Assembly: GCA_029561455.1 (NCBI GenBank) | Contig: JAKQIY010000068.1 | Span: 310,001 to 374,000, forward strand | From: a bacterium | GTDB lineage: Bacteria > Zhuqueibacterota > Zhuqueibacteria > Residuimicrobiales > Krinioviventaceae | DNA: 64,000 nt | Direction of reading: 5' to 3' | Shown: one piece after another, positions 1 to 64,000 of the stretch | Layout of the letters: every line of letters starts with the position of its first letter | Numbering within the stretch: position 1 is the first letter of the stretch | Program-made: the position numbers and the translations under genes | The notes under the pieces: model-generated | The model's database searches: none | What the model was told of the DNA's origin: nothing | The model's input: the letters and a program-made list of their open reading frames with translations, nothing else

Positions 1-216
1 GCAAAAATGCAATTGCAGATGAGCGCAGGGTGAATAGACGGAAATAAGGTTTCCGGTTTCCTTCCCTATCGGAATATCAGGATAGATCTCAAAGGATATA
101 TGCATATCTGATTCATTATTGATCAAAACGAACCGGTAATTATTACCCTTGAATTTTGGTTCCGTTCCCAAAACCCGGGCAATTTTATCAATATCTTTCT
201 GGGTAAATACTTTCAT
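1..216 (-). CDS. partial conserved hypothetical protein (C-terminus outside window)
   Basis: An ATG at 216 opens a minus-strand frame with no stop through position 1, giving 72 codons. The stretch AGGAT lies upstream of the ATG as a possible ribosome binding site. The peptide begins MKVFTQKDIDKIARVLG and looks like a small soluble protein: an N-terminal helix, then a beta-rich part containing the words YRFVLINNE and MHISFEIYPD. No signal peptide or membrane segment is visible. I do not recognise the family. It is separated from rpe by a 159-bp AT-rich gap, so it may be a separate transcription unit. The product is truncated by the window edge. Confidence 0.6.
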   Translation of the reverse strand, partial: MKVFTQKDIDKIARVLGTEPKFKGNNYRFVLINNESDMHISFEIYPDIPIGKETGNLISVYSPCAHLQLHFC

Positions 217-375
217 TTTAATCCTGAGGATTTTTTAATTTTTAATACCAAAATCTAGTCAACAATGTTTCAAGTAAAATAGTGAATTTAAAATAATTTA
301 CAAATAGTTTATTTTAAAATAAAACGCATTTCCTTCGCTTTAGTTCTTTCTAATGTTTTAAAATCCAAACAACAG

Positions 376-1059
376 TTATTTACCTTTATTACGGATTGCT
401 ATTGCTTTATTGGCAACATCACGTAATGTATATACTGCCGTTTCAATATCTTTAGTATTAAAAATAGCATTACCGGCTACCAGAACATTGGCGCCGGCTT
501 CAACAACCAAAGGAGTTGTTTCTGCATCAATACCGCCGTCAACCTCGATATGATAATTTAAATTATTATTCAGTTTATACTGATAAAGCCAGTTTATTTT
601 TTTTACCATCTCGGGAATAAATTTTTGGCCACCAAATCCCGGTTCAACGGTCATAACTAGTACCAAATCGACCATGTTCAGCACTGGTTCCAACAATGTA
701 ACTGGTGTAGCCGGGTTAAGGGTAACACCGGCCTGAATACCCAATTCATGAATTTTTTCAATCACATTCCATAAATGAGGACAGGCTTCATAATGTACAG
801 TGAGATTATTAACCCCGGCGGATACAAAGTCCTTGATATATCTGTCGGCATTTTCAATCATCAAATGGGCATCAAGCGGCAGTTGGGTCAGATTACGTAT
901 ACCCTCAATGATCAAAGGGCCAAATGTAATATTGGGAACATAATGTCCGTCCATCACATCCAGATGAATCCAGTCGGCGCCGGCTTTTTCTACCAGGTTG
1001 ATCTGGTTTTTCAATTGTGAAAAATCGGCGCTCAAGACCGATGGAGCTATCTTTACCAT
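376..1059 (-). CDS. rpe: ribulose-phosphate 3-epimerase
   Basis: A 227-aa TIM-barrel enzyme that interconverts D-ribulose 5-phosphate and D-xylulose 5-phosphate in the cytoplasm (pentose phosphate pathway). The N-terminus MVKIAPSVLSADF, the metal/active-site motifs HLDVMDGHYVPN (about residues 32-43) and DAHLMI, the phosphate-loop region VEPGFGGQ and the late EVDGGI motif are all family hallmarks. Length is normal. The start overlaps the end of the PASTA gene by 7 nt, suggesting co-translation. The product would be the entry step for pentose phosphates made by the ribose locus at 38699-57765, but it lies in the housekeeping operon and is probably constitutive. Confidence 0.97.
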   Translation of the reverse strand: MVKIAPSVLSADFSQLKNQINLVEKAGADWIHLDVMDGHYVPNITFGPLIIEGIRNLTQLPLDAHLMIENADRYIKDFVSAGVNNLTVHYEACPHLWNVIEKIHELGIQAGVTLNPATPVTLLEPVLNMVDLVLVMTVEPGFGGQKFIPEMVKKINWLYQYKLNNNLNYHIEVDGGIDAETTPLVVEAGANVLVAGNAIFNTKDIETAVYTLRDVANKAIAIRNKGK

Positions 1060-1838
1060 TGCAAATTATCCTCATCTTTGCCCAGCAACTTGCTTAAAAC
1101 AAAACCTAACGTGTCATCTTTACTGACACGTGTGCCGGAGGCAATCGTCTGGCTGACTACAGTGTTGGGCAATATTTTATCGGTAAGCTGAAATTGTACA
1201 AGTCCTAACGTCAAACCTGCCTTTTTAATACTGATGACTGCTTCTTCGCGGGATTTTCCAACCAGTGAGGGAACCAGTATATTATCCGGTTCCAAACCCA
1301 GGCTAAGGGTAAAATCAACCATTTCATCAACTTCAATTTGCCGTCCGGCAGGGACAGATTGTTCGATGACTACTCCAACCGGAACCTGATCATCGTTCTG
1401 GTAGGAAATTTTACGTATCTGCAACTGATTTTGCTGCAAAATGAACCTGGCATCACGTTCGGAAATACCTTTAATATCGGGCATTTCAATTATCTGTTTA
1501 CCCTTGCCAATTGTCAAGTAGATGCGGCGTCCCTTTTTTACCAAAGTTTGTGCGCCCGGATTTTGAAATATTACAAAACCAGGCGGATAATTACTATCAT
1601 ATTTTTCTTCGCCAACTACAGCATCAAGTCCTTTTTTATTCAATATAGCCTGCGCCGTTTGCATGCTGGTAAAGGATACATCCGGCACTTGAACATTTTG
1701 CCATTGCCGGGTATAAGCAGGTAAAATGAAAATATCCAATATAAAAGATAGAACTATTATAATAAAAGCGTCAAGAAATATAAAAGCAATGATTCTGGTT
1801 TTCCGGTCTTTTTTTGTTAAATCATTAATAAGGTCCAT
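1053..1838 (-). CDS. membrane-anchored PASTA-domain protein
   Basis: About 261 aa from the ATG at 1838. A longer reading from a TTG at 1844 overlaps the rsmB stop; the ATG has GGAT 8 nt upstream and is preferred. A short cytoplasmic basic stretch is followed by one hydrophobic segment (about residues 16-42) and three extracytoplasmic PASTA repeats beginning near VQVPDVSF, IIEMPDIKG and ILVPSLVGK. PASTA domains bind peptidoglycan fragments or beta-lactams in PBPs and Ser/Thr kinases, but no kinase or transpeptidase domain is fused here. The position between rsmB and rpe resembles the rsmB-stk-rpe order of other bacteria, where this slot encodes a PASTA kinase. A stand-alone cell-wall sensor or PBP partner is an inference. 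Confidence 0.85.
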   Translation of the reverse strand: MDLINDLTKKDRKTRIIAFIFLDAFIIIVLSFILDIFILPAYTRQWQNVQVPDVSFTSMQTAQAILNKKGLDAVVGEEKYDSNYPPGFVIFQNPGAQTLVKKGRRIYLTIGKGKQIIEMPDIKGISERDARFILQQNQLQIRKISYQNDDQVPVGVVIEQSVPAGRQIEVDEMVDFTLSLGLEPDNILVPSLVGKSREEAVISIKKAGLTLGLVQFQLTDKILPNTVVSQTIASGTRVSKDDTLGFVLSKLLGKDEDNLQW

Positions 1839-1840
1839 AT

Positions 1841-3187
1841 TCAAAATCCAATTTTTTGTAATTTCACTGCAAAACTACCATCCATTTTATGCCGATGTGG
1901 CCAGGTGCGAATATACTTGTCATCAATAATAAAACCGGCGGGTATTCGCTCCGAATCCGGTCTACAAAACGTAAATTGCGGATTATCTTTAATAAACCGC
2001 TGTACCAGGTTTTCGTTCTCATCTTTATCGATGGTACAGGTGCTATAGATTAAATATCCATTTTTTTTAACATACCCGCCGGCTCTAGTCAACAGGCGAA
2101 ATTGAAGTGTGGTTAATTCCGTAATATCTTTATTGTTACGCTGCCAGCGTATATCCGGTTTTTTATGTAAAACACCCATACCGGAACAGGGAGCATCGAG
2201 CACAACCACATCAGCCGCTGTGGCGGGAAAAGCCGCAGCATCAGCCACCAGCGGATGGACGGACGTAATACCCAGCCGTCTTGTCGCAGCAGCAATCATT
2301 TGAGCCCGCGAGCGGTTCACATCGCCAGAGATTATGAGCGCCCGGTCATGTGCCAGTTCCGCCAAGTGCATGGACTTGCCGCCTGGCGCGGCGCATAAAT
2401 CAAATACTACCTGGTTTTCAACCGGCGCCGTCAACCGCGCTACCAATCCGGCGCTTTCATCCTGAACTGTTATCCGGCCGCTTTCAAGAAAGTCACGTAC
2501 AATAGGCGATTGGCTATCATGAACACGGTAAAATCCGTCGATCTGTCCATGTTCAAAAGCGACCTGGTGTGTTGAAAACTCTTGTTCCACATCCTTAATC
2601 CCGATCCGTAATTCATTGACCCGAATCGACAGAACCGGACGTTCATTTAAAGCCTCACACAACGCGCTTGTTTCTGCTAATCCAAACTGCTCCAGCCATC
2701 TTTGCACCATCCATTCCGGTAAAGATTGCATTACCGCCAGGTATTTAACCGGATCATTATTCGCATTCGGGTATTTAATCTTGTCATACGTGCGCAGAAA
2801 TGTACGCAACACACCATTTACCACTTTGCTCCATTTTTCATGAACCGTGTGTCTGGCCAGTTCAACGCTTTCATTTACCGCTGCAAAGTCCGGCGTTCTG
2901 GACATATAGATGATCTGGTACAAACCTGTCCAGAGTATTCTTTTTACTACAGCCGGGGTTTTATCGGGAGCAGTTAATAATTGATTAACAATCCAGTCCA
3001 ACTTTTTCTTCCAGCGGATTGTACCACGCACCAATTCGCTTAAAAAGGCCCGGTCTTGTTCGTGTAAATCATAATCGTTGAATATGCTATTCAAGACCAG
3101 ATCGGTATATGCATGATCATCTTCTACCCGGTTAATGGCCAGTAAAGCCAGGGAGCGGACATGTGGCAATTTATTCGATTTGTTCAT
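1841..3187 (-). CDS. rsmB: 16S rRNA (cytosine-967-C5) methyltransferase RsmB
   Basis: A 448-aa protein with an N-terminal NusB-like RNA-binding domain (about 1-145) followed by a Rossmann SAM-dependent methyltransferase. SAM-binding motif DLCAAPGGKSMHL, motif IV DAPCSGMG and motif VI YSTCTIDKDENE carry the two cysteines used by m5C-rRNA methyltransferases. It methylates C967 of 16S rRNA using SAM. Length is typical (about 430-450). The gene starts 3 nt after the fmt stop and ends at the PASTA gene, consistent with the common fmt-rsmB order. No def gene is found on the other side of fmt. Confidence 0.95.
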   Translation of the reverse strand: MNKSNKLPHVRSLALLAINRVEDDHAYTDLVLNSIFNDYDLHEQDRAFLSELVRGTIRWKKKLDWIVNQLLTAPDKTPAVVKRILWTGLYQIIYMSRTPDFAAVNESVELARHTVHEKWSKVVNGVLRTFLRTYDKIKYPNANNDPVKYLAVMQSLPEWMVQRWLEQFGLAETSALCEALNERPVLSIRVNELRIGIKDVEQEFSTHQVAFEHGQIDGFYRVHDSQSPIVRDFLESGRITVQDESAGLVARLTAPVENQVVFDLCAAPGGKSMHLAELAHDRALIISGDVNRSRAQMIAAATRRLGITSVHPLVADAAAFPATAADVVVLDAPCSGMGVLHKKPDIRWQRNNKDITELTTLQFRLLTRAGGYVKKNGYLIYSTCTIDKDENENLVQRFIKDNPQFTFCRPDSERIPAGFIIDDKYIRTWPHRHKMDGSFAVKLQKIGF

Positions 3188-3190
3188 AAA

Positions 3191-4138
3191 TCATACCGGT
3201 AGTGAACTGCCGAACTGTTCATATACATTAACCTGGTGGCCGCGGACAAATTCTTCAATTTGCATTATGCGTTTACCTTCAGGCTTGAGTTGGCGAATGG
3301 CTATCACACCTCTACCGGTTTGAACCTGAACTTCACCGCTCCTGGTGATAAATATGATCTTGCCGATATTTGCCGGGTCGCATTTGTCGGTCGCAACAAT
3401 CCGGGTTTGAATAATTTTCAACAACTGACCGCATAAAAAAGTAAAAGCCGCCGGAACCGGGGCTAATCCACGCACCAGGTTGTGAATATCAACTGCACTT
3501 TTATTCCAGTCAATAACACAGAGTTCCCGGGTGATTTTAGGAGCCAGGCTGGACGCGCCGGTTTGTGGTGTCGCTTTAAGGGTATGGTCAGCCAGTCCCT
3601 TAATTGTAGCCAACAACATTTCCGCGCCGGTAAATGCAAGCAAGTCATGCAATTCACCGGCGTTCATATCCGCTGTAATCGGCACTTGCTGCTGCAATAA
3701 CACCATACCGGTATCGACCGCCTTTTCAATAAAAAATGTAGAAACTCCGGATTGGGTTTCACCATTGATCAGCGCCCAGTTAATCGGGGCAGCGCCCCGG
3801 TACTGCGGTAATAAAGAAGCGTGCAAATTGATAGTGCCTTGCGGCGGCATAGTAAAAACACTTGCCGGCAATATTCGAAAGGCAACAACAATAAAAAGGT
3901 CGGCCTGCCAGGCTTGCAACTCGGCAAGGAAATCGGCGCTTTTTAAATTATCGGGCTGTAAAACAGGCAACCCGGCAGCAAGGGCAGCTTCTTTAACTGC
4001 TGAAGGCCGGGTTTTTTGACCACGCCCGGCAGGTTTATCGGGCACTGTAACTACGCCAACTAACTGGTGATTACTGGTAATTATTTTTTGTAATGAAGGC
4101 ACTGCAAATTCCGGGGTGCCCATAAAAACTATCTTCAT
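3191..4138 (-). CDS. fmt: methionyl-tRNA formyltransferase
   Basis: A 315-aa enzyme that formylates Met-tRNA(fMet) using 10-formyl-tetrahydrofolate. The N-terminus MKIVFMGTPEFAVPSL, the active-site stretch INLHASLLPQYRGAAPINWA with the catalytic Asn-His pair, and the loop NGETQSGVSTFF identify the family; the C-terminal OB-like tRNA-binding domain (about 205-315) is complete. The upstream neighbour is yajC (11-nt gap), the downstream one rsmB. The peptide deformylase gene that often precedes fmt is absent from this window, so it must lie elsewhere. Confidence 0.96.
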   Translation of the reverse strand: MKIVFMGTPEFAVPSLQKIITSNHQLVGVVTVPDKPAGRGQKTRPSAVKEAALAAGLPVLQPDNLKSADFLAELQAWQADLFIVVAFRILPASVFTMPPQGTINLHASLLPQYRGAAPINWALINGETQSGVSTFFIEKAVDTGMVLLQQQVPITADMNAGELHDLLAFTGAEMLLATIKGLADHTLKATPQTGASSLAPKITRELCVIDWNKSAVDIHNLVRGLAPVPAAFTFLCGQLLKIIQTRIVATDKCDPANIGKIIFITRSGEVQVQTGRGVIAIRQLKPEGKRIMQIEEFVRGHQVNVYEQFGSSLPV

Positions 4139-4149
4139 AATAACCGGTT

Positions 4150-4503
4150 TTAATTCTTGGCCGGTTCTTCGGGTTGCACTTTTTGTGCTATCGAGGAACG
4201 GGCGACTTCGATCTTGACATTTTCTGCAATTTTCAGGATCACAACGGTATCGTTCTTTTTTGTACCTACAATCGAGCCGTAAATTCCGCCGGCTGTGACA
4301 ACTTCATCACCTTTTTGCAGATTATCGAGCATCTGGCGATGTTCTTTTTGCCGTTTAGCCTGAGGCCGAAAGATCAACAGATACATAATTAAAAAGATCA
4401 ATACTATAGGTAACAGGGAAATAGCCGGGTTGCCGCCACTTGTTTGTCCGCTGCTGTTCGGGTCCGTTGCCATTGCAAAAACAAATAACACAATTGAATT
4501 CAT
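4150..4503 (-). CDS. yajC: preprotein translocase subunit YajC
   Basis: A 117-aa inner-membrane protein of the SecDF-YajC complex that assists Sec-dependent export. One strong hydrophobic segment (about residues 26-47) ends in the family motif IFRPQAKRQKEH, followed by the small beta domain with GDEVVTAGGIYG. I chose the ATG at 4503: the in-frame ATG at 4515 lies inside the sequence ATGGAGA that serves as the Shine-Dalgarno for the second ATG, 6 nt away. No secD/secF follow; the gene sits between tgt and fmt, and tgt-yajC is a common pair. Confidence 0.92.
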   Translation of the reverse strand: MNSIVLFVFAMATDPNSSGQTSGGNPAISLLPIVLIFLIMYLLIFRPQAKRQKEHRQMLDNLQKGDEVVTAGGIYGSIVGTKKNDTVVILKIAENVKIEVARSSIAQKVQPEEPAKN

Positions 4504-4530
4504 ACTAGTCTCCATTTATTGATTATTGAG

Positions 4531-5679
<1,149 letters not shown>

Positions 5680-5694
5680 CTAACTTTTAATATT

Positions 5695-7068
5695 CTAATT
5701 TAATATCTTGTCCAGCGCTTCCTGGGCAGTGCGGGCGGCTATTACTTCCAAGGCAAACTTTTTAGTAATTCCTTTTTTATTACCGGCCGGAATGACAGCG
5801 CTGCCAAAGCCCATTTTTTCCGCTTCCGACAACCGCGCCTCGATATGTGAAATGGAACGCAGTTCGCCGCCCAGGCCGACCTCACCCAGCAGCAAAGTTT
5901 GTGGATCGATAAGCCGGTTGTTGATATTGGATGCAATACACGCCACAACGCCCATATCGGCGGAGGTTTCGTCGATGCGCATCCCTCCCACTGCATTGAT
6001 AAAAACATCCATATTGCGTAACCGGTAACCCAGACGTTTTTCCAGAACCGCCAGCAGAATAGCAATGCGCTTGTTATCAAAACCGATGGTTGTTCGCTGC
6101 GGCATTCCATAATTGGCAGGAGAAACCAGCGCCTGAATTTCAACCAGAATCGGCCGTGTACCTTCCATACAACAGATAACCGCCGAACCGCTGGTGTCCT
6201 TTTGCCGTTCGGAAAGGAATATGGCGGAAGGATCGGGCACATCCAGCAACCCTTTGCCGGCCATTTGGAACACCCCTATTTCACGGGTGGAACCAAAACG
6301 GTTTTTCACAGCCCGTAAAATACGATAAAAATGTTCCCGGTCGCCTTCGAATAATAATAATGCATCTACCATGTGTTCCAGCACTTTGGGACCGGCCAGG
6401 TAGCCTTCTTTGGTAACATGGCCGACAAATAATATCGGCAGGTTATCGCGCTTTGCCACCTGTATGAATTGCAACGCACATTCACGTACCTGGGAGATGC
6501 TGCCGGGAGCGCTTTCCAATTTGACCGAATACATGGTTTGGATCGAATCGATCACTACCAGGCCGGGAGCCAGGTTATGGATGGACTCCAGTACAGCTTC
6601 CAGTTCGGTTTCGGCCAGTATATAGAGATGGGCGGAAGCGAGCCCTAACCGGTCGGCGCGCATTTTGATTTGCCCGGTAGATTCTTCACCGGTAACGTAC
6701 ATGATCTTGAAATTGTCCCTGCTCAGTCCGGCTGCTTCCTGCAGCAACAGCGTCGATTTGCCGATGCCGGGATCGCCGCCGATCAGAACCACCGAACCCG
6801 GCACAATGCCGCCGCCCAGCACCCGATCCAGTTCCCGGCTTTTGGTGGGAATCCGCGGAGTATCGTCGGTGCGAACCTCATCTATAATTACCGGGGGTTT
6901 ATAACCCGCGCCGGCATTTACCGCACTCATCTTGACGGAAGGGATTACTTTTTCTTCAACAAAACTGTTCCATTCACCGCAGGATGGACATCTTCCCTGC
7001 CAGCGGGGCATATCAAAACCGCAATTCTGACAAATAAAGTGGGTTTTATCTTTTTTAAGTTTGGTCAT
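5695..7068 (-). CDS. radA: DNA repair protein RadA
   Basis: A 457-aa RecA-like branch-migration ATPase acting in homologous recombination. The N-terminal zinc finger is C-x2-C plus C-x2-C (CQNCGFDMPRWQGRCPSCG). The Walker A motif is GGDPGIGKST, the RadA-specific KNRFGSTRE motif lies near residue 245, and the C-terminal third is the Lon-like domain. Length and domain order are canonical. A 202-bp gap upstream separates it from the divergently oriented lipoprotein gene at 7271, so its promoter should lie there; radA would be the first gene of the radA-tgt-yajC-fmt-rsmB-PASTA-rpe run. Confidence 0.96.
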   Translation of the reverse strand: MTKLKKDKTHFICQNCGFDMPRWQGRCPSCGEWNSFVEEKVIPSVKMSAVNAGAGYKPPVIIDEVRTDDTPRIPTKSRELDRVLGGGIVPGSVVLIGGDPGIGKSTLLLQEAAGLSRDNFKIMYVTGEESTGQIKMRADRLGLASAHLYILAETELEAVLESIHNLAPGLVVIDSIQTMYSVKLESAPGSISQVRECALQFIQVAKRDNLPILFVGHVTKEGYLAGPKVLEHMVDALLLFEGDREHFYRILRAVKNRFGSTREIGVFQMAGKGLLDVPDPSAIFLSERQKDTSGSAVICCMEGTRPILVEIQALVSPANYGMPQRTTIGFDNKRIAILLAVLEKRLGYRLRNMDVFINAVGGMRIDETSADMGVVACIASNINNRLIDPQTLLLGEVGLGGELRSISHIEARLSEAEKMGFGSAVIPAGNKKGITKKFALEVIAARTAQEALDKILN

Positions 7069-7270
7069 CAGTTAACTGGGTTTATGAAATCGAGGCTGCC
7101 GGAAATATTTAAGCCGAATGCCCGGTATTTTTATCATGCGCTTAATTATTCATGATTGTTCAATAATATAAATTGAACAAATTTGGGCAAAAAAACAAGA
7201 GTTTTTTGGCAGGAGCTTGATTAATTAAATATAAATTATTAATTTACAGTATAAAAATAAGGAAGTATTT
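7069..7270. promoter_or_regulatory. divergent promoter region with inverted repeat
   Basis: This 202-bp AT-rich gap separates radA (minus) from the only plus-strand gene of the window. It contains a perfect 9-bp inverted repeat, TTGTTCAAT at 7156-7164 and ATTGAACAA at 7172-7180, with a 7-nt spacer. Its size and position suit a regulator-binding site between two promoters, but it could also be incidental. AAGGAAG just before 7271 is the ribosome binding site of the plus-strand gene. No confident -35/-10 pair could be assigned by eye. Confidence 0.35.
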
Positions 7271-7579
7271 ATGAAACAAGTTCTGGCTTTGTTAATCGTT
7301 CTGTTGCTGTTATCATGTACCAGTGAAGAAAAACCCCGTCTTGCTTCCGATCAAATTCAACTGGGAACCGAGGTGCTTAAAACTTATATTACCTTGTCCG
7401 CCCAGGATACTACCGCTGTGCACTCCGAAGCGCAACTCTTTGATTCTTCCCTGAAAATGCACAATATGACCAGGGAAGAGTTTAACCGGATTGTTGATTA
7501 TTTTAAAAATAATCCGGATCGTATTAATGATGAACTGACTGAAATTAATGAACACATTGATCAGTTAAAACTGGATTAA
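7271..7579 (+). CDS. small lipoprotein of unknown function
   Basis: The only well-supported plus-strand gene. 102 aa, ATG preceded by AAGGAAG. An N-terminal hydrophobic signal ends in a lipobox (LLSC, Cys16). The mature part of about 86 aa is charged and predicted helical, with a segment around residues 55-90 (MTREEFNRIVDYFKNNP) similar in style to short Bacteroidota lipoproteins of the DUF4296 type; that assignment is only a guess. The stop codon directly abuts the stop codon of nadD on the other strand with no spacer, so there is no room for a dedicated terminator. Confidence 0.75.
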   Translation: MKQVLALLIVLLLLSCTSEEKPRLASDQIQLGTEVLKTYITLSAQDTTAVHSEAQLFDSSLKMHNMTREEFNRIVDYFKNNPDRINDELTEINEHIDQLKLD

Positions 7580-8167
7580 CTAGCGCCGATACAAGCCATT
7601 AAGACGGATATAGTCCTGCACCGGCTCAGGGACAAAAAAAGTGATGGATTTTTCCTGCTGTACCCGCTGGCGGATTATGGTCGATGAAATCTCCAGCAAC
7701 GGTACCGCAAGCCGGTTTACTTCCGGGCGTAAATTGCCGGGAGTATCATCCATTAAATAATCCGGGCGGGCGGCAACAGCCAAACGACATATCTCCAAGA
7801 TCTGCTGCGGCTGTTTCCAGGTATGGAATTCTTTCAGGTTATCGGCTCCGATAATCAGGTAAAAATCTTTTTGCGCCAGATTATACTCGTCCCGAAGGCG
7901 CTTTACAGTATCAATCGTATATGATGTTCCCCCTTGCCGTATCTCCAGATCAGAACAGGCAAACCGCGCATAACCGGCTATAGCCAGTTCAAGCATCCGC
8001 AGACGATGTTCCCCGTTTGTTAAATGTGGATTATACTTATGCGGCGGAGCTGCGCAAGGCATAAAAATTAACCGGTCAAGATGCAACTCATCACAAGCAA
8101 TATTGGCGATTATTAAATGCGCAAGATGAACCGGATCAAAAGTTCCCCCGTACAAGCCAAGCTTCAA
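7580..8167 (-). CDS. nadD: nicotinate-nucleotide adenylyltransferase
   Basis: A 195-aa nucleotidyltransferase that adenylates nicotinate mononucleotide to deamido-NAD in NAD synthesis. The HxGH-type motif region GGTFDPVHLAHL (about residues 8-19) and the C-terminal ISSTIIRQR motif are visible. The start is a TTG at 8167 with CAGGAG about 11 nt upstream; no closer ATG fits the N-terminus MKLGLYGGTFD. It sits 17 nt downstream of bamD. NadK (24573-25457), the kinase acting on finished NAD, is elsewhere in the window. Confidence 0.94.
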   Translation of the reverse strand: MKLGLYGGTFDPVHLAHLIIANIACDELHLDRLIFMPCAAPPHKYNPHLTNGEHRLRMLELAIAGYARFACSDLEIRQGGTSYTIDTVKRLRDEYNLAQKDFYLIIGADNLKEFHTWKQPQQILEICRLAVAARPDYLMDDTPGNLRPEVNRLAVPLLEISSTIIRQRVQQEKSITFFVPEPVQDYIRLNGLYRR

Positions 8168-8184
8168 GGATAATGATGCTCCTG

Positions 8185-8988
8185 TTATTTATTGGTTACT
8201 TTATTTTGTTTTTCAATATCAATAGCCATGGCTTCAAGTTTTTTTCGTACTTTGGTAATTAATTCATGCTGGGGATATTTTTTAATAAAGGTATTAAATG
8301 CATCACCGGCCTCGTTGTAATTACCCAACTTGCGATAACACTCTCCAAGCCAATATTGCGCCAGGGGTGCATAACCGGTATCATAATAATTTTCCAGTAC
8401 TTTGGTAAAATATATAATAGCGGCATTATAATACTGCATTTTCCGGTATTGATCGGCAGCGGTATAAACCTTATCGGCTAACTTGGATTGGGCCTCAAGC
8501 AGTTTCTTTTCTACAGTTTCAATCAACGGACTGGTATAATAATCTTCAAGAAATTCCTGAAACTCTTTATTAGCTTTCAGAGTGTATTCCTGATCCAGGG
8601 CGGGTTTGGGGGAGAGTTCATAATAGCTCAAACCAAGTTTGTACTTGGCATCATCCACATATTCCGAATTCGGATATACTTTTAAAAGACGTTCATATTC
8701 ACTGGCCGAAAGAATATACTCTTTGATAAAAAAGTGACATTCCGCCAGGTAATATTGGGCTTTGTCAGCCAGCGCATTACCGCTGTAACTAAGCGTAATG
8801 ATTCGAAACTGGGTTTTGGCATCAAGATAGTCCCGTTTTTCAAACATCTTTAAAGCAATTTTCATGCGCTCTTCAACCGGAATATCGGAACGAATGCGTT
8901 GCCGGCTGCAGGAGCTTAAAATCACTGTAAAAGTTAGTAACAAAATAAAAAAGGAAAAACGTATGCTTGTCGTTTTGTTATGTTTCAT
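8185..8988 (-). CDS. bamD: outer membrane assembly lipoprotein BamD
   Basis: A 267-aa lipoprotein of the BAM complex, which inserts beta-barrels into the outer membrane. The signal peptide ends in LSSC (lipobox, Cys near residue 27). The mature protein is a run of five tetratricopeptide-like repeats, visible from AKTQFRIITLSYSG, AQYYLAECHFF, ASEYERLLKVYP and AQYWLGECYRKLGN. AGGT lies upstream of the ATG. Its presence supports an outer membrane and a BAM-dependent supply of the barrels encoded in this window. BamA is not in the window. Confidence 0.9.
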   Translation of the reverse strand: MKHNKTTSIRFSFFILLLTFTVILSSCSRQRIRSDIPVEERMKIALKMFEKRDYLDAKTQFRIITLSYSGNALADKAQYYLAECHFFIKEYILSASEYERLLKVYPNSEYVDDAKYKLGLSYYELSPKPALDQEYTLKANKEFQEFLEDYYTSPLIETVEKKLLEAQSKLADKVYTAADQYRKMQYYNAAIIYFTKVLENYYDTGYAPLAQYWLGECYRKLGNYNEAGDAFNTFIKKYPQHELITKVRKKLEAMAIDIEKQNKVTNK

Positions 8989-9004
8989 GAATTTAACCTG
9001 TTTG

Positions 9005-9643
9005 TTATTTACTTCTGAATGAATAAAAAATATAAATTACAATTCCTGTTATTACCATAACTAATACCGGTTCTACTAAACCGGATATAAAACTTTTGGA
9101 TTTAGCGCCTATAGTGAATAAAAATTCCGGATTTTCCAGTTTGTCAATCTGCCTGACCAGAATAGTATCGACGCCGGTCATTTGCCTGGAGCCGGAAAAG
9201 ATCACCTGCTGGTCGGGCGCCGTAACCTGTACGAACATATTAATAGTTGCAGTCCGCAGGCACCTATCTCTGCTCAGCCCGGGTGCCGCTACATATTCAA
9301 TTTTTTGCTCTAACGGTCTAAATTCAGTAAAATAATTTTTTCCGTTATTCAAGCCAACAGGCGCAATGACCTGGTAAATATTTTCAAAACCACTGCTTTG
9401 GGCTGCGCTGAAAAATTGTTCATTAACAAGCCAGTTCAGATCACGATTTGTGCCGGAATTAATAAAATAGAGCTCACTGGAATCCGGTTTTTCACCGACG
9501 AGCAGCGTTTCCATAAAACCGGCCCGAAATAGATTTTGAAAAACCTGCAAATTACTCGGCGGCTGCTCAGTCTGCGCCCATACATCGATAACGCTTAGAG
9601 CGACATATAATATAAAACAAGTTTTTCTAATTATTACCGGCAT
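9005..9643 (-). CDS. hypothetical exported protein with C-terminal membrane anchor
   Basis: About 212 aa from the ATG at 9643; a TTG two codons upstream is possible, and neither has a clear ribosome binding site. An N-terminal hydrophobic segment ends near VWAQ, a likely signal peptidase I site. The middle is a soluble beta-rich domain with no motif I recognise (ELYFINSGTNRDLNWL, TATINMFVQVTAPDQQVIF). A C-terminal membrane helix (about residues 185-207, VLVMVITGIVIYIFYSF) is followed by a short basic tail, giving a type I topology with the domain in the periplasm. It lies between bamD and the barrel gene at 9678, so a role in envelope biogenesis is plausible but not shown. Confidence 0.75.
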   Translation of the reverse strand: MPVIIRKTCFILYVALSVIDVWAQTEQPPSNLQVFQNLFRAGFMETLLVGEKPDSSELYFINSGTNRDLNWLVNEQFFSAAQSSGFENIYQVIAPVGLNNGKNYFTEFRPLEQKIEYVAAPGLSRDRCLRTATINMFVQVTAPDQQVIFSGSRQMTGVDTILVRQIDKLENPEFLFTIGAKSKSFISGLVEPVLVMVITGIVIYIFYSFRSK

Positions 9644-9677
9644 CCACAACTTTAACGGTTAATACAGTTCCGTGTTC

Positions 9678-10724
9678 CTAAAATCTTAATAAAAAGGTTA
9701 AATAATGATGATAAAAATTTTGCTTTTCCTTTTGCCAAAATTGAACACTATAATTAATGGCAAAATCATTATAACTGAAAGAATTATCGGTAGAAAAAAA
9801 CCAGTTTGTGTTTATCAAACCAAGTCCGAGTGAATATACATCAAGCTGCGAATCCTGCTCGCGATACATACCGGCGCGAATTGCCATAGCATCCATCGGC
9901 ACGGCTAATAATCCAATATGCAGTTCACGGGTATATTTTTTATTATCTTCGGAAACATTATAAGCATCAAGATTAAAGGAAATACTATTATAAGGTCTGA
10001 TATTAATGCCAATATTGATCGTTTCATCGATTATGCGGTTTTGTTCCAGCATATAGTGAGAGACGAGCGTTGGGAAATTATAATAGACAACACCGACGGA
10101 TACATGCGTATTAGGATTGATCTGAACGCCATACGAGGTTCCATGGGAACGCTTAATAGCGTCTTTTTCGCCGGCGCTGAATAAAAATCCCGAAGCGCCG
10201 ATAGCAACCTGATCAGCCAGTTTTAATTTTAGGGCAAGAACATCATAATTACAGTCCAGCACATATTTGCTCGTAAACATCTCGTCCATTTTTTGATCTG
10301 AGGACGTGAGCGAGTTTTGCAAAGGCTCAGTCAAGAGCAGGATAGCCGTGAAAGTCGGCAAGGAAAAGCCGATACCTTTAAAAACAATACCTGCATAATT
10401 TAACCAGTCAACGCCATCAAGATGTTTATTTGCGCTTAATTCATTCTTGTCCCGGACTAGTGCTACTGCGCCGGTTGGGTTGATAAAAAAAGCAAACCTG
10501 GGACTTTCCGGGTAACGGAAAAGGTCAAGAGACGCCGGGTTATAGATTGCGCCCGATAAACCAAAATTATCTGCAATACAAGCGCTGCCTGAGGCACGTA
10601 CCGGCGCCAGCACCGTGTTTGTCATATTATAGTAGTTATTATCGGCACAAGCATTTTTTATGAACATAATACTGCCTGATATTAATACCAGGTTAATAAA
10701 GGAATATAAAACCACTCTATTCAT
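9678..10724 (-). CDS. PorV/UPF0164-like outer membrane beta-barrel protein
   Basis: A 348-aa protein with a Sec signal (hydrophobic residues 6-22, cleavage near ACA-D). The N-terminal part contains APVRASGSACIADN and the YNPASL word, which match the G-A-R-x-x-G-M-G-G-A and N-P-A-x-L signature of PorV-type barrels in a degenerate form. Alternating hydrophobic strands continue to the terminal LTFLLRF, with an aromatic last residue as expected for BAM substrates. Function is unknown; it may be a divergent relative of the clearer PorV-like proteins at 20900 and 57901. Lnt starts 8 nt further along, so they are probably cotranscribed. Confidence 0.65.
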   Translation of the reverse strand: MNRVVLYSFINLVLISGSIMFIKNACADNNYYNMTNTVLAPVRASGSACIADNFGLSGAIYNPASLDLFRYPESPRFAFFINPTGAVALVRDKNELSANKHLDGVDWLNYAGIVFKGIGFSLPTFTAILLLTEPLQNSLTSSDQKMDEMFTSKYVLDCNYDVLALKLKLADQVAIGASGFLFSAGEKDAIKRSHGTSYGVQINPNTHVSVGVVYYNFPTLVSHYMLEQNRIIDETINIGINIRPYNSISFNLDAYNVSEDNKKYTRELHIGLLAVPMDAMAIRAGMYREQDSQLDVYSLGLGLINTNWFFSTDNSFSYNDFAINYSVQFWQKEKQNFYHHYLTFLLRF

Positions 10725-10732
10725 AAAGTCGA

Positions 10733-12298
10733 TTATTTTCGTTTAGCAATACTAAATATCAAAGCCGTCAATGTGACGATCAGCGTTATTAACGGCAAAA
10801 GGAATCTGTATTTTGCATAAAAAGTACAGGAAGAGGTTAAAGCGACTTCCTGCTCAATCAACGCTTGCTCAAAGAGCGCCGTCGACCGGCTGACATGTCC
10901 GTATTCATCAATAAAGCACGATACTCCGGTATTGGCGCAGCGGGCAACAGGAATACGGTTTTCAATCGCCCGGAATACCGCAATCTGCTGATGCTGATGC
11001 GGGGCCGACGTTTTTCCAAACCAGGCGTCGTTGGTAATAATGATCAAAATATTGGCGCCCATCCGGGTTAGTTTGGCAATATGATCGGGAAAAACTGATT
11101 CATAACAAATTGCCACTGCCGCCTGGTAAGCATTACCGTTATTTTTATCCAGGTACCAGGAGCGTGGATGAAAAGTAAATAACTTGTATTCACTGCCTTG
11201 AGAATAATCACCAACGCCGAGAGCCATGTCAAATAACAGGTTTTTCAAGACATTGAACGGAAAATAATTTTTATATGGTACCCGTTCGGAAAATGGCACC
11301 AGCAGCATTTTTGCATATTTTTGAATATAATCAAGATTTGCTTCAAAACCAAGCGCAGAGTTGTAATACCGGTAATCGCCATTATCATCATAATCAAAAT
11401 CGACCGAACCGGTTAACAGAGCAAGATTGGCGGTATCGGCAATCATTTTTACCCGCTCCAGGTAAAACATTTCATAGCGCAGATAAAAAGGGGTTGCGGT
11501 TTCCGGCCAGATCATCAGGTCAGGCTGACCTTTAATGGCGCTGTCGGCAAGGTCGGTATAAACCTTGAAATTACGATCATACAGATCTTTGTCCCATTTC
11601 TCAAATGGATCGATGTTTCCCTGCAATAGGGCAATTTTTATTTTTTCAGTACGTACACCGTTATCGGACATGCGGATAATACCATGCACAGCCGGCAGCA
11701 GAAATAAAATTCCAAGTATTATCGCTAAAACCGATCTCAATCGCGGCAACGACCACTTTTTCCACAAGAGAAAAATGGTACAATTAATACTAACCACCCA
11801 GAATGATACTCCAAAAACTGCCAGGTATTCAGCAAACTGGATGAACGGTAAATAATAGGATTGTGAATAACCAAGAAAATTCCAGGGAAAAGCGGTTTCA
11901 CCTGCAGATTGCAGGTATTCAACAGCAGTCCACAGGAAAGGAACGACCAGGTAGGCTTTAAATTGTAAACGGCGGTATAAAAAGGTATGTAAAAACGCAT
12001 AGAAACCCCAGAATAGGGGTAATACAAGTAACGCGCCGATCATTCCCGGTACAGTTACCCAGCCGATCCAGAATAGCGTAGCAATATCGGCAAACAATCC
12101 GCTAATATAACCCCAGCGAAATGCGCTAAAACCGTGTTTGTCTTCCAGCAATAAAAAGAACGGAATCAAAACAAAATACGCTAAAAATCCGGTTTTGAAT
12201 GGGGGAAACGATAAACCAAGCAACACGCCGGTCAGGATTCCAAGTAATAAGTTTCGTTTCATCAGGTTTGTTATTTCCGGAGAATTGCCGGTCAACAT
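10733..12298 (-). CDS. lnt: apolipoprotein N-acyltransferase
   Basis: A 521-aa inner-membrane enzyme that adds the third acyl chain to outer-membrane lipoproteins. About six to seven N-terminal membrane helices are followed by a periplasmic nitrilase-type domain and a last C-terminal helix. The catalytic triad is visible as Glu in WPETATPF, Lys in KMLLVPFSE and Cys in ICYES. Start: ATG at 12298; a second ATG (MKRNLLLG) 12 codons in is also possible. The presence of Lnt fits the many predicted lipoproteins in this window. Confidence 0.95.
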   Translation of the reverse strand: MLTGNSPEITNLMKRNLLLGILTGVLLGLSFPPFKTGFLAYFVLIPFFLLLEDKHGFSAFRWGYISGLFADIATLFWIGWVTVPGMIGALLVLPLFWGFYAFLHTFLYRRLQFKAYLVVPFLWTAVEYLQSAGETAFPWNFLGYSQSYYLPFIQFAEYLAVFGVSFWVVSINCTIFLLWKKWSLPRLRSVLAIILGILFLLPAVHGIIRMSDNGVRTEKIKIALLQGNIDPFEKWDKDLYDRNFKVYTDLADSAIKGQPDLMIWPETATPFYLRYEMFYLERVKMIADTANLALLTGSVDFDYDDNGDYRYYNSALGFEANLDYIQKYAKMLLVPFSERVPYKNYFPFNVLKNLLFDMALGVGDYSQGSEYKLFTFHPRSWYLDKNNGNAYQAAVAICYESVFPDHIAKLTRMGANILIIITNDAWFGKTSAPHQHQQIAVFRAIENRIPVARCANTGVSCFIDEYGHVSRSTALFEQALIEQEVALTSSCTFYAKYRFLLPLITLIVTLTALIFSIAKRK

Positions 12299-12653
12299 TC
12301 GGCAAATATCTGCAATAATTAAAACTTTCTAGTCAGATCGTGTAAATCATCAATATTATAACTGTTAATATTACAACAGATTATAGCTTGTTAACAACTA
12401 TCAATTTACGAAAAATTTGGTAAAATAAAAAACAGAAAAATAGAGCTAACCCCATTCCGGGTTTGTTGAAATACTTGTAACTATAAACTGCCGGTCTGTT
12501 TAAAAACCAGGCGTGGCAGATAAATTGTCGAATCTGATTGTGAAAGAACAAAGTACAAATTTTTATTACATTCACCCTTGCGCCAGGTTGTTCAGTGGTA
12601 CAAGGAGGTAACTTGAGTATTAAATATTGTACAACAGCACTTAAAATTATGAA
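12299..12653. promoter_or_regulatory. 355-bp AT-rich intergenic region upstream of lnt
   Basis: No convincing gene is present between lnt and ruvX. The region should hold the lnt promoter and the end of the ruvX transcript. It contains a perfect 10-nt palindrome TTGTTAACAA at 12388-12397, which could be an operator. A 64-codon minus-strand reading frame (12381-12575) has low-complexity hydrophobic content and no ribosome binding site. No GC-rich hairpin with a T-tract was found. Confidence 0.4.
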
Positions 12654-13169
12654 TCATTGTTCTCCATGCTTTCGTACAAAAGCAAGGCGATCCAGAAATG
12701 CCTGTAATAAAAAGGCGGCGGCAATCTGGTCGATACGATCCCGGTTTTGAGATGGTGATTTTCCCTGGGAAATGAGTGATTTTTGGGCGCTAACGGTTGT
12801 CCAGCGTTCATCCCAGTGCAATACCGGTATGGTAATTTTTTGTTGCAGCGCATTCGCGAAATCCCTGGCAGCCTGGGCGCTGTCACCATAGCTTCCATTC
12901 ATGTTTATTGGCATACCCACTACAATGGTAATAATTTCATTTTTTTTGCAAATTTCGACTAGTTCATTAACGCTTTTCTGAGCACCAGTATTATGTATAG
13001 TACATAATGAAGATGCCAGCATTTGCATGGGATCGCTCATGGCAACACCAATCCGTTGCTTGCCATAATCGATGCTTAATAACCGGCCCGGTGTTTTTAT
13101 GCCTGATAATGAAATAGCAGATTTAACAGAGTTTAACTGATTTTCATCATTCTTCAACTTTTTTTTCAC
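12654..13169 (-). CDS. ruvX: putative pre-16S rRNA nuclease / Holliday junction resolvase-like protein
   Basis: YqgF/RuvX family, RNase H-like fold. Motifs: LSIDYGKQRIGVAMSDP with the first catalytic Asp, VVGMPINMNG, and WDERWTTVSAQ with the second acidic site. The family acts in 5' maturation of 16S rRNA and has been proposed as a resolvase. The frame opens at a GTG at 13169 (171 aa), but a TTG four codons in (13157) has AGGTG about 9 nt upstream and may be the real start; either leaves an extra N-terminal tail of about 25 residues before the family's usual start. It overlaps the HU gene by 23 nt or less. Confidence 0.88.
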   Translation of the reverse strand: MKKKLKNDENQLNSVKSAISLSGIKTPGRLLSIDYGKQRIGVAMSDPMQMLASSLCTIHNTGAQKSVNELVEICKKNEIITIVVGMPINMNGSYGDSAQAARDFANALQQKITIPVLHWDERWTTVSAQKSLISQGKSPSQNRDRIDQIAAAFLLQAFLDRLAFVRKHGEQ

Positions 13170-13494
13170 CTTTTTTCAAAGGGGTTTTCAGCTTTTCTTT
13201 TAACAGCTTGCCAGCTTTGAAATGGGTTTTACGGCGGGCAGGAACATAAATTATTTCGCCGGTTTTCGGATTACGCGCTTTGGGTTTTGGCTTGGTTTTC
13301 TTTACTTCAAAAACGCCAAAATCGCGGATTTCAATACGGACTTCAGGATTCGCTTCAGTCATGAATTCACGCAAAGCCTGAAATACTCCGTCCACAACCT
13401 TTTCGGTCAAATAAATTTTTTCTCCAATGATCTTGGCCGTCCGTTTGGATACATCTTTTTTTGTGATCGTACTTTTTTCATTTTGCGCTGCCAT
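13147..13494 (-). CDS. HU-family DNA-binding protein with Lys-rich tail
   Basis: 115 aa, preceded by AAAGGAG. The HU/IHF fold is evident: N-terminal helix pair (KKDVSKRTAKIIGEKI), IEIRDFGVFEVKKTKPK and the DNA-binding arm ARNPKTGEIIYVPARRKTHFKAGK with the intercalating Pro. Compared with a standard 90-aa HU it has an extra basic N-terminus and a lysine-rich C-terminal extension (LKTPLKKGEKKVEE). It is a nucleoid architectural protein. The gene is first in a unit with ruvX, which overlaps its 3' end. A second, standard-length HU gene is at 29078-29353. Confidence 0.92.
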   Translation of the reverse strand: MAAQNEKSTITKKDVSKRTAKIIGEKIYLTEKVVDGVFQALREFMTEANPEVRIEIRDFGVFEVKKTKPKPKARNPKTGEIIYVPARRKTHFKAGKLLKEKLKTPLKKGEKKVEE

Positions 13495-13560
13495 TGGCTT
13501 GACTCCTTTATTTTTTTGTTATCTTTGTTTTTATGATAATAGAAAACGCCTGCCGCGACT

Positions 13561-15720
13561 TTATTCATTAAAGCGCTTTACTGAAATTACACCATCGATT
13601 CTATTTATACTGTTCATTACCCTTTTTAAATGATCGAGATCATACACTTCTATACTCAAAGTGCAGGTAATCAGCGAATCTTCTGCGGTCATTTTAATAC
13701 TTTTAATTATACAATCTGCCCTGGTGATCGTATCGGACAGATTCGGTAATAGATTATTTTTTCTTTCGCTCAAAATATTCAGCCCGGCCACAAAGCGATA
13801 ATTTTTGTCCACATCCCATGATACCTCAACAATCCGATCGGGATCCTGCATCAACTTGAGTAAATTCCGGCAATTATTGGTATGTAAAACAATGCCCCGG
13901 CCTCTGGTAACAATGCCGGTTATCGGTTCGCCGGGCACAGGGTTGCAGCACTTGCCAAAAGTGATCATTATATTATCAATGCCGGCAACTCGCACACCAT
14001 GACTGGATTTGCGCGCTTTTTCAATGATCCGTGAAAAAACATTCTTTTCAGGCTGTTCTTTCTTGTCTTCAGGAATGATACGACGTAAAATTGTATCAAT
14101 TTTTGTATCACCGCGGCCAATAGAGGCCAGCAGGTCTTTGTCATCCTTTAACTTCAATTTCTGCGCCAAGTCGGCCAGATCGATATTTTTCAGCTTTATA
14201 GAATATTTAAACAATGCTTTTGCCAGCATTTCTTCACCCAAAGCCACGCTGCTGTCAAACTTGGAATCACGCAGCCATTTTTTTATTTTGCTCCGGGCTT
14301 TGCTGGAATTAACAAATTTGAGCCAGTCTTCATTCGGACGCTGACTGGTCGAGGTGATAATTTCAACAGTATCACCATTTTTTAATTCATGGCTGAGCGG
14401 CACAATACGGCCATTCACTTTAGCAGCCAGGCAATGCAAACCGACATCCGTATGTACATTAAAAGCAAAATCAACCGTTGTGGAATGCAGCGGCAAACGG
14501 TGCAAATCGCCTTTTGGGGTAAAAACAAACACTTCATCCTGGAACAGATTGATTTTTAAATGTTCCATAAAAGACGATTTATCCGGTTCCTGGTCGTCAA
14601 AATCAAGCACCTGGCGCAGCCATACCAGGTGTTTATCAAAATCATCCTCGCGGGATTTGCCTTCTTTATATTTCCAATGGGCAGCAATGCCTTCTTCGGC
14701 GGTACGGTGCATTTGTTCCGTACGAATCTGAATTTCGAACTTTTTACCTTCCGGGCCCATCACGGTGGTATGGATGGACTGATAACCATTCGATTTCGGC
14801 GTTGCAATATAATCTTTAAACCGTTCATGCAAGGGATTGTAAAGAGAATGGACAATCCCAAGCGCATGATAACAATCTTCCAAAGTTTCCACGATAATCC
14901 GTATTGCTAACAGGTCATGTATTTCTTCAAAAGGCACACCGCGTTTATTGATTTTGTTATAAATACTGAAAAAATCTTTGGCCCTTCCTTCAAAACGGGC
15001 CCTGACATTGGCGTCGGCCAATGCCTTGCGAACAGGACTGGTTATCCGGCGAATAGCGTTTTCGCGTTCACGTTTGGTCGATTGTATCCGGTTAACCAGA
15101 TCCTTATATATTTCCGGTTCCAGATTTTTTAAAGACAAATCCTCCAACTCGGATTTGATACGCGCCAAACCTAACCGATGCGCCAGGGGCGCGTAAACAT
15201 CGCGGGTTTCAAGTGCTATTCGTTTGCGCTTTTCTTCCGGCAGGAACTCGATGGTTCGCATATTATGCAGCCGGTCGGCAAATTTTATCAAAATAACACG
15301 AATATCTTTTACCATCGAAAGCAGCATTTTACGGAAATTTTCCGCCTGCTGATCTTCCGTACCAAGTAATTTCAATTCAGAAATCTTGGTAACACCATCA
15401 ACAAGCTGGGCAATATTATTGCCAAACTCGCGTTTAATATCTTCTATGCTGCTCTTGGTATCTTCAACTACATCATGCAAAACACCTGCGGCAATCGTTT
15501 CCCAGTCCATTTTCAGACCGGTCAGTATTTTAACCACTTCGAGCGGATGTTCAAAATAGGGTTTGCCGGATATTCGTAACTGATCGCCGTGCGCATTAAA
15601 ACTATATTCAAAGGCTTTGCGTAACAAAGCAATGTCGGCGGTCTGGTCATAGCGCCGGATTCGCTGCAACAAACCCTCGAATACCTTTTGGTAATCATTA
15701 TGTATTTCCACCGCAGGCAC
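13561..15720 (-). CDS. bifunctional (p)ppGpp synthetase/hydrolase
   Basis: A 719-aa RelA/SpoT homologue controlling the stringent response. It has an N-terminal HD hydrolase domain with intact HDVVED at residues 82-87, so hydrolysis is expected. The synthetase domain follows, with FEIQIRTEQMHRTAEEG, and then TGS (about 385-450) and C-terminal ACT domains. Full length and domain order argue for a bifunctional Rel enzyme. The start is a GTG at 15720 supported by GAGG 6-7 nt upstream. It lies 15 nt downstream of dnaB. Confidence 0.95.
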   Translation of the reverse strand: MPAVEIHNDYQKVFEGLLQRIRRYDQTADIALLRKAFEYSFNAHGDQLRISGKPYFEHPLEVVKILTGLKMDWETIAAGVLHDVVEDTKSSIEDIKREFGNNIAQLVDGVTKISELKLLGTEDQQAENFRKMLLSMVKDIRVILIKFADRLHNMRTIEFLPEEKRKRIALETRDVYAPLAHRLGLARIKSELEDLSLKNLEPEIYKDLVNRIQSTKRERENAIRRITSPVRKALADANVRARFEGRAKDFFSIYNKINKRGVPFEEIHDLLAIRIIVETLEDCYHALGIVHSLYNPLHERFKDYIATPKSNGYQSIHTTVMGPEGKKFEIQIRTEQMHRTAEEGIAAHWKYKEGKSREDDFDKHLVWLRQVLDFDDQEPDKSSFMEHLKINLFQDEVFVFTPKGDLHRLPLHSTTVDFAFNVHTDVGLHCLAAKVNGRIVPLSHELKNGDTVEIITSTSQRPNEDWLKFVNSSKARSKIKKWLRDSKFDSSVALGEEMLAKALFKYSIKLKNIDLADLAQKLKLKDDKDLLASIGRGDTKIDTILRRIIPEDKKEQPEKNVFSRIIEKARKSSHGVRVAGIDNIMITFGKCCNPVPGEPITGIVTRGRGIVLHTNNCRNLLKLMQDPDRIVEVSWDVDKNYRFVAGLNILSERKNNLLPNLSDTITRADCIIKSIKMTAEDSLITCTLSIEVYDLDHLKRVMNSINRIDGVISVKRFNE

Positions 15721-15735
15721 GATAGACCTCGATCA

Positions 15736-17112
15736 TTAAAACGGATCGGCTGGAATAGCCGGGACTTCAATGCTATGCTGTAAATCCCGATCCGCAAATT
15801 GTACATAATCATTCAGGAATATCAGTTCAATCGTTCCAGTCGGACCATTCCTTTGTTTTGCTACAATAACTTCGGCAATTTTTTCCAGTTCCGGCTCGAC
15901 AATGCCATAAGCAGCCGGGCGGTAAATAAACATTACCACATCGGCGTCCTGCTCGATAGCGCCTGACTCGCGTAAATCGGACAACATTGGCCGCCGCTCG
16001 CCGCCGCGCGATTCAACTGCGCGGGAAAGCTGTGATAACGCCAGTACCGGTAAATCCAGTTCCTTGGCCAGGTTCTTCAAAGATTGCGAGATCATGGCAA
16101 TTTCTATTTGCCGGCTTTCCACCCTCCCTACTCCACGTAAAAGCTGTAAATAGTCAACTACCAGCAAACCAACCTTGTGCTCGATCTTGAGCCTTCTGGC
16201 CTTGGAACGCAATTCCATTATATTAATACCCGGCGTATCATCGATATAGATTGGCGCATCCGCCAGGTCGCCGGCAACCCGGCTTAAATTCTGCCACTGG
16301 TTATCCGGTAATTTGCCGTTGCGCACCTTGTGCGAATCGACGCGCGCTTCGGAACACAACATACGCATAACCAACTGGTACGAAGCCATTTCCAGGCTGA
16401 AAATACCGACCGGCACACCGCCTTTGATAGCGGCATGTCGGGCGATATTCAGAGCCAGGGCGGTTTTTCCCATCGATGGCCGCGCCGCCAGGATGAGTAA
16501 ATCCGAATTTTGCATACCGGATAATAAATTATCCAGTTCCTTAAAACCGGTGGGAACTCCGGTTATACCGCCTTCCATTTCGTGAAAGCCTTCGATCTTC
16601 TCCATGGTATAGTGCATAACCGGACCGATGTGAGAAAAATCTTTGCGGTTTTTATTTTCCGACAACGCAAAAATCCGCTGTTCGGCTTTATCAATAATAT
16701 TCACCGCTTCATCGCCGGCGGTGTAACATTCCTCCTGCACGGTGTTCGATACATTGATCAGCTTGCGCAGAATGGATTTATCCAATACAATTTTACAATA
16801 ATATTCAACATTGGCAGCAGATGGAATACGCTGGACCAGTTCCGTTAAATAGTAATTACCTCCTGCCGATTCAAGAGCATTCTGTTTTTCCAGTTCATTG
16901 GCCATAGTAAGAATATCCACCGGTTCATTTCGTTCATACAGCGAACGCCCGGCAAGAAAAATTTTTTTATGGGCTTCTTTATAAAAAGCCGTATCATCAA
17001 GCTTTTCCATAACTGTAGATAAAGCCTGGGCATCCATCATCATTCCGCCTAAAACCGCTATTTCGGCGTCTATGGATTGCGGCGGCATTCTTACTATCGG
17101 AACATCAGTCAT
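15736..17112 (-). CDS. dnaB: replicative DNA helicase DnaB
   Basis: A 458-aa hexameric helicase unwinding DNA at the replication fork. The N-terminal primase-interacting domain (MPPQSIDAEIAVLGGMM) is followed by the RecA-like ATPase with Walker A RPSMGKTALALNIA (about residue 210), Walker B LLVVDYLQLL, and the arginine-finger region LPVLALSQLSRAVESR. No intein or insertion is present and the length is normal. Its neighbours are the Rel gene and the UDG-like gene. Confidence 0.97.
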   Translation of the reverse strand: MTDVPIVRMPPQSIDAEIAVLGGMMMDAQALSTVMEKLDDTAFYKEAHKKIFLAGRSLYERNEPVDILTMANELEKQNALESAGGNYYLTELVQRIPSAANVEYYCKIVLDKSILRKLINVSNTVQEECYTAGDEAVNIIDKAEQRIFALSENKNRKDFSHIGPVMHYTMEKIEGFHEMEGGITGVPTGFKELDNLLSGMQNSDLLILAARPSMGKTALALNIARHAAIKGGVPVGIFSLEMASYQLVMRMLCSEARVDSHKVRNGKLPDNQWQNLSRVAGDLADAPIYIDDTPGINIMELRSKARRLKIEHKVGLLVVDYLQLLRGVGRVESRQIEIAMISQSLKNLAKELDLPVLALSQLSRAVESRGGERRPMLSDLRESGAIEQDADVVMFIYRPAAYGIVEPELEKIAEVIVAKQRNGPTGTIELIFLNDYVQFADRDLQHSIEVPAIPADPF

Positions 17113-17130
17113 AAATTCAATATGTTATAT

Positions 17131-17730
17131 TCAATTCACCTGCGTGCGATTATTATATAACCGCTGCAGCATTTTCATATCTTCCCAGGTTTCACGCTTT
17201 AACCGGGAATTATTTATTAATATTGCCGGGTGATGGGTAACAATGACATGCGCAGAGTTATAATCTTGAACTTTGCCGCGCATATTATCAACATCATCAC
17301 GGGATTTATATAATATTTGTCCGGCGGTTTTACCAAAACATAAAATAAATGCCGGATTTGCAGTTTGCAGGCGCTCAATTAATTGCGACGTAATACTTGC
17401 AACGCTTTGCGGCGTATCATCACCCTTGACCAGCAAGAACAGCAATACTTTATTTCGGTCAAAATCAACCGAGGCCAGGATTTTGGACAACAATTCACCG
17501 TTCTCGCTGTTCCAAAAAGCGTCTGGCTCGCTCTCTTCCGGCCGGGTTGTATCCAGCGCTACAGCTATTCCGGATTCCACGCTTCCGGAACAAATGACAG
17601 TATTTTTCTGTACCGGTGCAGGCGGACGCAGCGCTGTGCTCAAAGGTTCCCTGGAAACGACAAAATCGTCGCCATACAATTCAATTTCCTGTTCCAGGAA
17701 TTGCTGAACCTGGTCATTAATTATTGTCAT
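17131..17730 (-). CDS. degenerate uracil-DNA glycosylase superfamily protein
   Basis: A 199-aa protein resembling the C-terminal two thirds of family 4 uracil-DNA glycosylases. Recognisable words are ENGELLSKIL (cf. the GelL helix), LQTANPAFILCFGKTAGQILY, RGKVQDY, and the HP-containing motif VTHHPAIL followed by RLKRETWEDMKMLQRLY. The first catalytic motif (GEAPG-x-x-ED) cannot be found. The usual NVVKCRPP is replaced by LFLLVKGDDTP, and only two cysteines exist, so a 4Fe-4S cluster is unlikely. Activity on uracil is therefore doubtful; a DNA- or nucleotide-binding role or a relic are alternatives. It lies between coaBC and dnaB with 9- and 18-nt gaps. Confidence 0.7.
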   Translation of the reverse strand: MTIINDQVQQFLEQEIELYGDDFVVSREPLSTALRPPAPVQKNTVICSGSVESGIAVALDTTRPEESEPDAFWNSENGELLSKILASVDFDRNKVLLFLLVKGDDTPQSVASITSQLIERLQTANPAFILCFGKTAGQILYKSRDDVDNMRGKVQDYNSAHVIVTHHPAILINNSRLKRETWEDMKMLQRLYNNRTQVN

Positions 17731-17739
17731 TGCGCCGTT

Positions 17740-18939
17740 TCAACTTTGTTTTATTAATTTCAACACGTTATCAAGAATAATTTCCGCCACCTGGGTTTTG
17801 CTCATCAGTGGATAAACACTACCTGGGCCGGTTTTATCTAATAGTGTCACTTTATTGGTATCGGCCTGAAAAGCCGCGCCGGGTACATGTGGATTATTAA
17901 TCACAATAAAATCGCAATTCTTTTCTAATAGTTTATGTTGCGAATTTTCCAAATCATTATCCGTTTCCACAGAAAAACCAACATGTACGCGATTGCCCTT
18001 GTCTTTACCTGCGCGCGCCAGTATATCGGTATTGGCGACCAGCGGTATTGAATTCGTCAGCGCCTTTTTTTTCAGTTTGTGATCCGAGTACTGCGCCGGA
18101 CGGTAATCGCTTACTGCGGCAGCCATGATCAAAACATCACAGGTGTTTAACCGTTGCATTACTTCGTGTTCCATTTCCGCTGCAGTGCGAATCCGAACAA
18201 ATTCTACCGCGCCGGGTGGAGTTATAACAGTCGGGCCGGATACCAGGGTTACTTCAGCGCCGCGCAGACGCGCCTGCTCTGCCAGAGCATAGCCCATTTT
18301 ACCGGAAGAGCGGTTAGTCAAATAGCGCACCGGGTCGAGAGGCTCTTCGGTAGGGCCGGCAGTGATCAAAAACCGTTTTCCGGCAAGATCATATCTACCA
18401 TACAATACCCTTTTTACCGCGTCAATAATTTCTGCTTTATCTGCTAATCGACCTTCTCCCACTTCACCGCAGGCCAGTTCACCACTGCCAGGACGAACAA
18501 AAGTGTAACCATGGCGAACAAGTTTTTGCTGGTTTTCCTGGTAAATAGGGTTTTGATACATGGCCGTGTTCATGGCCGGGCAAATAATGATCGGAACTTG
18601 CGTTGCGGCAATTGTGGTTGTCAGAGCGTTATCGGCAATACCGGAAGCGAGTTTACCAATGGTATTATAGGTTGCCGGACAAACCAGCATAACATCAGCC
18701 CATCTCGCCCAGTCTATATGAACAGTATAAGAAACCGGATTTTCAGGAAACAGGTCGAGCAGTACAGAATTTTCCGTCAGAGTTTCAAAAGTTAATGGCG
18801 CCACGAATTTGGTCGCTTTACGGGTCATTATGACTCGCACCAGGGCGCCGGCCTTTTTAAATTCACGGATCAATTCCGCCGTTTTATAAACAGCAATACC
18901 GCCGCTTATACCGACCAGTATTTTTTTTTCAAAGAACAT
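17740..18939 (-). CDS. coaBC: bifunctional phosphopantothenoylcysteine decarboxylase / phosphopantothenate-cysteine ligase
   Basis: A 399-aa fusion acting in coenzyme A synthesis. The N-terminal flavoprotein CoaC half has GISGGIAVYK, the PAMNTAMYQNP active-site motif, and the Cys-containing clamp ACGEVGEGRL. The C-terminal CoaB half (about 185-399) has ITAGPTEEPLDPVRYLTN and SSGKMGYALAE, plus the lysine region KLKK. Length is standard. It follows rpoZ by 10 nt, an order (gmk-rpoZ-coaBC) widely conserved in bacteria. Confidence 0.96.
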   Translation of the reverse strand: MFFEKKILVGISGGIAVYKTAELIREFKKAGALVRVIMTRKATKFVAPLTFETLTENSVLLDLFPENPVSYTVHIDWARWADVMLVCPATYNTIGKLASGIADNALTTTIAATQVPIIICPAMNTAMYQNPIYQENQQKLVRHGYTFVRPGSGELACGEVGEGRLADKAEIIDAVKRVLYGRYDLAGKRFLITAGPTEEPLDPVRYLTNRSSGKMGYALAEQARLRGAEVTLVSGPTVITPPGAVEFVRIRTAAEMEHEVMQRLNTCDVLIMAAAVSDYRPAQYSDHKLKKKALTNSIPLVANTDILARAGKDKGNRVHVGFSVETDNDLENSQHKLLEKNCDFIVINNPHVPGAAFQADTNKVTLLDKTGPGSVYPLMSKTQVAEIILDNVLKLIKQS

Positions 18940-18949
18940 GCCGGTACTA

Positions 18950-19234
18950 TTATTCTTCTACCTGGTTTTCCACTCGTTCCAGTTTGCCTTCGATCATTTC
19001 CTGCAAGGCAATTGTTGTGGGTTTTGGTAATTTCAAAAACTGGCGCTCGACGATATCGGCATTAATTCCTTCATCGTCAAATTCTTCAGTCTGGGAGATC
19101 GCTTCCGCTTCATCATCCAGAATACGTTTTTGCAGTTCATTGATCTGTCGGGCGCGTCGTGCTACCATTACAATCGCTTCATAAATCGTTGATGCATTTT
19201 TTTCAATTTGTTCCAGAGGTAATGTTTCTGCCAT
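18950..19234 (-). CDS. rpoZ: DNA-directed RNA polymerase omega subunit
   Basis: 94 aa, with the Rpb6/omega core recognisable in NASTIYEAIVMVARRARQINE, which matches the N-terminal helix of omega that clamps beta-prime. An acidic linker (EAEAISQTEEFDDEG) and a second helical part (TIALQEMIEGKLERVE) follow. GGAGA lies upstream of the ATG. The assignment is strengthened by its place between gmk and coaBC. It stabilises the RNA polymerase core and, in some bacteria, helps bind ppGpp. Confidence 0.88.
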   Translation of the reverse strand: MAETLPLEQIEKNASTIYEAIVMVARRARQINELQKRILDDEAEAISQTEEFDDEGINADIVERQFLKLPKPTTIALQEMIEGKLERVENQVEE

Positions 19235-19263
19235 AAATTTTCTCCAAAATACACTCTATCATT

Positions 19264-19839
19264 TCAAGAGATTTGTTTACGAATTATAGTTTTTACTTTT
19301 ATAACTGTATCGTTAATTGTATCATTAATTATATTATATTCAAACTTTTCGCCTAACTTGATCTCCTCGGCAACCCGCTGCATGCGCTTTTCAATTTGCG
19401 CCGGGTTTTCAGTTGAGCGGCTGCGTAGCCGCTGTTCCAAACTTAAAAGATCGGGCGGTTGTAAAAAAATAAGTACAGTATTCTCGGCAAATAATTTTTT
19501 AAAAGTAAATGCTCCATACACATCAACATCCAAAAGAACGATGCGGCCCTGCTCAAGCCAGTCATTGATCGGCTTTGCAGGGGTGCCATAGTATTGGCCG
19601 TGGACAAGTTCATGCTCCAATAATTCATTCTGCGCCAGCATGGCTTCAAATTCTGTTCGGCTGACAAACCGGTAATCCTGTCCGTTTATCTCGCCTTGAC
19701 GGGGCGCGCGGGTGGTAATGGAAACAGAGTAAACCGCCTGCAGTTCCCGGTCATTTAATAATTCTTTAATGATGGTCGTTTTACCGCCGCCGGATGGCGA
19801 GGATATGATGACCAGCAAGCCGCTTTTCCTCCTTACCAT
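19264..19839 (-). CDS. gmk: guanylate kinase
   Basis: 191 aa from the ATG at 19839, converting GMP to GDP with ATP. The P-loop SSPSGGGKTTI lies near the N-terminus; GMP-binding SITTRAPRQGEINGQDYRFVS and ELLEHELVHGQYYGTP are intact. A longer frame reaches 19965 but would overlap yicC by more than 100 nt and adds 42 residues unlike the family; GGGAAG lies just before the ATG at 19839, so the short start is chosen. The gap to yicC is 13 nt. Confidence 0.95.
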   Translation of the reverse strand: MVRRKSGLLVIISSPSGGGKTTIIKELLNDRELQAVYSVSITTRAPRQGEINGQDYRFVSRTEFEAMLAQNELLEHELVHGQYYGTPAKPINDWLEQGRIVLLDVDVYGAFTFKKLFAENTVLIFLQPPDLLSLEQRLRSRSTENPAQIEKRMQRVAEEIKLGEKFEYNIINDTINDTVIKVKTIIRKQIS

Positions 19840-19852
19840 AGCTTCCCTACCG

Positions 19853-20728
19853 CTATTCGATGTTTTGAATCTGTTCGCGAATTTTCTCGATTTCATCTTT
19901 GACGACAACCACCAGATGTGAAACCTCGGCCAGCGAGGTTTTGGAACCGATCGTATTCGCTTCACGGTTCATTTCCTGAAGCAGGTAATTCAGCTTGCGG
20001 CCTTGTGAAGCTTCATTTGCCAAAATATCAAGGAACAATTTATTATGACTGTGAAATCGCACACATTCTTCTGTAATATCGATCCGGTCGGCGATCAATG
20101 CCAGTTCCAGTTCCAGGCGGGCGGTATCGACAGCATCATCAGGTACAATTTTTCTGATCCTCTCACGCAATTTATCCAGGTTCTCCCTGGGGGCATTGGC
20201 GGACATTTCTTCAATTTTTATAATGATCTGTTCAAGATTGGTGATCCGAGCCACGAAATCGGAATATAAATGCTCGCCCTCGGCATTACGCATAGAGTTA
20301 AGAGCTACCAGGGCGCTTTCGATAGCCTTTTGCGCACACAACCAGGTTTCTTCATCGACATCGGCGTCAATATCGACTGACAATATATCCGGTAATGCTA
20401 ACAGGGTATTCAAATCAATATTACCCGGAATACCGGAATCGTTCAATTCCTGCGCTACACGGGTATAGGCAGTGATAAGACTTTTATTTAATACCAGGTC
20501 CTGGTACTTGTCGGTTTCCGAAGTGATACCGATCCATAAATTCACCCGACCGCGTTTGATATATTTACTAACCATCTCGCGGATTTGCTGTTCATAATTT
20601 GCCAAAGAACGGGGCGCTTTCATTACCAGGTCAAGAAACCTGTTATTAACGGTACGGATTTCAACAGTAATTTCCATATCGCCGACAGTTTCAACACCGC
20701 GTCCATAACCGGTCATACTAAAAATCAT
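19853..20728 (-). CDS. YicC family endoribonuclease-like protein
   Basis: 291 aa. The N-terminus MIFSMTGYGRG and the region EIRTVNNRFLDLVMKAPRSL are diagnostic of YicC, and the C-terminus (LNYLLQEMNREANTIGSK then EVSHLVVVVKDEIEKIREQIQNIE) is the DUF1732 domain. E. coli YicC has been described as an endoribonuclease; the cellular role in other bacteria is poorly known. The yicC-gmk-rpoZ order is conserved in many bacteria and supports the start. Confidence 0.93.
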   Translation of the reverse strand: MIFSMTGYGRGVETVGDMEITVEIRTVNNRFLDLVMKAPRSLANYEQQIREMVSKYIKRGRVNLWIGITSETDKYQDLVLNKSLITAYTRVAQELNDSGIPGNIDLNTLLALPDILSVDIDADVDEETWLCAQKAIESALVALNSMRNAEGEHLYSDFVARITNLEQIIIKIEEMSANAPRENLDKLRERIRKIVPDDAVDTARLELELALIADRIDITEECVRFHSHNKLFLDILANEASQGRKLNYLLQEMNREANTIGSKTSLAEVSHLVVVVKDEIEKIREQIQNIE

Positions 20729-20899
20729 TAGCTATCCAATGCAGATAATACATAACATATCTTAAAATCAGAATTTAGCGCGATTTATATTTTAAGGATT
20801 TTTTCAATTATAGTCAACTGAAATTTTTACATTTATGTGAATTTTTCCATTTCAGGGCATAGAAACCCCTGCAGCAATTCACTATAGTAAAAGTAGCGA

Positions 20900-21895
20900 C
20901 TATTTGCGGAGAAATTTTTGTTCTTCCAGGCGTAAACGAAACGAAATCCGGTGAGTGGATTCCAGTTGATCGTGGCTGAGGAATGCATAATCGAGGTCCA
21001 GGCGGGGTAATTTAATACCGGCGCCGGCGGCAAGGCATCCCAGGTCATCGCGGCCAAGACGGAGCGCAACTACGCGCCGCACCGTCAATTCCAGGCCGAG
21101 CCGCGGATCAAAACTGACCGCGCCAATATTGGCCTGTGAAGCAAATTTACGGTTCTCAAAGCGAATATCCCCATCAACCGCAAGCCATAACTGGCTGGCT
21201 AACAAATTGATGGTAACCGGGTATGCTAATCCTGCCTTCAGGGTTGGTGAAATTAATTCTTTTGTACCGGTATCCCAGGCCAGAATCGTTGTGGTGACAT
21301 CCTGAAAATTGACACCTGCCAACAGTTTATCAACCGGATTCCAAAGTGCGCCAATATCAAAACCCACTCCCCAGGCGGAATTATCACCGGCGCCTTTATG
21401 AACAAACTTGACATTTGCCCCCAGTGATAATTTGTCCGATTTTTTGGTAGCATAACTCAAAAACAGGGCATATTCCGCATCGGAAACATAACGATCAACA
21501 ACCGGGCGATTGTACTCGCTCATCTCCAGGTTTTCTTTTTGCAATACGGGTATGGGAATATCATCTACTGCAAGACGAATGATATTCAAAGCCAGGGTTT
21601 CACTTTTACGGAACGGCATGGCAAAGCCGGCATAATCATAATTAACGACACCACCAAAACGCCGCGAATGCATAGCGGTTAATTCGGGATAGTTGATTGT
21701 TGTCAATCCGGCGGGATTCCAGTAACCAAAAGTAACATCGCCGCCGATAGCAACATGCGCCCCTCCCATACCAAGCGATCGGGCTCCAACGCCGGTACTC
21801 ATAAATTCTCCGGCATACTTTGCTATACCAAGAGCAAAGATCTGGGTGCTTAATGCAAGAACTATTACCGCTGTTATATATGGAATTTTTTTCAC
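20900..21895 (-). CDS. PorV/UPF0164 family outer membrane beta-barrel protein
   Basis: About 331 aa from a GTG at 21895, preceded by GGAG 7 nt away; the frame also opens at a TTG at 21931, but that lacks a ribosome binding site and blurs the signal peptide. The signal peptide ends near FALG. The family signature is clear: STGVGARSLGMGGAHVAIGGD followed by YWNPAGLTTI. It continues as a C-terminal barrel ending in FRLRLEEQKFLRK. PorV in type IX secretion shuttles cargo to the attachment complex, while many paralogues have unknown roles. It follows mutS and may be cotranscribed with it. Confidence 0.85.
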   Translation of the reverse strand: MKKIPYITAVIVLALSTQIFALGIAKYAGEFMSTGVGARSLGMGGAHVAIGGDVTFGYWNPAGLTTINYPELTAMHSRRFGGVVNYDYAGFAMPFRKSETLALNIIRLAVDDIPIPVLQKENLEMSEYNRPVVDRYVSDAEYALFLSYATKKSDKLSLGANVKFVHKGAGDNSAWGVGFDIGALWNPVDKLLAGVNFQDVTTTILAWDTGTKELISPTLKAGLAYPVTINLLASQLWLAVDGDIRFENRKFASQANIGAVSFDPRLGLELTVRRVVALRLGRDDLGCLAAGAGIKLPRLDLDYAFLSHDQLESTHRISFRLRLEEQKFLRK

Positions 21896-21936
21896 TGGTT
21901 TTCTCCGTAAATAGGTTATACCGCTGCTCAATCCGG

Positions 21937-24555
21937 TCAGTCGTTTAAAAGTTGTCGCAACTGATCCAGTTTATTCAAAGCCTGAACCGGGGTCAGTTCA
22001 TTGGGATCAATTTTTCGCAACTCGTCCTGCAAGGATTGTTCAAGTTCGCTGAATAAATTCATTTGGGCGGTTTGTGCTGCCGCTTTTTCCTGATGTTTGG
22101 CCAATTTAGGTTCATTATTGGTATTTAAACTCTCTGCTTCCAAATTCTTTAAAACTTCTTTAGCCCGGTTGATAACCACTTTCGGCAACCCAGCCAACTG
22201 TGCAACATGAATACCATAACTGTGGTCGCAGCCGCCGGGGATGATCTTGCGCAAAAAGACAATATGATCGCCCCATTCCTTTACGGCGACATTATAGTTT
22301 TTTACACGCGGCAGAATGAGTTCAAGTTCCGTTAATTCATGAAAATGTGTGGCAAAGACGGTTTTTGCGGCAATTCGCGGCGTGTTGTGTAAATATTCAA
22401 CTACCGCCCAGGCTATCGACAAACCGTCAAAAGTACTGGTACCCCGGCCGATTTCATCGAGCAAGATCAGGCTTTTGGGGGAAGCATTATTCAGAATATT
22501 GGCGGTTTCATTCATTTCAGTCAGAAAGGTACTTTCACCGGCGGCCAGATTATCTGATGCGCCAACCCGGGTAAAAACCCGGTCGACCAACCCGATATTG
22601 GCAACACCGGCAGGAACATACCCCCCCATTTGCGCCATAATCACAATCAGCCCGATTTGCCGTAAATAGGTCGATTTACCGGCCATATTCGGACCGGTTA
22701 TTATCAAAATCTGGTCATTACGATTATCAATCTTGATATCATTGCAGACAAACTGGTTACCGGGCGGTAGCAGTTGTTCCACGACCGGGTGCCGGGTATC
22801 GCGCAGTTCGATAATATCGGTTTCATTGATGGCCGGCTTGCGGTAATCGTTATCATTAGCGACCTGCGCGAGATTGGCAAGGCAATCCAGTTGCGCCAAA
22901 CTACGGGCATTTTCCTGAAATTGAATTGTGAATTCGAGGATATAATTACGCAGTTCGTTGAATAACTGGTATTCAATGGAGGCCATTTTTTCCTCGGCGC
23001 CTAGAATCTTTTCCTCGTATTCTTTCAACTCTTCGATAATATACCGTTCCGCATTGACCAGGGTCTGCTTGCGGATATAGTAAGAAGGCACTTTGGACAA
23101 ATGCGACCGGGTTACCTCGATATAGTACCCAAACACCTTGTTAAAATTTACTTTAAGAGACGATATACCGGTCTTCTCCCGTTCCTGAGTTTGCAGGCGG
23201 GCAATCCAGTCTTTGCCGGAATAGGCAATATCACGTAATTTATCCAGTTCTTCGTTGTAACCACGTTTGATTATTCCACCTTCAGTTATTGACAAAGGTG
23301 GATTTTCTACGATCGCACGGGTTATTTTTTCAGCCACATCCGTCAAGTTATGCAATTTATTTTGAATAGATTGTAAATGCTCACAATCGATTCCGGCAAG
23401 CAATTCCTTAACCTCTTGTACAACTTTAAGAGTAACGGCAATTGCGCCTGCATCGCGGGCATTTGCGCGTCCCGTTGCAAATTTTGCTAAAAGGCGTTCC
23501 AGGTCGCCGGCTTGTCCCAGCACATCGCGAATTTTATTACGCAGTTCCTGGTTCGTATACAAGAGTTCGACCGCATCTAATCGCCGGTTAATTTTTACCA
23601 TGTTATTCAGGGGATAAAGCAGCCAGTTCACCAACATACGACCGCCCATTGGGGTTTTAGTTTTATCCAACACTGAAAGCAGGGTGCCGCGCTTGCCGGA
23701 TAGGGACATGGAATTGACCAGTTCCAGGTTACGGCGCGTGGTACTGTCTATAATTAAATGCTCTCCCTCCACACTGTGGAACAGGGTATTAATATGGACC
23801 AGTTTTTCAGTCTGGTTCTCCTTCAAATATGCCAGTATCGCTCCGGCGGCAGCTATACCGGTCGAATAATCTTCTACCCCAAAGCCTTTAAGCGATAATG
23901 TTGAAAAATGACCGGTTAATAATTCATAACAATAATCATAATTAAAAGTCCAGTCATCACGCTGGGTTATGGTCATATTCAGGTAATGATCACCGATATC
24001 TTTTAATAACGGGAATTGCGATTCACCGATCAGCATTTCAGCGGGACTTACAGAAGCGATCTTTTCACCAATCAAGGTGAGGGGAATTTCACCCAACTGA
24101 AATTCGCCGGTGGAAACATCGACCAGCGCAAAACCGCATTTGTTTTTAGCAAAAAAGAGACTGAGTAAAAAGTTGTTGCGCTTGGTTTCCAGCAGGTCTT
24201 CGGCAATGGCAGTGCCCGGCGTCACAACCTCGATCACTTTGCGTTTAACAATTGTTTTGGCAAGTTTCGGGTCTTCGATCTGCTCGCAGATAGCTACCCG
24301 CAACCCGGCCTTGATCAAACGGGCGAGATAACTATCCAGCGCATGATGCGGGAAACCGGCCAGGGGTACATCGGCAGCCTTGCCGTGCGCCCGCGAGGTG
24401 AGGGTTATCCCCAGCACTTCAGCGCCGGTTTTGGCGTCATCGTAAAACATTTCATAAAAATCACCCATCCGGAATAATAACAAATCATTCGGATGATTGT
24501 TTTTGATCTTTAAATATTGCTCCATTAATGGAGTTTTAGCCAGGTCTTCGCTCAC
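21937..24555 (-). CDS. mutS: DNA mismatch repair protein MutS
   Basis: An 872-aa MutS1-type ATPase that recognises mismatches. The N-terminal mismatch-binding motif with Phe-x-Glu is present (FRMGDFYEMFYDDA). Domains II-IV follow in the normal order. The ATPase carries Walker A ITGPNMAGKSTYLRQ (about residue 625), the signature RVGASDNLAAGESTFLTEM, Walker B LILLDEIGRGTSTFDG and the ATHFHEL switch. The C-terminal helix-turn-helix and tetramerisation tail are present. The start is a GTG at 24555 without a strong ribosome binding site. MutL is not in the window. Confidence 0.96.
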   Translation of the reverse strand: MSEDLAKTPLMEQYLKIKNNHPNDLLLFRMGDFYEMFYDDAKTGAEVLGITLTSRAHGKAADVPLAGFPHHALDSYLARLIKAGLRVAICEQIEDPKLAKTIVKRKVIEVVTPGTAIAEDLLETKRNNFLLSLFFAKNKCGFALVDVSTGEFQLGEIPLTLIGEKIASVSPAEMLIGESQFPLLKDIGDHYLNMTITQRDDWTFNYDYCYELLTGHFSTLSLKGFGVEDYSTGIAAAGAILAYLKENQTEKLVHINTLFHSVEGEHLIIDSTTRRNLELVNSMSLSGKRGTLLSVLDKTKTPMGGRMLVNWLLYPLNNMVKINRRLDAVELLYTNQELRNKIRDVLGQAGDLERLLAKFATGRANARDAGAIAVTLKVVQEVKELLAGIDCEHLQSIQNKLHNLTDVAEKITRAIVENPPLSITEGGIIKRGYNEELDKLRDIAYSGKDWIARLQTQEREKTGISSLKVNFNKVFGYYIEVTRSHLSKVPSYYIRKQTLVNAERYIIEELKEYEEKILGAEEKMASIEYQLFNELRNYILEFTIQFQENARSLAQLDCLANLAQVANDNDYRKPAINETDIIELRDTRHPVVEQLLPPGNQFVCNDIKIDNRNDQILIITGPNMAGKSTYLRQIGLIVIMAQMGGYVPAGVANIGLVDRVFTRVGASDNLAAGESTFLTEMNETANILNNASPKSLILLDEIGRGTSTFDGLSIAWAVVEYLHNTPRIAAKTVFATHFHELTELELILPRVKNYNVAVKEWGDHIVFLRKIIPGGCDHSYGIHVAQLAGLPKVVINRAKEVLKNLEAESLNTNNEPKLAKHQEKAAAQTAQMNLFSELEQSLQDELRKIDPNELTPVQALNKLDQLRQLLND

Positions 24556-24572
24556 GGGTCGATTCTGAAATA

Positions 24573-25457
24573 TTAAACGTTTTTGAATGTACGGGTATTA
24601 TCGATCCCCCAATGTAATTTAGTGCGTAAAATCTCAAAAAAATCTTTTTTCCCCATTGAAAGCCACTTCAAATTAAAGTTGGCTTTACGAATAGTAATTT
24701 TCTCGTCCTGGTTCAGGGTCATGATGCTTTTACCGTCAATATTGATTTGCGCCGACCCCTGACCGGAGGGATTTACAGCAATTTCAATTATACTGGTATC
24801 GGACAAGACAATCGGCCTTACCGTCAAAGAATGGGGGCATATCGGTGTGACGATCAGGGCTTTCATATCAGGCATCAGCAACGGGCCGCCGGCAGATAAG
24901 GAATATGCGGTTGAACCGGTCGGAGTGGCAACGATAACACCATCACTGCGATAGGTATTTAAAAATGTGTTATTGACTTGTACATCAATAGATATAAGCC
25001 GTGGCCCCAACCCTTTGTCGACAACGACATCATTAAGGGCTGAAAAGCGGTGTTGGCCGGTTTTATTTGTGATCGTAATATCGAGCAGCATCCGGTCGAT
25101 AATTGTATAATTTTCCTCAAGCAGATTATCGATTGTCTCTTTTAATTCTGTAACCACCACTTCGGCTAAAAATCCCAATCCGCCGGAGTTGACGCCCAGA
25201 ATGGGTACGCCGGAATGAGCGACCACATTCGCAGTGGCCAGGATTGTCCCGTCGCCGCCAAAGGTGACTACAATATCGCTAGCCTGGCCAATATCTTGCA
25301 GGGGAACGCTGGTATCACCAGGCCCCAAAGGTATAAAGTCCTGCAACTCGCGGGCATAAATAGTATTGATCTCCCGCTGTTTTAAATAGTCGACAAATTC
25401 GCGGATCACCTGGCGAACTTGCGGTTTATTGGTGTTGCCGACCAAGCCGATTATCAT
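24573..25457 (-). CDS. nadK: NAD kinase
   Basis: A 294-aa NAD kinase (PpnK), phosphorylating NAD to NADP. The nucleotide-binding motif VVTFGGDGTILATA (GGDGT, about residues 67-71), the NSGGLGFL motif, SALNDVVV, and the glycine-rich ATPTGSTAYSLSAGGPLL that contacts NAD are all intact. Length is normal. The gene lies 4 nt upstream of the dxs stop codon, so it precedes mutS in a likely xseB-dxs-nadK-mutS run. Confidence 0.95.
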   Translation of the reverse strand: MIIGLVGNTNKPQVRQVIREFVDYLKQREINTIYARELQDFIPLGPGDTSVPLQDIGQASDIVVTFGGDGTILATANVVAHSGVPILGVNSGGLGFLAEVVVTELKETIDNLLEENYTIIDRMLLDITITNKTGQHRFSALNDVVVDKGLGPRLISIDVQVNNTFLNTYRSDGVIVATPTGSTAYSLSAGGPLLMPDMKALIVTPICPHSLTVRPIVLSDTSIIEIAVNPSGQGSAQINIDGKSIMTLNQDEKITIRKANFNLKWLSMGKKDFFEILRTKLHWGIDNTRTFKNV

Positions 25458-25461
25458 AAGA

Positions 25462-27375
25462 TCAATGCCTGTTAAATTTAAACAAATTCAACCGGGTTAA
25501 ATTTTTATATGCTTTGGCGCTCCTAACCTGCTGGACAATGCCTTCCGTATCCAGGCCGAGTATATGCAGAAGCGTTTCTCTTTCACCCTGTTCAACAAAA
25601 GAATCGGGTATGCCACAGCGAATTATTTCGATACTGGAAAACTTGTGATCGGAGAAATATTCAACAACTTCGCTGCCCAGGCCGCCTTTGACAGCGCCGT
25701 CTTCAAGGGTTAATACCAGTTTGAAACGGGATGCAACCCGGGTCAGCATCTCAGTATCCATTGGTTTTAAAAACCGGGCATTGATTATTTCAACCGATAA
25801 CTTGTCTTGCCGGTATAAAATTTCTGCAGCTTCAATTGCGCGGTGAACCAGAGGACCGATGGCAATAATGGCAATATCGTTGCCGGGACGGATTACCTTG
25901 CTGACGCCTATCGGCAAATTTTCAAATGAAGCGCTTAAAGGAACACTTTCACCGGCGCCGCGCGGATAACGAATGGCAACCGGCCCGTTATAATGTACTG
26001 CCGTCCATAACATGTGCCGTAATTCTTCTTCATTCATGGGCGCCATAATGACCAGCCCTGGTATAGTGCGTAAATAGGCAAGATCAAACACTCCATGATG
26101 AGTTGGGCCGTCATCGCCGACAATACCGGCGCGATCCAGGGCCAGGGTTACCGGCAGGTTTTGCAAAGCCACATCATGGATCACGTGATCGTAACCGCGT
26201 TGTAAAAAACTGGAATAAATAGCCACCACCGGTCTGTAACCGCTGGCTGCCAGTCCTGCTGCAAAAGTAACGGCATGGCCTTCGGCTATGCCGACATCAA
26301 AAAAACGTTCGGGGAATTTTTGTGAAAAGTCGTGCAACCCCGTGCCCAAAGCCATAGCGCCGGTGATAGCGATGATCTTATCATTGTTCTGCGCCATTTC
26401 AACAATGGTCTTGCCGAAAACACCGGTGTAACTGGGAACGTCCGATTTGCTGGTAACAATTCCGGTAACCGGGTCGAACCGGCCTAAACCGTGAAATACG
26501 GAAGCGTTCTTTTCCGCTGGTTCAAAACCCTTGCCTTTTTTGGTTAGCACATGAACGACAATGGGCCCGTGCAGTTTTTGCACTTCATGAAACAGGCGGA
26601 TCAATTCCGGTATGTCATGGCCGTCTACCGGACCGAAATAGCGAAAACCCAGCCGCTCAAACAATAAACCGGGAATGACAAACGATTTCAGCGAATCCTG
26701 CAGGCGTTTGACTCCGCGCCGGATATGCGACCCCATCGTCGATAGTTTGCCGGTCAGTTCCCACACTTCAGTTTTAATTTTATTATAAATGGGATTGGTA
26801 ATTAAATTGGTCAAATATTTAGATACCGCGCCCACATTCTGTGAGATGGACATGGTATTATCGTTGACAATAACAATAAAATCACGGGTTGTAGCCCCGG
26901 CATTATTAAGGCCCTCAAAGGCCAGACCGCCTGTCAAGGCGCCGTCGCCGACTATTGCCAGCACTTTGTAGTCATCCCCGGTCAGGTCACGGGCGCAGGC
27001 CAAACCAAAAGCTGCGGAAATAGCAGTGCTGGCATGTCCGACGCCAAAAGCGTCATATTCGCTTTCACTCCGTTTGGGAAATCCACTGATCCCTTTATAT
27101 TGACGGATGGTGGGAAACTGCTCGCGTCTGCCGGTGATGATCTTGTGCGCATAAGCCTGGTGGCCAACATCCCAAACCAACTTGTCGGCGGGCGTGTTGA
27201 ACAGGTAATGTAACACCAGGGTCAATTCAACAACCCCCAATGAAGGCGCCAGATGTCCACCGGTAGTGGATACCGTATTGATAATGTATTCGCGGATCTC
27301 CTGCGCCAGGGAGGTTAATTCTTCAATATCCAGTTTTTTTAAATCTTGTGGCGAATTTATTTTTTCTAACAACAA
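25462..27375 (-). CDS. dxs: 1-deoxy-D-xylulose-5-phosphate synthase
   Basis: A thiamine-diphosphate enzyme joining pyruvate and glyceraldehyde 3-phosphate, the first step of MEP isoprenoid synthesis. About 637 aa from a TTG at 27375, which yields the family-typical start MLLEKINSPQDLKKL. An ATG at 27468 would add 31 residues and overlap xseB by 77 nt. The thiamine-binding motif (VGDGALTGGLAFEGLNNAG to NDNTMSIS), the GHDIPELI region, the transketolase pyrimidine domain (FFDVGIAEGHAVTFAAGLA) and the C-terminal domain are present. Confidence 0.95.
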   Translation of the reverse strand: MLLEKINSPQDLKKLDIEELTSLAQEIREYIINTVSTTGGHLAPSLGVVELTLVLHYLFNTPADKLVWDVGHQAYAHKIITGRREQFPTIRQYKGISGFPKRSESEYDAFGVGHASTAISAAFGLACARDLTGDDYKVLAIVGDGALTGGLAFEGLNNAGATTRDFIVIVNDNTMSISQNVGAVSKYLTNLITNPIYNKIKTEVWELTGKLSTMGSHIRRGVKRLQDSLKSFVIPGLLFERLGFRYFGPVDGHDIPELIRLFHEVQKLHGPIVVHVLTKKGKGFEPAEKNASVFHGLGRFDPVTGIVTSKSDVPSYTGVFGKTIVEMAQNNDKIIAITGAMALGTGLHDFSQKFPERFFDVGIAEGHAVTFAAGLAASGYRPVVAIYSSFLQRGYDHVIHDVALQNLPVTLALDRAGIVGDDGPTHHGVFDLAYLRTIPGLVIMAPMNEEELRHMLWTAVHYNGPVAIRYPRGAGESVPLSASFENLPIGVSKVIRPGNDIAIIAIGPLVHRAIEAAEILYRQDKLSVEIINARFLKPMDTEMLTRVASRFKLVLTLEDGAVKGGLGSEVVEYFSDHKFSSIEIIRCGIPDSFVEQGERETLLHILGLDTEGIVQQVRSAKAYKNLTRLNLFKFNRH

Positions 27376-27391
27376 GTTGATCTCTGTTTTT

Positions 27392-27610
27392 TTATTCAGT
27401 TTCCGGTTCAAGGTGAAATGTATTATTATCAACAGATAGAATTTGCAATTTATTTTCGGCTTTATCAAGTTTTTCCTGACAAAATTTTACCAGGGCATTG
27501 CTTTCTTCAAATAAAACAATCGTATCATCCAGACTCTGGTCGCCTTTTTCGAGTATATCGGCTATCTCTTCCAGCCTTTTCATTGCTTCTTCAAAAGTAA
27601 TTTTTACCAT
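27392..27610 (-). CDS. xseB: exodeoxyribonuclease VII small subunit
   Basis: 72 aa, with the family signature near the N-terminus, ITFEEAMKRLEEIADILEKG, then SLDDTIVLFEESNALVKFCQEKLDKAENKLQ. It forms the helical partner of XseA in ExoVII, which degrades single-stranded DNA. CAGGAATG lies upstream of the ATG. It sits between xseA (29-nt gap) and dxs (16-nt gap); xseA-xseB followed by an isoprenoid gene is a common arrangement. Confidence 0.93.
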   Translation of the reverse strand: MVKITFEEAMKRLEEIADILEKGDQSLDDTIVLFEESNALVKFCQEKLDKAENKLQILSVDNNTFHLEPETE

Positions 27611-27639
27611 TACTCATTCCTGTATAGTATTAAAAATTA

Positions 27640-28863
27640 TTATTCACGACTGATTGTGGTTACAATCCCTGTCAGCCGGCCCTGGGCCAGTTCAACCGAG
27701 ATTTGTTCCTGCACATCCACGTCTACGGCATTTTTAATGATCGTCTGGTCGGACGCACGCCGGCAAATGCTGTAACCGCGTTTTAATATCGAGGCTGGAT
27801 TTAAATCCGTTAACCGGTACTGCATACGCTGTAACTGCTGGCGGATCAGGGCCGTTTTATGAAAAGAGGCCATTGAACAAATATGAATCAATTCATCGAG
27901 GCGCTGTCGGTGTTGATTGATAAAATCCTGCGGCCGCCGGAAGCCGTAACTGGTTTTTATAGTGTGCAGGGTATCCCGGTAGTCGTTCAGAATTCGTTGT
28001 ACGGATTTCCTGCAATAGAGATAGAGGTCGCTAACAGCCGCCTGTATTTCATTTATATCCGGCACAACCAACTCCGCCGCTGCTGATGGCGTTGGCGCGC
28101 GTAAATCTGCTACAAAATCACTAATGGTATAATCAATTTCGTGTCCCACAGCCGATATGACCGGAATTTTTGAGCGGAATATAGCCCTGGCAACTTGCTC
28201 CTCATTAAACGCCCACAGATCTTCCAGCGAACCGCCACCGCGCCCGACAATGAGTACATCCACTTGTCCGTACTCGTTAAATTCATCAATAGCCCTGGCT
28301 ATATCTTTACCGGCGCCGTCACCCTGTACTACAGTTGGCCGTAAAATCAGTGTTGTCGATGGAAAACGGCGTTGAATTACATTCTTAATATCGCGGATTG
28401 CCGCGCCGGTTTGTGAAGTAACAATACCAATCGCAGTTGGAAAACGCGGAATAGATTTTTTATATTGTTCATCGAACAGGCCTTCTTCATGTAAACGCTT
28501 TTTCAACTTTTCAAATGCCAGCTGCAAATCGCCAATACCGGAAGGTAGCATTTTTACGACATCGATCTGATAGGTTCCGCGCTTCTCATAGACCCGGATA
28601 GCGCCAAGCACATTCACTTTCATACCGTCAGTTGGCGCAAAATGCAAAGACAAATTTCGGCTTTTCCATAACACACAGGAAATTTGTGAATTGGGATCTT
28701 TGAGTGAAAAATACATATGCCCGGAGGAATGATGAACAAAATTCGAAATTTCACCTTGTACCCACACCGGTGGCAAGGTGGTTTCCAGAATTTCTTTAAT
28801 TTCCAGGTTAATTTCGGAAACGCTATAAATTACTGTTGTTTCAAAGGTATCGGATAAATCCAT
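27640..28863 (-). CDS. xseA: exodeoxyribonuclease VII large subunit
   Basis: 407 aa. The N-terminal OB-fold is seen from YSVSEINLEIKEILE to WVQGEISNF; the catalytic core contains IGIVTSQTGAAIRDI, VLIVGRGGGSLEDLWAFN and ISAVGHEIDYTISDFVAD. A coiled-coil region and the C-terminal ILKRGYSICRR motif follow. Length is at the lower end of normal (about 400-450). The gene begins 42 nt after the terminator hairpin of the bS22-like gene, so a promoter for the xseA-xseB-dxs-nadK-mutS group probably lies in 28864-28907. Confidence 0.95.
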   Translation of the reverse strand: MDLSDTFETTVIYSVSEINLEIKEILETTLPPVWVQGEISNFVHHSSGHMYFSLKDPNSQISCVLWKSRNLSLHFAPTDGMKVNVLGAIRVYEKRGTYQIDVVKMLPSGIGDLQLAFEKLKKRLHEEGLFDEQYKKSIPRFPTAIGIVTSQTGAAIRDIKNVIQRRFPSTTLILRPTVVQGDGAGKDIARAIDEFNEYGQVDVLIVGRGGGSLEDLWAFNEEQVARAIFRSKIPVISAVGHEIDYTISDFVADLRAPTPSAAAELVVPDINEIQAAVSDLYLYCRKSVQRILNDYRDTLHTIKTSYGFRRPQDFINQHRQRLDELIHICSMASFHKTALIRQQLQRMQYRLTDLNPASILKRGYSICRRASDQTIIKNAVDVDVQEQISVELAQGRLTGIVTTISRE

Positions 28864-28907
28864 AAATTAAAATTTACTTTTGTTGAGAATAAAAAATACC
28901 TGAATTG

Positions 28908-28933
28908 AAAAAGGCCAGGATAAAGACCTGGCC
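28908..28933 (-). terminator. intrinsic terminator of the bS22-like gene
   Basis: A perfect 7-bp stem, GGCCAGG at 28913-28919 paired with CCTGGCC at 28927-28933, encloses a 7-nt loop. Read on the minus strand it is followed directly by TTTTTCAATT. This is a typical rho-independent terminator placed 17 nt after the stop codon of the small ribosomal-protein-like gene, separating it from xseA. Confidence 0.85.
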
Positions 28934-28950
28934 CTGGACAAAAGATACTC

Positions 28951-29040
28951 TTATTTCTTTTTATGTCTATCCTTGCGCAATCTTTTTTTCCGCTTGTGAG
29001 TGGCTATCTTGTGCCGCTTTCTTTTCTTTCCACTTGGCAA
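28951..29040 (-). CDS. 29-aa bS22/AURKAIP1-COX24-type ribosomal protein
   Basis: A 29-residue, extremely basic peptide starting MPSGKKRKRHKIATHK and ending KDRHKKK, 17 of 29 residues being Lys or Arg. This matches the short AURKAIP1/COX24-domain proteins of Bacteroidota and relatives; homologous short proteins have been seen as 30S subunit protein bS22 in mycobacteria (from memory). The start is a TTG at 29040 preceded by the near-perfect Shine-Dalgarno GGAGGTGA. A strong intrinsic terminator follows. The gene is too short for standard gene finding and easily missed. Expected role: a structural protein of the small ribosomal subunit near the decoding region. Confidence 0.88.
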   Translation of the reverse strand: MPSGKKRKRHKIATHKRKKRLRKDRHKKK

Positions 29041-29077
29041 GTTAATCACCTCCGTTCAAAATAATACAAAAATATTG

Positions 29078-29353
29078 TTACTTGTTTAAAAATTCTTTCA
29101 AATCCTTGGATGGCCTGAATGCAGCGGTCAAATATTCCGGAACATTTACCGGGGTATTGGTCAAAGGATTGCGTGCAACCCGGGCTTGCCGTTTAACGAC
29201 GCGAAAATTCCCAAAACCTCGTAACTCGACACGTTCTCCTTTGCGCAGCGCATAACTAATAGTAGCTATAAAACCATCGACAACCGCCTGCGTTTCAACC
29301 TTGGTCAGGCCGGTACCTTCTGCTATAATACTGACTAGATCAGCTTTTTTCAT
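29078..29353 (-). CDS. HU-family DNA-binding protein
   Basis: 91 aa, the standard HU length. N-terminal MKKADLVSIIAEGTGLTK, then ETQAVVDGFIATISYALRKGERVELRGFGNFRV, the arm ARNPLTNTPVNVPEYLTAAFRPS and a terminal KDLKEFLNK. It bends and compacts DNA as a dimer. It differs from the long Lys-tailed HU at 13147-13494 and may form homo- or heterodimers with it. The bS22-like gene follows 37 nt downstream, so the two may be cotranscribed up to the terminator at 28908-28933. Confidence 0.94.
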   Translation of the reverse strand: MKKADLVSIIAEGTGLTKVETQAVVDGFIATISYALRKGERVELRGFGNFRVVKRQARVARNPLTNTPVNVPEYLTAAFRPSKDLKEFLNK

Positions 29354-29402
29354 AAATCAACCCGTTTTAGATCGTGATTGATGAACCAGGCACAGTACTC
29401 AA

Positions 29403-30293
29403 TCAAAAGGTCATCATATATTTCATTTGCGGCCAAAGACTTAAATGCCGGCTCAGTAAAACTTCAGCATCTTCAGTAAGCATTTCAAACATGGTCATTT
29501 TCCGCAGACGATCGCGGATTACTTTTGGCTCGCTTTTAATTCCGCCCATTTCAGCCGCAAGGTTAATTGCGTCATCAAAAGTGCCCAGGGTATCGATTAA
29601 ATTATAGGTCAGCGCCTGTTCACCGGAATAAACCCGGCCATCGGCCAGCTTTAAAACAGTATCCCGGGATAATTGTCGTTCATTAACCACCGTATTAACA
29701 AACTGTTCATAACCGTTATCGATCCAGCTTTGAAAATATGCCATCTCTTCCGGCCTTATTTCCCGGTATGGCGACCCGGCATCTTTGAATTTACCGCTTT
29801 TTATTACAGTAATGCTTATGCCGATTTTATCTAGTAGTTTACGAAAATTTGGAAATTCTGCGATAACACCAATGCTGCCGGTGGTAGTGCCTGGATTAAC
29901 CATAATGGTATCAGCGCCCAGCGCCACATAATATCCACCCGATGCGGCCACGCTGCCCATCGAAACCACGATTGGCTTGCCATTGTCCCGCACCCGTTTC
30001 ACATGCTCGTATATTTCCTGCGATGCGGCAATACCACCGCCAGGACTGTTGATTCTAAAAACGATCGCTTTAACCGTTTCATCTTTACCAAACTTTTTAA
30101 ATTGCCGGACAATATTTTCGGAAGAATAGATAACCCCTTCAAGTTCTATAATGGCAACTTTTTCACCAACACCGGACAGCGCCATATCGCTTTTACCGCC
30201 AATTTGCACCATAAAAATAATAAAGAAAATTGTACAAATAAATATTGCGCCAAAGATAATGCCGCCAATAATCCAGTCTTGTTTTTTTGCCAT
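29403..30293 (-). CDS. sppA: signal peptide peptidase SppA (short form)
   Basis: A 296-aa S49-family serine protease of the inner membrane that degrades cleaved signal peptides. There is one N-terminal membrane helix (about 8-30), then a single protease domain. The nucleophile is Ser118 in GSVAASGGYY, and the catalytic Lys lies in KSGKFKDAGSPYRE (Lys168/170). NSPGGG precedes it. This is the short, Bacillus-type form, not the tandem-domain form of E. coli. It precedes the HU gene by about 50 nt. Confidence 0.92.
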   Translation of the reverse strand: MAKKQDWIIGGIIFGAIFICTIFFIIFMVQIGGKSDMALSGVGEKVAIIELEGVIYSSENIVRQFKKFGKDETVKAIVFRINSPGGGIAASQEIYEHVKRVRDNGKPIVVSMGSVAASGGYYVALGADTIMVNPGTTTGSIGVIAEFPNFRKLLDKIGISITVIKSGKFKDAGSPYREIRPEEMAYFQSWIDNGYEQFVNTVVNERQLSRDTVLKLADGRVYSGEQALTYNLIDTLGTFDDAINLAAEMGGIKSEPKVIRDRLRKMTMFEMLTEDAEVLLSRHLSLWPQMKYMMTF

Positions 30294-30451
30294 AGGCTTT
30301 TTTTATTTCCAGTTTATAACCACAAAGGAACAGAATGTTCTGCAAATATTACCATTTAAATAAACGGCTATTATATTAGAAATTTTTTAGCTAAAAAGCA
30401 AGTTAAAAATCTTGTAAACAATAGTTAAGGCCGGGTTTCATTTAACAAAAG

Positions 30452-31594
30452 TTATGCCCGGATGAGTCCCGAATAGATACTATCGAGTCGATCAACCAAA
30501 AGGTGTATATCAAATCGCCTGACGGCCAGGGTAGTATTGTTGGCGGCAATCGTATGCCGCAGGTGGTCATTCTGCAGGAGAGCAAGTATGCTGTTACCTA
30601 ATAGTTCAATATTGCCGGGCGGCGCTAAAAAACCATTCACCCGATTTGTGATCATATCGGTTAGTCCCCCAACTTGTGTGGCAATTACCGGTAAACCGGC
30701 GGCGAGCGCTTCGATAATTGCAATGGGCATACCCTCGGCATAGGATGGCAGAATAAACATCCAGCTTTGCGCCAGCAAAAGCCGTTTTGGTTCACCAAAT
30801 ACCGGGGGAGTTATTACCACAATATCCTGCAACCCTTGTTCTTGCAGGCGTGAGTTCAACAAAGAAAAGTTACCCGGCCCGGCGGCAATAAAACGCGCGG
30901 TGACGCCTTTGTTTTTGATATAATTAGCTATTTTAAAAAGATCATCAATACCCTTACGATGCGATAATTCACCCAGGAACAACACAGTTGGTTTTTCGGT
31001 TTTGGCTGTTTTGCTGTTTATATATGCAAGAGTATTTATACAATTTTCCACCATGAGCACGCGCGTCTCTCCCGCTATCCCTGTAAAAAAATCCTGCCAG
31101 TATTGTGACAAAGCGATCACCCGGTCGCAAAGCATTATTATTTTTTTAATCAAGCCGCGAACCGGTGTCCGGCTAGAGTTGTAAAAATGATCAAAACGGG
31201 CGCCATGTATATGTAAAATAATCGGTTTAGCGAATAGTTTACCGGCCAGAATGAACAGCGCTTTTTCCCAAAAAGAACTGTACGAAGCAGTGTGAATATG
31301 GATCACATCGACAGGTTTGGAGACTAGAATTACCAGGTAGCGAACCAGGAACAATAAAGACAGCGTAAAACTGTATAACGTTAACAGGGGATTCCGCAGC
31401 AAAGCGGCGCGATAACCGCTATGTTTTAAGGAAGCCCTCCGTATCAATGTCGGTTTGGAATTATCTATATGTATAATGGCATACTTGCGGCGCAAGCCGG
31501 AATGTAATATCTCCTGCATCATGGTCTCCATGCCCCCGGTAGCCGGAGACACTGGCCCAAGTAAAAGGATCACAGGTTTGCGATAGTCTGACAT
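30452..31594 (-). CDS. GT4-family glycosyltransferase
   Basis: A 380-aa two-domain GT-B enzyme. The C-terminal donor-binding motifs are clear: FLGELSHRKGIDDLFKIANY and PSYAEGMPIAIIEALAAGLPVIATQVGGLTDMI, including the E-x7-E motif. The N-terminal half has PVSPATGGMETMMQEIL. It probably transfers a sugar from a nucleotide-sugar donor to a surface glycan or lipid; the acceptor is unknown. GalE and a small membrane protein lie next to it, consistent with a small surface-polysaccharide group. The 158-bp gap towards sppA (30294-30451) is AT-rich with no clear terminator. Confidence 0.9.
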   Translation of the reverse strand: MSDYRKPVILLLGPVSPATGGMETMMQEILHSGLRRKYAIIHIDNSKPTLIRRASLKHSGYRAALLRNPLLTLYSFTLSLLFLVRYLVILVSKPVDVIHIHTASYSSFWEKALFILAGKLFAKPIILHIHGARFDHFYNSSRTPVRGLIKKIIMLCDRVIALSQYWQDFFTGIAGETRVLMVENCINTLAYINSKTAKTEKPTVLFLGELSHRKGIDDLFKIANYIKNKGVTARFIAAGPGNFSLLNSRLQEQGLQDIVVITPPVFGEPKRLLLAQSWMFILPSYAEGMPIAIIEALAAGLPVIATQVGGLTDMITNRVNGFLAPPGNIELLGNSILALLQNDHLRHTIAANNTTLAVRRFDIHLLVDRLDSIYSGLIRA

Positions 31595-31661
31595 TTTAAT
31601 AATCCATCGCTAAATACGATTTACAAAATACTATACAGGGATTGCCGGCGTGTGTCTGTGA

Positions 31662-32000
31662 TCAGATCCTGCGTAATTTCTTTTTTGGTGTTTTGGGTCG
31701 CGCTACATATATAAAAGCCAACAGCCAGATAATGATCCATAAAATGCACAACACCCACCAGCGATTGAAAGCCAGCACGATCACGTTAATAGCATATAAA
31801 AGATGAAAAAGCCAGTTTGGAGCCCGGCTGACATTACGCTTTTGTATATTCAAACCGGTCAACGCAATTATCCTGCCGATAAGGATCAACGGTGTATAGA
31901 TATATAAAAAATACTTGATAAACCGGGGTTCGATGAAAAATGTTAACAATATGATTATTGTTACCAGCAAATCGATCCAGATCTTTTTTAGTAATTTCAT
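31662..32000 (-). CDS. small multi-pass membrane protein
   Basis: 112 aa with GGGAGA upstream of the ATG. Three to four hydrophobic segments are visible (about 9-25, 28-47, 66-80, 82-101), with positively charged ends (MKLLKK and RPKTPKKKLRRI) suggesting both termini are cytoplasmic. I do not recognise a family. It lies between galE (22-nt gap) and the glycosyltransferase, so a link with polysaccharide synthesis is possible. It may instead be an unrelated small inner-membrane protein. Confidence 0.8.
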   Translation of the reverse strand: MKLLKKIWIDLLVTIIILLTFFIEPRFIKYFLYIYTPLILIGRIIALTGLNIQKRNVSRAPNWLFHLLYAINVIVLAFNRWWVLCILWIIIWLLAFIYVARPKTPKKKLRRI

Positions 32001-32022
32001 GTTTCTCCCTCACTCAATACTT

Positions 32023-33036
32023 TTATTTGTCATATCCATCGGGATTAGCAGCCTGCCAGCGCCACGAATCGGCGCACATATCAAATAGATTCTTTTCCGC
32101 CGACCAGTGCAGTTCCTGTCCGGCTTTGGCGGGGTCGGCATAGCAGGAAGCGACATCACCCTGACGGCGCGGCTGTATTACATACGGTATGCTCCGGCCA
32201 GATGCCTGCTCAAAGGCGCGGATCACGTCCAGCACACTGTAGCCGTTGCCCGTTCCCAGGTTACAGGCCAGCAATCCAGGATTTTCATACAATTTTTGTA
32301 CCGCTTGAACATGCCCCAGCGCCAGGTCAACGACATGAATATAATCCCGTACCCCGGTGCCGTCCGGCGTGGGGTAATCACTGCCAAATACCGACAGTTT
32401 TTCTAGCTTGCCGACGGCTACCTGGGTTATATAGGGAAACAGGTTATTGGGAATGCCGTTTGGATCCTCCCCTATTCTGCCGCTGGGATGAGCGCCCACC
32501 GGATTAAAATAACGCAGCAGAATTATGTTCCAGTTCCGATTGGAGGCATAGAGATCACCCAGGATCAATTCGATCATATACTTGGTGCGCCCGTAGGGAT
32601 TGGTCGGCTGCAAGGGCAAGTCCTCGGTGATCGGTACCTGGCGCGGTTGTCCGTAAACGGTAGCCGATGAACTGAAAACCAGGTTGCGGACATTAAACTG
32701 CTCCATTACCTGGCACAAATGCAATGTACCGGTAATATTGTTATCATAATAACGCAGGGGAATACGGTTCGATTCGCCCACCGCTTTCAAGCCGGCAAAA
32801 TGAATGACGCCGGTGATCTGGTTTTCTTGAAAAATATGTACCAGGGCATTCTTATCCAGTAAATCATCCTTATAAAAGCGGAGCGATTTGCCGGTGAGTT
32901 CTTTCACCCGTAATAAAGCTTCCTCTTTACTGTTATCCAGATTATCGATGACGACAAGATCATAACCCCGGTTCAGTAATTCCAGGCAGGTGTGGCTGCC
33001 TATATAACCGGCTCCGCCGGTAATCAATAAACTCAT
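32023..33036 (-). CDS. galE: UDP-glucose 4-epimerase
   Basis: A 337-aa extended short-chain dehydrogenase/reductase that interconverts UDP-glucose and UDP-galactose with bound NAD. It has the NAD-binding motif GGAGYIGSHTCLELL at the N-terminus, the VIHFAGLKAVGES motif, FSSSATVYGQP with the catalytic Ser/Thr, and the catalytic Tyr-x3-Lys in PYGRTKYMIE. The C-terminus has the standard GYSVLDVIRAFEQASGR and DVASCYADP. Length is as expected. The gene supplies nucleotide sugar to the adjacent glycosyltransferase, by inference. Confidence 0.95.
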   Translation of the reverse strand: MSLLITGGAGYIGSHTCLELLNRGYDLVVIDNLDNSKEEALLRVKELTGKSLRFYKDDLLDKNALVHIFQENQITGVIHFAGLKAVGESNRIPLRYYDNNITGTLHLCQVMEQFNVRNLVFSSSATVYGQPRQVPITEDLPLQPTNPYGRTKYMIELILGDLYASNRNWNIILLRYFNPVGAHPSGRIGEDPNGIPNNLFPYITQVAVGKLEKLSVFGSDYPTPDGTGVRDYIHVVDLALGHVQAVQKLYENPGLLACNLGTGNGYSVLDVIRAFEQASGRSIPYVIQPRRQGDVASCYADPAKAGQELHWSAEKNLFDMCADSWRWQAANPDGYDK

Positions 33037-33045
33037 GGTTCGTTA

Positions 33046-33720
33046 TCACTCCATAACAAATTCCCGCGGCCAGTAATCTTCCGGCGGGATAGTAAATTGC
33101 ATCTCTGTTTTCAATACCGGATGGGTAAATTTAACCCGGCACGCATACAATGCCAGGGCTTTATCGCCGAATTTTTGTTGTGAACCATAACGAAAATCGC
33201 CAACCACCGGATAGCCTCGCTGCGCAAACTGTACCCGTATCTGGTGATGCCGCCCGGTGCATAAATCAATTTCAACCAGAGAAATGCCATTGTGATGCTT
33301 TAGCAGGCGATAGTTCAACACGGCTTGTTTACCGGTTGCTGCCGTACCTGTTGTACTGTTGATACCATTACGGACGATGTAATCAGTCAACTCGTCTTTT
33401 TCCGGGGGTCGGCCATGAACCAGGGCCCGGTAAATTTTGGTAAATGTGCGGTTACGGATTTGCTCATTCAAACGCGCTGCCGCCTTGGAGGTGCGGGCAA
33501 ATACAATGATCCCGGCAACCGGTCGATCCAGACGATGAACAAGACCAAGATATACCTGACCTTTTTTATCAAAACGGGTTCGCAGGTATTCCCGGGTTTG
33601 ATCAAACAGGGTCTCATCGCCGGTATGATCGCCCTGCACCAAAAGCCCGGCAGGCTTTTTTACGACGAGCAAATGATTATCCAGGTAGAGCAAATTGTCG
33701 GCAATCGGGTTCAATGGCAA
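33046..33720 (-). CDS. RluA-family RNA pseudouridine synthase
   Basis: A 224-aa single-domain enzyme with the catalytic-Asp motif VHRLDRPVAGIIVFA, the N-terminal LLYLDNHLLVVKKPAGLLVQGD and the C-terminal HHQIRVQFAQRGYPVVGDFRYG. No S4 domain is present, so this is a RluA/RluC/TruC-like short form; the target RNA cannot be told from sequence. The start is a TTG at 33720 without a ribosome binding site, so the true start is uncertain by a few codons. GalE begins 9 nt downstream. Confidence 0.9.
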   Translation of the reverse strand: MPLNPIADNLLYLDNHLLVVKKPAGLLVQGDHTGDETLFDQTREYLRTRFDKKGQVYLGLVHRLDRPVAGIIVFARTSKAAARLNEQIRNRTFTKIYRALVHGRPPEKDELTDYIVRNGINSTTGTAATGKQAVLNYRLLKHHNGISLVEIDLCTGRHHQIRVQFAQRGYPVVGDFRYGSQQKFGDKALALYACRVKFTHPVLKTEMQFTIPPEDYWPREFVME

Positions 33721-33793
33721 AGGTGTTTGTTTATTTAATTATTATTCATTCAGGGTAATATAATAAAAATATCTAGGAAATCCACAGGATATA

Positions 33794-35251
33794 TCAATCT
33801 TGTCCGTCAGGTAAGGGCTTATCACCGGATTTTATCAACTCCTGGTATAAAACCGGTATATATTTGAGTACATAATCAAGGTCATCTTTGGTGGTTTGCA
33901 GTCCAAAGCTAAAACGGATCGTGCCGTATTTATGTCTATCGACGCCGATTGCATGTAAAACATGTGAGGTTTCCCGGCTGCCTTCGCTGCATGCCGAACC
34001 GGATGAAACATAAACCCCGATCTTATTAAGACCAAGTAAAAATGAACCGCTGTCGATTCTGGGAAAACCGATACTGAGATTATGCGGCAAACGGTGCTGC
34101 AGAGAACCATTAACAATAATATCGGGAATATTACGATAAAGCTGGTCGATAAAGTAATTTCGCAATTCCCGCAGTCGGGCGCTTTCGTTAATCATTTCAG
34201 CGTTCATCAGCCTGGCGGCCGTTGCCATCGCTATTATATGGCCAACATTTTCAGTGCCGGAGCGTAAATCTCCCTCCTGCCTGCCGCCATGCAGCAAGGG
34301 AGCCAGATTACATTCTTTATCGACAAATAAAGCGCCAACCCCTTTTGGGCCATAAATTTTATGGCTGGAAACAGACATCAGTGAAATCCCCAGTTTTTTT
34401 GGTTGCAATGGAATGCGGCCAAAAGCCTGAATAGCATCCACCATAAAAGGAACTCCGGCAGTTTTACAGATTTTGCCGATCTCCGGCACTGGATGAATTG
34501 TGCCGATTTCATTGTTTGCCGCCATTATGGAAACCAGGATAGTATTTTTCCTGATATGCCGGGCAACATCATCGGGATCGACAAAGCCATCATGATCGAC
34601 ATTCAAAATTGTTACTTCGTATCCCAAGGTTTCCATGTACTGAACAGACCGTAATACCGATGAATGTTCGGTATTGGCAGTTATTATATGGCCTTTTTCC
34701 TGATAATGGTTAAGAGCAATACCTTTAATGGCAAGATTATTGGCCTCGGTACCGCAGCCGGTAAAAACAATTTCTGTCGGCTCTACCTGGAGGCATTGCG
34801 CCACCTGCTCATGAGCAGAATTGATCAATTCCCAAGCCTGGCGGCCCGGTTCGGTACTGCTGCTCGGGTTGCCAAAACCCATATTCCCTGAATAATAATT
34901 TAATAAAACTTTTTTCACTTCTTCGCGGATAAATGTTGTGGCATTATAATCAAGGTAAACCTGGCGATAATCATTAACTTCAATTGTCGGTATGGACTTG
35001 CAGGGGAAATGTGCGGAATGCAGGGGAATATCCACCCAATTATAAACAGAGTACAAACCATGCGGGAATAACCTGTTGATCTGGGTTTTACTTATACCCA
35101 GTTGTTTTTTAAAATTATAATAGAGCGGGCCGACTTTATTTTTTTGATAATAACGATAAGCATAATCTAGAATTGCATTATGTTCGGCGGTTAGCACGAC
35201 ATTATTCGATATTGCCATACGCGATATTAAAGTTTTAATATAATTATTCAT
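33794..35251 (-). CDS. DsrC/TusE-like domain fused to cysteine desulfurase
   Basis: About 485 aa from the ATG at 35251; a longer frame to 35392 overlaps the DUF169 gene. Residues 20-72 resemble DsrC/TusE sulfur-relay proteins (LTAEHNAILDYAYRYYQKN, then GPLYYNFKKQLGISKTQINRLFPHG). The usual C-terminal Cys arm is replaced by a linker holding one Cys (about 84). Residues 98-475 are a class V aminotransferase-fold desulfurase: His196 in NTEHSSV, PLP-binding Lys298 in SSHKIYGPKG, and catalytic Cys421 in SSGSACSEGS. It should release sulfur from cysteine as a persulfide, possibly handing it to the fused domain. No iscU/sufBCD genes flank it; the neighbour is DUF169. Confidence 0.85.
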   Translation of the reverse strand: MNNYIKTLISRMAISNNVVLTAEHNAILDYAYRYYQKNKVGPLYYNFKKQLGISKTQINRLFPHGLYSVYNWVDIPLHSAHFPCKSIPTIEVNDYRQVYLDYNATTFIREEVKKVLLNYYSGNMGFGNPSSSTEPGRQAWELINSAHEQVAQCLQVEPTEIVFTGCGTEANNLAIKGIALNHYQEKGHIITANTEHSSVLRSVQYMETLGYEVTILNVDHDGFVDPDDVARHIRKNTILVSIMAANNEIGTIHPVPEIGKICKTAGVPFMVDAIQAFGRIPLQPKKLGISLMSVSSHKIYGPKGVGALFVDKECNLAPLLHGGRQEGDLRSGTENVGHIIAMATAARLMNAEMINESARLRELRNYFIDQLYRNIPDIIVNGSLQHRLPHNLSIGFPRIDSGSFLLGLNKIGVYVSSGSACSEGSRETSHVLHAIGVDRHKYGTIRFSFGLQTTKDDLDYVLKYIPVLYQELIKSGDKPLPDGQD

Positions 35252-35294
35252 TAATAAAAACCAATCCTTAAAAGCAGTCCGTATGAATAAAAAA

Positions 35295-36167
35295 TTACTC
35301 TGCAGCGCCTGGATATAAATGGAACGGGTAACCGGTTTGCGATTCTTCGATGCTATGGACCAGGTCGATAAATAATGGATACGGAATGCCAATTCCCATC
35401 CTGTTAGGCCCGAATTCTGCTATAAGTCGCGCGCCGACACAATAGGTAGAAACATTGATTTTTTGTGATAAATAGGGACGGACGATCAAATCCGAGTTGA
35501 CAGCCCGGACTGCGCCCATGCTGGCCTCGATACGTTCCCCGGTGTTGAACTGAAACGCCTGTACAAACCGGGCCAGTTCGACCGGTCGCACACTCATAAC
35601 GATAACATCAGGTTGAAATTCGGCCTCATCCCAGTCCGGCGTATAAAAAAACACCGCTTTCATAACCGGTGGTTGGATAGCAGCCATCCCCTGTATAGCT
35701 TTTTTTGCAATAGCTCTGGTTTTAAAACGGCCAACATCAGCGCTACCAAAAAGACAGAAATCATTCCTGCCGGAATCCCGGCAGGCATAGACTATTCCTT
35801 CGGTAAAATCACGCGGCGTTGGCGGATTAAAATTCTCGCCAAGGTTCGATTGTTTTTTCATAATATCGGTATAAACGCGGGAATCACCCAGCGGTTCATT
35901 TTCATTTTGATCAACCAGTCCAAAAGTTATTGCCGCAGCAATACAACCAATATTATCACGGGTTAAACATACCGCATCCCCCAGTGACGATTGTTTTGTC
36001 GCCTGGCAACTGGTTATGCTGATATCGGTAGAGTAATAATCCCACACACATTCGGGTATAATATCACCATTTTTAAAAAACTTGACCGCCGTAGTGGGAA
36101 TTTCCAATCCATCCACATCAAGGGCGGTAATTAAATCTCTATATAAATCCTTCAGGCGAAATGCCAT
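35295..36167 (-). CDS. DUF169 domain protein
   Basis: A 290-aa soluble protein matching the DUF169 pattern: a TTAVKFF segment near residue 25, then a cysteine-containing block SITSCQATKQSSLG with a second and third Cys in VCLTRDNIGCIAAAITFGL, and a C-terminal part with YCVGARLIAEF and MGIGIPYPLFIDL. Function is unknown. Members are often found in anaerobes and near sulfur or metal metabolism genes (recollection). Three clustered cysteines hint at metal or Fe-S binding. It lies 43 nt from the DsrC-desulfurase fusion and 24 nt from the CheW-containing gene, so the three may form one operon. Confidence 0.82.
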   Translation of the reverse strand: MAFRLKDLYRDLITALDVDGLEIPTTAVKFFKNGDIIPECVWDYYSTDISITSCQATKQSSLGDAVCLTRDNIGCIAAAITFGLVDQNENEPLGDSRVYTDIMKKQSNLGENFNPPTPRDFTEGIVYACRDSGRNDFCLFGSADVGRFKTRAIAKKAIQGMAAIQPPVMKAVFFYTPDWDEAEFQPDVIVMSVRPVELARFVQAFQFNTGERIEASMGAVRAVNSDLIVRPYLSQKINVSTYCVGARLIAEFGPNRMGIGIPYPLFIDLVHSIEESQTGYPFHLYPGAAE

Positions 36168-36191
36168 ATTTTATTTCATGATAACAATATA

Positions 36192-38165
36192 TCATGCCTC
36201 TGTTGGTTCAAAAATTTTACTTACCATTACCGTATCATCATGGGTTAAAACATGGTCAATATCCAGTAATATTTTAACTTTGCCAATGGTTTTGGCAATC
36301 GCCATAATAAAATCGGTATTGGTGTTCACTCCAAACAAGGGTTTCTCTTCAATATCTTTTACCTTAATATCGGAAACTTCGGAAACAGAATCCACAATAA
36401 TTCCCATTAATACAGTTGCCCCCTGGTTATAGATTTCCAGGACAATAATCACGGTACGTTCGCTATATTCAATAGCCGGCATACCGAAACGGAGACGTAA
36501 ATCAATAACCGGAATAACATTACCGCGCAGGTTAAAAACACCTTTGATGTGATGAGGTGTATGAGGAATAGTACGGATTGTTTGCATTTTAATAATTTCT
36601 TTGATTTTTAATATATCAATACCGTATTCTTCCCGGCCAAGCGAAAATGACAGGTATTTACCTTCAAGGTTTATCAAGGACTTGACAGCCTGCGATTGCT
36701 GCACCGCATGTTTTTGTACCAGTATTTCCTGGGCTTTATGAGTGGTTTCCACTTTGACGGCAGCTTTACGGGGAGTAATTTCGGTATCCTTACAAGCTTC
36801 ATTGGCAAAGCGCAGGTCGACAAATTCTTCCAGATCGATGATATTTCCCAGCCCCATGTTATCATGCATATAGCGTTGGATTCGATCCAATTCTTCAATC
36901 GAGGGGTACAGATTTTCCGTTTTGATCCCTTTGGGTTCGGTAAGAACATTTTTAATTAAGGCGGTTTTCAAGCCCAGAGCTCCATTCGGGTCTAAAAAGC
37001 CGACGCCAATTTCGGCGGCCAGGCCGGGCTTTTGCGCTATAAATTTTCCGGCATAGACCAACATTTTTGTAAATTCCTGAATGACCTGCGGGTATTGCTC
37101 GGTTAAATCTTTTTGCACAGTGACAACACAGCAGGGATGATTATCCCAAATCTCACTGGAGATAAACTGCAACTCGGCAATTCCGGAGGCGATTGCTTTG
37201 GTTCCTAAAGGTTCCGCAACCAGGTAACCGCATGCTTTTTCATTACTGGCCAAAATCTCCGGCATTTTAACCGGTGGAACGACTTCAAAACTAACATCAA
37301 CGCCGGCCTCACCGGCATAACCGGGGTTCAAACCGATACCGGTAAAAAACATATGCGCCAGGATATGATGAATGGACATAAGATGCGGCAACAAAAAGGA
37401 CTTGTTGCGGAAAAATGCCTGATAGGGTTCTACATATTGTCCACCTTTTTTATTACGGACAAATATACTACCGTTGCGATGGGCAAATAAAATTAACTTG
37501 ATCGGCACGCCATAACTGAATAAATCCATAGCGATTGGCGCCAGCACACAGGCGCCATCCAACTCGCCTTTTTCCAGTGAATCGGCTACAGGATTCCAAC
37601 TGGACAGGCAGCGCGTCTCCAGTTCAAAAGTTTGCGGTTGCAATTCACCGGATTTAATCAGGTGCTTTAAAATACCAAGCACCAGGTGATCGGTAATCTG
37701 TATGTGACCGATCTTTAATACTACTTTTCCAGAACCACTTTGCTGGATGGTGTGTGAAGATTTTTTCGATTGAACTTCCTTAACCCCAAATGCTTCTTCA
37801 ATTTTAACACTTAATTCATTTGCGTCAAAAGGTTTGGAGATAAAACTGCTCACTCCGGCGCTTTCGGCCTTGGCTATTTCTTTTTTCTCACCGCGACCGG
37901 TTGCCATTAAAAATGGCAATTTAGTAAATTCGGTTGTATTCCTAACCCACACTAACAAATCAAAGCCGCTCTTGACCGGCATGTTCCAGTCACTAATTAT
38001 TAATTCGATATTTTTTTCACTCTGCAGAATGTCAATTGCATTTTGACCATCAACTGCTTCGACTACATTCTCAAATCCAAGACTTTTCAAAGTCTTTAAT
38101 TCCATTTTACGCATAACAGCAGCATCTTCAACAAGCAGAATTTTAATATCAGTATTAAGCGGCAT
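36192..38165 (-). CDS. receiver / NrtA-NMT1-like ligand-binding / CheW three-domain protein
   Basis: 657 aa from the ATG at 38165, preceded by GGAGG; no signal peptide, so cytoplasmic. Residues 1-120 form a response-regulator receiver: acidic pair Glu13-Asp14, phospho-acceptor Asp59 in ISDWNMP, Thr89, Lys111 in SKPF. Residues about 145-440 resemble nitrate/sulfonate/taurine periplasmic binding proteins (SSWNPVADSLEKGELDGACV, then WDNHPCCVVTV). The C-terminal 150 residues are a CheW domain (GKYLSFSLGREEYGIDILKIKEII and GVFNLRGNVIPVIDLR). The protein could couple cytoplasmic ligand sensing to a chemosensory kinase array. No cheA or mcp gene is in the window. Confidence 0.85.
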   Translation of the reverse strand: MPLNTDIKILLVEDAAVMRKMELKTLKSLGFENVVEAVDGQNAIDILQSEKNIELIISDWNMPVKSGFDLLVWVRNTTEFTKLPFLMATGRGEKKEIAKAESAGVSSFISKPFDANELSVKIEEAFGVKEVQSKKSSHTIQQSGSGKVVLKIGHIQITDHLVLGILKHLIKSGELQPQTFELETRCLSSWNPVADSLEKGELDGACVLAPIAMDLFSYGVPIKLILFAHRNGSIFVRNKKGGQYVEPYQAFFRNKSFLLPHLMSIHHILAHMFFTGIGLNPGYAGEAGVDVSFEVVPPVKMPEILASNEKACGYLVAEPLGTKAIASGIAELQFISSEIWDNHPCCVVTVQKDLTEQYPQVIQEFTKMLVYAGKFIAQKPGLAAEIGVGFLDPNGALGLKTALIKNVLTEPKGIKTENLYPSIEELDRIQRYMHDNMGLGNIIDLEEFVDLRFANEACKDTEITPRKAAVKVETTHKAQEILVQKHAVQQSQAVKSLINLEGKYLSFSLGREEYGIDILKIKEIIKMQTIRTIPHTPHHIKGVFNLRGNVIPVIDLRLRFGMPAIEYSERTVIIVLEIYNQGATVLMGIIVDSVSEVSDIKVKDIEEKPLFGVNTNTDFIMAIAKTIGKVKILLDIDHVLTHDDTVMVSKIFEPTEA

Positions 38166-38580
38166 AAAACCTCCAATTAAAAATATGAACAACACTATAT
38201 TACTACAGAAGCAAAGCAAATAATATCAAATTAACTAAAACATATTTTCAATTTTTATGCCAAAACAGAAAAACCAGGCATCGGAAATTGTTAATTACAA
38301 CTGTTTATAAGTTCTGAAAATGAAATATCTGGTGAAAACGAAAAAAATATTTTTCTGTAATAACAGATTCAAATATTTATTTTTATTCAATTTGAAACAA
38401 ATAGTCGTTTAAAGTATCAAATTCATCCTGAAAATGGTATATAAAAAAGTGTTACAGGTAGGTAATTTTTACAAGTAAGAATGATCTTTTCATTCCTAAA
38501 AAATGTAAAATGCAATATTTTTAATATTATATTTTCATATCGGAAAGTAATCAAACCGATATGACAAAACGGTATACATG
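38166..38580. promoter_or_regulatory. AT-rich intergenic region upstream of the CheW fusion gene
   Basis: No convincing gene is found in this 415-bp stretch. It should contain the promoter of the 36192-38165 gene. An 8-bp inverted repeat (CATATCGG at 38536-38543, CCGATATG at 38556-38563, 12-nt spacer) lies next to the terminator of the adjacent operon and could be an operator or a weak hairpin. The remainder consists of A/T runs without recognisable motifs. Confidence 0.35.
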
Positions 38581-38637
38581 TAACAAAAAATGCAGGTCAT
38601 GTGAACTGAAAAAGTCCAGATATGATCCTGCATTTCA
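38581..38637 (-). terminator. intrinsic terminator of the ribosyl-scavenging locus
   Basis: A long stem pairs AAATGCAGG-TCAT (38588-38600) with ATGA-T-CCTGCATTT (about 38622-38635), with a single-base bulge and a roughly 22-nt loop. On the minus strand the stem is followed by TTTTTTGTTA. It lies 62 nt after the stop of the ADP-ribosylglycohydrolase gene at 38699 and so marks the 3' end of the long minus-strand operon. Confidence 0.75.
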
Positions 38638-38698
38638 GAATCGAGAGGATTGGGTTTTAACGAAAAAAAAGTTTTCGAAAAGATACTTGTGAACCAGA

Positions 38699-40711
38699 TT
38701 ATTTTTCTACAGCTAATTTTTCAAACTCCGGTAAACCGGGATAGACAGCCAATTCTGTAATTGATGTAAAGGCAGCCTGTTTACCGGACCAGTGCGGCGC
38801 TGAACCGGCATTACCGATTATTCGAATCGCTGTGGTAGTTACTAGCTTGAAAGCCAACAGGTATTCTACAAAATGAGGCTTGTTATAGGGCTCCGAACCG
38901 GTAACCAGCGCTGGAGAAATGATCAAATCATGCACCGGAATCCAACGTCCGCTATCATCCTTATACTCAACATCAAGCGATGCAAACCAGCCGCCGAATT
39001 CTTCCATACTACCGGTAAAGAAATCAACAAGCCCAATTTGCTGCGGCTCGGCCCATTCATAACCGTAAAAATCGACTTGCGATGTGTTCAAAGCGGTAAT
39101 ACTGTAAAAAGCAGAGTTATCACCATATAATTTTCCATCACGAATGACAGCAATATCACTGGCATATAATGAAGGGCCAACCGTTAACCACATCGAGTCC
39201 CGCACCTGTAAATTGGTATTCTGCACATTAGCAATAATTTGTATAGCCGCAGCAGCGAGGTTTTTACCCCGAACCACCAGCCGGAAATCATTGGTCAACA
39301 TTTGTTGGCCGTCGGTGACTTGCAGGGTAAAATCATAAATGCCGGATGATCCCGGTGTACCGGTCAAATGGCCATCGGTCAGAACAAGACCCGGCGGTAT
39401 TTGTCCGGAAACAACTTGCCAACTGAAAGGGCCTGAACCGCCGGACAGCATAAAATGGTAATTAACGGGTACGCCGGTTTCCAGGACCGGCATTGGCGCA
39501 ACAGGGAACTCCAGGGGGGCTGTAAAACGAGCTTGGGTGTTTATCAAATAATATTCTATACCGTTTTCGGTAATTTTTTTACCGCCTTGAGCCAGTATAA
39601 TTTTTTCACCCATTAATGCTGTTTTGGCTGCCATGTCGCGTAAACTGCCGTTTGGCATATCATAACGGGAGACATTAATATATTGGTCATTGAACGGATA
39701 CTGCCAGTTCAATTCCGGAAAAGGAAATAGCAGATCGTGAGGTAAACCTTTTGAGCCGCAAATTACTCCCAGTAAACCGGACATGGTTGCAGCCTGGTTA
39801 TCGGCGTCAAAACCCATTGCACAGGCATAGTCCAGGGTCTTTTGAAAATCGCCCTGACCATATAACAAGGCAAGAATACCACAAGCGCCGTTCAAAATGG
39901 CATTCCAGATCGTTCTGGTTTCAGCGGGATCATTATAATAATATTTTTGCGCCATTTCTTTACGGGCTTGCTGCCAGTTATTCGGATATTTTTCATACAG
40001 GGCTTTCATTTCATCAACAACTCCGGCAAACCGACTGCCTTGCGGCAGTGCTGCCGAGCCTGCATCAATTAATTTTTCAATATCCGTTTCAAAAAAAGCT
40101 GCGGCATACATGGCGCCATAATGAACTGTCGGTTCGATACCCCAACTATCGTTGGTAATTCGTGCGGCCCAGCCCGATTTGTCAGCTGCATAGCCGACCA
40201 TGCCGGGGGAGGCAACCGCCCATATTTCATTGACCAATTGTGGATCAATTTGGAACCAGTGCGGATTGTATTGTTTTAATCCTGTTACCGGTGGAGTATA
40301 GCCAAAATTCATGGCAGCGACAGCGGCGCGGTTGGCAAGCCAGACACGATCCCGGACATGATATTTCCAGGACTCGGTCAGTTGTTGGTAGGTAGGTTCC
40401 GGCCCATACTTTTCCATTGCCAGCAGGTACATGTATTCAATATCGGTATCATCATCTGAAAAAGCGCCGTTCAGTTCTTTTAAGGGTTTGGAATTTTCTG
40501 TATAGCCATAGGGGAAATTTTCCGGTCCTGGTTCGTTAATATAGGCGTTTTCATGCGGTAAACCATAAATATTACCAATGCATTGGCCCAGCCAGGATGC
40601 ATATACTTTATCCTGGTATTCTGCAACAGCTATCTTTTGGTAAACCGGTTGTTTGGCACATGACCAAAACATGACAAGGCATAAAAATAGAGATAATAAT
40701 AATCGCTTCAT
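38699..40711 (-). CDS. exported ADP-ribosylglycohydrolase-family protein with Ig-like and C-terminal modules (copy A)
   Basis: 670 aa from the ATG at 40711 (AGGAT upstream); a GTG-initiated frame from 40753 runs through a perfect hairpin and is rejected. The signal peptide ends in WSC (Cys18), a probable lipoprotein. The catalytic-type domain (about 25-390) has the metal motifs FSDDDTDIEYMY and CAMGFDADNQAATMSGLLG, close to the S-D-D-T and G-x-D-x-D patterns of ADP-ribosylhydrolases. A putative Ig-fold follows (about 430-510; GGSGPFSWQVVSGQIPPGL, then LTGTPGSSG), and last a discoidin-like beta domain. It probably hydrolyses an N- or O-glycosidic ADP-ribosyl or ribosyl bond outside the cytoplasm. 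It is the most divergent of four paralogues and last in the operon. Confidence 0.82.
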   Translation of the reverse strand: MKRLLLSLFLCLVMFWSCAKQPVYQKIAVAEYQDKVYASWLGQCIGNIYGLPHENAYINEPGPENFPYGYTENSKPLKELNGAFSDDDTDIEYMYLLAMEKYGPEPTYQQLTESWKYHVRDRVWLANRAAVAAMNFGYTPPVTGLKQYNPHWFQIDPQLVNEIWAVASPGMVGYAADKSGWAARITNDSWGIEPTVHYGAMYAAAFFETDIEKLIDAGSAALPQGSRFAGVVDEMKALYEKYPNNWQQARKEMAQKYYYNDPAETRTIWNAILNGACGILALLYGQGDFQKTLDYACAMGFDADNQAATMSGLLGVICGSKGLPHDLLFPFPELNWQYPFNDQYINVSRYDMPNGSLRDMAAKTALMGEKIILAQGGKKITENGIEYYLINTQARFTAPLEFPVAPMPVLETGVPVNYHFMLSGGSGPFSWQVVSGQIPPGLVLTDGHLTGTPGSSGIYDFTLQVTDGQQMLTNDFRLVVRGKNLAAAAIQIIANVQNTNLQVRDSMWLTVGPSLYASDIAVIRDGKLYGDNSAFYSITALNTSQVDFYGYEWAEPQQIGLVDFFTGSMEEFGGWFASLDVEYKDDSGRWIPVHDLIISPALVTGSEPYNKPHFVEYLLAFKLVTTTAIRIIGNAGSAPHWSGKQAAFTSITELAVYPGLPEFEKLAVEK

Positions 40712-40730
40712 TTTTAAATCCTGAATAGCA

Positions 40731-40757
40731 ACGGGTGTCTGCCGGGCAGACACCCGT
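40731..40757. other. perfect 12-bp intercistronic hairpin
   Basis: ACGGGTGTCTGC (40731-40742) and GCAGACACCCGT (40746-40757) form a perfect 12-bp stem with a 3-nt loop, in the 61-nt gap between the rbsK stop and the copy A start. Neither side carries a T-tract, so it is not a standard terminator. It more likely acts as an mRNA stability or processing element that sets different expression for the last gene. Confidence 0.7.
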
Positions 40758-40772
40758 ATGGGTTAAAATAAA

Positions 40773-41690
40773 CTAGTTATTACTGTTTAAAAATATACTT
40801 ATTTCCTTTTTAAAAGGCGCGGATGGCTGTGCACCCAGTTTGGTAACGGATAACGCCGCAGCAGCATTGGCGAATGTAACCGCTTCGGTAATATTGCGTT
40901 TTTCTGCCAGTGCTACCGCCAGTGCGCCATTAAAAACATCACCGGCAGCGGTTGTATCAACAGCAGTCACTTTGAACCCCGGAATTATACCATTAAATTC
41001 CGGCGTGGAAAGATAAGCGCCTTTAACACCCAAAGTAATAATTACAGTAGCTATTTGTTTATCATGCAGGATTTGGGCGGCCTGTCCGGCGGTTCTTTCA
41101 TCAATGACATGGATACCGGTCAACAATTCAGCTTCGGTCTCATTGGGAGTTATTATCGTAATGTACTTTAATAAATCATCAGGCAAAGGTTGAGCCGGCG
41201 CCGGATTGAGAATAACGTCAACGCCATGCTCATAACATAATCGCGCTGCGGCATGGATGGTATCGACCGGCGTTTCCAGTTGCATAATAACTATTTTTGC
41301 CCGGGTTATTTGTTTTTTAGCATTTAAAACATCACTAACGGACAAATTGGCGTTGGCGCCAGAAGCGACCGCTATACTGTTTTCGCCATCTTGAGCCACA
41401 AAAATTTCCGCCACGCCGGATGGCGCTGTTTTGTCCTTAATGACATGTTCTACATTAATGCCGTCTTTAATAAATCCCTTGATTGCTTGATCGCCAAACA
41501 TATCATCACCGACGCGGGCAACAAAAGCCACCTTCCCTCCTGCCCTTGCAGCCGCAACAGCCTGATTTGCACCCTTGCCACCCGCAGCAGTTGTGAATAC
41601 TCCTCCCAGGATCGTTTCACCCGCTTTGGGTATTCGGGGTACTTTAATAATCATATCTGTATTGGAACTGCCAATCACTACAATATTCAT
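40773..41690 (-). CDS. rbsK: ribokinase
   Basis: A 305-aa PfkB-family kinase phosphorylating D-ribose at O5. The N-terminal motif MNIVVIGSSNTDMIIKVPRIPKAGET and the substrate motif AAGGKGANQAVAAARAG match E. coli RbsK closely. The anion-hole motif near residue 250 is DTTAAGDVFNGA, the form typical of true ribokinases, where other PfkB kinases have GAGD. Upstream is the sugar permease at 41726 (35-nt gap) and then the nucleoside hydrolase: an import-and-phosphorylate pair fed by exported hydrolases. The product ribose 5-phosphate enters the pentose phosphate pathway. Confidence 0.94.
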   Translation of the reverse strand: MNIVVIGSSNTDMIIKVPRIPKAGETILGGVFTTAAGGKGANQAVAAARAGGKVAFVARVGDDMFGDQAIKGFIKDGINVEHVIKDKTAPSGVAEIFVAQDGENSIAVASGANANLSVSDVLNAKKQITRAKIVIMQLETPVDTIHAAARLCYEHGVDVILNPAPAQPLPDDLLKYITIITPNETEAELLTGIHVIDERTAGQAAQILHDKQIATVIITLGVKGAYLSTPEFNGIIPGFKVTAVDTTAAGDVFNGALAVALAEKRNITEAVTFANAAAALSVTKLGAQPSAPFKKEISIFLNSNN

Positions 41691-41725
41691 AACCGTTATT
41701 CCTTAAATTTATTTCCAAACCATAA

Positions 41726-42730
41726 TCAAACAATCCTGGCAATGATAATAATTGCCAGTCCAATAATAAATAACAGAAACATTAAACTGATCAGGGTATT
41801 GGTTCCTTTGGGAGCCGATTTAAATTCTTTCCAGATAAATACACCCCAGAAAGCCGCCACCATAGTAGCGCCCTGGCCTAAGCCGTAAGATATAGCCGGA
41901 CCGGCTTTTTCGGAAGCGATCAAACTGAATAAATTACCAATTGCCCATATAGCGCCGCCCAGAATACCAATCCAGTGTAATTTCATATTGCCTTTAATAA
42001 AATAGTCCTTATAGGTCACAGAGGCGCCGCTGAACGGTTTGTACATAACAATCGTGTTCCAAACAAAGTTCGAAATAAATAAACCGATTGCAAATACAAA
42101 ACTGGCCGTGTAAGGAGTCATTTTCCCAACTTCCGGAGTTTCAAAATTAGTAGCCATGGATTTAACAATAAAGCCATAGAAAAATCCCATAGCGATGCCG
42201 CATAGCACGGAAAGTACCAAGCCCTTGACAATATTTTTCTTACCGCCGGAGGGCAGTTTGCTGTAGGCAATCGCATCGAGAATAATAGCAATAACAACCA
42301 GGGCTACGCCAACGAATAAAATAGTCGGGTCGCCTTTGGGATTCCTGATATAATTATCAACCACGCCAATTACCAGGGCCAAACCAATCCCGACCGGGAA
42401 TGCAACCGCCATACCGGCAATATCAATAGCGGCGACGAGTAAAATGTTGGCAAAGTTGAAAATAATCCCACCGATTATTGCCGAGACAATAGCTGCAGAA
42501 TCCGCCTGACCCAAATCGGCCAGAAAACTGCGACCGCCAATGCCAATACTGCCCATTGTTAAACCGGCAAGCAACATCAACAACACGACACCGAGTGAAT
42601 AATCCCAGTAAAACAATTGAAACCGCCATTCCTTACTGGCAAGTTTTTGAGTATTACCCCAGCTACCCCAGCATAACATGGTAATAAAGCACATGAAAAC
42701 CGCAAGCGCATAAGATTGCACAATAACCAT
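41726..42730 (-). CDS. sugar/ureide-type DMT permease, probable ribose importer
   Basis: A 334-aa protein with about ten membrane helices. The N-terminus contains FITMLCWGSWGNTQKLA, typical of the glucose/ribose-uptake (GRP) and ureide-permease branch of the drug/metabolite transporter superfamily. FPVGIGLALVIGVVDN and FFYGFIVKSMA also fit. GAGGAG lies upstream of the ATG. Position between the nucleoside hydrolase and ribokinase strongly suggests ribose import; a related permease serves the Bacteroides ribose locus (from memory). Transport of intact nucleosides cannot be excluded. Confidence 0.85.
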   Translation of the reverse strand: MVIVQSYALAVFMCFITMLCWGSWGNTQKLASKEWRFQLFYWDYSLGVVLLMLLAGLTMGSIGIGGRSFLADLGQADSAAIVSAIIGGIIFNFANILLVAAIDIAGMAVAFPVGIGLALVIGVVDNYIRNPKGDPTILFVGVALVVIAIILDAIAYSKLPSGGKKNIVKGLVLSVLCGIAMGFFYGFIVKSMATNFETPEVGKMTPYTASFVFAIGLFISNFVWNTIVMYKPFSGASVTYKDYFIKGNMKLHWIGILGGAIWAIGNLFSLIASEKAGPAISYGLGQGATMVAAFWGVFIWKEFKSAPKGTNTLISLMFLLFIIGLAIIIIARIV

Positions 42731-42769
42731 TTTCTTTCTCCTCTACTTTATTTTATATAAATAGATGAA

Positions 42770-43708
42770 TTACTCAACTTTTCTGCCTAAATTTTGTTTA
42801 ACATACCGATCAAGCAAGCGTTTTAGAAATTCTTCTTTGTTTATTGAAATGCCAATTTCACAATTGAATTTACCGGATTCATCAATAACTGTGAGACCGT
42901 CGCCAATGACTTTGACGCAAGCAGGTCGGGTTGTGAACAAATCGGGCCACAATAACATACCAACCGCTACGCAATCAAATAGCGTTGGGGTTTCGTATCC
43001 CCATAAAGTATATAGACTGCAAATCGCACTAGTCAATGGCGACTGCCTCATCAACAGCTTTAAGCGGTTCTCCGCGTCCCATTTAACAAATGTGGTAATA
43101 TCTAATCCGGCATAGGTGATCCTGGCGCCGCTGGCAACAAATGCTTTTGCAGCGTCCAGATCGGCCCGCACATTCCATTCTGCTTCCGGTATCGGACCTG
43201 TGCCATAGCCCATATAAAATGACCCGAACATGGAATAAACATGTTTGGCTAGTTTTAATGCATCCGGGTCTTTTTTCAGAATATCCTGCATATTGGGAAC
43301 CGGGCCTACAGTAAACAGTATCACTTCATTCGGGTATTTTTTCAGATTTTGAATGATAAAATCGGCGGCGTTTGTATTCACCGGTTTTATTTTATCAAAC
43401 CCTTCCCCCCAAATAAACTGGGGGGAATAATTATCGACAGTTTTACGGCCGACAATCACCGGAATATGTTCCAAACCGGTCTCGTACAACATACGGCAGG
43501 CAATTTGCGCCCGTTTAGGAGTATTTCCATAATCCATAACCAGTCCCAGGACTTCCAGTTCAGGGCTAGCTAATAAGAGTGACAGTGCAAAGGCATCATC
43601 AATATCATCGCCCAGATCGCAATCAAAAATCACTTTTTGTTTTTCCGCAGATGATGCGGCCGACAACAAACACAAGATTAAAAGAACGGACAGATATATC
43701 CTTTTCAT
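42770..43708 (-). CDS. exported nucleoside hydrolase
   Basis: A 312-aa protein of the inosine-uridine preferring nucleoside hydrolase family with a Sec signal peptide (about residues 1-21, cleavage near SSA-EK). The calcium-binding N-terminal Asp cluster is FDCDLGDDIDDAFAL, as in the exported subgroup. It splits ribonucleosides into ribose and base. Location in the periplasm, immediately upstream of the permease and ribokinase genes (39-nt gap), supports extracytoplasmic ribose release. GAGGAA precedes the ATG. Base specificity cannot be judged from sequence. Confidence 0.9.
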   Translation of the reverse strand: MKRIYLSVLLILCLLSAASSAEKQKVIFDCDLGDDIDDAFALSLLLASPELEVLGLVMDYGNTPKRAQIACRMLYETGLEHIPVIVGRKTVDNYSPQFIWGEGFDKIKPVNTNAADFIIQNLKKYPNEVILFTVGPVPNMQDILKKDPDALKLAKHVYSMFGSFYMGYGTGPIPEAEWNVRADLDAAKAFVASGARITYAGLDITTFVKWDAENRLKLLMRQSPLTSAICSLYTLWGYETPTLFDCVAVGMLLWPDLFTTRPACVKVIGDGLTVIDESGKFNCEIGISINKEEFLKRLLDRYVKQNLGRKVE

Positions 43709-43752
43709 ATATTCCTCATTCGTTAAATCAACAATACTCCCTTTATGAGATG

Positions 43753-45330
43753 TTACTTTTTATCGTAAACCACAGCGGCTTGAATTTTTAACCTGGTATC
43801 TGTGGCCTTGGCATTCTTTTCACCTTTGTTGACAATGGCTATGGTATGTTCACCGGGAGCCAATTCCAGATTGTGATAGAGAAATGCATTGTCGCCGCCG
43901 TAATTGCTGACCCAATAATAATTATCGATGGTGCGCGCCAATTGCCCGTCAACCAACACATCTGCAATACCGCAATCCTGATCCCACTTACCAACTATTA
44001 ATATACCTGTACCAGTGAACGTGAATTTTGCTTCAGCACCTTTGGCATTTGTAACTTTGGAACCGGGTTGTTCCAATACTACATATTCGGCAGGCGGCGC
44101 TATGGTTTGCCATTTGCCGCTCCAGGTCCAGTTGGGATCATTAATATTAGCGAGAGATACCGGTTTAATGCCGGGGAACGAAACTTCAAGCTTTGCCGGC
44201 GCTAACGGGAGTTGAGTTTTGACATATAAAACATCATTTTCAATTTTTCCGCCATTCTCGGTAACCAATTGTTCAGCATATTTCAGGGTATTTTGCACAA
44301 CTTTATTAAAGGAATATTCTGTAAAGATAAATATCGAATCGGCAATAGCATCGATTCCGCCCTTCCATTTACCCGGGATATTGGAATAGCCGTCGCGAAT
44401 GCCTAAAACCGCAGCGGCATTGGACGGATTACAATCCGAATCCTGTCCGCAACGTATAGAGATATCCATTGTCTTTTCATAATCGCCGTTACCATATAAC
44501 AGGCCCATCACAATATATGCGCCGTTTACTTTGGCGTCGATGTTAAACGGATTGAGCGGGCCGCTCAAATCGGTATCGCCCCACTTTTCCTCAAATTCGC
44601 CCCAGGCGGACTGCCAGCTGTCAGGATACTTTTGATAAAGCGTTATAACATCCTGAATGCATTTTGCATAATCGCTTTCCGCCGGGATAGCCAGCAGGGC
44701 ATTACTGACAATTTTATTAATATCTTTTTCAAAATAGGCCTGGGTGTACAGAGCGCAGACAAACATTCCGCCATAGACGCCGTCTCCATAGTTCATAATA
44801 TGACCGACATTATCGCATATTGCATTAGAGGTTTGCGGCATTCCCGGACACATAAAACCGATATAATCTGCTTCGATCTGAAAATCAATGGCATCAGCCC
44901 ATAAACTGTACTTGGGACTACCTGATAATGGCGGCATAATGCCGTCAAAGAAATTCTTGCGCGCCTGAACATTTGCGCACCATAGCATATATCCGGCATT
45001 GGCAAAGGATTCCGCCAGTTTATCCGCCGGAGCATTAATGCCATATTTGTCCATTGTCATCATAAAACTCATTTGCACATACAGATCATCCTGTTGCAGG
45101 GAATTGGTGACGCGATTTGGTTCCCAGGTCAGGCTATCGGTATACATTTCCCCCATGGCGCGGAATTCTGTAGGAGCGCCATAAGAAACCCCAAACATTT
45201 TGCCGGCCCAACCGCCGGCTATTTTATCCTGTAATTCTGTTACACTAATGGTTTTGATATCGCTTTTTGAACATGCCAATAACGACATTAAAAGAGAAAT
45301 GAAAATTACTAGTACGATTTTTGTTTTCAT
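43753..45330 (-). CDS. ADP-ribosylglycohydrolase-family lipoprotein (copy B)
   Basis: 525 aa; AGGA precedes the ATG. Signal peptide with lipobox LLAC (Cys20). The catalytic-type domain (about 28-370) shows DKIAGGWAGKMFGVSYGAPTEF, the acidic motif QQDDLYVQMSF, GHIMNYGDGVYGGMF and CGQDSDCNPSNAAAVLG. The Asp residues of the two metal sites are kept, but the Thr positions of classical ADP-ribosylhydrolases (SDDT, DTDT) are changed. The C-terminal 150 residues form a beta-rich module that looks like a carbohydrate-binding jelly roll (GTGILIVGKWDQDCG, APGEHTIAIVNKG). The substrate is probably a ribosyl compound in the periplasm or at the cell surface. Confidence 0.85.
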   Translation of the reverse strand: MKTKIVLVIFISLLMSLLACSKSDIKTISVTELQDKIAGGWAGKMFGVSYGAPTEFRAMGEMYTDSLTWEPNRVTNSLQQDDLYVQMSFMMTMDKYGINAPADKLAESFANAGYMLWCANVQARKNFFDGIMPPLSGSPKYSLWADAIDFQIEADYIGFMCPGMPQTSNAICDNVGHIMNYGDGVYGGMFVCALYTQAYFEKDINKIVSNALLAIPAESDYAKCIQDVITLYQKYPDSWQSAWGEFEEKWGDTDLSGPLNPFNIDAKVNGAYIVMGLLYGNGDYEKTMDISIRCGQDSDCNPSNAAAVLGIRDGYSNIPGKWKGGIDAIADSIFIFTEYSFNKVVQNTLKYAEQLVTENGGKIENDVLYVKTQLPLAPAKLEVSFPGIKPVSLANINDPNWTWSGKWQTIAPPAEYVVLEQPGSKVTNAKGAEAKFTFTGTGILIVGKWDQDCGIADVLVDGQLARTIDNYYWVSNYGGDNAFLYHNLELAPGEHTIAIVNKGEKNAKATDTRLKIQAAVVYDKK

Positions 45331-45419
45331 CTTTTTTTCCTTTTTCGGCAGATATGATTAAAGAGTTTACTCAAACTATCTTTATCTGTCCGCTAACTTG
45401 ATTATAATTTTTAAATTTA

Positions 45420-45453
45420 CAGCAGGAACATGTTAAAGGCCATGTTCCTGCTG
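45420..45453. other. perfect 13-bp intercistronic hairpin between paralogues B and C
   Basis: CAGCAGGAACATG (45420-45432) and CATGTTCCTGCTG (45441-45453) form a perfect 13-bp stem with an 8-nt loop in the 162-nt gap between copies C and B. A second inverted repeat, ATACTAATC (45464-45472) and GATTAGTAT (45491-45499), overlaps the stop of copy C. The minus-strand flank (TAAATTTAAAAATT) has no clean T-tract, so a processing or attenuation role is more likely than full termination. Confidence 0.6.
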
Positions 45454-45492
45454 CGGTTATATCATACTAATCAGATAAAGGGTCATACCGGA

Positions 45493-47016
45493 TTAGTATT
45501 TGGGAGTTAAGGGTTTATCGGTATAAGTAATAATGTCGCCTATTTCAATTTGCGCTTTATCCGAAGGATTTAGTATTTTAATTTTTACGGTATGCTTTGC
45601 ATTAGACAACTGATACTGCCAGAAAAGCGGATCTTTTCTGATGATATATTTACTCGGCATTTTCGAGGTTTCCACCAGCTTGCCATCGATATACATCTCG
45701 ACATCAAAAATGTAATCGTCATCGCCGGTTTTACGGACAGAGCCGGTAGTGGCAAAACCGATTCCTTCGAATTCAAAGGTGGCCTCATCGTTAAATTTTT
45801 TGCCTAGTTGAGCGCGTTTAGCCGGGTAATGTCCTTCAAAGCCAACCTCTAATTTTACCGCTTTAGGTTCCTGAAAAGTTATGGTTACATCTTTATCACC
45901 AACCTGGCCGCCGTTCTTTTTAATCACTTCCAGGGCTTGATTGAATGACATCGTATAGGTATCATTTAACGACATGGTGGTGTATTTAAAATCCATATCT
46001 TCAACTTTATCAATGCCTTGTTTCCAGAAAGCCGGTATATTGCTGTAACCCAGCATTGTACCAAGAATACCGCCGGCACTGGCCGGATTGCAATCGGAAT
46101 CATCGCCGCCACGGGTGCTGATGGATAGTGTTTTTGTATAATCGCCGTCGCCATACAGTAAACCTAACAAAATCCAGGCGGAATTAATATTAGCGTCAAT
46201 ATTAAAGGTCGTAAACACACCATCCGGGCAACCAATATCCTGACCCCATTTTTGCTGGGTTTTGAACCAGGTCATCTTCCAGTCATCCGGGTATTGTTTA
46301 TGCCATTTGATCACATCGCTCATACACTGGTAGTATTTACTCTCTTTGGGGATTACTTTCAGGGCTTCATTTATAATATAGTTCAAATCATTGGAAGTAA
46401 AAGCCAGGGCATACATCGCGGCGACATAGACGCCACCATACCAACCGTCGCCATAATTCATAATGTGGCCAATTTTATCGCAAATTTCAGCTGAGGTATT
46501 GATCATTCCCGGACTCATCAACCCGGCAAAATCCGCTTCGATCTGAAAATCAATGTCTTCAGCATGGGGATTATAGTGCCAATGCCCTGATTTTGGCGGC
46601 ATGATTCCGCGCAGAATATTATAACGCGCGGCAATATTAGCGTGCCACAACAGGTATTCGGCATTGGCAAATGCTTTGGCAAATTCATCAGCCGGGGCGT
46701 CGATGCCCTTTTTATCAAAAACATCGACAAATGTCAGGTCCATATATACATCATCATACAAACCGGGAACATTTTCATAAAAATATTTCATTACATTTTC
46801 ATTCCACTCCAGTGGTTGATAATCCTGGATAAAAGTGCTGCGGTACTTGAACTCGGTTGGGCCGCCAAATGAGCAGCCGATAACCTGTCCGGCCCAGCCG
46901 CCTTTAATCTTGTCCTGCAAAACCTCTTTGGAAAGAGTAATAGTTTTTGCATTTACGGTTACAACAACCAGTGCTGTAAATAACAAGATAATTAATAATT
47001 TGTTTGAAACCTTCAT
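45493..47016 (-). CDS. exported ADP-ribosylglycohydrolase-family protein (copy C)
   Basis: 507 aa from the ATG at 47016. A GTG at 47028 is part of the GGAGG ribosome binding site for this ATG and is rejected. The signal peptide is cleaved near VNA-KT. Domain features match copy B: DKIKGGWAGQVIGCSFGGPTEF, GLYDDVYMDLTF, DFQIEADFAGLMSPGM, GHIMNYGDGWYGGVY and GGDDSDCNPASAGGILG, followed by a beta-rich C-terminal module of about 130 residues. B and C are adjacent and probably a tandem duplication that has diverged. No lipobox is seen, so it may be free in the periplasm or secreted while B is membrane-anchored. Confidence 0.85.
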   Translation of the reverse strand: MKVSNKLLIILLFTALVVVTVNAKTITLSKEVLQDKIKGGWAGQVIGCSFGGPTEFKYRSTFIQDYQPLEWNENVMKYFYENVPGLYDDVYMDLTFVDVFDKKGIDAPADEFAKAFANAEYLLWHANIAARYNILRGIMPPKSGHWHYNPHAEDIDFQIEADFAGLMSPGMINTSAEICDKIGHIMNYGDGWYGGVYVAAMYALAFTSNDLNYIINEALKVIPKESKYYQCMSDVIKWHKQYPDDWKMTWFKTQQKWGQDIGCPDGVFTTFNIDANINSAWILLGLLYGDGDYTKTLSISTRGGDDSDCNPASAGGILGTMLGYSNIPAFWKQGIDKVEDMDFKYTTMSLNDTYTMSFNQALEVIKKNGGQVGDKDVTITFQEPKAVKLEVGFEGHYPAKRAQLGKKFNDEATFEFEGIGFATTGSVRKTGDDDYIFDVEMYIDGKLVETSKMPSKYIIRKDPLFWQYQLSNAKHTVKIKILNPSDKAQIEIGDIITYTDKPLTPKY

Positions 47017-47058
47017 ATTAACCTCCACTTTTATTAGTTACTTGATTTATTAATATAA

Positions 47059-48081
47059 TCATTTCTTTTCACTATAAGGATCGTAACGTTCGAATTCACG
47101 ACCCCAAATATTTCTCAGCATGACGGCATATTGTACCGCCATAGATATACTTAATTCTCTGCCCCAGTAATCCTCTTCATGAATACCATCAGACTGACCA
47201 TAAACAAAGGCAATATCATTCTTTACAAGCAATTGCATAAAATCGTGTGCAGAATTTATTAAACCATCGCCTGTACCGCAATCCAGGTAAATGTGCGGTA
47301 ACTTTTCTTTAGGGATTTGCAATACCAGTTTAAAAGGATCAACTGCATCAGCGTCTTCCGGTTTAATAAATGGCTGACCTTGCGGCGTTCTCTCTACTAT
47401 ACTGGAAAAACCCCTGATATTGATATTATTATAACGGGTAACCGTATCAGCAAGCGCCTGTTCCCATATTACCCAGGGCTTTTCACCTTTTTCCAGCAAC
47501 AAACGTTGACTCGCCGCCCACCCAAGCGCGCCACTGTGACTGCCGACAGAACAAAACAATTCAGGATGGGAAAGCCCCAAAGACATAGCGCCAAAACCGC
47601 CCATTGAGATGCCGTTTATAGCCCTTCCCTTACGGTCGGCAATTGTACGATAATGGTTGTCAACATAATTAATTATATCCTTACATACATGATCGGCAAA
47701 TTTGTAAGGCCGGTTATCAGCTGAATAAGCCCAGTTCACATACCAGGAATTACCGACATCAACCATAACCACTATCATATCGAAACGATTCAGATATTCA
47801 GGGACTGCATATTTAAATTCATGATAATTGGAAGTCAGGCCATGACATAAATAAAGAACCGGATAGCGTAAATCCGATTTGTCATAGTTACGGGGTAAAA
47901 TAACATTTATATGCATATCGCGTTGCAGGGAACTGGAAAAAAATGTAACGTCAGTCACAGGTAAGGGAGGGCGTCCGATATGGCCGGGAGATATTTTTTT
48001 TTCAGTATTGCATTGCAATAATATACCGATGAAAAAAATTAAAATTATCAATCTCAGATACATTATCTTTTGTTGATCCAT
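47059..48081 (-). CDS. exported alpha/beta-hydrolase esterase
   Basis: About 340 aa from the ATG at 48081 (AGAGGA 6 nt upstream); an earlier ATG 13 codons upstream has no ribosome binding site. A hydrophobic N-terminus ends in ILLQC, a possible but non-canonical lipobox. The fold is that of esterase D/tributyrin esterase enzymes: FFSSSLQRDMHINVILPRNY, YLCHGLTSNYHEF, nucleophile elbow GISMGGFGAMSLGLSHPEL, a late Asp in DCGTGDG and a His in SDGIHEEDYW. It likely removes acyl groups from a substrate before glycosidic cleavage. It lies between a glycosidase-like gene and copy C. Confidence 0.85.
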   Translation of the reverse strand: MDQQKIMYLRLIILIFFIGILLQCNTEKKISPGHIGRPPLPVTDVTFFSSSLQRDMHINVILPRNYDKSDLRYPVLYLCHGLTSNYHEFKYAVPEYLNRFDMIVVMVDVGNSWYVNWAYSADNRPYKFADHVCKDIINYVDNHYRTIADRKGRAINGISMGGFGAMSLGLSHPELFCSVGSHSGALGWAASQRLLLEKGEKPWVIWEQALADTVTRYNNINIRGFSSIVERTPQGQPFIKPEDADAVDPFKLVLQIPKEKLPHIYLDCGTGDGLINSAHDFMQLLVKNDIAFVYGQSDGIHEEDYWGRELSISMAVQYAVMLRNIWGREFERYDPYSEKK

Positions 48082-48121
48082 TATTGTCCTCTGCTGAAAT
48101 AGAATATCATTAATCATCAAA

Positions 48122-49348
48122 TCACGAGTCTTTCTTGTTTAGCTTTAGCAAATACAAAAATACCTCAGCCGCATGCCAGGTATGAGGTGATGAAATTCGG
48201 TTGACGACATACTCCTCATCGATAATTCGCATACCATTATAATTAGCTTCACTGGCATCAATTTCCCAGGTCAACGGGTAAATTCGGTTGCTGATCGGAC
48301 TGGTTTTTTCACTAAAAAAATGATCTTGCGCCCAACTGATATAAGGATACTTATCATCTTTCCAGAGATTTGTTTTTACATAATAGTCAGTATAATCCCA
48401 CCAGAAAAGGGGTGAATAATTATCTTCAACCTGTGGAATAGTATATGTGTCTTCTATCCCAAGTTTACGCAAACCGAACTTGAGCCATTTTGTTTGGTAT
48501 GCCGGGACATTATGAAAATCGGAACGTCCTTCGATATAAATTCCATTACTGTCCTGAATAGTGATCTTTTGGCATTCATCCAAAATTTTAGCTACCAGAG
48601 GATGATTTTGATCGGCAAAAAATGACAACAAGTATAGAGTTTGACCGAGGTTATCAGCTTCATTTTCCGGTAAGCCATGTTTTGAGCCATTATTATGCTC
48701 ATAAGGATCGTCAAGGCTTGTAACCCAGTTTCCTATCAAATCTATATTCCCGGTTTCCTGTAAACACATCGCCATCATGGCTGCATCGCGGCGCCAGGGA
48801 TTTGTATAAACAAAATAATTGGGTACCGGTTTACTGTCGATTATATTGACCAGTATTTCCTGATGTAAAACTTTGAGTATATCACTATATTTATGACCGG
48901 AAAAATCGGGTAAACGAACAGGAGAATTCGTTCTGGGTACTAGTCGGGTTGAATTATTTTCGGTAATGAAAACTCCTGTTTCATTTTCCACAATCATAAT
49001 TTGTTCACCGGTTGAATTGGTAATTTCAACCCGGTATTGGTTTGGTATGATGATCTCATGTTGTACAGGCCATTCAGCGATTAATTCACCTGTCAGGCTT
49101 TTAATTAAACTTCCATTTTTATATAACAATTTTTCCCGGTTGCCCATGCCGAACAGAAAAAATTTCACATCCGGCATGTCTTTAACTCTGAATTCGGTTC
49201 TGAAATGATGCAACTGTTGATGATATGCTTGCAGGGCAGTTTCTGAATCGTGATTGCATGCCCAATTTTGAAAGAAAAAAATAAAAAAAAGCAAGCCGGT
49301 TAGTATTACCAGTTTTACAGTTACAGTTTTTTTCACTCTTGTTTTCAT
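48122..49348 (-). CDS. exported glycosidase-like lipoprotein of unknown family
   Basis: About 408 aa from the ATG at 49348 (CAGG upstream), with a signal ending in the lipobox-like NWAC (Cys31). The mature part begins with a beta-rich region of about 110 residues. It continues as a helical domain that looks like an (alpha/alpha)6 barrel: NPWRRDAAMMAMCLQETGN, HGLPENEADNLGQTLYLLSF, PLFWWDYTDYYVKTNLW and PLTWEIDASEANYNGM. The acidic residues in the Asp-Asp, Glu-Asn-Glu-Ala-Asp and Glu-Ile-Asp words could be catalytic. I cannot name the family. Within this locus it may be a new glycoside hydrolase acting on ribosyl-containing material. Confidence 0.7.
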   Translation of the reverse strand: MKTRVKKTVTVKLVILTGLLFFIFFFQNWACNHDSETALQAYHQQLHHFRTEFRVKDMPDVKFFLFGMGNREKLLYKNGSLIKSLTGELIAEWPVQHEIIIPNQYRVEITNSTGEQIMIVENETGVFITENNSTRLVPRTNSPVRLPDFSGHKYSDILKVLHQEILVNIIDSKPVPNYFVYTNPWRRDAAMMAMCLQETGNIDLIGNWVTSLDDPYEHNNGSKHGLPENEADNLGQTLYLLSFFADQNHPLVAKILDECQKITIQDSNGIYIEGRSDFHNVPAYQTKWLKFGLRKLGIEDTYTIPQVEDNYSPLFWWDYTDYYVKTNLWKDDKYPYISWAQDHFFSEKTSPISNRIYPLTWEIDASEANYNGMRIIDEEYVVNRISSPHTWHAAEVFLYLLKLNKKDS

Positions 49349-49420
49349 CAACCTGCTTTTACTTTTAATCAATCCACACAAAGGTAATTACACTTTCAGT
49401 TAATAGGTGCGTTAGATAAT

Positions 49421-50101
49421 TTAATAAGAAACACTAACCGTTTCTGATCCCTGAATAATTGCAGGGCCGGCGCTGGAGCCAATCAGGTCGGCGCCGGCGG
49501 CAAAAAGGGCCACAACTTGTTGATAGCTTTTTATTTGCCCGGATGCCTTGATTTTTGCCCGCCCGGTTAAATGCTTTTTTATAAAAAGTATATCCTCAGG
49601 GGTAGCTGCAGAACCGCCGGGTCCGATGCCACTGGAATTTTTTATATATTGCACACCGGCTTGTTCTGCCAGGGTTATACAATTAATTTTTTCCTGTTCA
49701 TTCAGAAATCCAAATTCGGACATACATTTTACCGGACGTTTACCTGCAGCCCTGACTATGGCTTCAAGTTCACGCACAAATTCGCGGATCATGCCGCTAC
49801 GTAAAAATCCTATATTCGGCTGAAAATCAAATTCATCCACACCTAGCCGGATAACTTGTTTTACCATTGCCACTTTCATGGCCGTGGTTTCACCCCCCAT
49901 CGGGTAACAGATTGCTGTGGCTATCCGAACACCACTGCCATTCAGTATTTTACGAGCCAGGGAAACCCAACAGGGCTGAAGCATTACGGCATGAAAGCCA
50001 TACTCGGCGGCCTGTTCACAATGCAATTTTATCTCTTCGTATGTTGCATCCGCGCGAACATTCGTATATTGAATTTTTTTAGCAAGTTCGGTATAAAGCA
50101 C
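49421..50101 (-). CDS. deoC: deoxyribose-phosphate aldolase
   Basis: A 226-aa DeoC-type aldolase that splits 2-deoxyribose 5-phosphate into glyceraldehyde 3-phosphate and acetaldehyde. The Schiff-base lysine motif is YIKNSSGIGPGGSAATPEDI, the second lysine is in IKASGQIKSY, and the acidic site is in VDEFDFQPNIG. The start is a GTG at 50101. It is cytoplasmic, with no signal peptide. Its presence suggests the locus also handles deoxyribose; a partner kinase could be the PfkB protein at 54294. The motif KNSSGIG deviates from the usual KTSTGF, so a related aldol substrate is possible. Confidence 0.85.
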   Translation of the reverse strand: MLYTELAKKIQYTNVRADATYEEIKLHCEQAAEYGFHAVMLQPCWVSLARKILNGSGVRIATAICYPMGGETTAMKVAMVKQVIRLGVDEFDFQPNIGFLRSGMIREFVRELEAIVRAAGKRPVKCMSEFGFLNEQEKINCITLAEQAGVQYIKNSSGIGPGGSAATPEDILFIKKHLTGRAKIKASGQIKSYQQVVALFAAGADLIGSSAGPAIIQGSETVSVSY

Positions 50102-50113
50102 AGTATTACCACT

Positions 50114-52321
50114 CTATTTTTTCGAGTCAAAAACTAACCAACCGGTATCGACAATTATTTCATCTTTAAGCACCGAATCCTGCATCAATTTAACTATGAC
50201 TTTATAGGGGAACTTTAGGTCCAGTTGAGCAAGATCAACCATACCACTAGCGCCGGTAATTTTCATCTTTTCTTCTTCCATCATTGTTAAATTGTTTACA
50301 GTATTGATTTGGATAAATGAATTATCAAGCGGTTTTACGGCTTTGATATTCAGAGTATTACCCTGTTTATCAACTTGCAGATTTTTCGGCATGGCTATTA
50401 TGCAAGACATTACATCCGTTGGTTCTTCCGGAAATACCAGCACTGTCCGACCATCCTGTTTGACGGTTGGAATTGTTTGATGATTCCAAACATCGACATA
50501 ATGCCAGTCATCGGGGTGAGAAACCAGCATAAACGGACCGATCAGCCGGTTATCCAGGCTACGGTCAACCTCTTCCCGTCCCAACTGGTATACCGGGTAT
50601 ACGCACTTGTCCGTAACCGGGAAAGCATTGACAAAGACATCGGCGCGTAAATCTGTGACCAGCGGCATCGGATTATCGGTTAAATAGGCATCACGGTTTT
50701 CATGGATAATACGGCTGTAGCGATGGATCAGTACCCGTTCATTCCAGGAATAGCGGTTAATTTCACCAAAAATATCTTCCCATACAATAAACCCGGTGCC
50801 GTTAAAAAGCGCATTATAAATCAATTCATCCCGGTCACGCGCGCCGCGATTGATATTATGTACATTATGTTCCGGTATAATAAACCGGAACAGATCGACA
50901 TTAGGCATCTTATTAGTAGCATTACCCTGCTGGTTCCAACTGCCTGTAACCAATTCGGCAGCAGCCAAATCCGGCCGGCCTTCACTGACAAAAACATTAT
51001 CAGGATTCACGGCGTCCAACGCAGTACGAAAAGCGATATCCGATTCACCCATGGTATCTAGAAAAACGCCATCCGAACCAATGGCTTTAGCAATTTCGGC
51101 TTCGCGTTCAAAATGTCCGGTGCGGCCGTTCATAATATCCCAGGGCTTGTAGGGGATGTAAACATGCACGTCGCGCGTATGGGCTTTGTCCACCATTTCC
51201 TTTACGCCGGGTAATCCGCCGGGCAGATCAGAGTACATGTCAAACTGGTTGCGGTTATCGATCCCCATACGTGGATAATCATGCCAAAGCAGCATATAAT
51301 CATAGCCGCCGAAATTCAATTCTCCTTCATCCAGAAACTCATCGATGCGAAAACGGTTATCTTTAGGATCATAAATATCATGTCCATACAGGAAGGTAAA
51401 ATGCGATACAAAGCGCTGCCGGTATTTTTCCTGGATGGGACGTTTATAGTATGTGAAATCGAAATTAGCGCGAATATATTTTTTAAAAGCCCAAAAGGCA
51501 GCATGCCAGTCCCCCTGGTGCGGACTGATGAGACAGTTCAGTAACTCGGTTTTTTGGCCGGGTTCCTGGGTTAATTTAAATACCCGGGAAATTAAATCAT
51601 TTTTATCCGTAAAATTCAGGAAAAATTTTGAAGCAAGAAAATGAAAATAGACGCCGTTATTGCTTTTTTCATTATAAATATCAATCGGCATTTTAGGATC
51701 TTCGCTCGATGTAAAATAAAATATAAAATCATCGGCATTATCAATGCAATAAAAGCTATTCTGCGTCGGTAACAGGTAATGCATATCGGCCGTTTTGCCT
51801 AACTGGAATCTTTGCAAAACCGGAAAATAAATATTATTGGTCACGGTTTCGGGATCACGATAGGTTCGTCCGCCGGTTGAAGTGTTGACCAGTTGTACCT
51901 GCCAGGATAATTTGGCGCTGTTATCCAGGGCAAATGTTTGTGTTATCACAATCGGATTTTCCACATAACCGGATTGCTGGCTAATGGTCACCGCCTTCCT
52001 GCCCTCTTGCTGTTCCTCTGTAAAGGTAAATAATTGATAACCGACATCGCTCAAACTCCAGGGCATGCGTACAGATATAAACAGTAACGGCGGATTGCCT
52101 TGCATCAGATCGATTCCGGTGGTTTTATCCAAAAGCCCGGCAAGATGAATCCCTTTCTCGCACAATAATTTATATTGCACACTGTCATTTTCCAGAATAA
52201 TGTATTTCACCATATCCTTGTTCGGCAGGTACTGCAATTGAATTTTGGCGTTGCCGGCAACCGGGAATAAATATGTACAGATTAATATTATTATGAATAT
52301 AGGGTATATTTTATTTTTCAT
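50114..52321 (-). CDS. exported glycoside hydrolase-like protein (TIM-barrel type)
   Basis: 735 aa with a Sec signal (cleavage near GNA-KI) and CAGGAG before the ATG. The N-terminal third is a beta-sandwich of the GH31/GH36-clan accessory type (CEKGIHLAGLLDKTTGIDL). The middle (about 300-560) reads as a TIM barrel with YDYMLLWHDYPRMG, VHVYIPYKPWDIMNGR and SDGVFLDTMGESD, whose Asp is a candidate nucleophile, then EGRPDLAAAELVTG. A C-terminal beta domain follows. It resembles DUF6259-type and other uncharacterised glycosidases. The exported location and place after the importer genes point to depolymerising or deglycosylating an external substrate. Confidence 0.75.
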   Translation of the reverse strand: MKNKIYPIFIIILICTYLFPVAGNAKIQLQYLPNKDMVKYIILENDSVQYKLLCEKGIHLAGLLDKTTGIDLMQGNPPLLFISVRMPWSLSDVGYQLFTFTEEQQEGRKAVTISQQSGYVENPIVITQTFALDNSAKLSWQVQLVNTSTGGRTYRDPETVTNNIYFPVLQRFQLGKTADMHYLLPTQNSFYCIDNADDFIFYFTSSEDPKMPIDIYNEKSNNGVYFHFLASKFFLNFTDKNDLISRVFKLTQEPGQKTELLNCLISPHQGDWHAAFWAFKKYIRANFDFTYYKRPIQEKYRQRFVSHFTFLYGHDIYDPKDNRFRIDEFLDEGELNFGGYDYMLLWHDYPRMGIDNRNQFDMYSDLPGGLPGVKEMVDKAHTRDVHVYIPYKPWDIMNGRTGHFEREAEIAKAIGSDGVFLDTMGESDIAFRTALDAVNPDNVFVSEGRPDLAAAELVTGSWNQQGNATNKMPNVDLFRFIIPEHNVHNINRGARDRDELIYNALFNGTGFIVWEDIFGEINRYSWNERVLIHRYSRIIHENRDAYLTDNPMPLVTDLRADVFVNAFPVTDKCVYPVYQLGREEVDRSLDNRLIGPFMLVSHPDDWHYVDVWNHQTIPTVKQDGRTVLVFPEEPTDVMSCIIAMPKNLQVDKQGNTLNIKAVKPLDNSFIQINTVNNLTMMEEEKMKITGASGMVDLAQLDLKFPYKVIVKLMQDSVLKDEIIVDTGWLVFDSKK

Positions 52322-52360
52322 GTTATTCTCCTGTAAAGAATAGCGTCAAAAGCTATTAAT

Positions 52361-53173
52361 TTATTTAGCATCCTTGACACAACGGAAACCGATTGAGGAA
52401 CTGCGGTTCAATGCCGGGGTCATATACCAGTACTTGGTCCGCTGGTAATTCGCTATAGGGCCTCCCTGCATATACCAGAGACTGCCTTTCGCAAAGAAAT
52501 AACTGCCGCCGCGTATCCATGAAAAATAATGATAACCGTCCGAGGCAAAGGAATCCGTCCATTCCCACACATTCCCGGTCATATCCAGGCAGCCGTAAGG
52601 ACTGGCGCCTTGCGGATAACTGCCAACCGCTTGAGTATCATCGGAATCTATATTTGCCTTATTGGGATCGTAAACATTCCCCCATGGCCAGTCACGGCCA
52701 TCGGTGCCTTGCGCCGCTTTTTGCCATTCCTGTTCCGAAGGGAGGCGCTTACCTGCCCATTTTGCAAAAGCACAGGCGTCTTCAAGTGAAATCCACACCA
52801 CCGGATGATTTGCTTTACCGGCCGGATACATTCCGTTAGACCAATGCTTTAAAAAGTTTTCCGGCCATTGTGGTTTATAATGGGTGGCATCAAGGAATGC
52901 TTTAAATTGCTCATTGGTTACTTCAGTTTTATCGATATAAAATGCCGGTACATAAACTTTTTCATTAAAGCGATACCTGAAACCGTGATCGTCATAAACC
53001 AGGGTATCGAGGGTTAAGCCTTCACGCCAGCGATACTCAACATGGAATTGAAACTCCCCGGCCGGAACCAGTTGCATGCCTTTGGGCGCCGCGGAATAGA
53101 CAATATCATTATTAATATATACTGAAAATATGAATATTGCAATTAACACATAAAAGATCTTTTTGCGGTTCAT
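52361..53173 (-). CDS. exported formylglycine-generating-enzyme (SUMF1) family protein
   Basis: 270 aa; TAGGAGG precedes the ATG. The signal peptide is cleaved near YSA-AP. The FGE-sulfatase fold is clear: LVPAGEFQF, IDKTEVTNEQFKAFLDAT, HPVVWISLEDACAFAKWAGKRLPSEQEWQKAA, GRDWPWGN, GCLDMTGNVWEWTDSF, IRGGSYFFA and SIGFRCVKD. True FGE activates sulfatases by oxidising a Cys and needs two Cys in its own C-terminal part. Here the only C-terminal Cys is in FRCVKD, and no sulfatase gene is in the window. It is therefore more likely one of the many non-FGE members with an unknown binding or modifying role. Confidence 0.85.
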   Translation of the reverse strand: MNRKKIFYVLIAIFIFSVYINNDIVYSAAPKGMQLVPAGEFQFHVEYRWREGLTLDTLVYDDHGFRYRFNEKVYVPAFYIDKTEVTNEQFKAFLDATHYKPQWPENFLKHWSNGMYPAGKANHPVVWISLEDACAFAKWAGKRLPSEQEWQKAAQGTDGRDWPWGNVYDPNKANIDSDDTQAVGSYPQGASPYGCLDMTGNVWEWTDSFASDGYHYFSWIRGGSYFFAKGSLWYMQGGPIANYQRTKYWYMTPALNRSSSIGFRCVKDAK

Positions 53174-53200
53174 GTGTACCTCCTAATAGCGCAAAAATGA

Positions 53201-54211
53201 TTACAGGGAATTACTGATAGCAATAATAATCACAGCCACAATCAGCAGCGACATACCGTAATATAATAACATTCTGGCTTGGCGTGCTGCCCCTTTCCAC
53301 TCGCCCTTCCAGAGTCCCCACAGGTTACCGACAATAATTGATAACGATATAAACAATGGCCAGCCGACAATTACCCCCCAACGGCCCAGTTGTACCGCGC
53401 TTATACCATATAAATAAAAACTGCCAATCCACATAATGGCCATAAGAAAACCCCACAAAATATTTTTACCGGTATGGGGGTTAAAATAGTCCCGGTAATT
53501 TTTATGAATTAGCATTAAATATAAACAATATGCAAAGTTGACTAAAAATCCGATTGTAAAAAATAACGACCAGACAATATTACCGGCAATGGTTTTGGAT
53601 ACCCCGGAATCAACAGCCGCCTGTACCAGATTGGAGCCAAAAGCCATACCAACATTAGGCAGACACGATAATATTCCGGCAAATATAGCTATTATCAGGC
53701 CAACTGTAATGGTGCTGCCTTTGGTTGTTGTCGCAGCAGCTTTTGGTTGTTTCTTTACCCCGGCCTGCGAGCAAACGATGATACCGAGAATTGTAACTAT
53801 CACACCAATGAGTAACACTATGCCTTTGGTCTGCAACATTGCATCAGGGAAAAAGATGAGCAATGGGATTAATGCTCCGAGACTGGCAATTATACCCATA
53901 ATGATTGGATACCCCAGCGCCATACCCAGTTTATCCATTCCCAAACCAAATAAAACTGCTCCAATTCCCCACCCTGCTCCAAACAGGATGATGAATAATA
54001 AATCCCTGGAGGCAGCCATTCCCAGAATCGAAAAAATATTGGGAAACAGGATCAATGCTATGATCCAGTTAAAAACAAGCATACCAAATAAGGAAAATGT
54101 AACCCACGAATGTTCCCACTGCCATTTTTTGGTCATGGTCATGGGTAATATAAATGTACCCTGAAAAAATCCGGCGATTAAAACGAGTAAAAATCCGTAA
54201 ACTATTATCAT
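53201..54211 (-). CDS. RhaT-family sugar-proton symporter
   Basis: A 336-aa protein with about ten membrane helices. It matches the L-rhamnose permease family: TMTKKWQWEHSWVTFSLFGM, then LFGAGWGIGAVLFGLGMDKLGMALGYPIIMGI, and the C-terminal GRWGVIVGWPLFISLSIIVGN. Nothing else for rhamnose metabolism is present, so the real substrate is probably another sugar of this locus. Pairing with the adjacent PfkB kinase (82-nt gap) mirrors the permease-ribokinase pair at 40773-42730; deoxyribose or a modified pentose are candidates by inference. Confidence 0.88.
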   Translation of the reverse strand: MIIVYGFLLVLIAGFFQGTFILPMTMTKKWQWEHSWVTFSLFGMLVFNWIIALILFPNIFSILGMAASRDLLFIILFGAGWGIGAVLFGLGMDKLGMALGYPIIMGIIASLGALIPLLIFFPDAMLQTKGIVLLIGVIVTILGIIVCSQAGVKKQPKAAATTTKGSTITVGLIIAIFAGILSCLPNVGMAFGSNLVQAAVDSGVSKTIAGNIVWSLFFTIGFLVNFAYCLYLMLIHKNYRDYFNPHTGKNILWGFLMAIMWIGSFYLYGISAVQLGRWGVIVGWPLFISLSIIVGNLWGLWKGEWKGAARQARMLLYYGMSLLIVAVIIIAISNSL

Positions 54212-54293
54212 GGCATTTTTCCTGGATTAATTGTTAATTTAAATTACTTGTCAATTGAACTGATCAATTCTGTTTTAATAAATACACACTTTT

Positions 54294-55223
54294 TTAAATT
54301 TTTGTCAAAATTTCCTTAATCCTGGCATCAACCTGATCGCGATAGGGATACGATTCAATCGTTTCCCGGTATTGGGTGGAAAGCGATGCGGCAGTTATGC
54401 CTATGGCGATCGCTTCCGGCAGGGGTTTATTTTCGCTTAATCCTACGGCAAGTCCGGCGTTAAATGCATCACCGGCGCCCACGCTATCGACGACCTTAAC
54501 TTTAAGCGCCGGGATATGCTTTACACCCTGTTTTGAAGCCCATAAAACGCCTTTAGCGCCCAGGGTGAGAATAATATTTTCCGGTCCCAAATCTAATAAC
54601 GCAGCGGCCAAATCCTCATCAGGAATAGGATCATTGGGCTCCAGACCGATACATACACGGCCTTCTGTTTCATTTGGCACCAAAGCAAATACAGAACTGA
54701 GATCGTAACCCCGTAAATCTACAGCCGGGGCAGGATTGAGAATGAATTTAATACCCTGGGCTTTTGCTGCCTGGCCGGCAGCCAGGGCGGTATTGACCGG
54801 AATTTCCAAAGGAGATAAAATTACATCGGCTGATTCGATGATGTGTTTATGTTTATCAATATCCTGAGGTAAAAAATCACCGTTAGCGGCAATATCGATA
54901 ACAATTGAATTGGTGCCTTTGGAGCTAAAGATAATAAAACCGACAGCCGTAGGAAATTTTTCCGAGTACAAAACACCGCTGCAACTTACCTTTTCTTTTT
55001 GCAGTAATTCTAGAAATTCCTCGCCAAAATTATCCCTGCCGATTTTTCCCATAAAGGTCGATTCAGCGCCAAGACGAGCCGCACAAGCAGCCATGTTTGA
55101 TCCTTTGCCGCCATGGGTAGTATGATAATTATAACCCATTACGGTTTCTCCTTCAAGAGGAATTCTTTTTGTATCCATGACCAGCGCCACGATATAACTT
55201 CCTACAACCGTTACTTTACCCAT
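54294..55223 (-). CDS. PfkB-family sugar kinase (ribokinase- or deoxyribokinase-like)
   Basis: 309 aa. The N-terminus MGKVTVVGSYIVALVMDTKRIPLEGET and THGGKGSNMAACAARLGA are ribokinase-like, but the first motif lacks the usual Asn-x-Asp (SYIVAL instead of SSNTDM). The anion hole near residue 250 is DSVGAGDAFNAGLAVGL, the general PfkB form. These changes suggest a substrate other than ribose. Next to a RhaT-type permease and with DeoC in the same locus, a deoxyribokinase role is attractive but unproven. AT-rich 74- and 82-nt gaps flank it and could carry an internal promoter. Confidence 0.85.
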   Translation of the reverse strand: MGKVTVVGSYIVALVMDTKRIPLEGETVMGYNYHTTHGGKGSNMAACAARLGAESTFMGKIGRDNFGEEFLELLQKEKVSCSGVLYSEKFPTAVGFIIFSSKGTNSIVIDIAANGDFLPQDIDKHKHIIESADVILSPLEIPVNTALAAGQAAKAQGIKFILNPAPAVDLRGYDLSSVFALVPNETEGRVCIGLEPNDPIPDEDLAAALLDLGPENIILTLGAKGVLWASKQGVKHIPALKVKVVDSVGAGDAFNAGLAVGLSENKPLPEAIAIGITAASLSTQYRETIESYPYRDQVDARIKEILTKI

Positions 55224-55297
55224 AAATAAACCTTAAATTTTGTTAAATATCACTTTAAACTATTATTATGAAATTGTTCTTATAAAAATATTTACAC

Positions 55298-56425
55298 TCA
55301 TTTCAGTCCATACATAGCCAGCACATTATCAAGTGGAATATCGGCCTGTAAATGATGCGAACCGGCCATAATGTAACCACCGTTTTTACCCAATACATTA
55401 GCGATATACTGCACATTTTCTTTTACCTGTTGTGGCGAAGCATGTGGTAAAAATTGTTGAACATCGATTCCACCGTGAAAAGCCAGCTGGCCGCCGAATT
55501 CCTTTGCCAGCCGTTCCGGATTCATATTCCTTGCCGAAGGTTGAACAGGATTGAGAATTTTTAAACCCATATCTATCAATGTCGGTATCAAAGTATAAAT
55601 TGAACCACAGCAATGCATCATCACCGGTTTATTATATTTGGCAGCTATATCAATCAATTTTTTATGAAATGGTTGAATATATTCCTGGTACATAGCCGGG
55701 CTTATCAATAAATTTTCCTGGGAAGCTACATCATCATAAAAATAGACAATATCAATTAAATCTTCCGCTATATCCAAAACCCGGCGTAGATTTTCATAAT
55801 GCACTTCGGCAATACGTTCCATAACATAAACAACCATATCAGGATTCATAGCCAGGTCGAGTTGAAATTTTTCAAAATTATACAGTGACCAGGCCGTTTC
55901 AAAAAATGAACCCACCCGCCAGCGAATGTTATATAGAGCTGTATCATTCAGATCATTTATGTAATCGCGTAAATGGCTGAAATCCCACCAGTCCGGCTCC
56001 GGCCAGTGATATTTTTTTAAATCATCAATACTCGAGGCTGTTTCAAGGGGAAATGAAGCAAACTCGTCCAGGAATCCAAACGGGGTTTGCACTCTTTTGC
56101 GATGCGCCCCCCAGATATCGCGTGAAGAACCGTCGGGCTCAATTTTACGCCACATACCGCTTAATGAAGCCCTTTCCTGTGAACTTTTTAAATTAACTTG
56201 TGATTCATCCACCTGCGGATTATGGCAGAAATTATCATAGTAGACGATTCGGCAATCAACATCCAGTTTTTTCAATATTTCTTTTCGATCATCAGTCCCG
56301 AAATATTCTGCCAGCTTTTGCCAAATTTCCGGTACTGCGGCAAAATCTCTGGGGGTACGATCCGGTTTTTGATAATGGATCGCATTGTTTACTCTATCCT
56401 TATGGGATCGGTCTTTTTCGGGCAT
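55298..56425 (-). CDS. uroporphyrinogen decarboxylase family protein (methyltransferase-like)
   Basis: 375 aa from the ATG at 56425 (AGGGAA upstream); a TTG 10 codons earlier is less likely. The C-terminal half has the URO-D/MtaA-like features: YFYDDVASQENLLISPAMYQEY, PVMMHCCGSIYTLIPTLIDMG with the His-x-Cys metal ligands of corrinoid methyltransferases, PVQPSARNMNPERLAKEFGG and the closing AFHGGID. It lacks the arginine cluster of true HemE. Such proteins demethylate corrinoid or thiol carriers; no corrinoid-protein gene is nearby. Its role in a ribose locus is unknown; removal of a methyl group from a modified sugar is one speculative option. The product is cytoplasmic. Confidence 0.82.
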   Translation of the reverse strand: MPEKDRSHKDRVNNAIHYQKPDRTPRDFAAVPEIWQKLAEYFGTDDRKEILKKLDVDCRIVYYDNFCHNPQVDESQVNLKSSQERASLSGMWRKIEPDGSSRDIWGAHRKRVQTPFGFLDEFASFPLETASSIDDLKKYHWPEPDWWDFSHLRDYINDLNDTALYNIRWRVGSFFETAWSLYNFEKFQLDLAMNPDMVVYVMERIAEVHYENLRRVLDIAEDLIDIVYFYDDVASQENLLISPAMYQEYIQPFHKKLIDIAAKYNKPVMMHCCGSIYTLIPTLIDMGLKILNPVQPSARNMNPERLAKEFGGQLAFHGGIDVQQFLPHASPQQVKENVQYIANVLGKNGGYIMAGSHHLQADIPLDNVLAMYGLK

Positions 56426-56466
56426 AGTTAATTCCCTGAATTTTGAATTCAACAAGGGTTACTTTA

Positions 56467-57765
56467 TTACTTTTTCGTTTCTTCCCAAACCGTTTGCTCA
56501 AGCGGCAATGAGGTTGGGGTTTTATAGGGTATATTAATAATATCACCTTTAATATATCCACCATTTTGTAAAATATTCCATTTCCCAACTTCGACTGTCT
56601 TGTCGATTAAGTCATTCCATTGTATCTTTTGGGGGAAAATTTCTTTAATTGCAATATTATCGATGGGTAAATCTTTAAGTATACTCCATTTTACAGGGAT
56701 ATTTTGTAAACCCATAACCGTTCCCAGAATACCGACGACACTGGAAGGATTGCAATCACTATCGCGACCGCAACGCATGGAGATATTCATCGACTTCCAA
56801 AAATCACCTTCGCCATACAACAAGCCCATATAAATATAGGCGCCATTGATCCGCACATCAACCCCGCTGACCAGTTTGCCATCTTTAATACCCCATTTCG
56901 GTTCCAGCTTTTTCCAGGCATCCTGCCAGTTCGGATATCGCTGGTGCAGATCAAGCACATCTTGCACCATCTTGGCATACCCGCTTTCCGCCGGAATTGC
57001 TTTTAAACTATATTCCGCTAATACTCTGGGATTCTTTTCAAAAAATGCCTCACAATACATAGCCGCAACCGCCATACCAGCATATACGCCATCGCCATAA
57101 TTCATAATATGCCCGACTTTGTCACCCCAGGCATTACTGATACGCGGCATTCCGGGGGATATTAGACCAAATAAATCCGCTTCGATCTGAAAATCGATGG
57201 CGTCACCCCAGGGAGTATAACGGGGATTTCCGGACAGAGGTGGCCAAATACCTCTTAAAAAATTGTCATACGCGCCTTTGTTGGCACACCAAATTCTTTC
57301 GGGATCAATATAGGAAATCCACTCCTCAGCAATTTCACGGGCGGTAACATCCAAACCATATTTATGAATTGCATGTAAAAACATAAATTCAACATACAAG
57401 TCATCCTGGTCGGACATCTCTTCCGGTTTATATATTTCCCAGTTCTGTTTGTCAATTACAAATTGTTTGGCAAATTTCCGTTTTTCCTGCCAGTCTCCGG
57501 GGTGTTCATTTATTTTTTGTTCAATTTCAGGTTTAATGCGATACCAATCTTCAAGGTCAAACGGTACAATTTCACCCTGCCAACGACCCTCGGTCCATTG
57601 AGCATACAACACACCTATTGCCTGACCTAACCAACCACCAGCTACTTTATCTGTATACTCTTGAAGGGATAGCTGTCTGCAAGGCTGTTGTTCGCTGTAA
57701 ACAGGATATATGGTTATACATAAAAATAATAAGATCAAATAAATAATTGAATTTTTCTTAATCAT
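56467..57765 (-). CDS. exported ADP-ribosylglycohydrolase-family protein (copy D)
   Basis: 432 aa; GGAAAGGA precedes the ATG. Sec signal peptide cleaved near VYS-EQ. Features: DKVAGGWLGQAIGVLYAQWTEG, an inserted segment of about 50 residues not seen in B/C, SDQDDLYVEFMFLHAIHKYG, DFQIEADLFGLISPGMP, GHIMNYGDGVYAGM and CGRDSDCNPSSVVGILG. It is shorter than B and C because it has no large C-terminal beta module. It is the first gene after the terminator at 57850 and probably the first of the operon. It belongs to the same subfamily as B and C, all three with Cys-Asn-Pro after the second Asp pair. Confidence 0.85.
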   Translation of the reverse strand: MIKKNSIIYLILLFLCITIYPVYSEQQPCRQLSLQEYTDKVAGGWLGQAIGVLYAQWTEGRWQGEIVPFDLEDWYRIKPEIEQKINEHPGDWQEKRKFAKQFVIDKQNWEIYKPEEMSDQDDLYVEFMFLHAIHKYGLDVTAREIAEEWISYIDPERIWCANKGAYDNFLRGIWPPLSGNPRYTPWGDAIDFQIEADLFGLISPGMPRISNAWGDKVGHIMNYGDGVYAGMAVAAMYCEAFFEKNPRVLAEYSLKAIPAESGYAKMVQDVLDLHQRYPNWQDAWKKLEPKWGIKDGKLVSGVDVRINGAYIYMGLLYGEGDFWKSMNISMRCGRDSDCNPSSVVGILGTVMGLQNIPVKWSILKDLPIDNIAIKEIFPQKIQWNDLIDKTVEVGKWNILQNGGYIKGDIINIPYKTPTSLPLEQTVWEETKK

Positions 57766-57849
57766 TATTTTTCCTTTCCCGAAAAATAATCACAACACCG
57801 TTCTTGTTGAAACAAGCAGATAATAATCATATCTTTCGGTAACCTGAAA

Positions 57850-57882
57850 AATCCCGACTGCCTGCAAGTAATACAGGCAGCC
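57850..57882 (-). terminator. intrinsic terminator after the PorV-like gene
   Basis: CCCG-x-CTGCCTG (57853-57864) pairs with CAGGCAG-x-CCGGG (about 57874-57884): an 11-bp stem with one mismatch and a 9-nt loop. On the minus strand it is followed by ATTTTTCAGG. It lies about 17 nt past the stop of the PorV-like gene at 57901 and separates the receptor operon (57901-64000) from the ribosyl locus. Confidence 0.8.
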
Positions 57883-57900
57883 GGGAAAACAAAGACAAAA

Positions 57901-58941
57901 TTAATCAACTTTGAAACATACCGAGAACAAATGTACATTTGTTAATCGGCCATAATCCAGATACGCATAATCAATTTGTCCGGTCATCCCACCCATTGAG
58001 AAATTAATACCGGTACCCAGGGTAAGACCCTGTTCATCATAGTTGAATTTATAACCGCCACGCAACATGAGCACTTCCATTAAGCCATATTCCAGGGCAG
58101 CATGAATCCGTTCGGGGCCGTCATTGGGATGAACGCCTTCCAGGAAAGCAGACAGTTTATGCGGTGAATCGGTTTTAGGTTCGATTATATCATAACCGAT
58201 ACCGGCCCGGAAATCAATCGGCATACGTACGCTTTGCGGTAAACCGTACAACTGGGTAAAACCGACAAATTCAGTATCCGGACCAAAATTGCGGGCAACC
58301 ATAGAGAGACGTAAAGATCTGAAACCGGTTCTGTAATAAATACCATAATCAGTGTTCCAGTTCTTCACTTTTGTATCATCCAGTTTTTCCTCAATATAAC
58401 TTATATTACCACCAATAGATAATTTGTCGGTAATCATCCTGGCATAGGATAAACCGATCATGACATCTCCGGCAGTAAAAGTACCCAAATCACCACTGCG
58501 TTCAGTTAAACCGATACTTTCATTATAGACGTTTTCCGTACGATACATATCGCCGATATCCAGATTGGCGAAAAACAATCCAAAGTTTCCCCACTTGCCG
58601 AAATTCTTGGCAACAGCGGCAGTGAGGTATGCGATATCGGCTACATAATTGATCTTGGTAACACTAATATCAATATTTTTTACATCAACCAGGTTAGCTG
58701 GATTGTTAAAAATGGCGGAAACATTATTTTCAGTCAAACCGCTTTTGATATCAGCTAATGCAGCAGATCGTGCCGAGGTTGGTAAATGTAAAAACTGCCA
58801 GCCGGTTTGACCAACCCGGTTAAAATCCGGGGGTTCAAATCCCGCAACCGGCGATTTTGGTGTTTGCGCCATTAGTAATGGAACATAACACAGCACAAGT
58901 AAAGATATTAGTAAATATATCTTGATGTATTTATTCTTCAT
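57901..58941 (-). CDS. PorV/UPF0164 family outer membrane protein
   Basis: 346 aa; CGGAGGGA precedes the ATG. Signal peptide cleaved near LMA-QT. The signature of the family is FLHLPTSARSAALADIKSGLT followed by FNNPANLVDV, and the rest alternates in beta-strands to the last residues VHLFSVCFKVD. This class includes PorV, the outer-membrane shuttle of type IX secretion, and many paralogues encoded beside a TonB receptor and a large sorted protein, as here. It may help place the 58978-60990 product on the cell surface (inference). Confidence 0.85.
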   Translation of the reverse strand: MKNKYIKIYLLISLLVLCYVPLLMAQTPKSPVAGFEPPDFNRVGQTGWQFLHLPTSARSAALADIKSGLTENNVSAIFNNPANLVDVKNIDISVTKINYVADIAYLTAAVAKNFGKWGNFGLFFANLDIGDMYRTENVYNESIGLTERSGDLGTFTAGDVMIGLSYARMITDKLSIGGNISYIEEKLDDTKVKNWNTDYGIYYRTGFRSLRLSMVARNFGPDTEFVGFTQLYGLPQSVRMPIDFRAGIGYDIIEPKTDSPHKLSAFLEGVHPNDGPERIHAALEYGLMEVLMLRGGYKFNYDEQGLTLGTGINFSMGGMTGQIDYAYLDYGRLTNVHLFSVCFKVD

Positions 58942-58977
58942 TATACATCCCTCCGATTAAATGGGAATTCAAAGCTC

Positions 58978-60990
58978 TTATTTAATAATTACAAATTTAC
59001 CGATTTTTTCTTCTCCTTCATGTCCGGCTACATGTGATTCGACATGGAAGAGATATGTACCTGGCGCTACATACTGGAGATATTTATTTACCTGGTAATC
59101 TCCAAGAGCTCTTGATCCCCACGGTTCTGCGCCGCTACCATCATTATGCTCAATTGTCCTGATGTGCTCGCCGGCCAGGGTGTAAATACGAATCGTGCAT
59201 TTGGAGGGGACATTAACAAACTCGATACGGTATCCTTCACCTTCACCACGAAGTTGACTGTGTTGAATAAATGGATTTGGGTACACACGAATGTCACTCA
59301 TTTTATTGCTTGGTGCAGCCATAGGATAAACAGGATCCAGGTTGGCATTAACCAGTCCACTTTCCAATGATGGCACACTGGTTACTGAAGGATTAAAAGG
59401 CCAGGGGGAATTGTGACCAGTATCATAACTGGTGACGGCATAATAATAACCAACACCTAATTGCAAATTAGAATCATTGTAAGTTACCATACCGTCTTCC
59501 ATTTCAACATTAGCAACGGGAATATCACTGACCAGGGTCCAGGGACCAACATTTCGGAAAGTAGAACGGTACACACGATAACCGGCAACATCAAAGACAC
59601 CATAATCCGGGTCACGGTAAGATGATTCAATCGCCGGCCATTGTACTTTAACACCCAATGGCAAGGGAGTCAATGTCAGGGAATTCATGCCGTTGGTTGG
59701 GGTTGGCGGTGGATCGGGACATTGATAACCATTGTTATATAATTCAATAGCAGCATCAATATTTTCCCACAAACGTGTAGCACCATCTTTAAGGTGACTT
59801 TCATTTTCAGTACCACCAGCAGCTACCCGGTTAAAATCCATCATACCACAAGCGACAGCCATAACAAATTTAATTTCGGCGCCCGGCGCAAGACTATAAG
59901 GACCGGTAGCATACAGGTAATCGGGCTGCCGTTCATAACGGGTTATGGCGCGTGCAGTTAAACCCAAACGACTGGCTTCAGCAGCTAATGAATTGCCAAA
60001 CTCATCCGTCATTGGTAAAGGTTGATCATATTTTAATGAAGCTAAAATATAATCATCCGGATCGAAATCGACTTCAGGGTTATCATTCATGATATCTAAC
60101 TGTACCCGATTTGATTGCTGATTTAAATTGGCTTTATCAACAACGTTCATGTGATCGCGTTCATTTGGATCAGCTTTTTGCGGTTTTTCAATCCAGTAAT
60201 AAGTAAAATATTGTGGAGCGCGGAATTCATGATTTATAGCCGCAGGTGAAAAAATATCAGCTGGTTCACCTTTGTCGCTACGAGTCAAACCATAAGAACG
60301 TACAACAGGTTGATTGTCGGAATTCCATAAAACATCATCATGGAAATAGAATGCTTCATGGTCAATATCCCATTCATATTGCTCATCATCATCCCAGCCG
60401 CCGGCTATCGGGGTGGCAATGGAGATTTCCGCAGTCGGAGCAAACCGGAAATTGGTAATATTATGAGTTCCAGTATTCTTGAAAGTATACTCGTAAATGA
60501 TGAAATCATCATATTTCGGATAACTCCACGCTAATGCCCGGAAATGCATTTCGACGCCATATTTCACCATTAAACATGAACCGCTGACAATCTCTTCAGC
60601 CAGCATAGATGGATTGGTCATGTTATAATTAGTTTCCAGTTTAGTATCGGAAAGTGGTGAAATATGAGTCGGGTTGGGATCATAAGCCATACAGAGGCGG
60701 AACGGAATACCAATGCCATCGACTTCACCCCAGGCCATCCAACCGGACCATTCGCACATACCATAATGATCATTCATATTTGACCCAAGCAAATGTCCGG
60801 GATAATCGAATTTGTAAAATTCACTTCCTCCTGATGTAGGTTGACCTACGGAAGCTGTATTCCAGATTCGAGCCCATAATTTGGAGCGGGTCAATTCTTT
60901 ATAATTCCATCCGGCCCCGTACACCTGGGTCATTAGAACCATCAGGGCTAGGATGGTAATTGATATAAATCGGATTATTTTTCGATTCAT
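58978..60990 (-). CDS. secreted protein with fibronectin-like region and T9SS-type C-terminal domain
   Basis: 670 aa; CAGGAG precedes the ATG; signal peptide cleaved near VYG-AG. The long N-terminal region (about 25-430) is beta-rich with many Asp/Tyr/Trp residues (GMCEWSGWMAWGEVDG, FRFAPTAEISIATP). A fibronectin III-like stretch follows (about 440-545; VKWPAIESSYRD, YRVYRSTFRNVGPW, YYYAVTSYDTGHNSPW). The C-terminus is a sorting-type domain: IRVYPNPFIQ, CTIRIYTLAGEHIRTI, VAPGTYLFHVES and a closing EEKIGKFVIIK. It is likely surface-attached or released by a type IX-like route; the function is unknown. Confidence 0.82.
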   Translation of the reverse strand: MNRKIIRFISITILALMVLMTQVYGAGWNYKELTRSKLWARIWNTASVGQPTSGGSEFYKFDYPGHLLGSNMNDHYGMCEWSGWMAWGEVDGIGIPFRLCMAYDPNPTHISPLSDTKLETNYNMTNPSMLAEEIVSGSCLMVKYGVEMHFRALAWSYPKYDDFIIYEYTFKNTGTHNITNFRFAPTAEISIATPIAGGWDDDEQYEWDIDHEAFYFHDDVLWNSDNQPVVRSYGLTRSDKGEPADIFSPAAINHEFRAPQYFTYYWIEKPQKADPNERDHMNVVDKANLNQQSNRVQLDIMNDNPEVDFDPDDYILASLKYDQPLPMTDEFGNSLAAEASRLGLTARAITRYERQPDYLYATGPYSLAPGAEIKFVMAVACGMMDFNRVAAGGTENESHLKDGATRLWENIDAAIELYNNGYQCPDPPPTPTNGMNSLTLTPLPLGVKVQWPAIESSYRDPDYGVFDVAGYRVYRSTFRNVGPWTLVSDIPVANVEMEDGMVTYNDSNLQLGVGYYYAVTSYDTGHNSPWPFNPSVTSVPSLESGLVNANLDPVYPMAAPSNKMSDIRVYPNPFIQHSQLRGEGEGYRIEFVNVPSKCTIRIYTLAGEHIRTIEHNDGSGAEPWGSRALGDYQVNKYLQYVAPGTYLFHVESHVAGHEGEEKIGKFVIIK

Positions 60991-61074
60991 TTATTCTCTC
61001 CTGTAAAATTAACTGCAATACATTTTTCAGAATAATTAAATATGATTTTCTTCATTATTCATATTAATCACTAT

Positions 61075-64000
61075 TTAAAATTCCAAGCTAAATGTAAAAT
61101 AAATCATACGTTTCGGGTTGCTGATCGAATTGTAAAACCACCATACGGAATTTTCACCGGTTTCACTGCTTTTCGGCATAATACCCTTTTCTTCCCAGTT
61201 ATCCAGGTCTTCGCCACCAAGCAATACCCGGTCATAGTAATTAAACAGGTTGAATACTTCTAAACTCACAACCGGGGTGACTAAACCCATCGGGAAACTT
61301 TTAGCCAGTTTCAGGTCGGTACGATGATGTGGATACCAGCGTTTGTTGTTTGGGAAACGCAAACCGGTATAATCTTTTGGATACCAGGTGTATTCCGGGC
61401 CCGAAAAATATTCGTGATACAGACCGATAGTCACATCGCCAAGAATTCCCTTTACCAAAGTTTTGGGAGTTACATAATTCACGGATCCCTTGATAATTGA
61501 ACTGCTAATCCAGGATACTTTTTGTTCACTATAACTATGGGGTTGGTCGACGCGTGTTGCATCTTCATAGTACATCCAATAACCGGTAACACCGCCGGAG
61601 CTCAGACCATAATTAAAGGTTAAATTTGCAGACCATTGATTGGTAAACATCTTTTCCATCACAATTTCAACACCACGAACATCTTTGAATGCATTATTGG
61701 TGTAAAAGATATTATCATGACCATCGTTTGCAATATTGCGGGTATAGGACCAGGTTGTGAAATTACCACTTCCCCAGCCGGTTTCAGCAAAACCGCCGCC
61801 CGAAACATTATATGTACTGTTATGAGAGAAGCGGGTTAAATTACTCGCATCTTTATAATAGGCGGTTGCAGCAAGGCGGAACATATCAAAAAAGTTCTGG
61901 TCATAACCAACTTCATATTGGATCGTACGTTCATAAGTCAAGCCTGGATGTCCATAATAACCCTGCCACTGATCCATACGAACGGAACTGAGTGGACTGC
62001 TATCATACCAACTGGTGGGGAATCCCAAAATTTTTGCCCACGAGGGTCTCTGGTAGAAATGCCCATAATTGAAACGCAGTTTGGAATTATCGGTAATGGG
62101 GAATGACAAGCCAATACGCGGTGACAGGGCAAATTTCCAATCGGAATTTACTGTCATTCCATCATTTGTTTTACCGGCAAAGGCGCTTTTATAATCAGAA
62201 GTTACACCGGGTATTACTGCAAACCAGTCCTTTTTATCCATATAGGATTGCCAGATTGGCGTGGTATTCGATGGATTTACACCATCGCCGCCATTCCAGG
62301 TTTGGAAGCCAAGTGGATCATAAATACTAGTTGCATAATCATGCATAGCATTGAATGCATCCAGACGTAAACCAACATTAAGGATCAGACCTTCATACTC
62401 CATTTTATCCTGAGCATAAATAGCTCCTTCAATCGGTTTACCGTCAAATACGTTATCAAGGTGCCATACATCGCCAGCCGGGAATTCCATATAATAATGT
62501 TCATAGTTCAAATCAGTATACTTGAATTCAAAACCACTTTTAATCTGATTTGCTTTATTGACTTGGCTGACCATATCGGTTTTCAAGTTCAAAACTTTGC
62601 TGTCGCTGTAATTATTCACCTGAATTTGACGCGCTTCAAGCCTGAAATTTCCACCCAAATCAAACCAACTATCACCCCAACCCATCTGATCGAGCGAGGT
62701 TGACAATTTGTCATAATCCTGTAGTTCCGTCATTTTATCAGTAAAATAAGATAATTGTACGGTATAGAATGTAGCTGGTGACAGTGTATGCTGCCATTTC
62801 ATAGTAGCCATATTAACGGTTTTTTCTTCAGGGCCTTTTAACCAGTACCCACCCCATGGGCCATAAGCCTTATTATCATAAGGATCACGGATATCGGCAT
62901 TAGGTTGCCATCTGGCTTCCTGGGAACTTTCCATATTGTTCCAGTTACTTTCCGTATAAGTAGCGCTTGAATATCCACCGCGCAAATAATTTAAGGTTAA
63001 CTTTTTATTATCGGAAAGGTAGTAATTGATTTTGGTTTGGATATTATATTCCGGGTTATATTCCTGCGCTTGTGGGTATATATTCACACTACGTTTATAA
63101 CGACCGGTTACTAAGAAATTGAGATTATTAGTTATAGAACCATATAAGGTTCCTTCAATATCATGCTCAGGACGTTTGGTATAGTCACCCATGATCGGAT
63201 CCGGGGTGATCTGTTGCCGATATGTGCTTAACAACTCTTCAGCCGTAGGAACTCTAGAGCCGTCCCAGCCGTAAAACCGTTTGAAATAGTTGGCAAAATT
63301 ATTACGCTTGGTTTCGTCTGTTAACTCATTTTGCCAGAAACCGAGATTATAATGTGTGTATTTATAGAGGTCATTGCTATAAATATTTGGACCCCAATGA
63401 TACTGACCCGCAGGTCTTACACGATATTGCACAGTGCCATGATATTTTCCTTCTGTCCGGGAAGCTTCTTTAGTTACAACATTAACGATACCGGACATGG
63501 CGTTTCCATATTCAGCATTGTAACCACCGGTAAGCAATGAAACTTCCTGCATAGCCGAGGTATTCAACCGCTGCCAGTTATCGGAAAGGATGCCGCTGTT
63601 CATTGAAGTACCATCCAGATTATAAGAAACTTCGGATGCCAAACCACCTCTAAAGTAACTGGTTTCACCTGTAGAATAGATACCGGTTTGCTGACTTATT
63701 GCATCCTGGAGTTTAATTACTGGGGCTCGATCCAGGTATGACGCATTCATAACTCCCACACTACCCGTGACATCTTTTTCGACAATAGGACGTTCCGAGA
63801 CAATTGTAATCTCTTCGCCTTCAATCACAGCTATTTCCAAATTAAAATCAGCGGTGACGGTTCGGTCGACAGAAACCAACACATTAGATTGAACGACTGC
63901 CTTATAACCCATCATGTTTGCACGAACCGAATAGTTCCCCGGTGGGTCATTAATGATAAAATAATAACCATTAATATCAGTTGCAGCTCCCAGTTGGGTA
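61075..64000 (-). CDS. TonB-dependent receptor, 5' end outside window
   Basis: At least 974 codons; the frame stays open to 63999, beyond the ATG at 63915, so that ATG is not the real start. The first visible residues (TQLGAATDINGYYFIIND, then PPGNYSVRANMMGY) belong to a carboxypeptidase-regulatory-like domain typical of Bacteroidota-type receptors. The plug is evident as DAISQQTGIYSTGETSYFRGG, EVSYNLDGTSMNSG and GYNAEYGNAMSGIVNVVTKEA. A 22-strand-type barrel follows, ending IYFTFSLEF with the terminal aromatic. It imports a large ligand through the outer membrane using TonB. The PorV/CTD-protein/receptor order suggests one uptake module; no SusD partner is seen. Confidence 0.93.
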   Translation of the reverse strand, partial: TQLGAATDINGYYFIINDPPGNYSVRANMMGYKAVVQSNVLVSVDRTVTADFNLEIAVIEGEEITIVSERPIVEKDVTGSVGVMNASYLDRAPVIKLQDAISQQTGIYSTGETSYFRGGLASEVSYNLDGTSMNSGILSDNWQRLNTSAMQEVSLLTGGYNAEYGNAMSGIVNVVTKEASRTEGKYHGTVQYRVRPAGQYHWGPNIYSNDLYKYTHYNLGFWQNELTDETKRNNFANYFKRFYGWDGSRVPTAEELLSTYRQQITPDPIMGDYTKRPEHDIEGTLYGSITNNLNFLVTGRYKRSVNIYPQAQEYNPEYNIQTKINYYLSDNKKLTLNYLRGGYSSATYTESNWNNMESSQEARWQPNADIRDPYDNKAYGPWGGYWLKGPEEKTVNMATMKWQHTLSPATFYTVQLSYFTDKMTELQDYDKLSTSLDQMGWGDSWFDLGGNFRLEARQIQVNNYSDSKVLNLKTDMVSQVNKANQIKSGFEFKYTDLNYEHYYMEFPAGDVWHLDNVFDGKPIEGAIYAQDKMEYEGLILNVGLRLDAFNAMHDYATSIYDPLGFQTWNGGDGVNPSNTTPIWQSYMDKKDWFAVIPGVTSDYKSAFAGKTNDGMTVNSDWKFALSPRIGLSFPITDNSKLRFNYGHFYQRPSWAKILGFPTSWYDSSPLSSVRMDQWQGYYGHPGLTYERTIQYEVGYDQNFFDMFRLAATAYYKDASNLTRFSHNSTYNVSGGGFAETGWGSGNFTTWSYTRNIANDGHDNIFYTNNAFKDVRGVEIVMEKMFTNQWSANLTFNYGLSSGGVTGYWMYYEDATRVDQPHSYSEQKVSWISSSIIKGSVNYVTPKTLVKGILGDVTIGLYHEYFSGPEYTWYPKDYTGLRFPNNKRWYPHHRTDLKLAKSFPMGLVTPVVSLEVFNLFNYYDRVLLGGEDLDNWEEKGIMPKSSETGENSVWWFYNSISNPKRMIYFTFSLEF

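Follow-up and report, generated by a model that had tools for sequence, protein, structure and literature searches.

What does a cluster of genes containing four predicted exported proteins of the ADP-ribosylglycohydrolase (ARH) fold release outside the cell: ADP-ribose, nucleosides or glycan-bound pentoses? We analyzed such a locus from a bacterium of the KSB1 group in a 64,000 bp stretch of contig JAKQIY010000068.1, hereafter the window.

Structure and Extent of the Locus

The genes between positions 38699 and 57765 form an unbroken run on the minus strand, as a preliminary description of this DNA had stated, but their number is 15 and not 14 (13 had been named); a URO-D superfamily protein and an FGE/SUMF1-fold protein had been missed. 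This interval is also too short, since the genes of a PorV-like protein, P670 and a TonB receptor travel with the block and belong to it. The following features were revealed.

38587–38636 (-): terminator-like hairpin at the 3' end of the locus (MFE -21.1 kcal/mol, z -3.75), followed by a U-run
38699–40753 (-): ARH_D, predicted exported ARH-fold hydrolase with an Ig-like domain (PF03747, 102.1 bits; PF05345); DDDT ... DADN
40773–41690 (-): RbsK ribokinase (NF008353, 393.7 bits, cut-off 341; TIGR02152, 375.7 bits, cut-off 299.65)
41726–42730 (-): DMT/GlcU-type permease, RusT-like (PF07168, PF06800)
42770–43708 (-): NH, predicted exported non-standard nucleoside hydrolase with a signal-like N-terminus (PF01156, 143 bits)
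43753–45330 (-): ARH_B, lipoprotein-like, predicted exported ARH-fold hydrolase (PF03747, 98.2 bits); QDDL ... DSDCNP
45493–47028 (-): ARH_A, predicted exported ARH-fold hydrolase of the Rus clade (PF03747, 140.1 bits); YDDV ... DSDCNP
47059–48120 (-): predicted exported esterase, CE1-like alpha/beta hydrolase (PF00756, 91.9 bits)
48122–49381 (-): GH419, predicted exported, unclassified, no family match
49421–50101 (-): DeoC-type aldolase (TIGR00126, 167 bits, cut-off 117.3)
50114–52321 (-): GH735, predicted exported putative glycosidase of 735 aa, no family match
52361–53173 (-): predicted exported FGE/SUMF1-fold protein (PF03781, 150.7 bits)
53201–54211 (-): RhaT-type sugar permease, paired with PfkB2 (PF06379, 109 bits)
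54294–55223 (-): PfkB2, second sugar kinase (PF00294; TIGR02152, 272.5 bits, under the cut-off of 299.65)
55298–56455 (-): URO-D superfamily protein, cytosolic MtaA/CmuA-like methyltransferase homologue (PF01208, 70.6 bits; TIGR01463, 54 bits, under cut-off)
56467–57765 (-): ARH_C, predicted exported ARH-fold hydrolase (PF03747, 100.7 bits); QDDLY ... DSDCNP
57852–57886 (-): strong intrinsic-terminator-like hairpin (15 pairs, 9 GC, T-tail) between transporter and enzyme genes
57901–58941 (-): PorV/PorQ-family outer-membrane protein (NF033709, 167.9 bits, cut-off 90)
58978–60990 (-): P670, predicted exported, with a T9SS-tail-like C-terminus
61075–64000 (-): TonB-dependent outer-membrane receptor (TBDR; PF00593, PF07715), start past the window at about 64164, 1029 aa when complete

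The hairpin with its U-run bears out the intrinsic terminator proposed earlier for the 3' end, and the exported nucleoside hydrolase and esterase, the two permeases (both of DMT type), the two PfkB kinases and DeoC were likewise correctly recognized, with a profile match for each. Because the 15-bp hairpin at 57852–57886 lies between the first hydrolase gene and the genes for transport, the transporter and enzyme sets may represent two transcription units. An Rfam scan of the window detected no RNA family. Export signals were called by a hydropathy heuristic (a positively charged start, a hydrophobic stretch and in some cases a Cys resembling a lipobox). In agreement with the preliminary description, every hydrolase has a signal-like N-terminus, while RbsK and DeoC, as well as URO-D, have none; the start of PfkB2 is hydrophobic, as is usual for the first strand of the PfkB2 fold.

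The complete TBDR reading frame was read in L078. TBDR orthologues occupy the same place in three other KSB1 genomes, G006, G043 and G078 (67–75% identity), which also contain orthologues of P670 (69–75% identity). P670 has no confident Pfam family; its C-terminus recurs beside other TBDR/PorV genes of the same genome. SusD (PF07980) is absent from the entire genome, though a TBDR is present. A LacI-family regulator gene is located just upstream of the locus.

The Exported ARH-Fold Hydrolases

Membership of the four hydrolases in PF03747, supposed in the preliminary description, was confirmed for all of them (98–140 bits against a Pfam gathering cut-off of 26.2 bits, profile positions 1–285/286 of 287), and the whole 5.85-Mb genome contains no other PF03747 protein. 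The true start of ARH_D is likely an internal ATG (MKRLLLSLF); a PDB sequence search with this protein gave nothing useful.

In the phylogenetic tree the exported ARHs are split from the canonical ones with 100/100 support. ARH_A is nested among Bacteroidota sequences and is 53–64% identical to the ARHs of 80 named loci; ARH_B has orthologues in G006, G043, G078 and G020, ARH_D in G006 and in Bacteroidia MS495-74, and ARH_C forms a lone lineage. Simple tandem duplication of one ARH was ruled out, as the tree places the four proteins in four old lineages; the branches among them are long, and no branching order is claimed.

The metal motifs of ARH1 and ARH3 read E ... [S/T]DDT ... D[S/T]D[S/T] (PMC6309922). 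The exported ARHs keep the five acidic residues of the binuclear site (Glu and four Asp), but their diagnostic Thr/Ser ligands are replaced, DxDT becoming DSDCNP in ARH_A–C and DADN in ARH_D. The residue before DD is Tyr, Gln, Gln and Asp in ARH_A, B, C and D, respectively, and the final Ser/Thr is Cys in the first three and Asn in the last, so that all four fall outside the ARH1/ARH3-type motif despite the kept Glu/Asp. The clade signature, [YQ]DD[LVIM]Y ... D[SA]DCNP, is widespread in Bacteroidota and also occurs in KSB1, Neomarinimicrobiota and Planctomycetota. Compared with canonical ADP-ribosylhydrolases (ARH1, ARH3, DraG, Tri1), the proteins of the locus share the fold and the acidic metal ligands but are predicted to be exported, lack the usual Thr/Ser in both metal motifs, form a separate clade and have other gene neighbors. 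Since these Thr/Ser ligands are replaced, ADP-ribosyl hydrolysis does not appear to be favored; for the same reason, judging by sequence, catalysis by ARH_A–D is not assured, which also counts against the explanation that we prefer below.

Sugar Kinases, Permeases and Other Enzymes

PfkB2 has Ile/Ala in 4/4 orthologues at the positions of the N14/D16 pair, with which E. coli RbsK engages the hydroxyls of ribose, and no model or structure was matched by the name deoxyribokinase. DeoC retains both active-site lysines (IKNSSG at 153 and KIKASG at 183). The genome encodes DeoC three times in all; the copy described here is a local addition to the locus, and the sister loci of G006, G043 and G078 have no DeoC gene. 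The deoxyribose branch proposed earlier is therefore weak, its sole hint being the missing N14/D16 pair of PfkB2. In NH, a Phe precedes the last Ca-binding Asp where the catalytic His/Trp stands; near relatives have Phe or Tyr (residue check; cf. PMC8910321).

The two proteins previously called glycosidase-like do have signal-like N-termini, while the glycosidase label is unproven. GH735 has no Pfam, NCBIfam or PDB match, and its profile recovers from the PDB only FGE-fold chains, through a fused tail; its invariant acidic residues are D355, D361, D395, D417, D422 and E447. GH419 has no Pfam or NCBIfam family match and nothing useful in a PDB sequence search; homologues were found in G003, L093 and L097, and the gene adjoins ARH_A in two Spirosoma species too. 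AF2 models of GH419 (mean pLDDT 50) and GH735 (40), built from three-sequence alignments, were too poor and were discarded; Foldseek with the low-confidence GH735 model gave nothing at E<=0.001 and was disregarded. The esterase has orthologues in G006, G043 and G078 (73–76% identity).

The catalytic pair of formylglycine-generating enzyme (SUMF1) is a CxxxxC motif. The FGE-fold protein has no such pair, with Cys at 134, 195 and 265 only, and is probably non-catalytic, with a binding or structural role; formylglycine generation for sulfatases was rejected, as the locus also has no sulfatase gene. In relatives this domain is fused to GH735 homologues, and a Chitinophagaceae genome has the fusion too, behind genes of SusC/SusD size and ARH_A. 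URO-D, with orthologues in G006 and G043, has an HxC zinc-type motif (HCC) at residue 281; a role in haem biosynthesis was rejected in view of this motif and its closer relation to MtaA/CmuA.

Conservation of the Locus and Comparison with Known Systems

A near-collinear island of similar gene order is present in G006, G043 and G078, where the TBDR–P670–PorV, PfkB2–RhaT–FGE–GH735 and ARH–GlcU modules are kept. A ribokinase–ARH–permease cassette surrounds the closest exported-ARH relatives in Bacteroidota, Neomarinimicrobiota and Planctomycetota. The conserved kinase/permease neighborhood anticipated earlier was indeed found: among 80 related named loci, 46 have an RbsK homologue and 41 a permease within 10 kb of the exported ARH, and several of the 80 also have SusC/SusD. 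Three further exported-ARH regions (L186–L188) contain one or both genes. As a control, 11 canonical-ARH regions of the phylum (5.8–19.9 kb) were inspected, and none had either. The gene set is not a chance grouping, because the block is conserved in sister genomes and its neighborhood is specific to the exported-ARH subfamily. The loci of relatives add GH127, lyase/beta-helix folds, alginate-lyase-like, carboxylesterase, GH116 and DUF4185/GH183 genes.

BT2803–2809 of Bacteroides thetaiotaomicron is the Rus polysaccharide utilization locus (PUL) for ribose (PMC12596196; PMC10434189). The kinship with this system suggested earlier was right: by gene content, the core of our locus (ribokinase, GlcU-type permease, exported ARH, nucleoside hydrolase) is that of Bacteroides Rus, and the order ARH_A–ARH_B–NH–GlcU–RbsK places a permease and a predicted exported ARH beside the ribokinase, as in Rus. 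The common block also includes a TonB-dependent receptor, and the likeness extends to the variants of Rus across Bacteroidota. In contrast to Rus, there is no SusD, and P670 and PorV-like genes adjoin the receptor instead; a LacI-type regulator is next door, where 15 Bacteroidota loci have a gene of ~505 aa, family not assigned. Our locus also differs in having four ARHs, each of its own lineage, a further kinase with its permease, and GH735, GH419, FGE, the esterase, URO-D and DeoC. The D-arabinan PUL42 of Dysgonomonas gadei (GH172, DUF4185/GH183) also targets a furanoside, and DUF4185 lies beside a related cassette in G078, but neither GH172 or GH183 nor the isomerase route is present in the window.

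Possible Function of the Locus

It seems rather probable that the locus is a Rus-like system enlarged for glycan foraging, by which ribose and another sugar would be cleaved off a glycan that contains furanosides; among the substrates listed in the preliminary description, ribosyl glycans fit the surroundings best. This explanation builds on the gene families, the heuristic export signals, the conservation of the block, the subfamily-specific association with ribokinase and permease, and the altered metal-site motifs. Also in its favor are the further enzyme genes in the loci of relatives and the lack, noted below, of Nudix, nucleotidase, phosphatase and isomerase families. From these we infer a glycan substrate, furanosidase chemistry, the nature of the second sugar and an order of steps. 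The TonB receptor with its P670 and PorV-like partners would capture a pentofuranoside-bearing glycan, the esterase would take off acyl groups, and the polymer might be opened by GH419 and by GH735 together with its FGE-fold partner. The four ARH-fold enzymes and the nucleoside-hydrolase homologue, acting as furanosidases, would then yield free ribose, to be taken up by the RusT/GlcU-like permease and converted by RbsK to ribose-5-phosphate, and a second sugar, imported by the RhaT-type permease and phosphorylated by PfkB2. The locally added DeoC could cleave a 2-deoxypentose phosphate. More tentatively, and with somewhat less than even confidence, the exported ARH clade may constitute an undescribed glycoside-hydrolase family of metal-dependent pentofuranosidases that free ribofuranosyl from glycans, paralogues of one locus being specialized by linkage. 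ARH1 and ARH3 act on alpha-linked ribosides (PMC6309922), and an alpha-ribofuranosidase role would therefore need little new chemistry.

The glycan explanation is weakened by the unclassified state of GH735 and GH419 with their poor models, and by the strong hairpin parting transporter from enzyme genes. It is also weakened by the presence of a nucleoside-hydrolase homologue, nucleosides being a discussed ribose source to which B. thetaiotaomicron Rus is tied (PMC12596196). The exported NH and ARHs might thus scavenge ribose, and through PfkB2 and DeoC deoxyribose, from extracellular nucleosides or nucleic acids, and the PF01156 protein, the intact DeoC lysines and a PfkB2 altered as a 2-deoxy-sugar kinase might be are consistent with this. 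We nevertheless consider it unlikely: NH has Phe in place of the catalytic His/Trp, profile searches of the locus detected neither a nuclease or nucleotidase nor a phosphorylase or base transporter, DeoC is missing from 3/3 sister loci, and this explanation gives no role to the GH-like, esterase and FGE-type genes.

Harvest of ribose from extracellular ADP-ribosylated proteins, poly-ADP-ribose or NAD, which the preliminary description had also offered, is less well supported and appears improbable. PF03747 membership and the retained Glu and four Asp speak for it, but the proteins depart from the motifs [S/T]DDT and D[S/T]D[S/T] (PMC6309922), stand apart from canonical ARHs and score 20.8 with the NCBIfam Tri1 model (cut-off 490). 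Moreover, freed ADP-ribose would require pyrophosphatase and phosphatase steps, and profile searches among the 18 genes found no Nudix, phosphatase, nucleotidase or isomerase family. The last finding also bears on an equally improbable alternative, that of a D- or L-arabinofuranose (arabinan-type) utilization locus with ARH-fold arabinofuranosidases. In G078:C201, GH183 (DUF4185) and GH116 do occur near RbsK and permease, as does GH127 in G006 and G078, and DUF4185 is an endo-D-arabinofuranase (PMC10115798). However, GH183, GH116 and GH127 are all missing from the window, RbsK passes ribokinase cut-offs, and neither an arabinose/fucose isomerase nor a ribulokinase is encoded in the locus, while a fucose isomerase does form part of the D-arabinan PUL of D. 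gadei (PMC10115798).

No proven substrate for the ARH-fold hydrolase of ribose-utilization systems was found, and for the exported proteins the name "ADP-ribosylglycohydrolase" probably misleads. The locus joins four divergent ARH paralogues to enzymes of the glycan type and to a further kinase with its permease, its transporter set includes no SusD, and it carries a ribose-utilization system beyond Bacteroidota into the little-studied KSB1 group. It thereby poses a testable question, namely whether exported ARH proteins may be riboside-cleaving glycosidases and not erasers of ADP-ribosylation.

Gene content of the locus

The interval 38699-57765 was found to carry 15 genes in an unbroken row on the minus strand. 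The preliminary description had recognized the consecutive arrangement but counted 14 genes, missing URO-D and the FGE-fold protein. Families were assigned by Pfam and NCBIfam scans. The order of transcription (all minus strand), followed by the upstream features, is:

ARH_C (56467-57765), exported PF03747 hydrolase
URO-D
PfkB2, second sugar kinase
RhaT-type permease
FGE-fold (SUMF1-like) protein
GH735 (50114-52321), exported putative glycosidase
DeoC
GH419 (48122-49381), exported putative glycosidase
esterase
ARH_A (45493-47028), exported PF03747 hydrolase
ARH_B (43753-45330), exported PF03747 hydrolase
nucleoside hydrolase (NH), exported
GlcU-type (RusT-like) permease
RbsK, ribokinase
ARH_D (38699-40753), exported PF03747 hydrolase
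upstream: hairpin (57852-57886)
upstream: PorV-like gene (57901-58941)
upstream: P670, exported protein (58978-60990)
upstream: TBDR, TonB receptor (61075 to ~64164)

Intergenic gaps are 1-82 bases, except for 162 bases before ARH_B. No PF03747 genes other than these four occur in the whole genome. Signal-like N-termini (by a heuristic) and a hairpin with a U-run closing the gene set bear out the signal peptides on the hydrolases and the 3' terminator noticed earlier.

Elsewhere in the window, a cysteine-desulfurase-type aminotransferase (33794-35392) carries, in one frame, a DsrC-like stretch towards its N-terminus (residues 44-113), and a single protein (36192-38219) combines a receiver domain, an NMT1-like binding domain and a CheW domain.

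Extent and conservation of the unit

The unit exceeds 38699-57765 and takes in the upstream transporter genes, of which the receptor gene extends beyond the window end; past it lie a gene of the LacI family and, in divergent orientation, a symporter-like one (assigned by eye). The 15-bp hairpin between transporter and enzyme genes may divide the two groups or exert partial read-through control.

The order TBDR-P670-PorV ... PfkB2-RhaT-FGE-GH735 ... ARH(s) ... GlcU permease is preserved in genomes of the same family (G006), class (G043) and phylum (G078), and RbsK adjoins the permease in G006 and G043. Most block genes are 59-76% identical across these genomes. Because identity is about equal in near and far genomes (PfkB2: 74, 73 and 72% in G006, G043 and G078), the sequences suggest that the block was moved by transfer. 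The G006 GH735 gene (L038:3874-6091) consists of two overlapping frames, reflecting a frameshift or an assembly error.

The source genome G000 has at least eight same-strand groupings of TBDR, P670-like tail and PorV-family genes (C2, C13, C26, C27, C29 three times, C78); window 57901-64000 is one such case. It is possible that they form a SusD-less uptake trio of the phylum.

Relation to the Rus cassette

Scanning the ARH alignment against 84,980 species confirmed at least 563 relatives. The best 80 of these belong chiefly to Bacteroidota, with KSB1, Neomarinimicrobiota and Planctomycetota; an RbsK homologue lies within 10 kb in 46 of the 80 loci and a permease homologue in 41, so the kinase/permease neighbourhood proposed earlier is conserved. 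Other recurrent neighbours are SusC/SusD, a family of nucleoside hydrolases and a gene of ~505 aa that has no family assignment. As a control, RbsK and permease were both missing from 11 regions around canonical ARHs of the same phylum, some on short contigs (5.8-9 kb); exported-ARH regions L186-L188 have RbsK, permease or both.

By gene content, the cassette around the exported ARH corresponds to that of BT2803-2809 of Bacteroides thetaiotaomicron, the ribose-utilization (Rus) PUL (PMC12596196, PMC10434189), in agreement with the likeness first suggested. However, SusD is absent from the whole genome G000, and therefore the locus is not classed as a canonical Rus PUL. Bacteroidota loci among the best 80 of at least 563 relatives carry one or two ARH genes, large KSB1 loci four or five.

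In Bacteroidia bacterium MS495-74 (L090:1937-11500), ARH_D and ARH_A flank a SusC-type receptor gene and RbsK. In a same-genus genome (G001; L170, L171; C85:31860-32269), a short RbsK-GlcU-NH-ARH_A cassette adjoins what is left of a GH419 gene, interrupted by in-frame stops; the arrangement looks as if decayed from a larger locus. In four genomes of the same class (G044, G050, G034, G080; L181, L183, L184, L185), ARH genes closer to the canonical type stand three to five in tandem, and both RbsK and permease are missing; these are a different multi-ARH cluster from the Rus-like locus.

ARH lineages and metal sites

In the tree, ARH_A falls within the Rus clade of Bacteroidota, each of ARH_B and ARH_D forms a supported clade with orthologues, and ARH_C is solitary on a long branch. 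This placement indicates that the four are old, separate lineages and not recent copies.

ARH enzymes share the motifs E ... [S/T]DDT ... D[S/T]D[S/T], and single mutations of metal ligands bring a loss of activity (PMC6309922). The exported clade retains five acidic metal-site residues (E59, D92, D93, D310, D312; ARH_A numbering), but the DDT/DxDT-type motifs are altered: Tyr or Gln precedes DD and the second motif is DSDCNP, ARH_D having DDDT and DADN. In the same alignment, seven of eight canonical ARHs of the phylum have DDT and DxDT, the eighth being a partial or divergent ORF.

Possible substrates

In PfkB2 and its three orthologues, Ile and Ala replace N14/D16 of RbsK, which in E. coli contact ribose O2/O3; on these replacements, the locus likely handles a second sugar. 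NH retains its Asp ligands, but Phe stands at the position of the group I and group II His or Trp (PMC8910321); close relatives of NH carry Phe or Tyr there.

By analogy, the locus would work like the Rus PUL, and we favour, with some reserve, a Rus-like KSB1 system enlarged for complex furanoside-bearing material. GH735, GH419 (both unclassified) and the esterase count for a glycan substrate, as do the GH127, chondroitinase-B/beta-helix, alginate-lyase-like, carboxylesterase, GH116 and DUF4185 (GH183) genes in relatives' loci. ADP-ribosylated material, listed among the initial candidates, is an improbable ribose source, as Nudix, nucleotidase and phosphatase genes are all missing from the locus. 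An arabinose-type substrate, for which the locus lacks both isomerase and ribulokinase, is similarly doubtful. The deoxyribose branch once proposed warrants no strong claim: DeoC was not found in the sister loci of G006, G043 and G078, and two additional copies lie elsewhere in the genome.

The FGE fold is often fused to GH735 homologues, and a Chitinophagaceae genome has SusC/SusD-size genes and ARH_A followed by such a fusion. On G078:C201 (L072:3712-4971, L071:7669-10419), DUF4185 (GH183) and GH116 lie near RbsK, GlcU permease, ARH, GH735 and FGE homologues.

For the furanoside-bearing glycan, a switch of the exported ARHs from ADP-ribosyl to glycan ribosides would be chemically modest, because ARH1/ARH3 already act on alpha-linked ribosides (PMC6309922). 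The locus raises a testable question on the enzyme action of exported ARHs.
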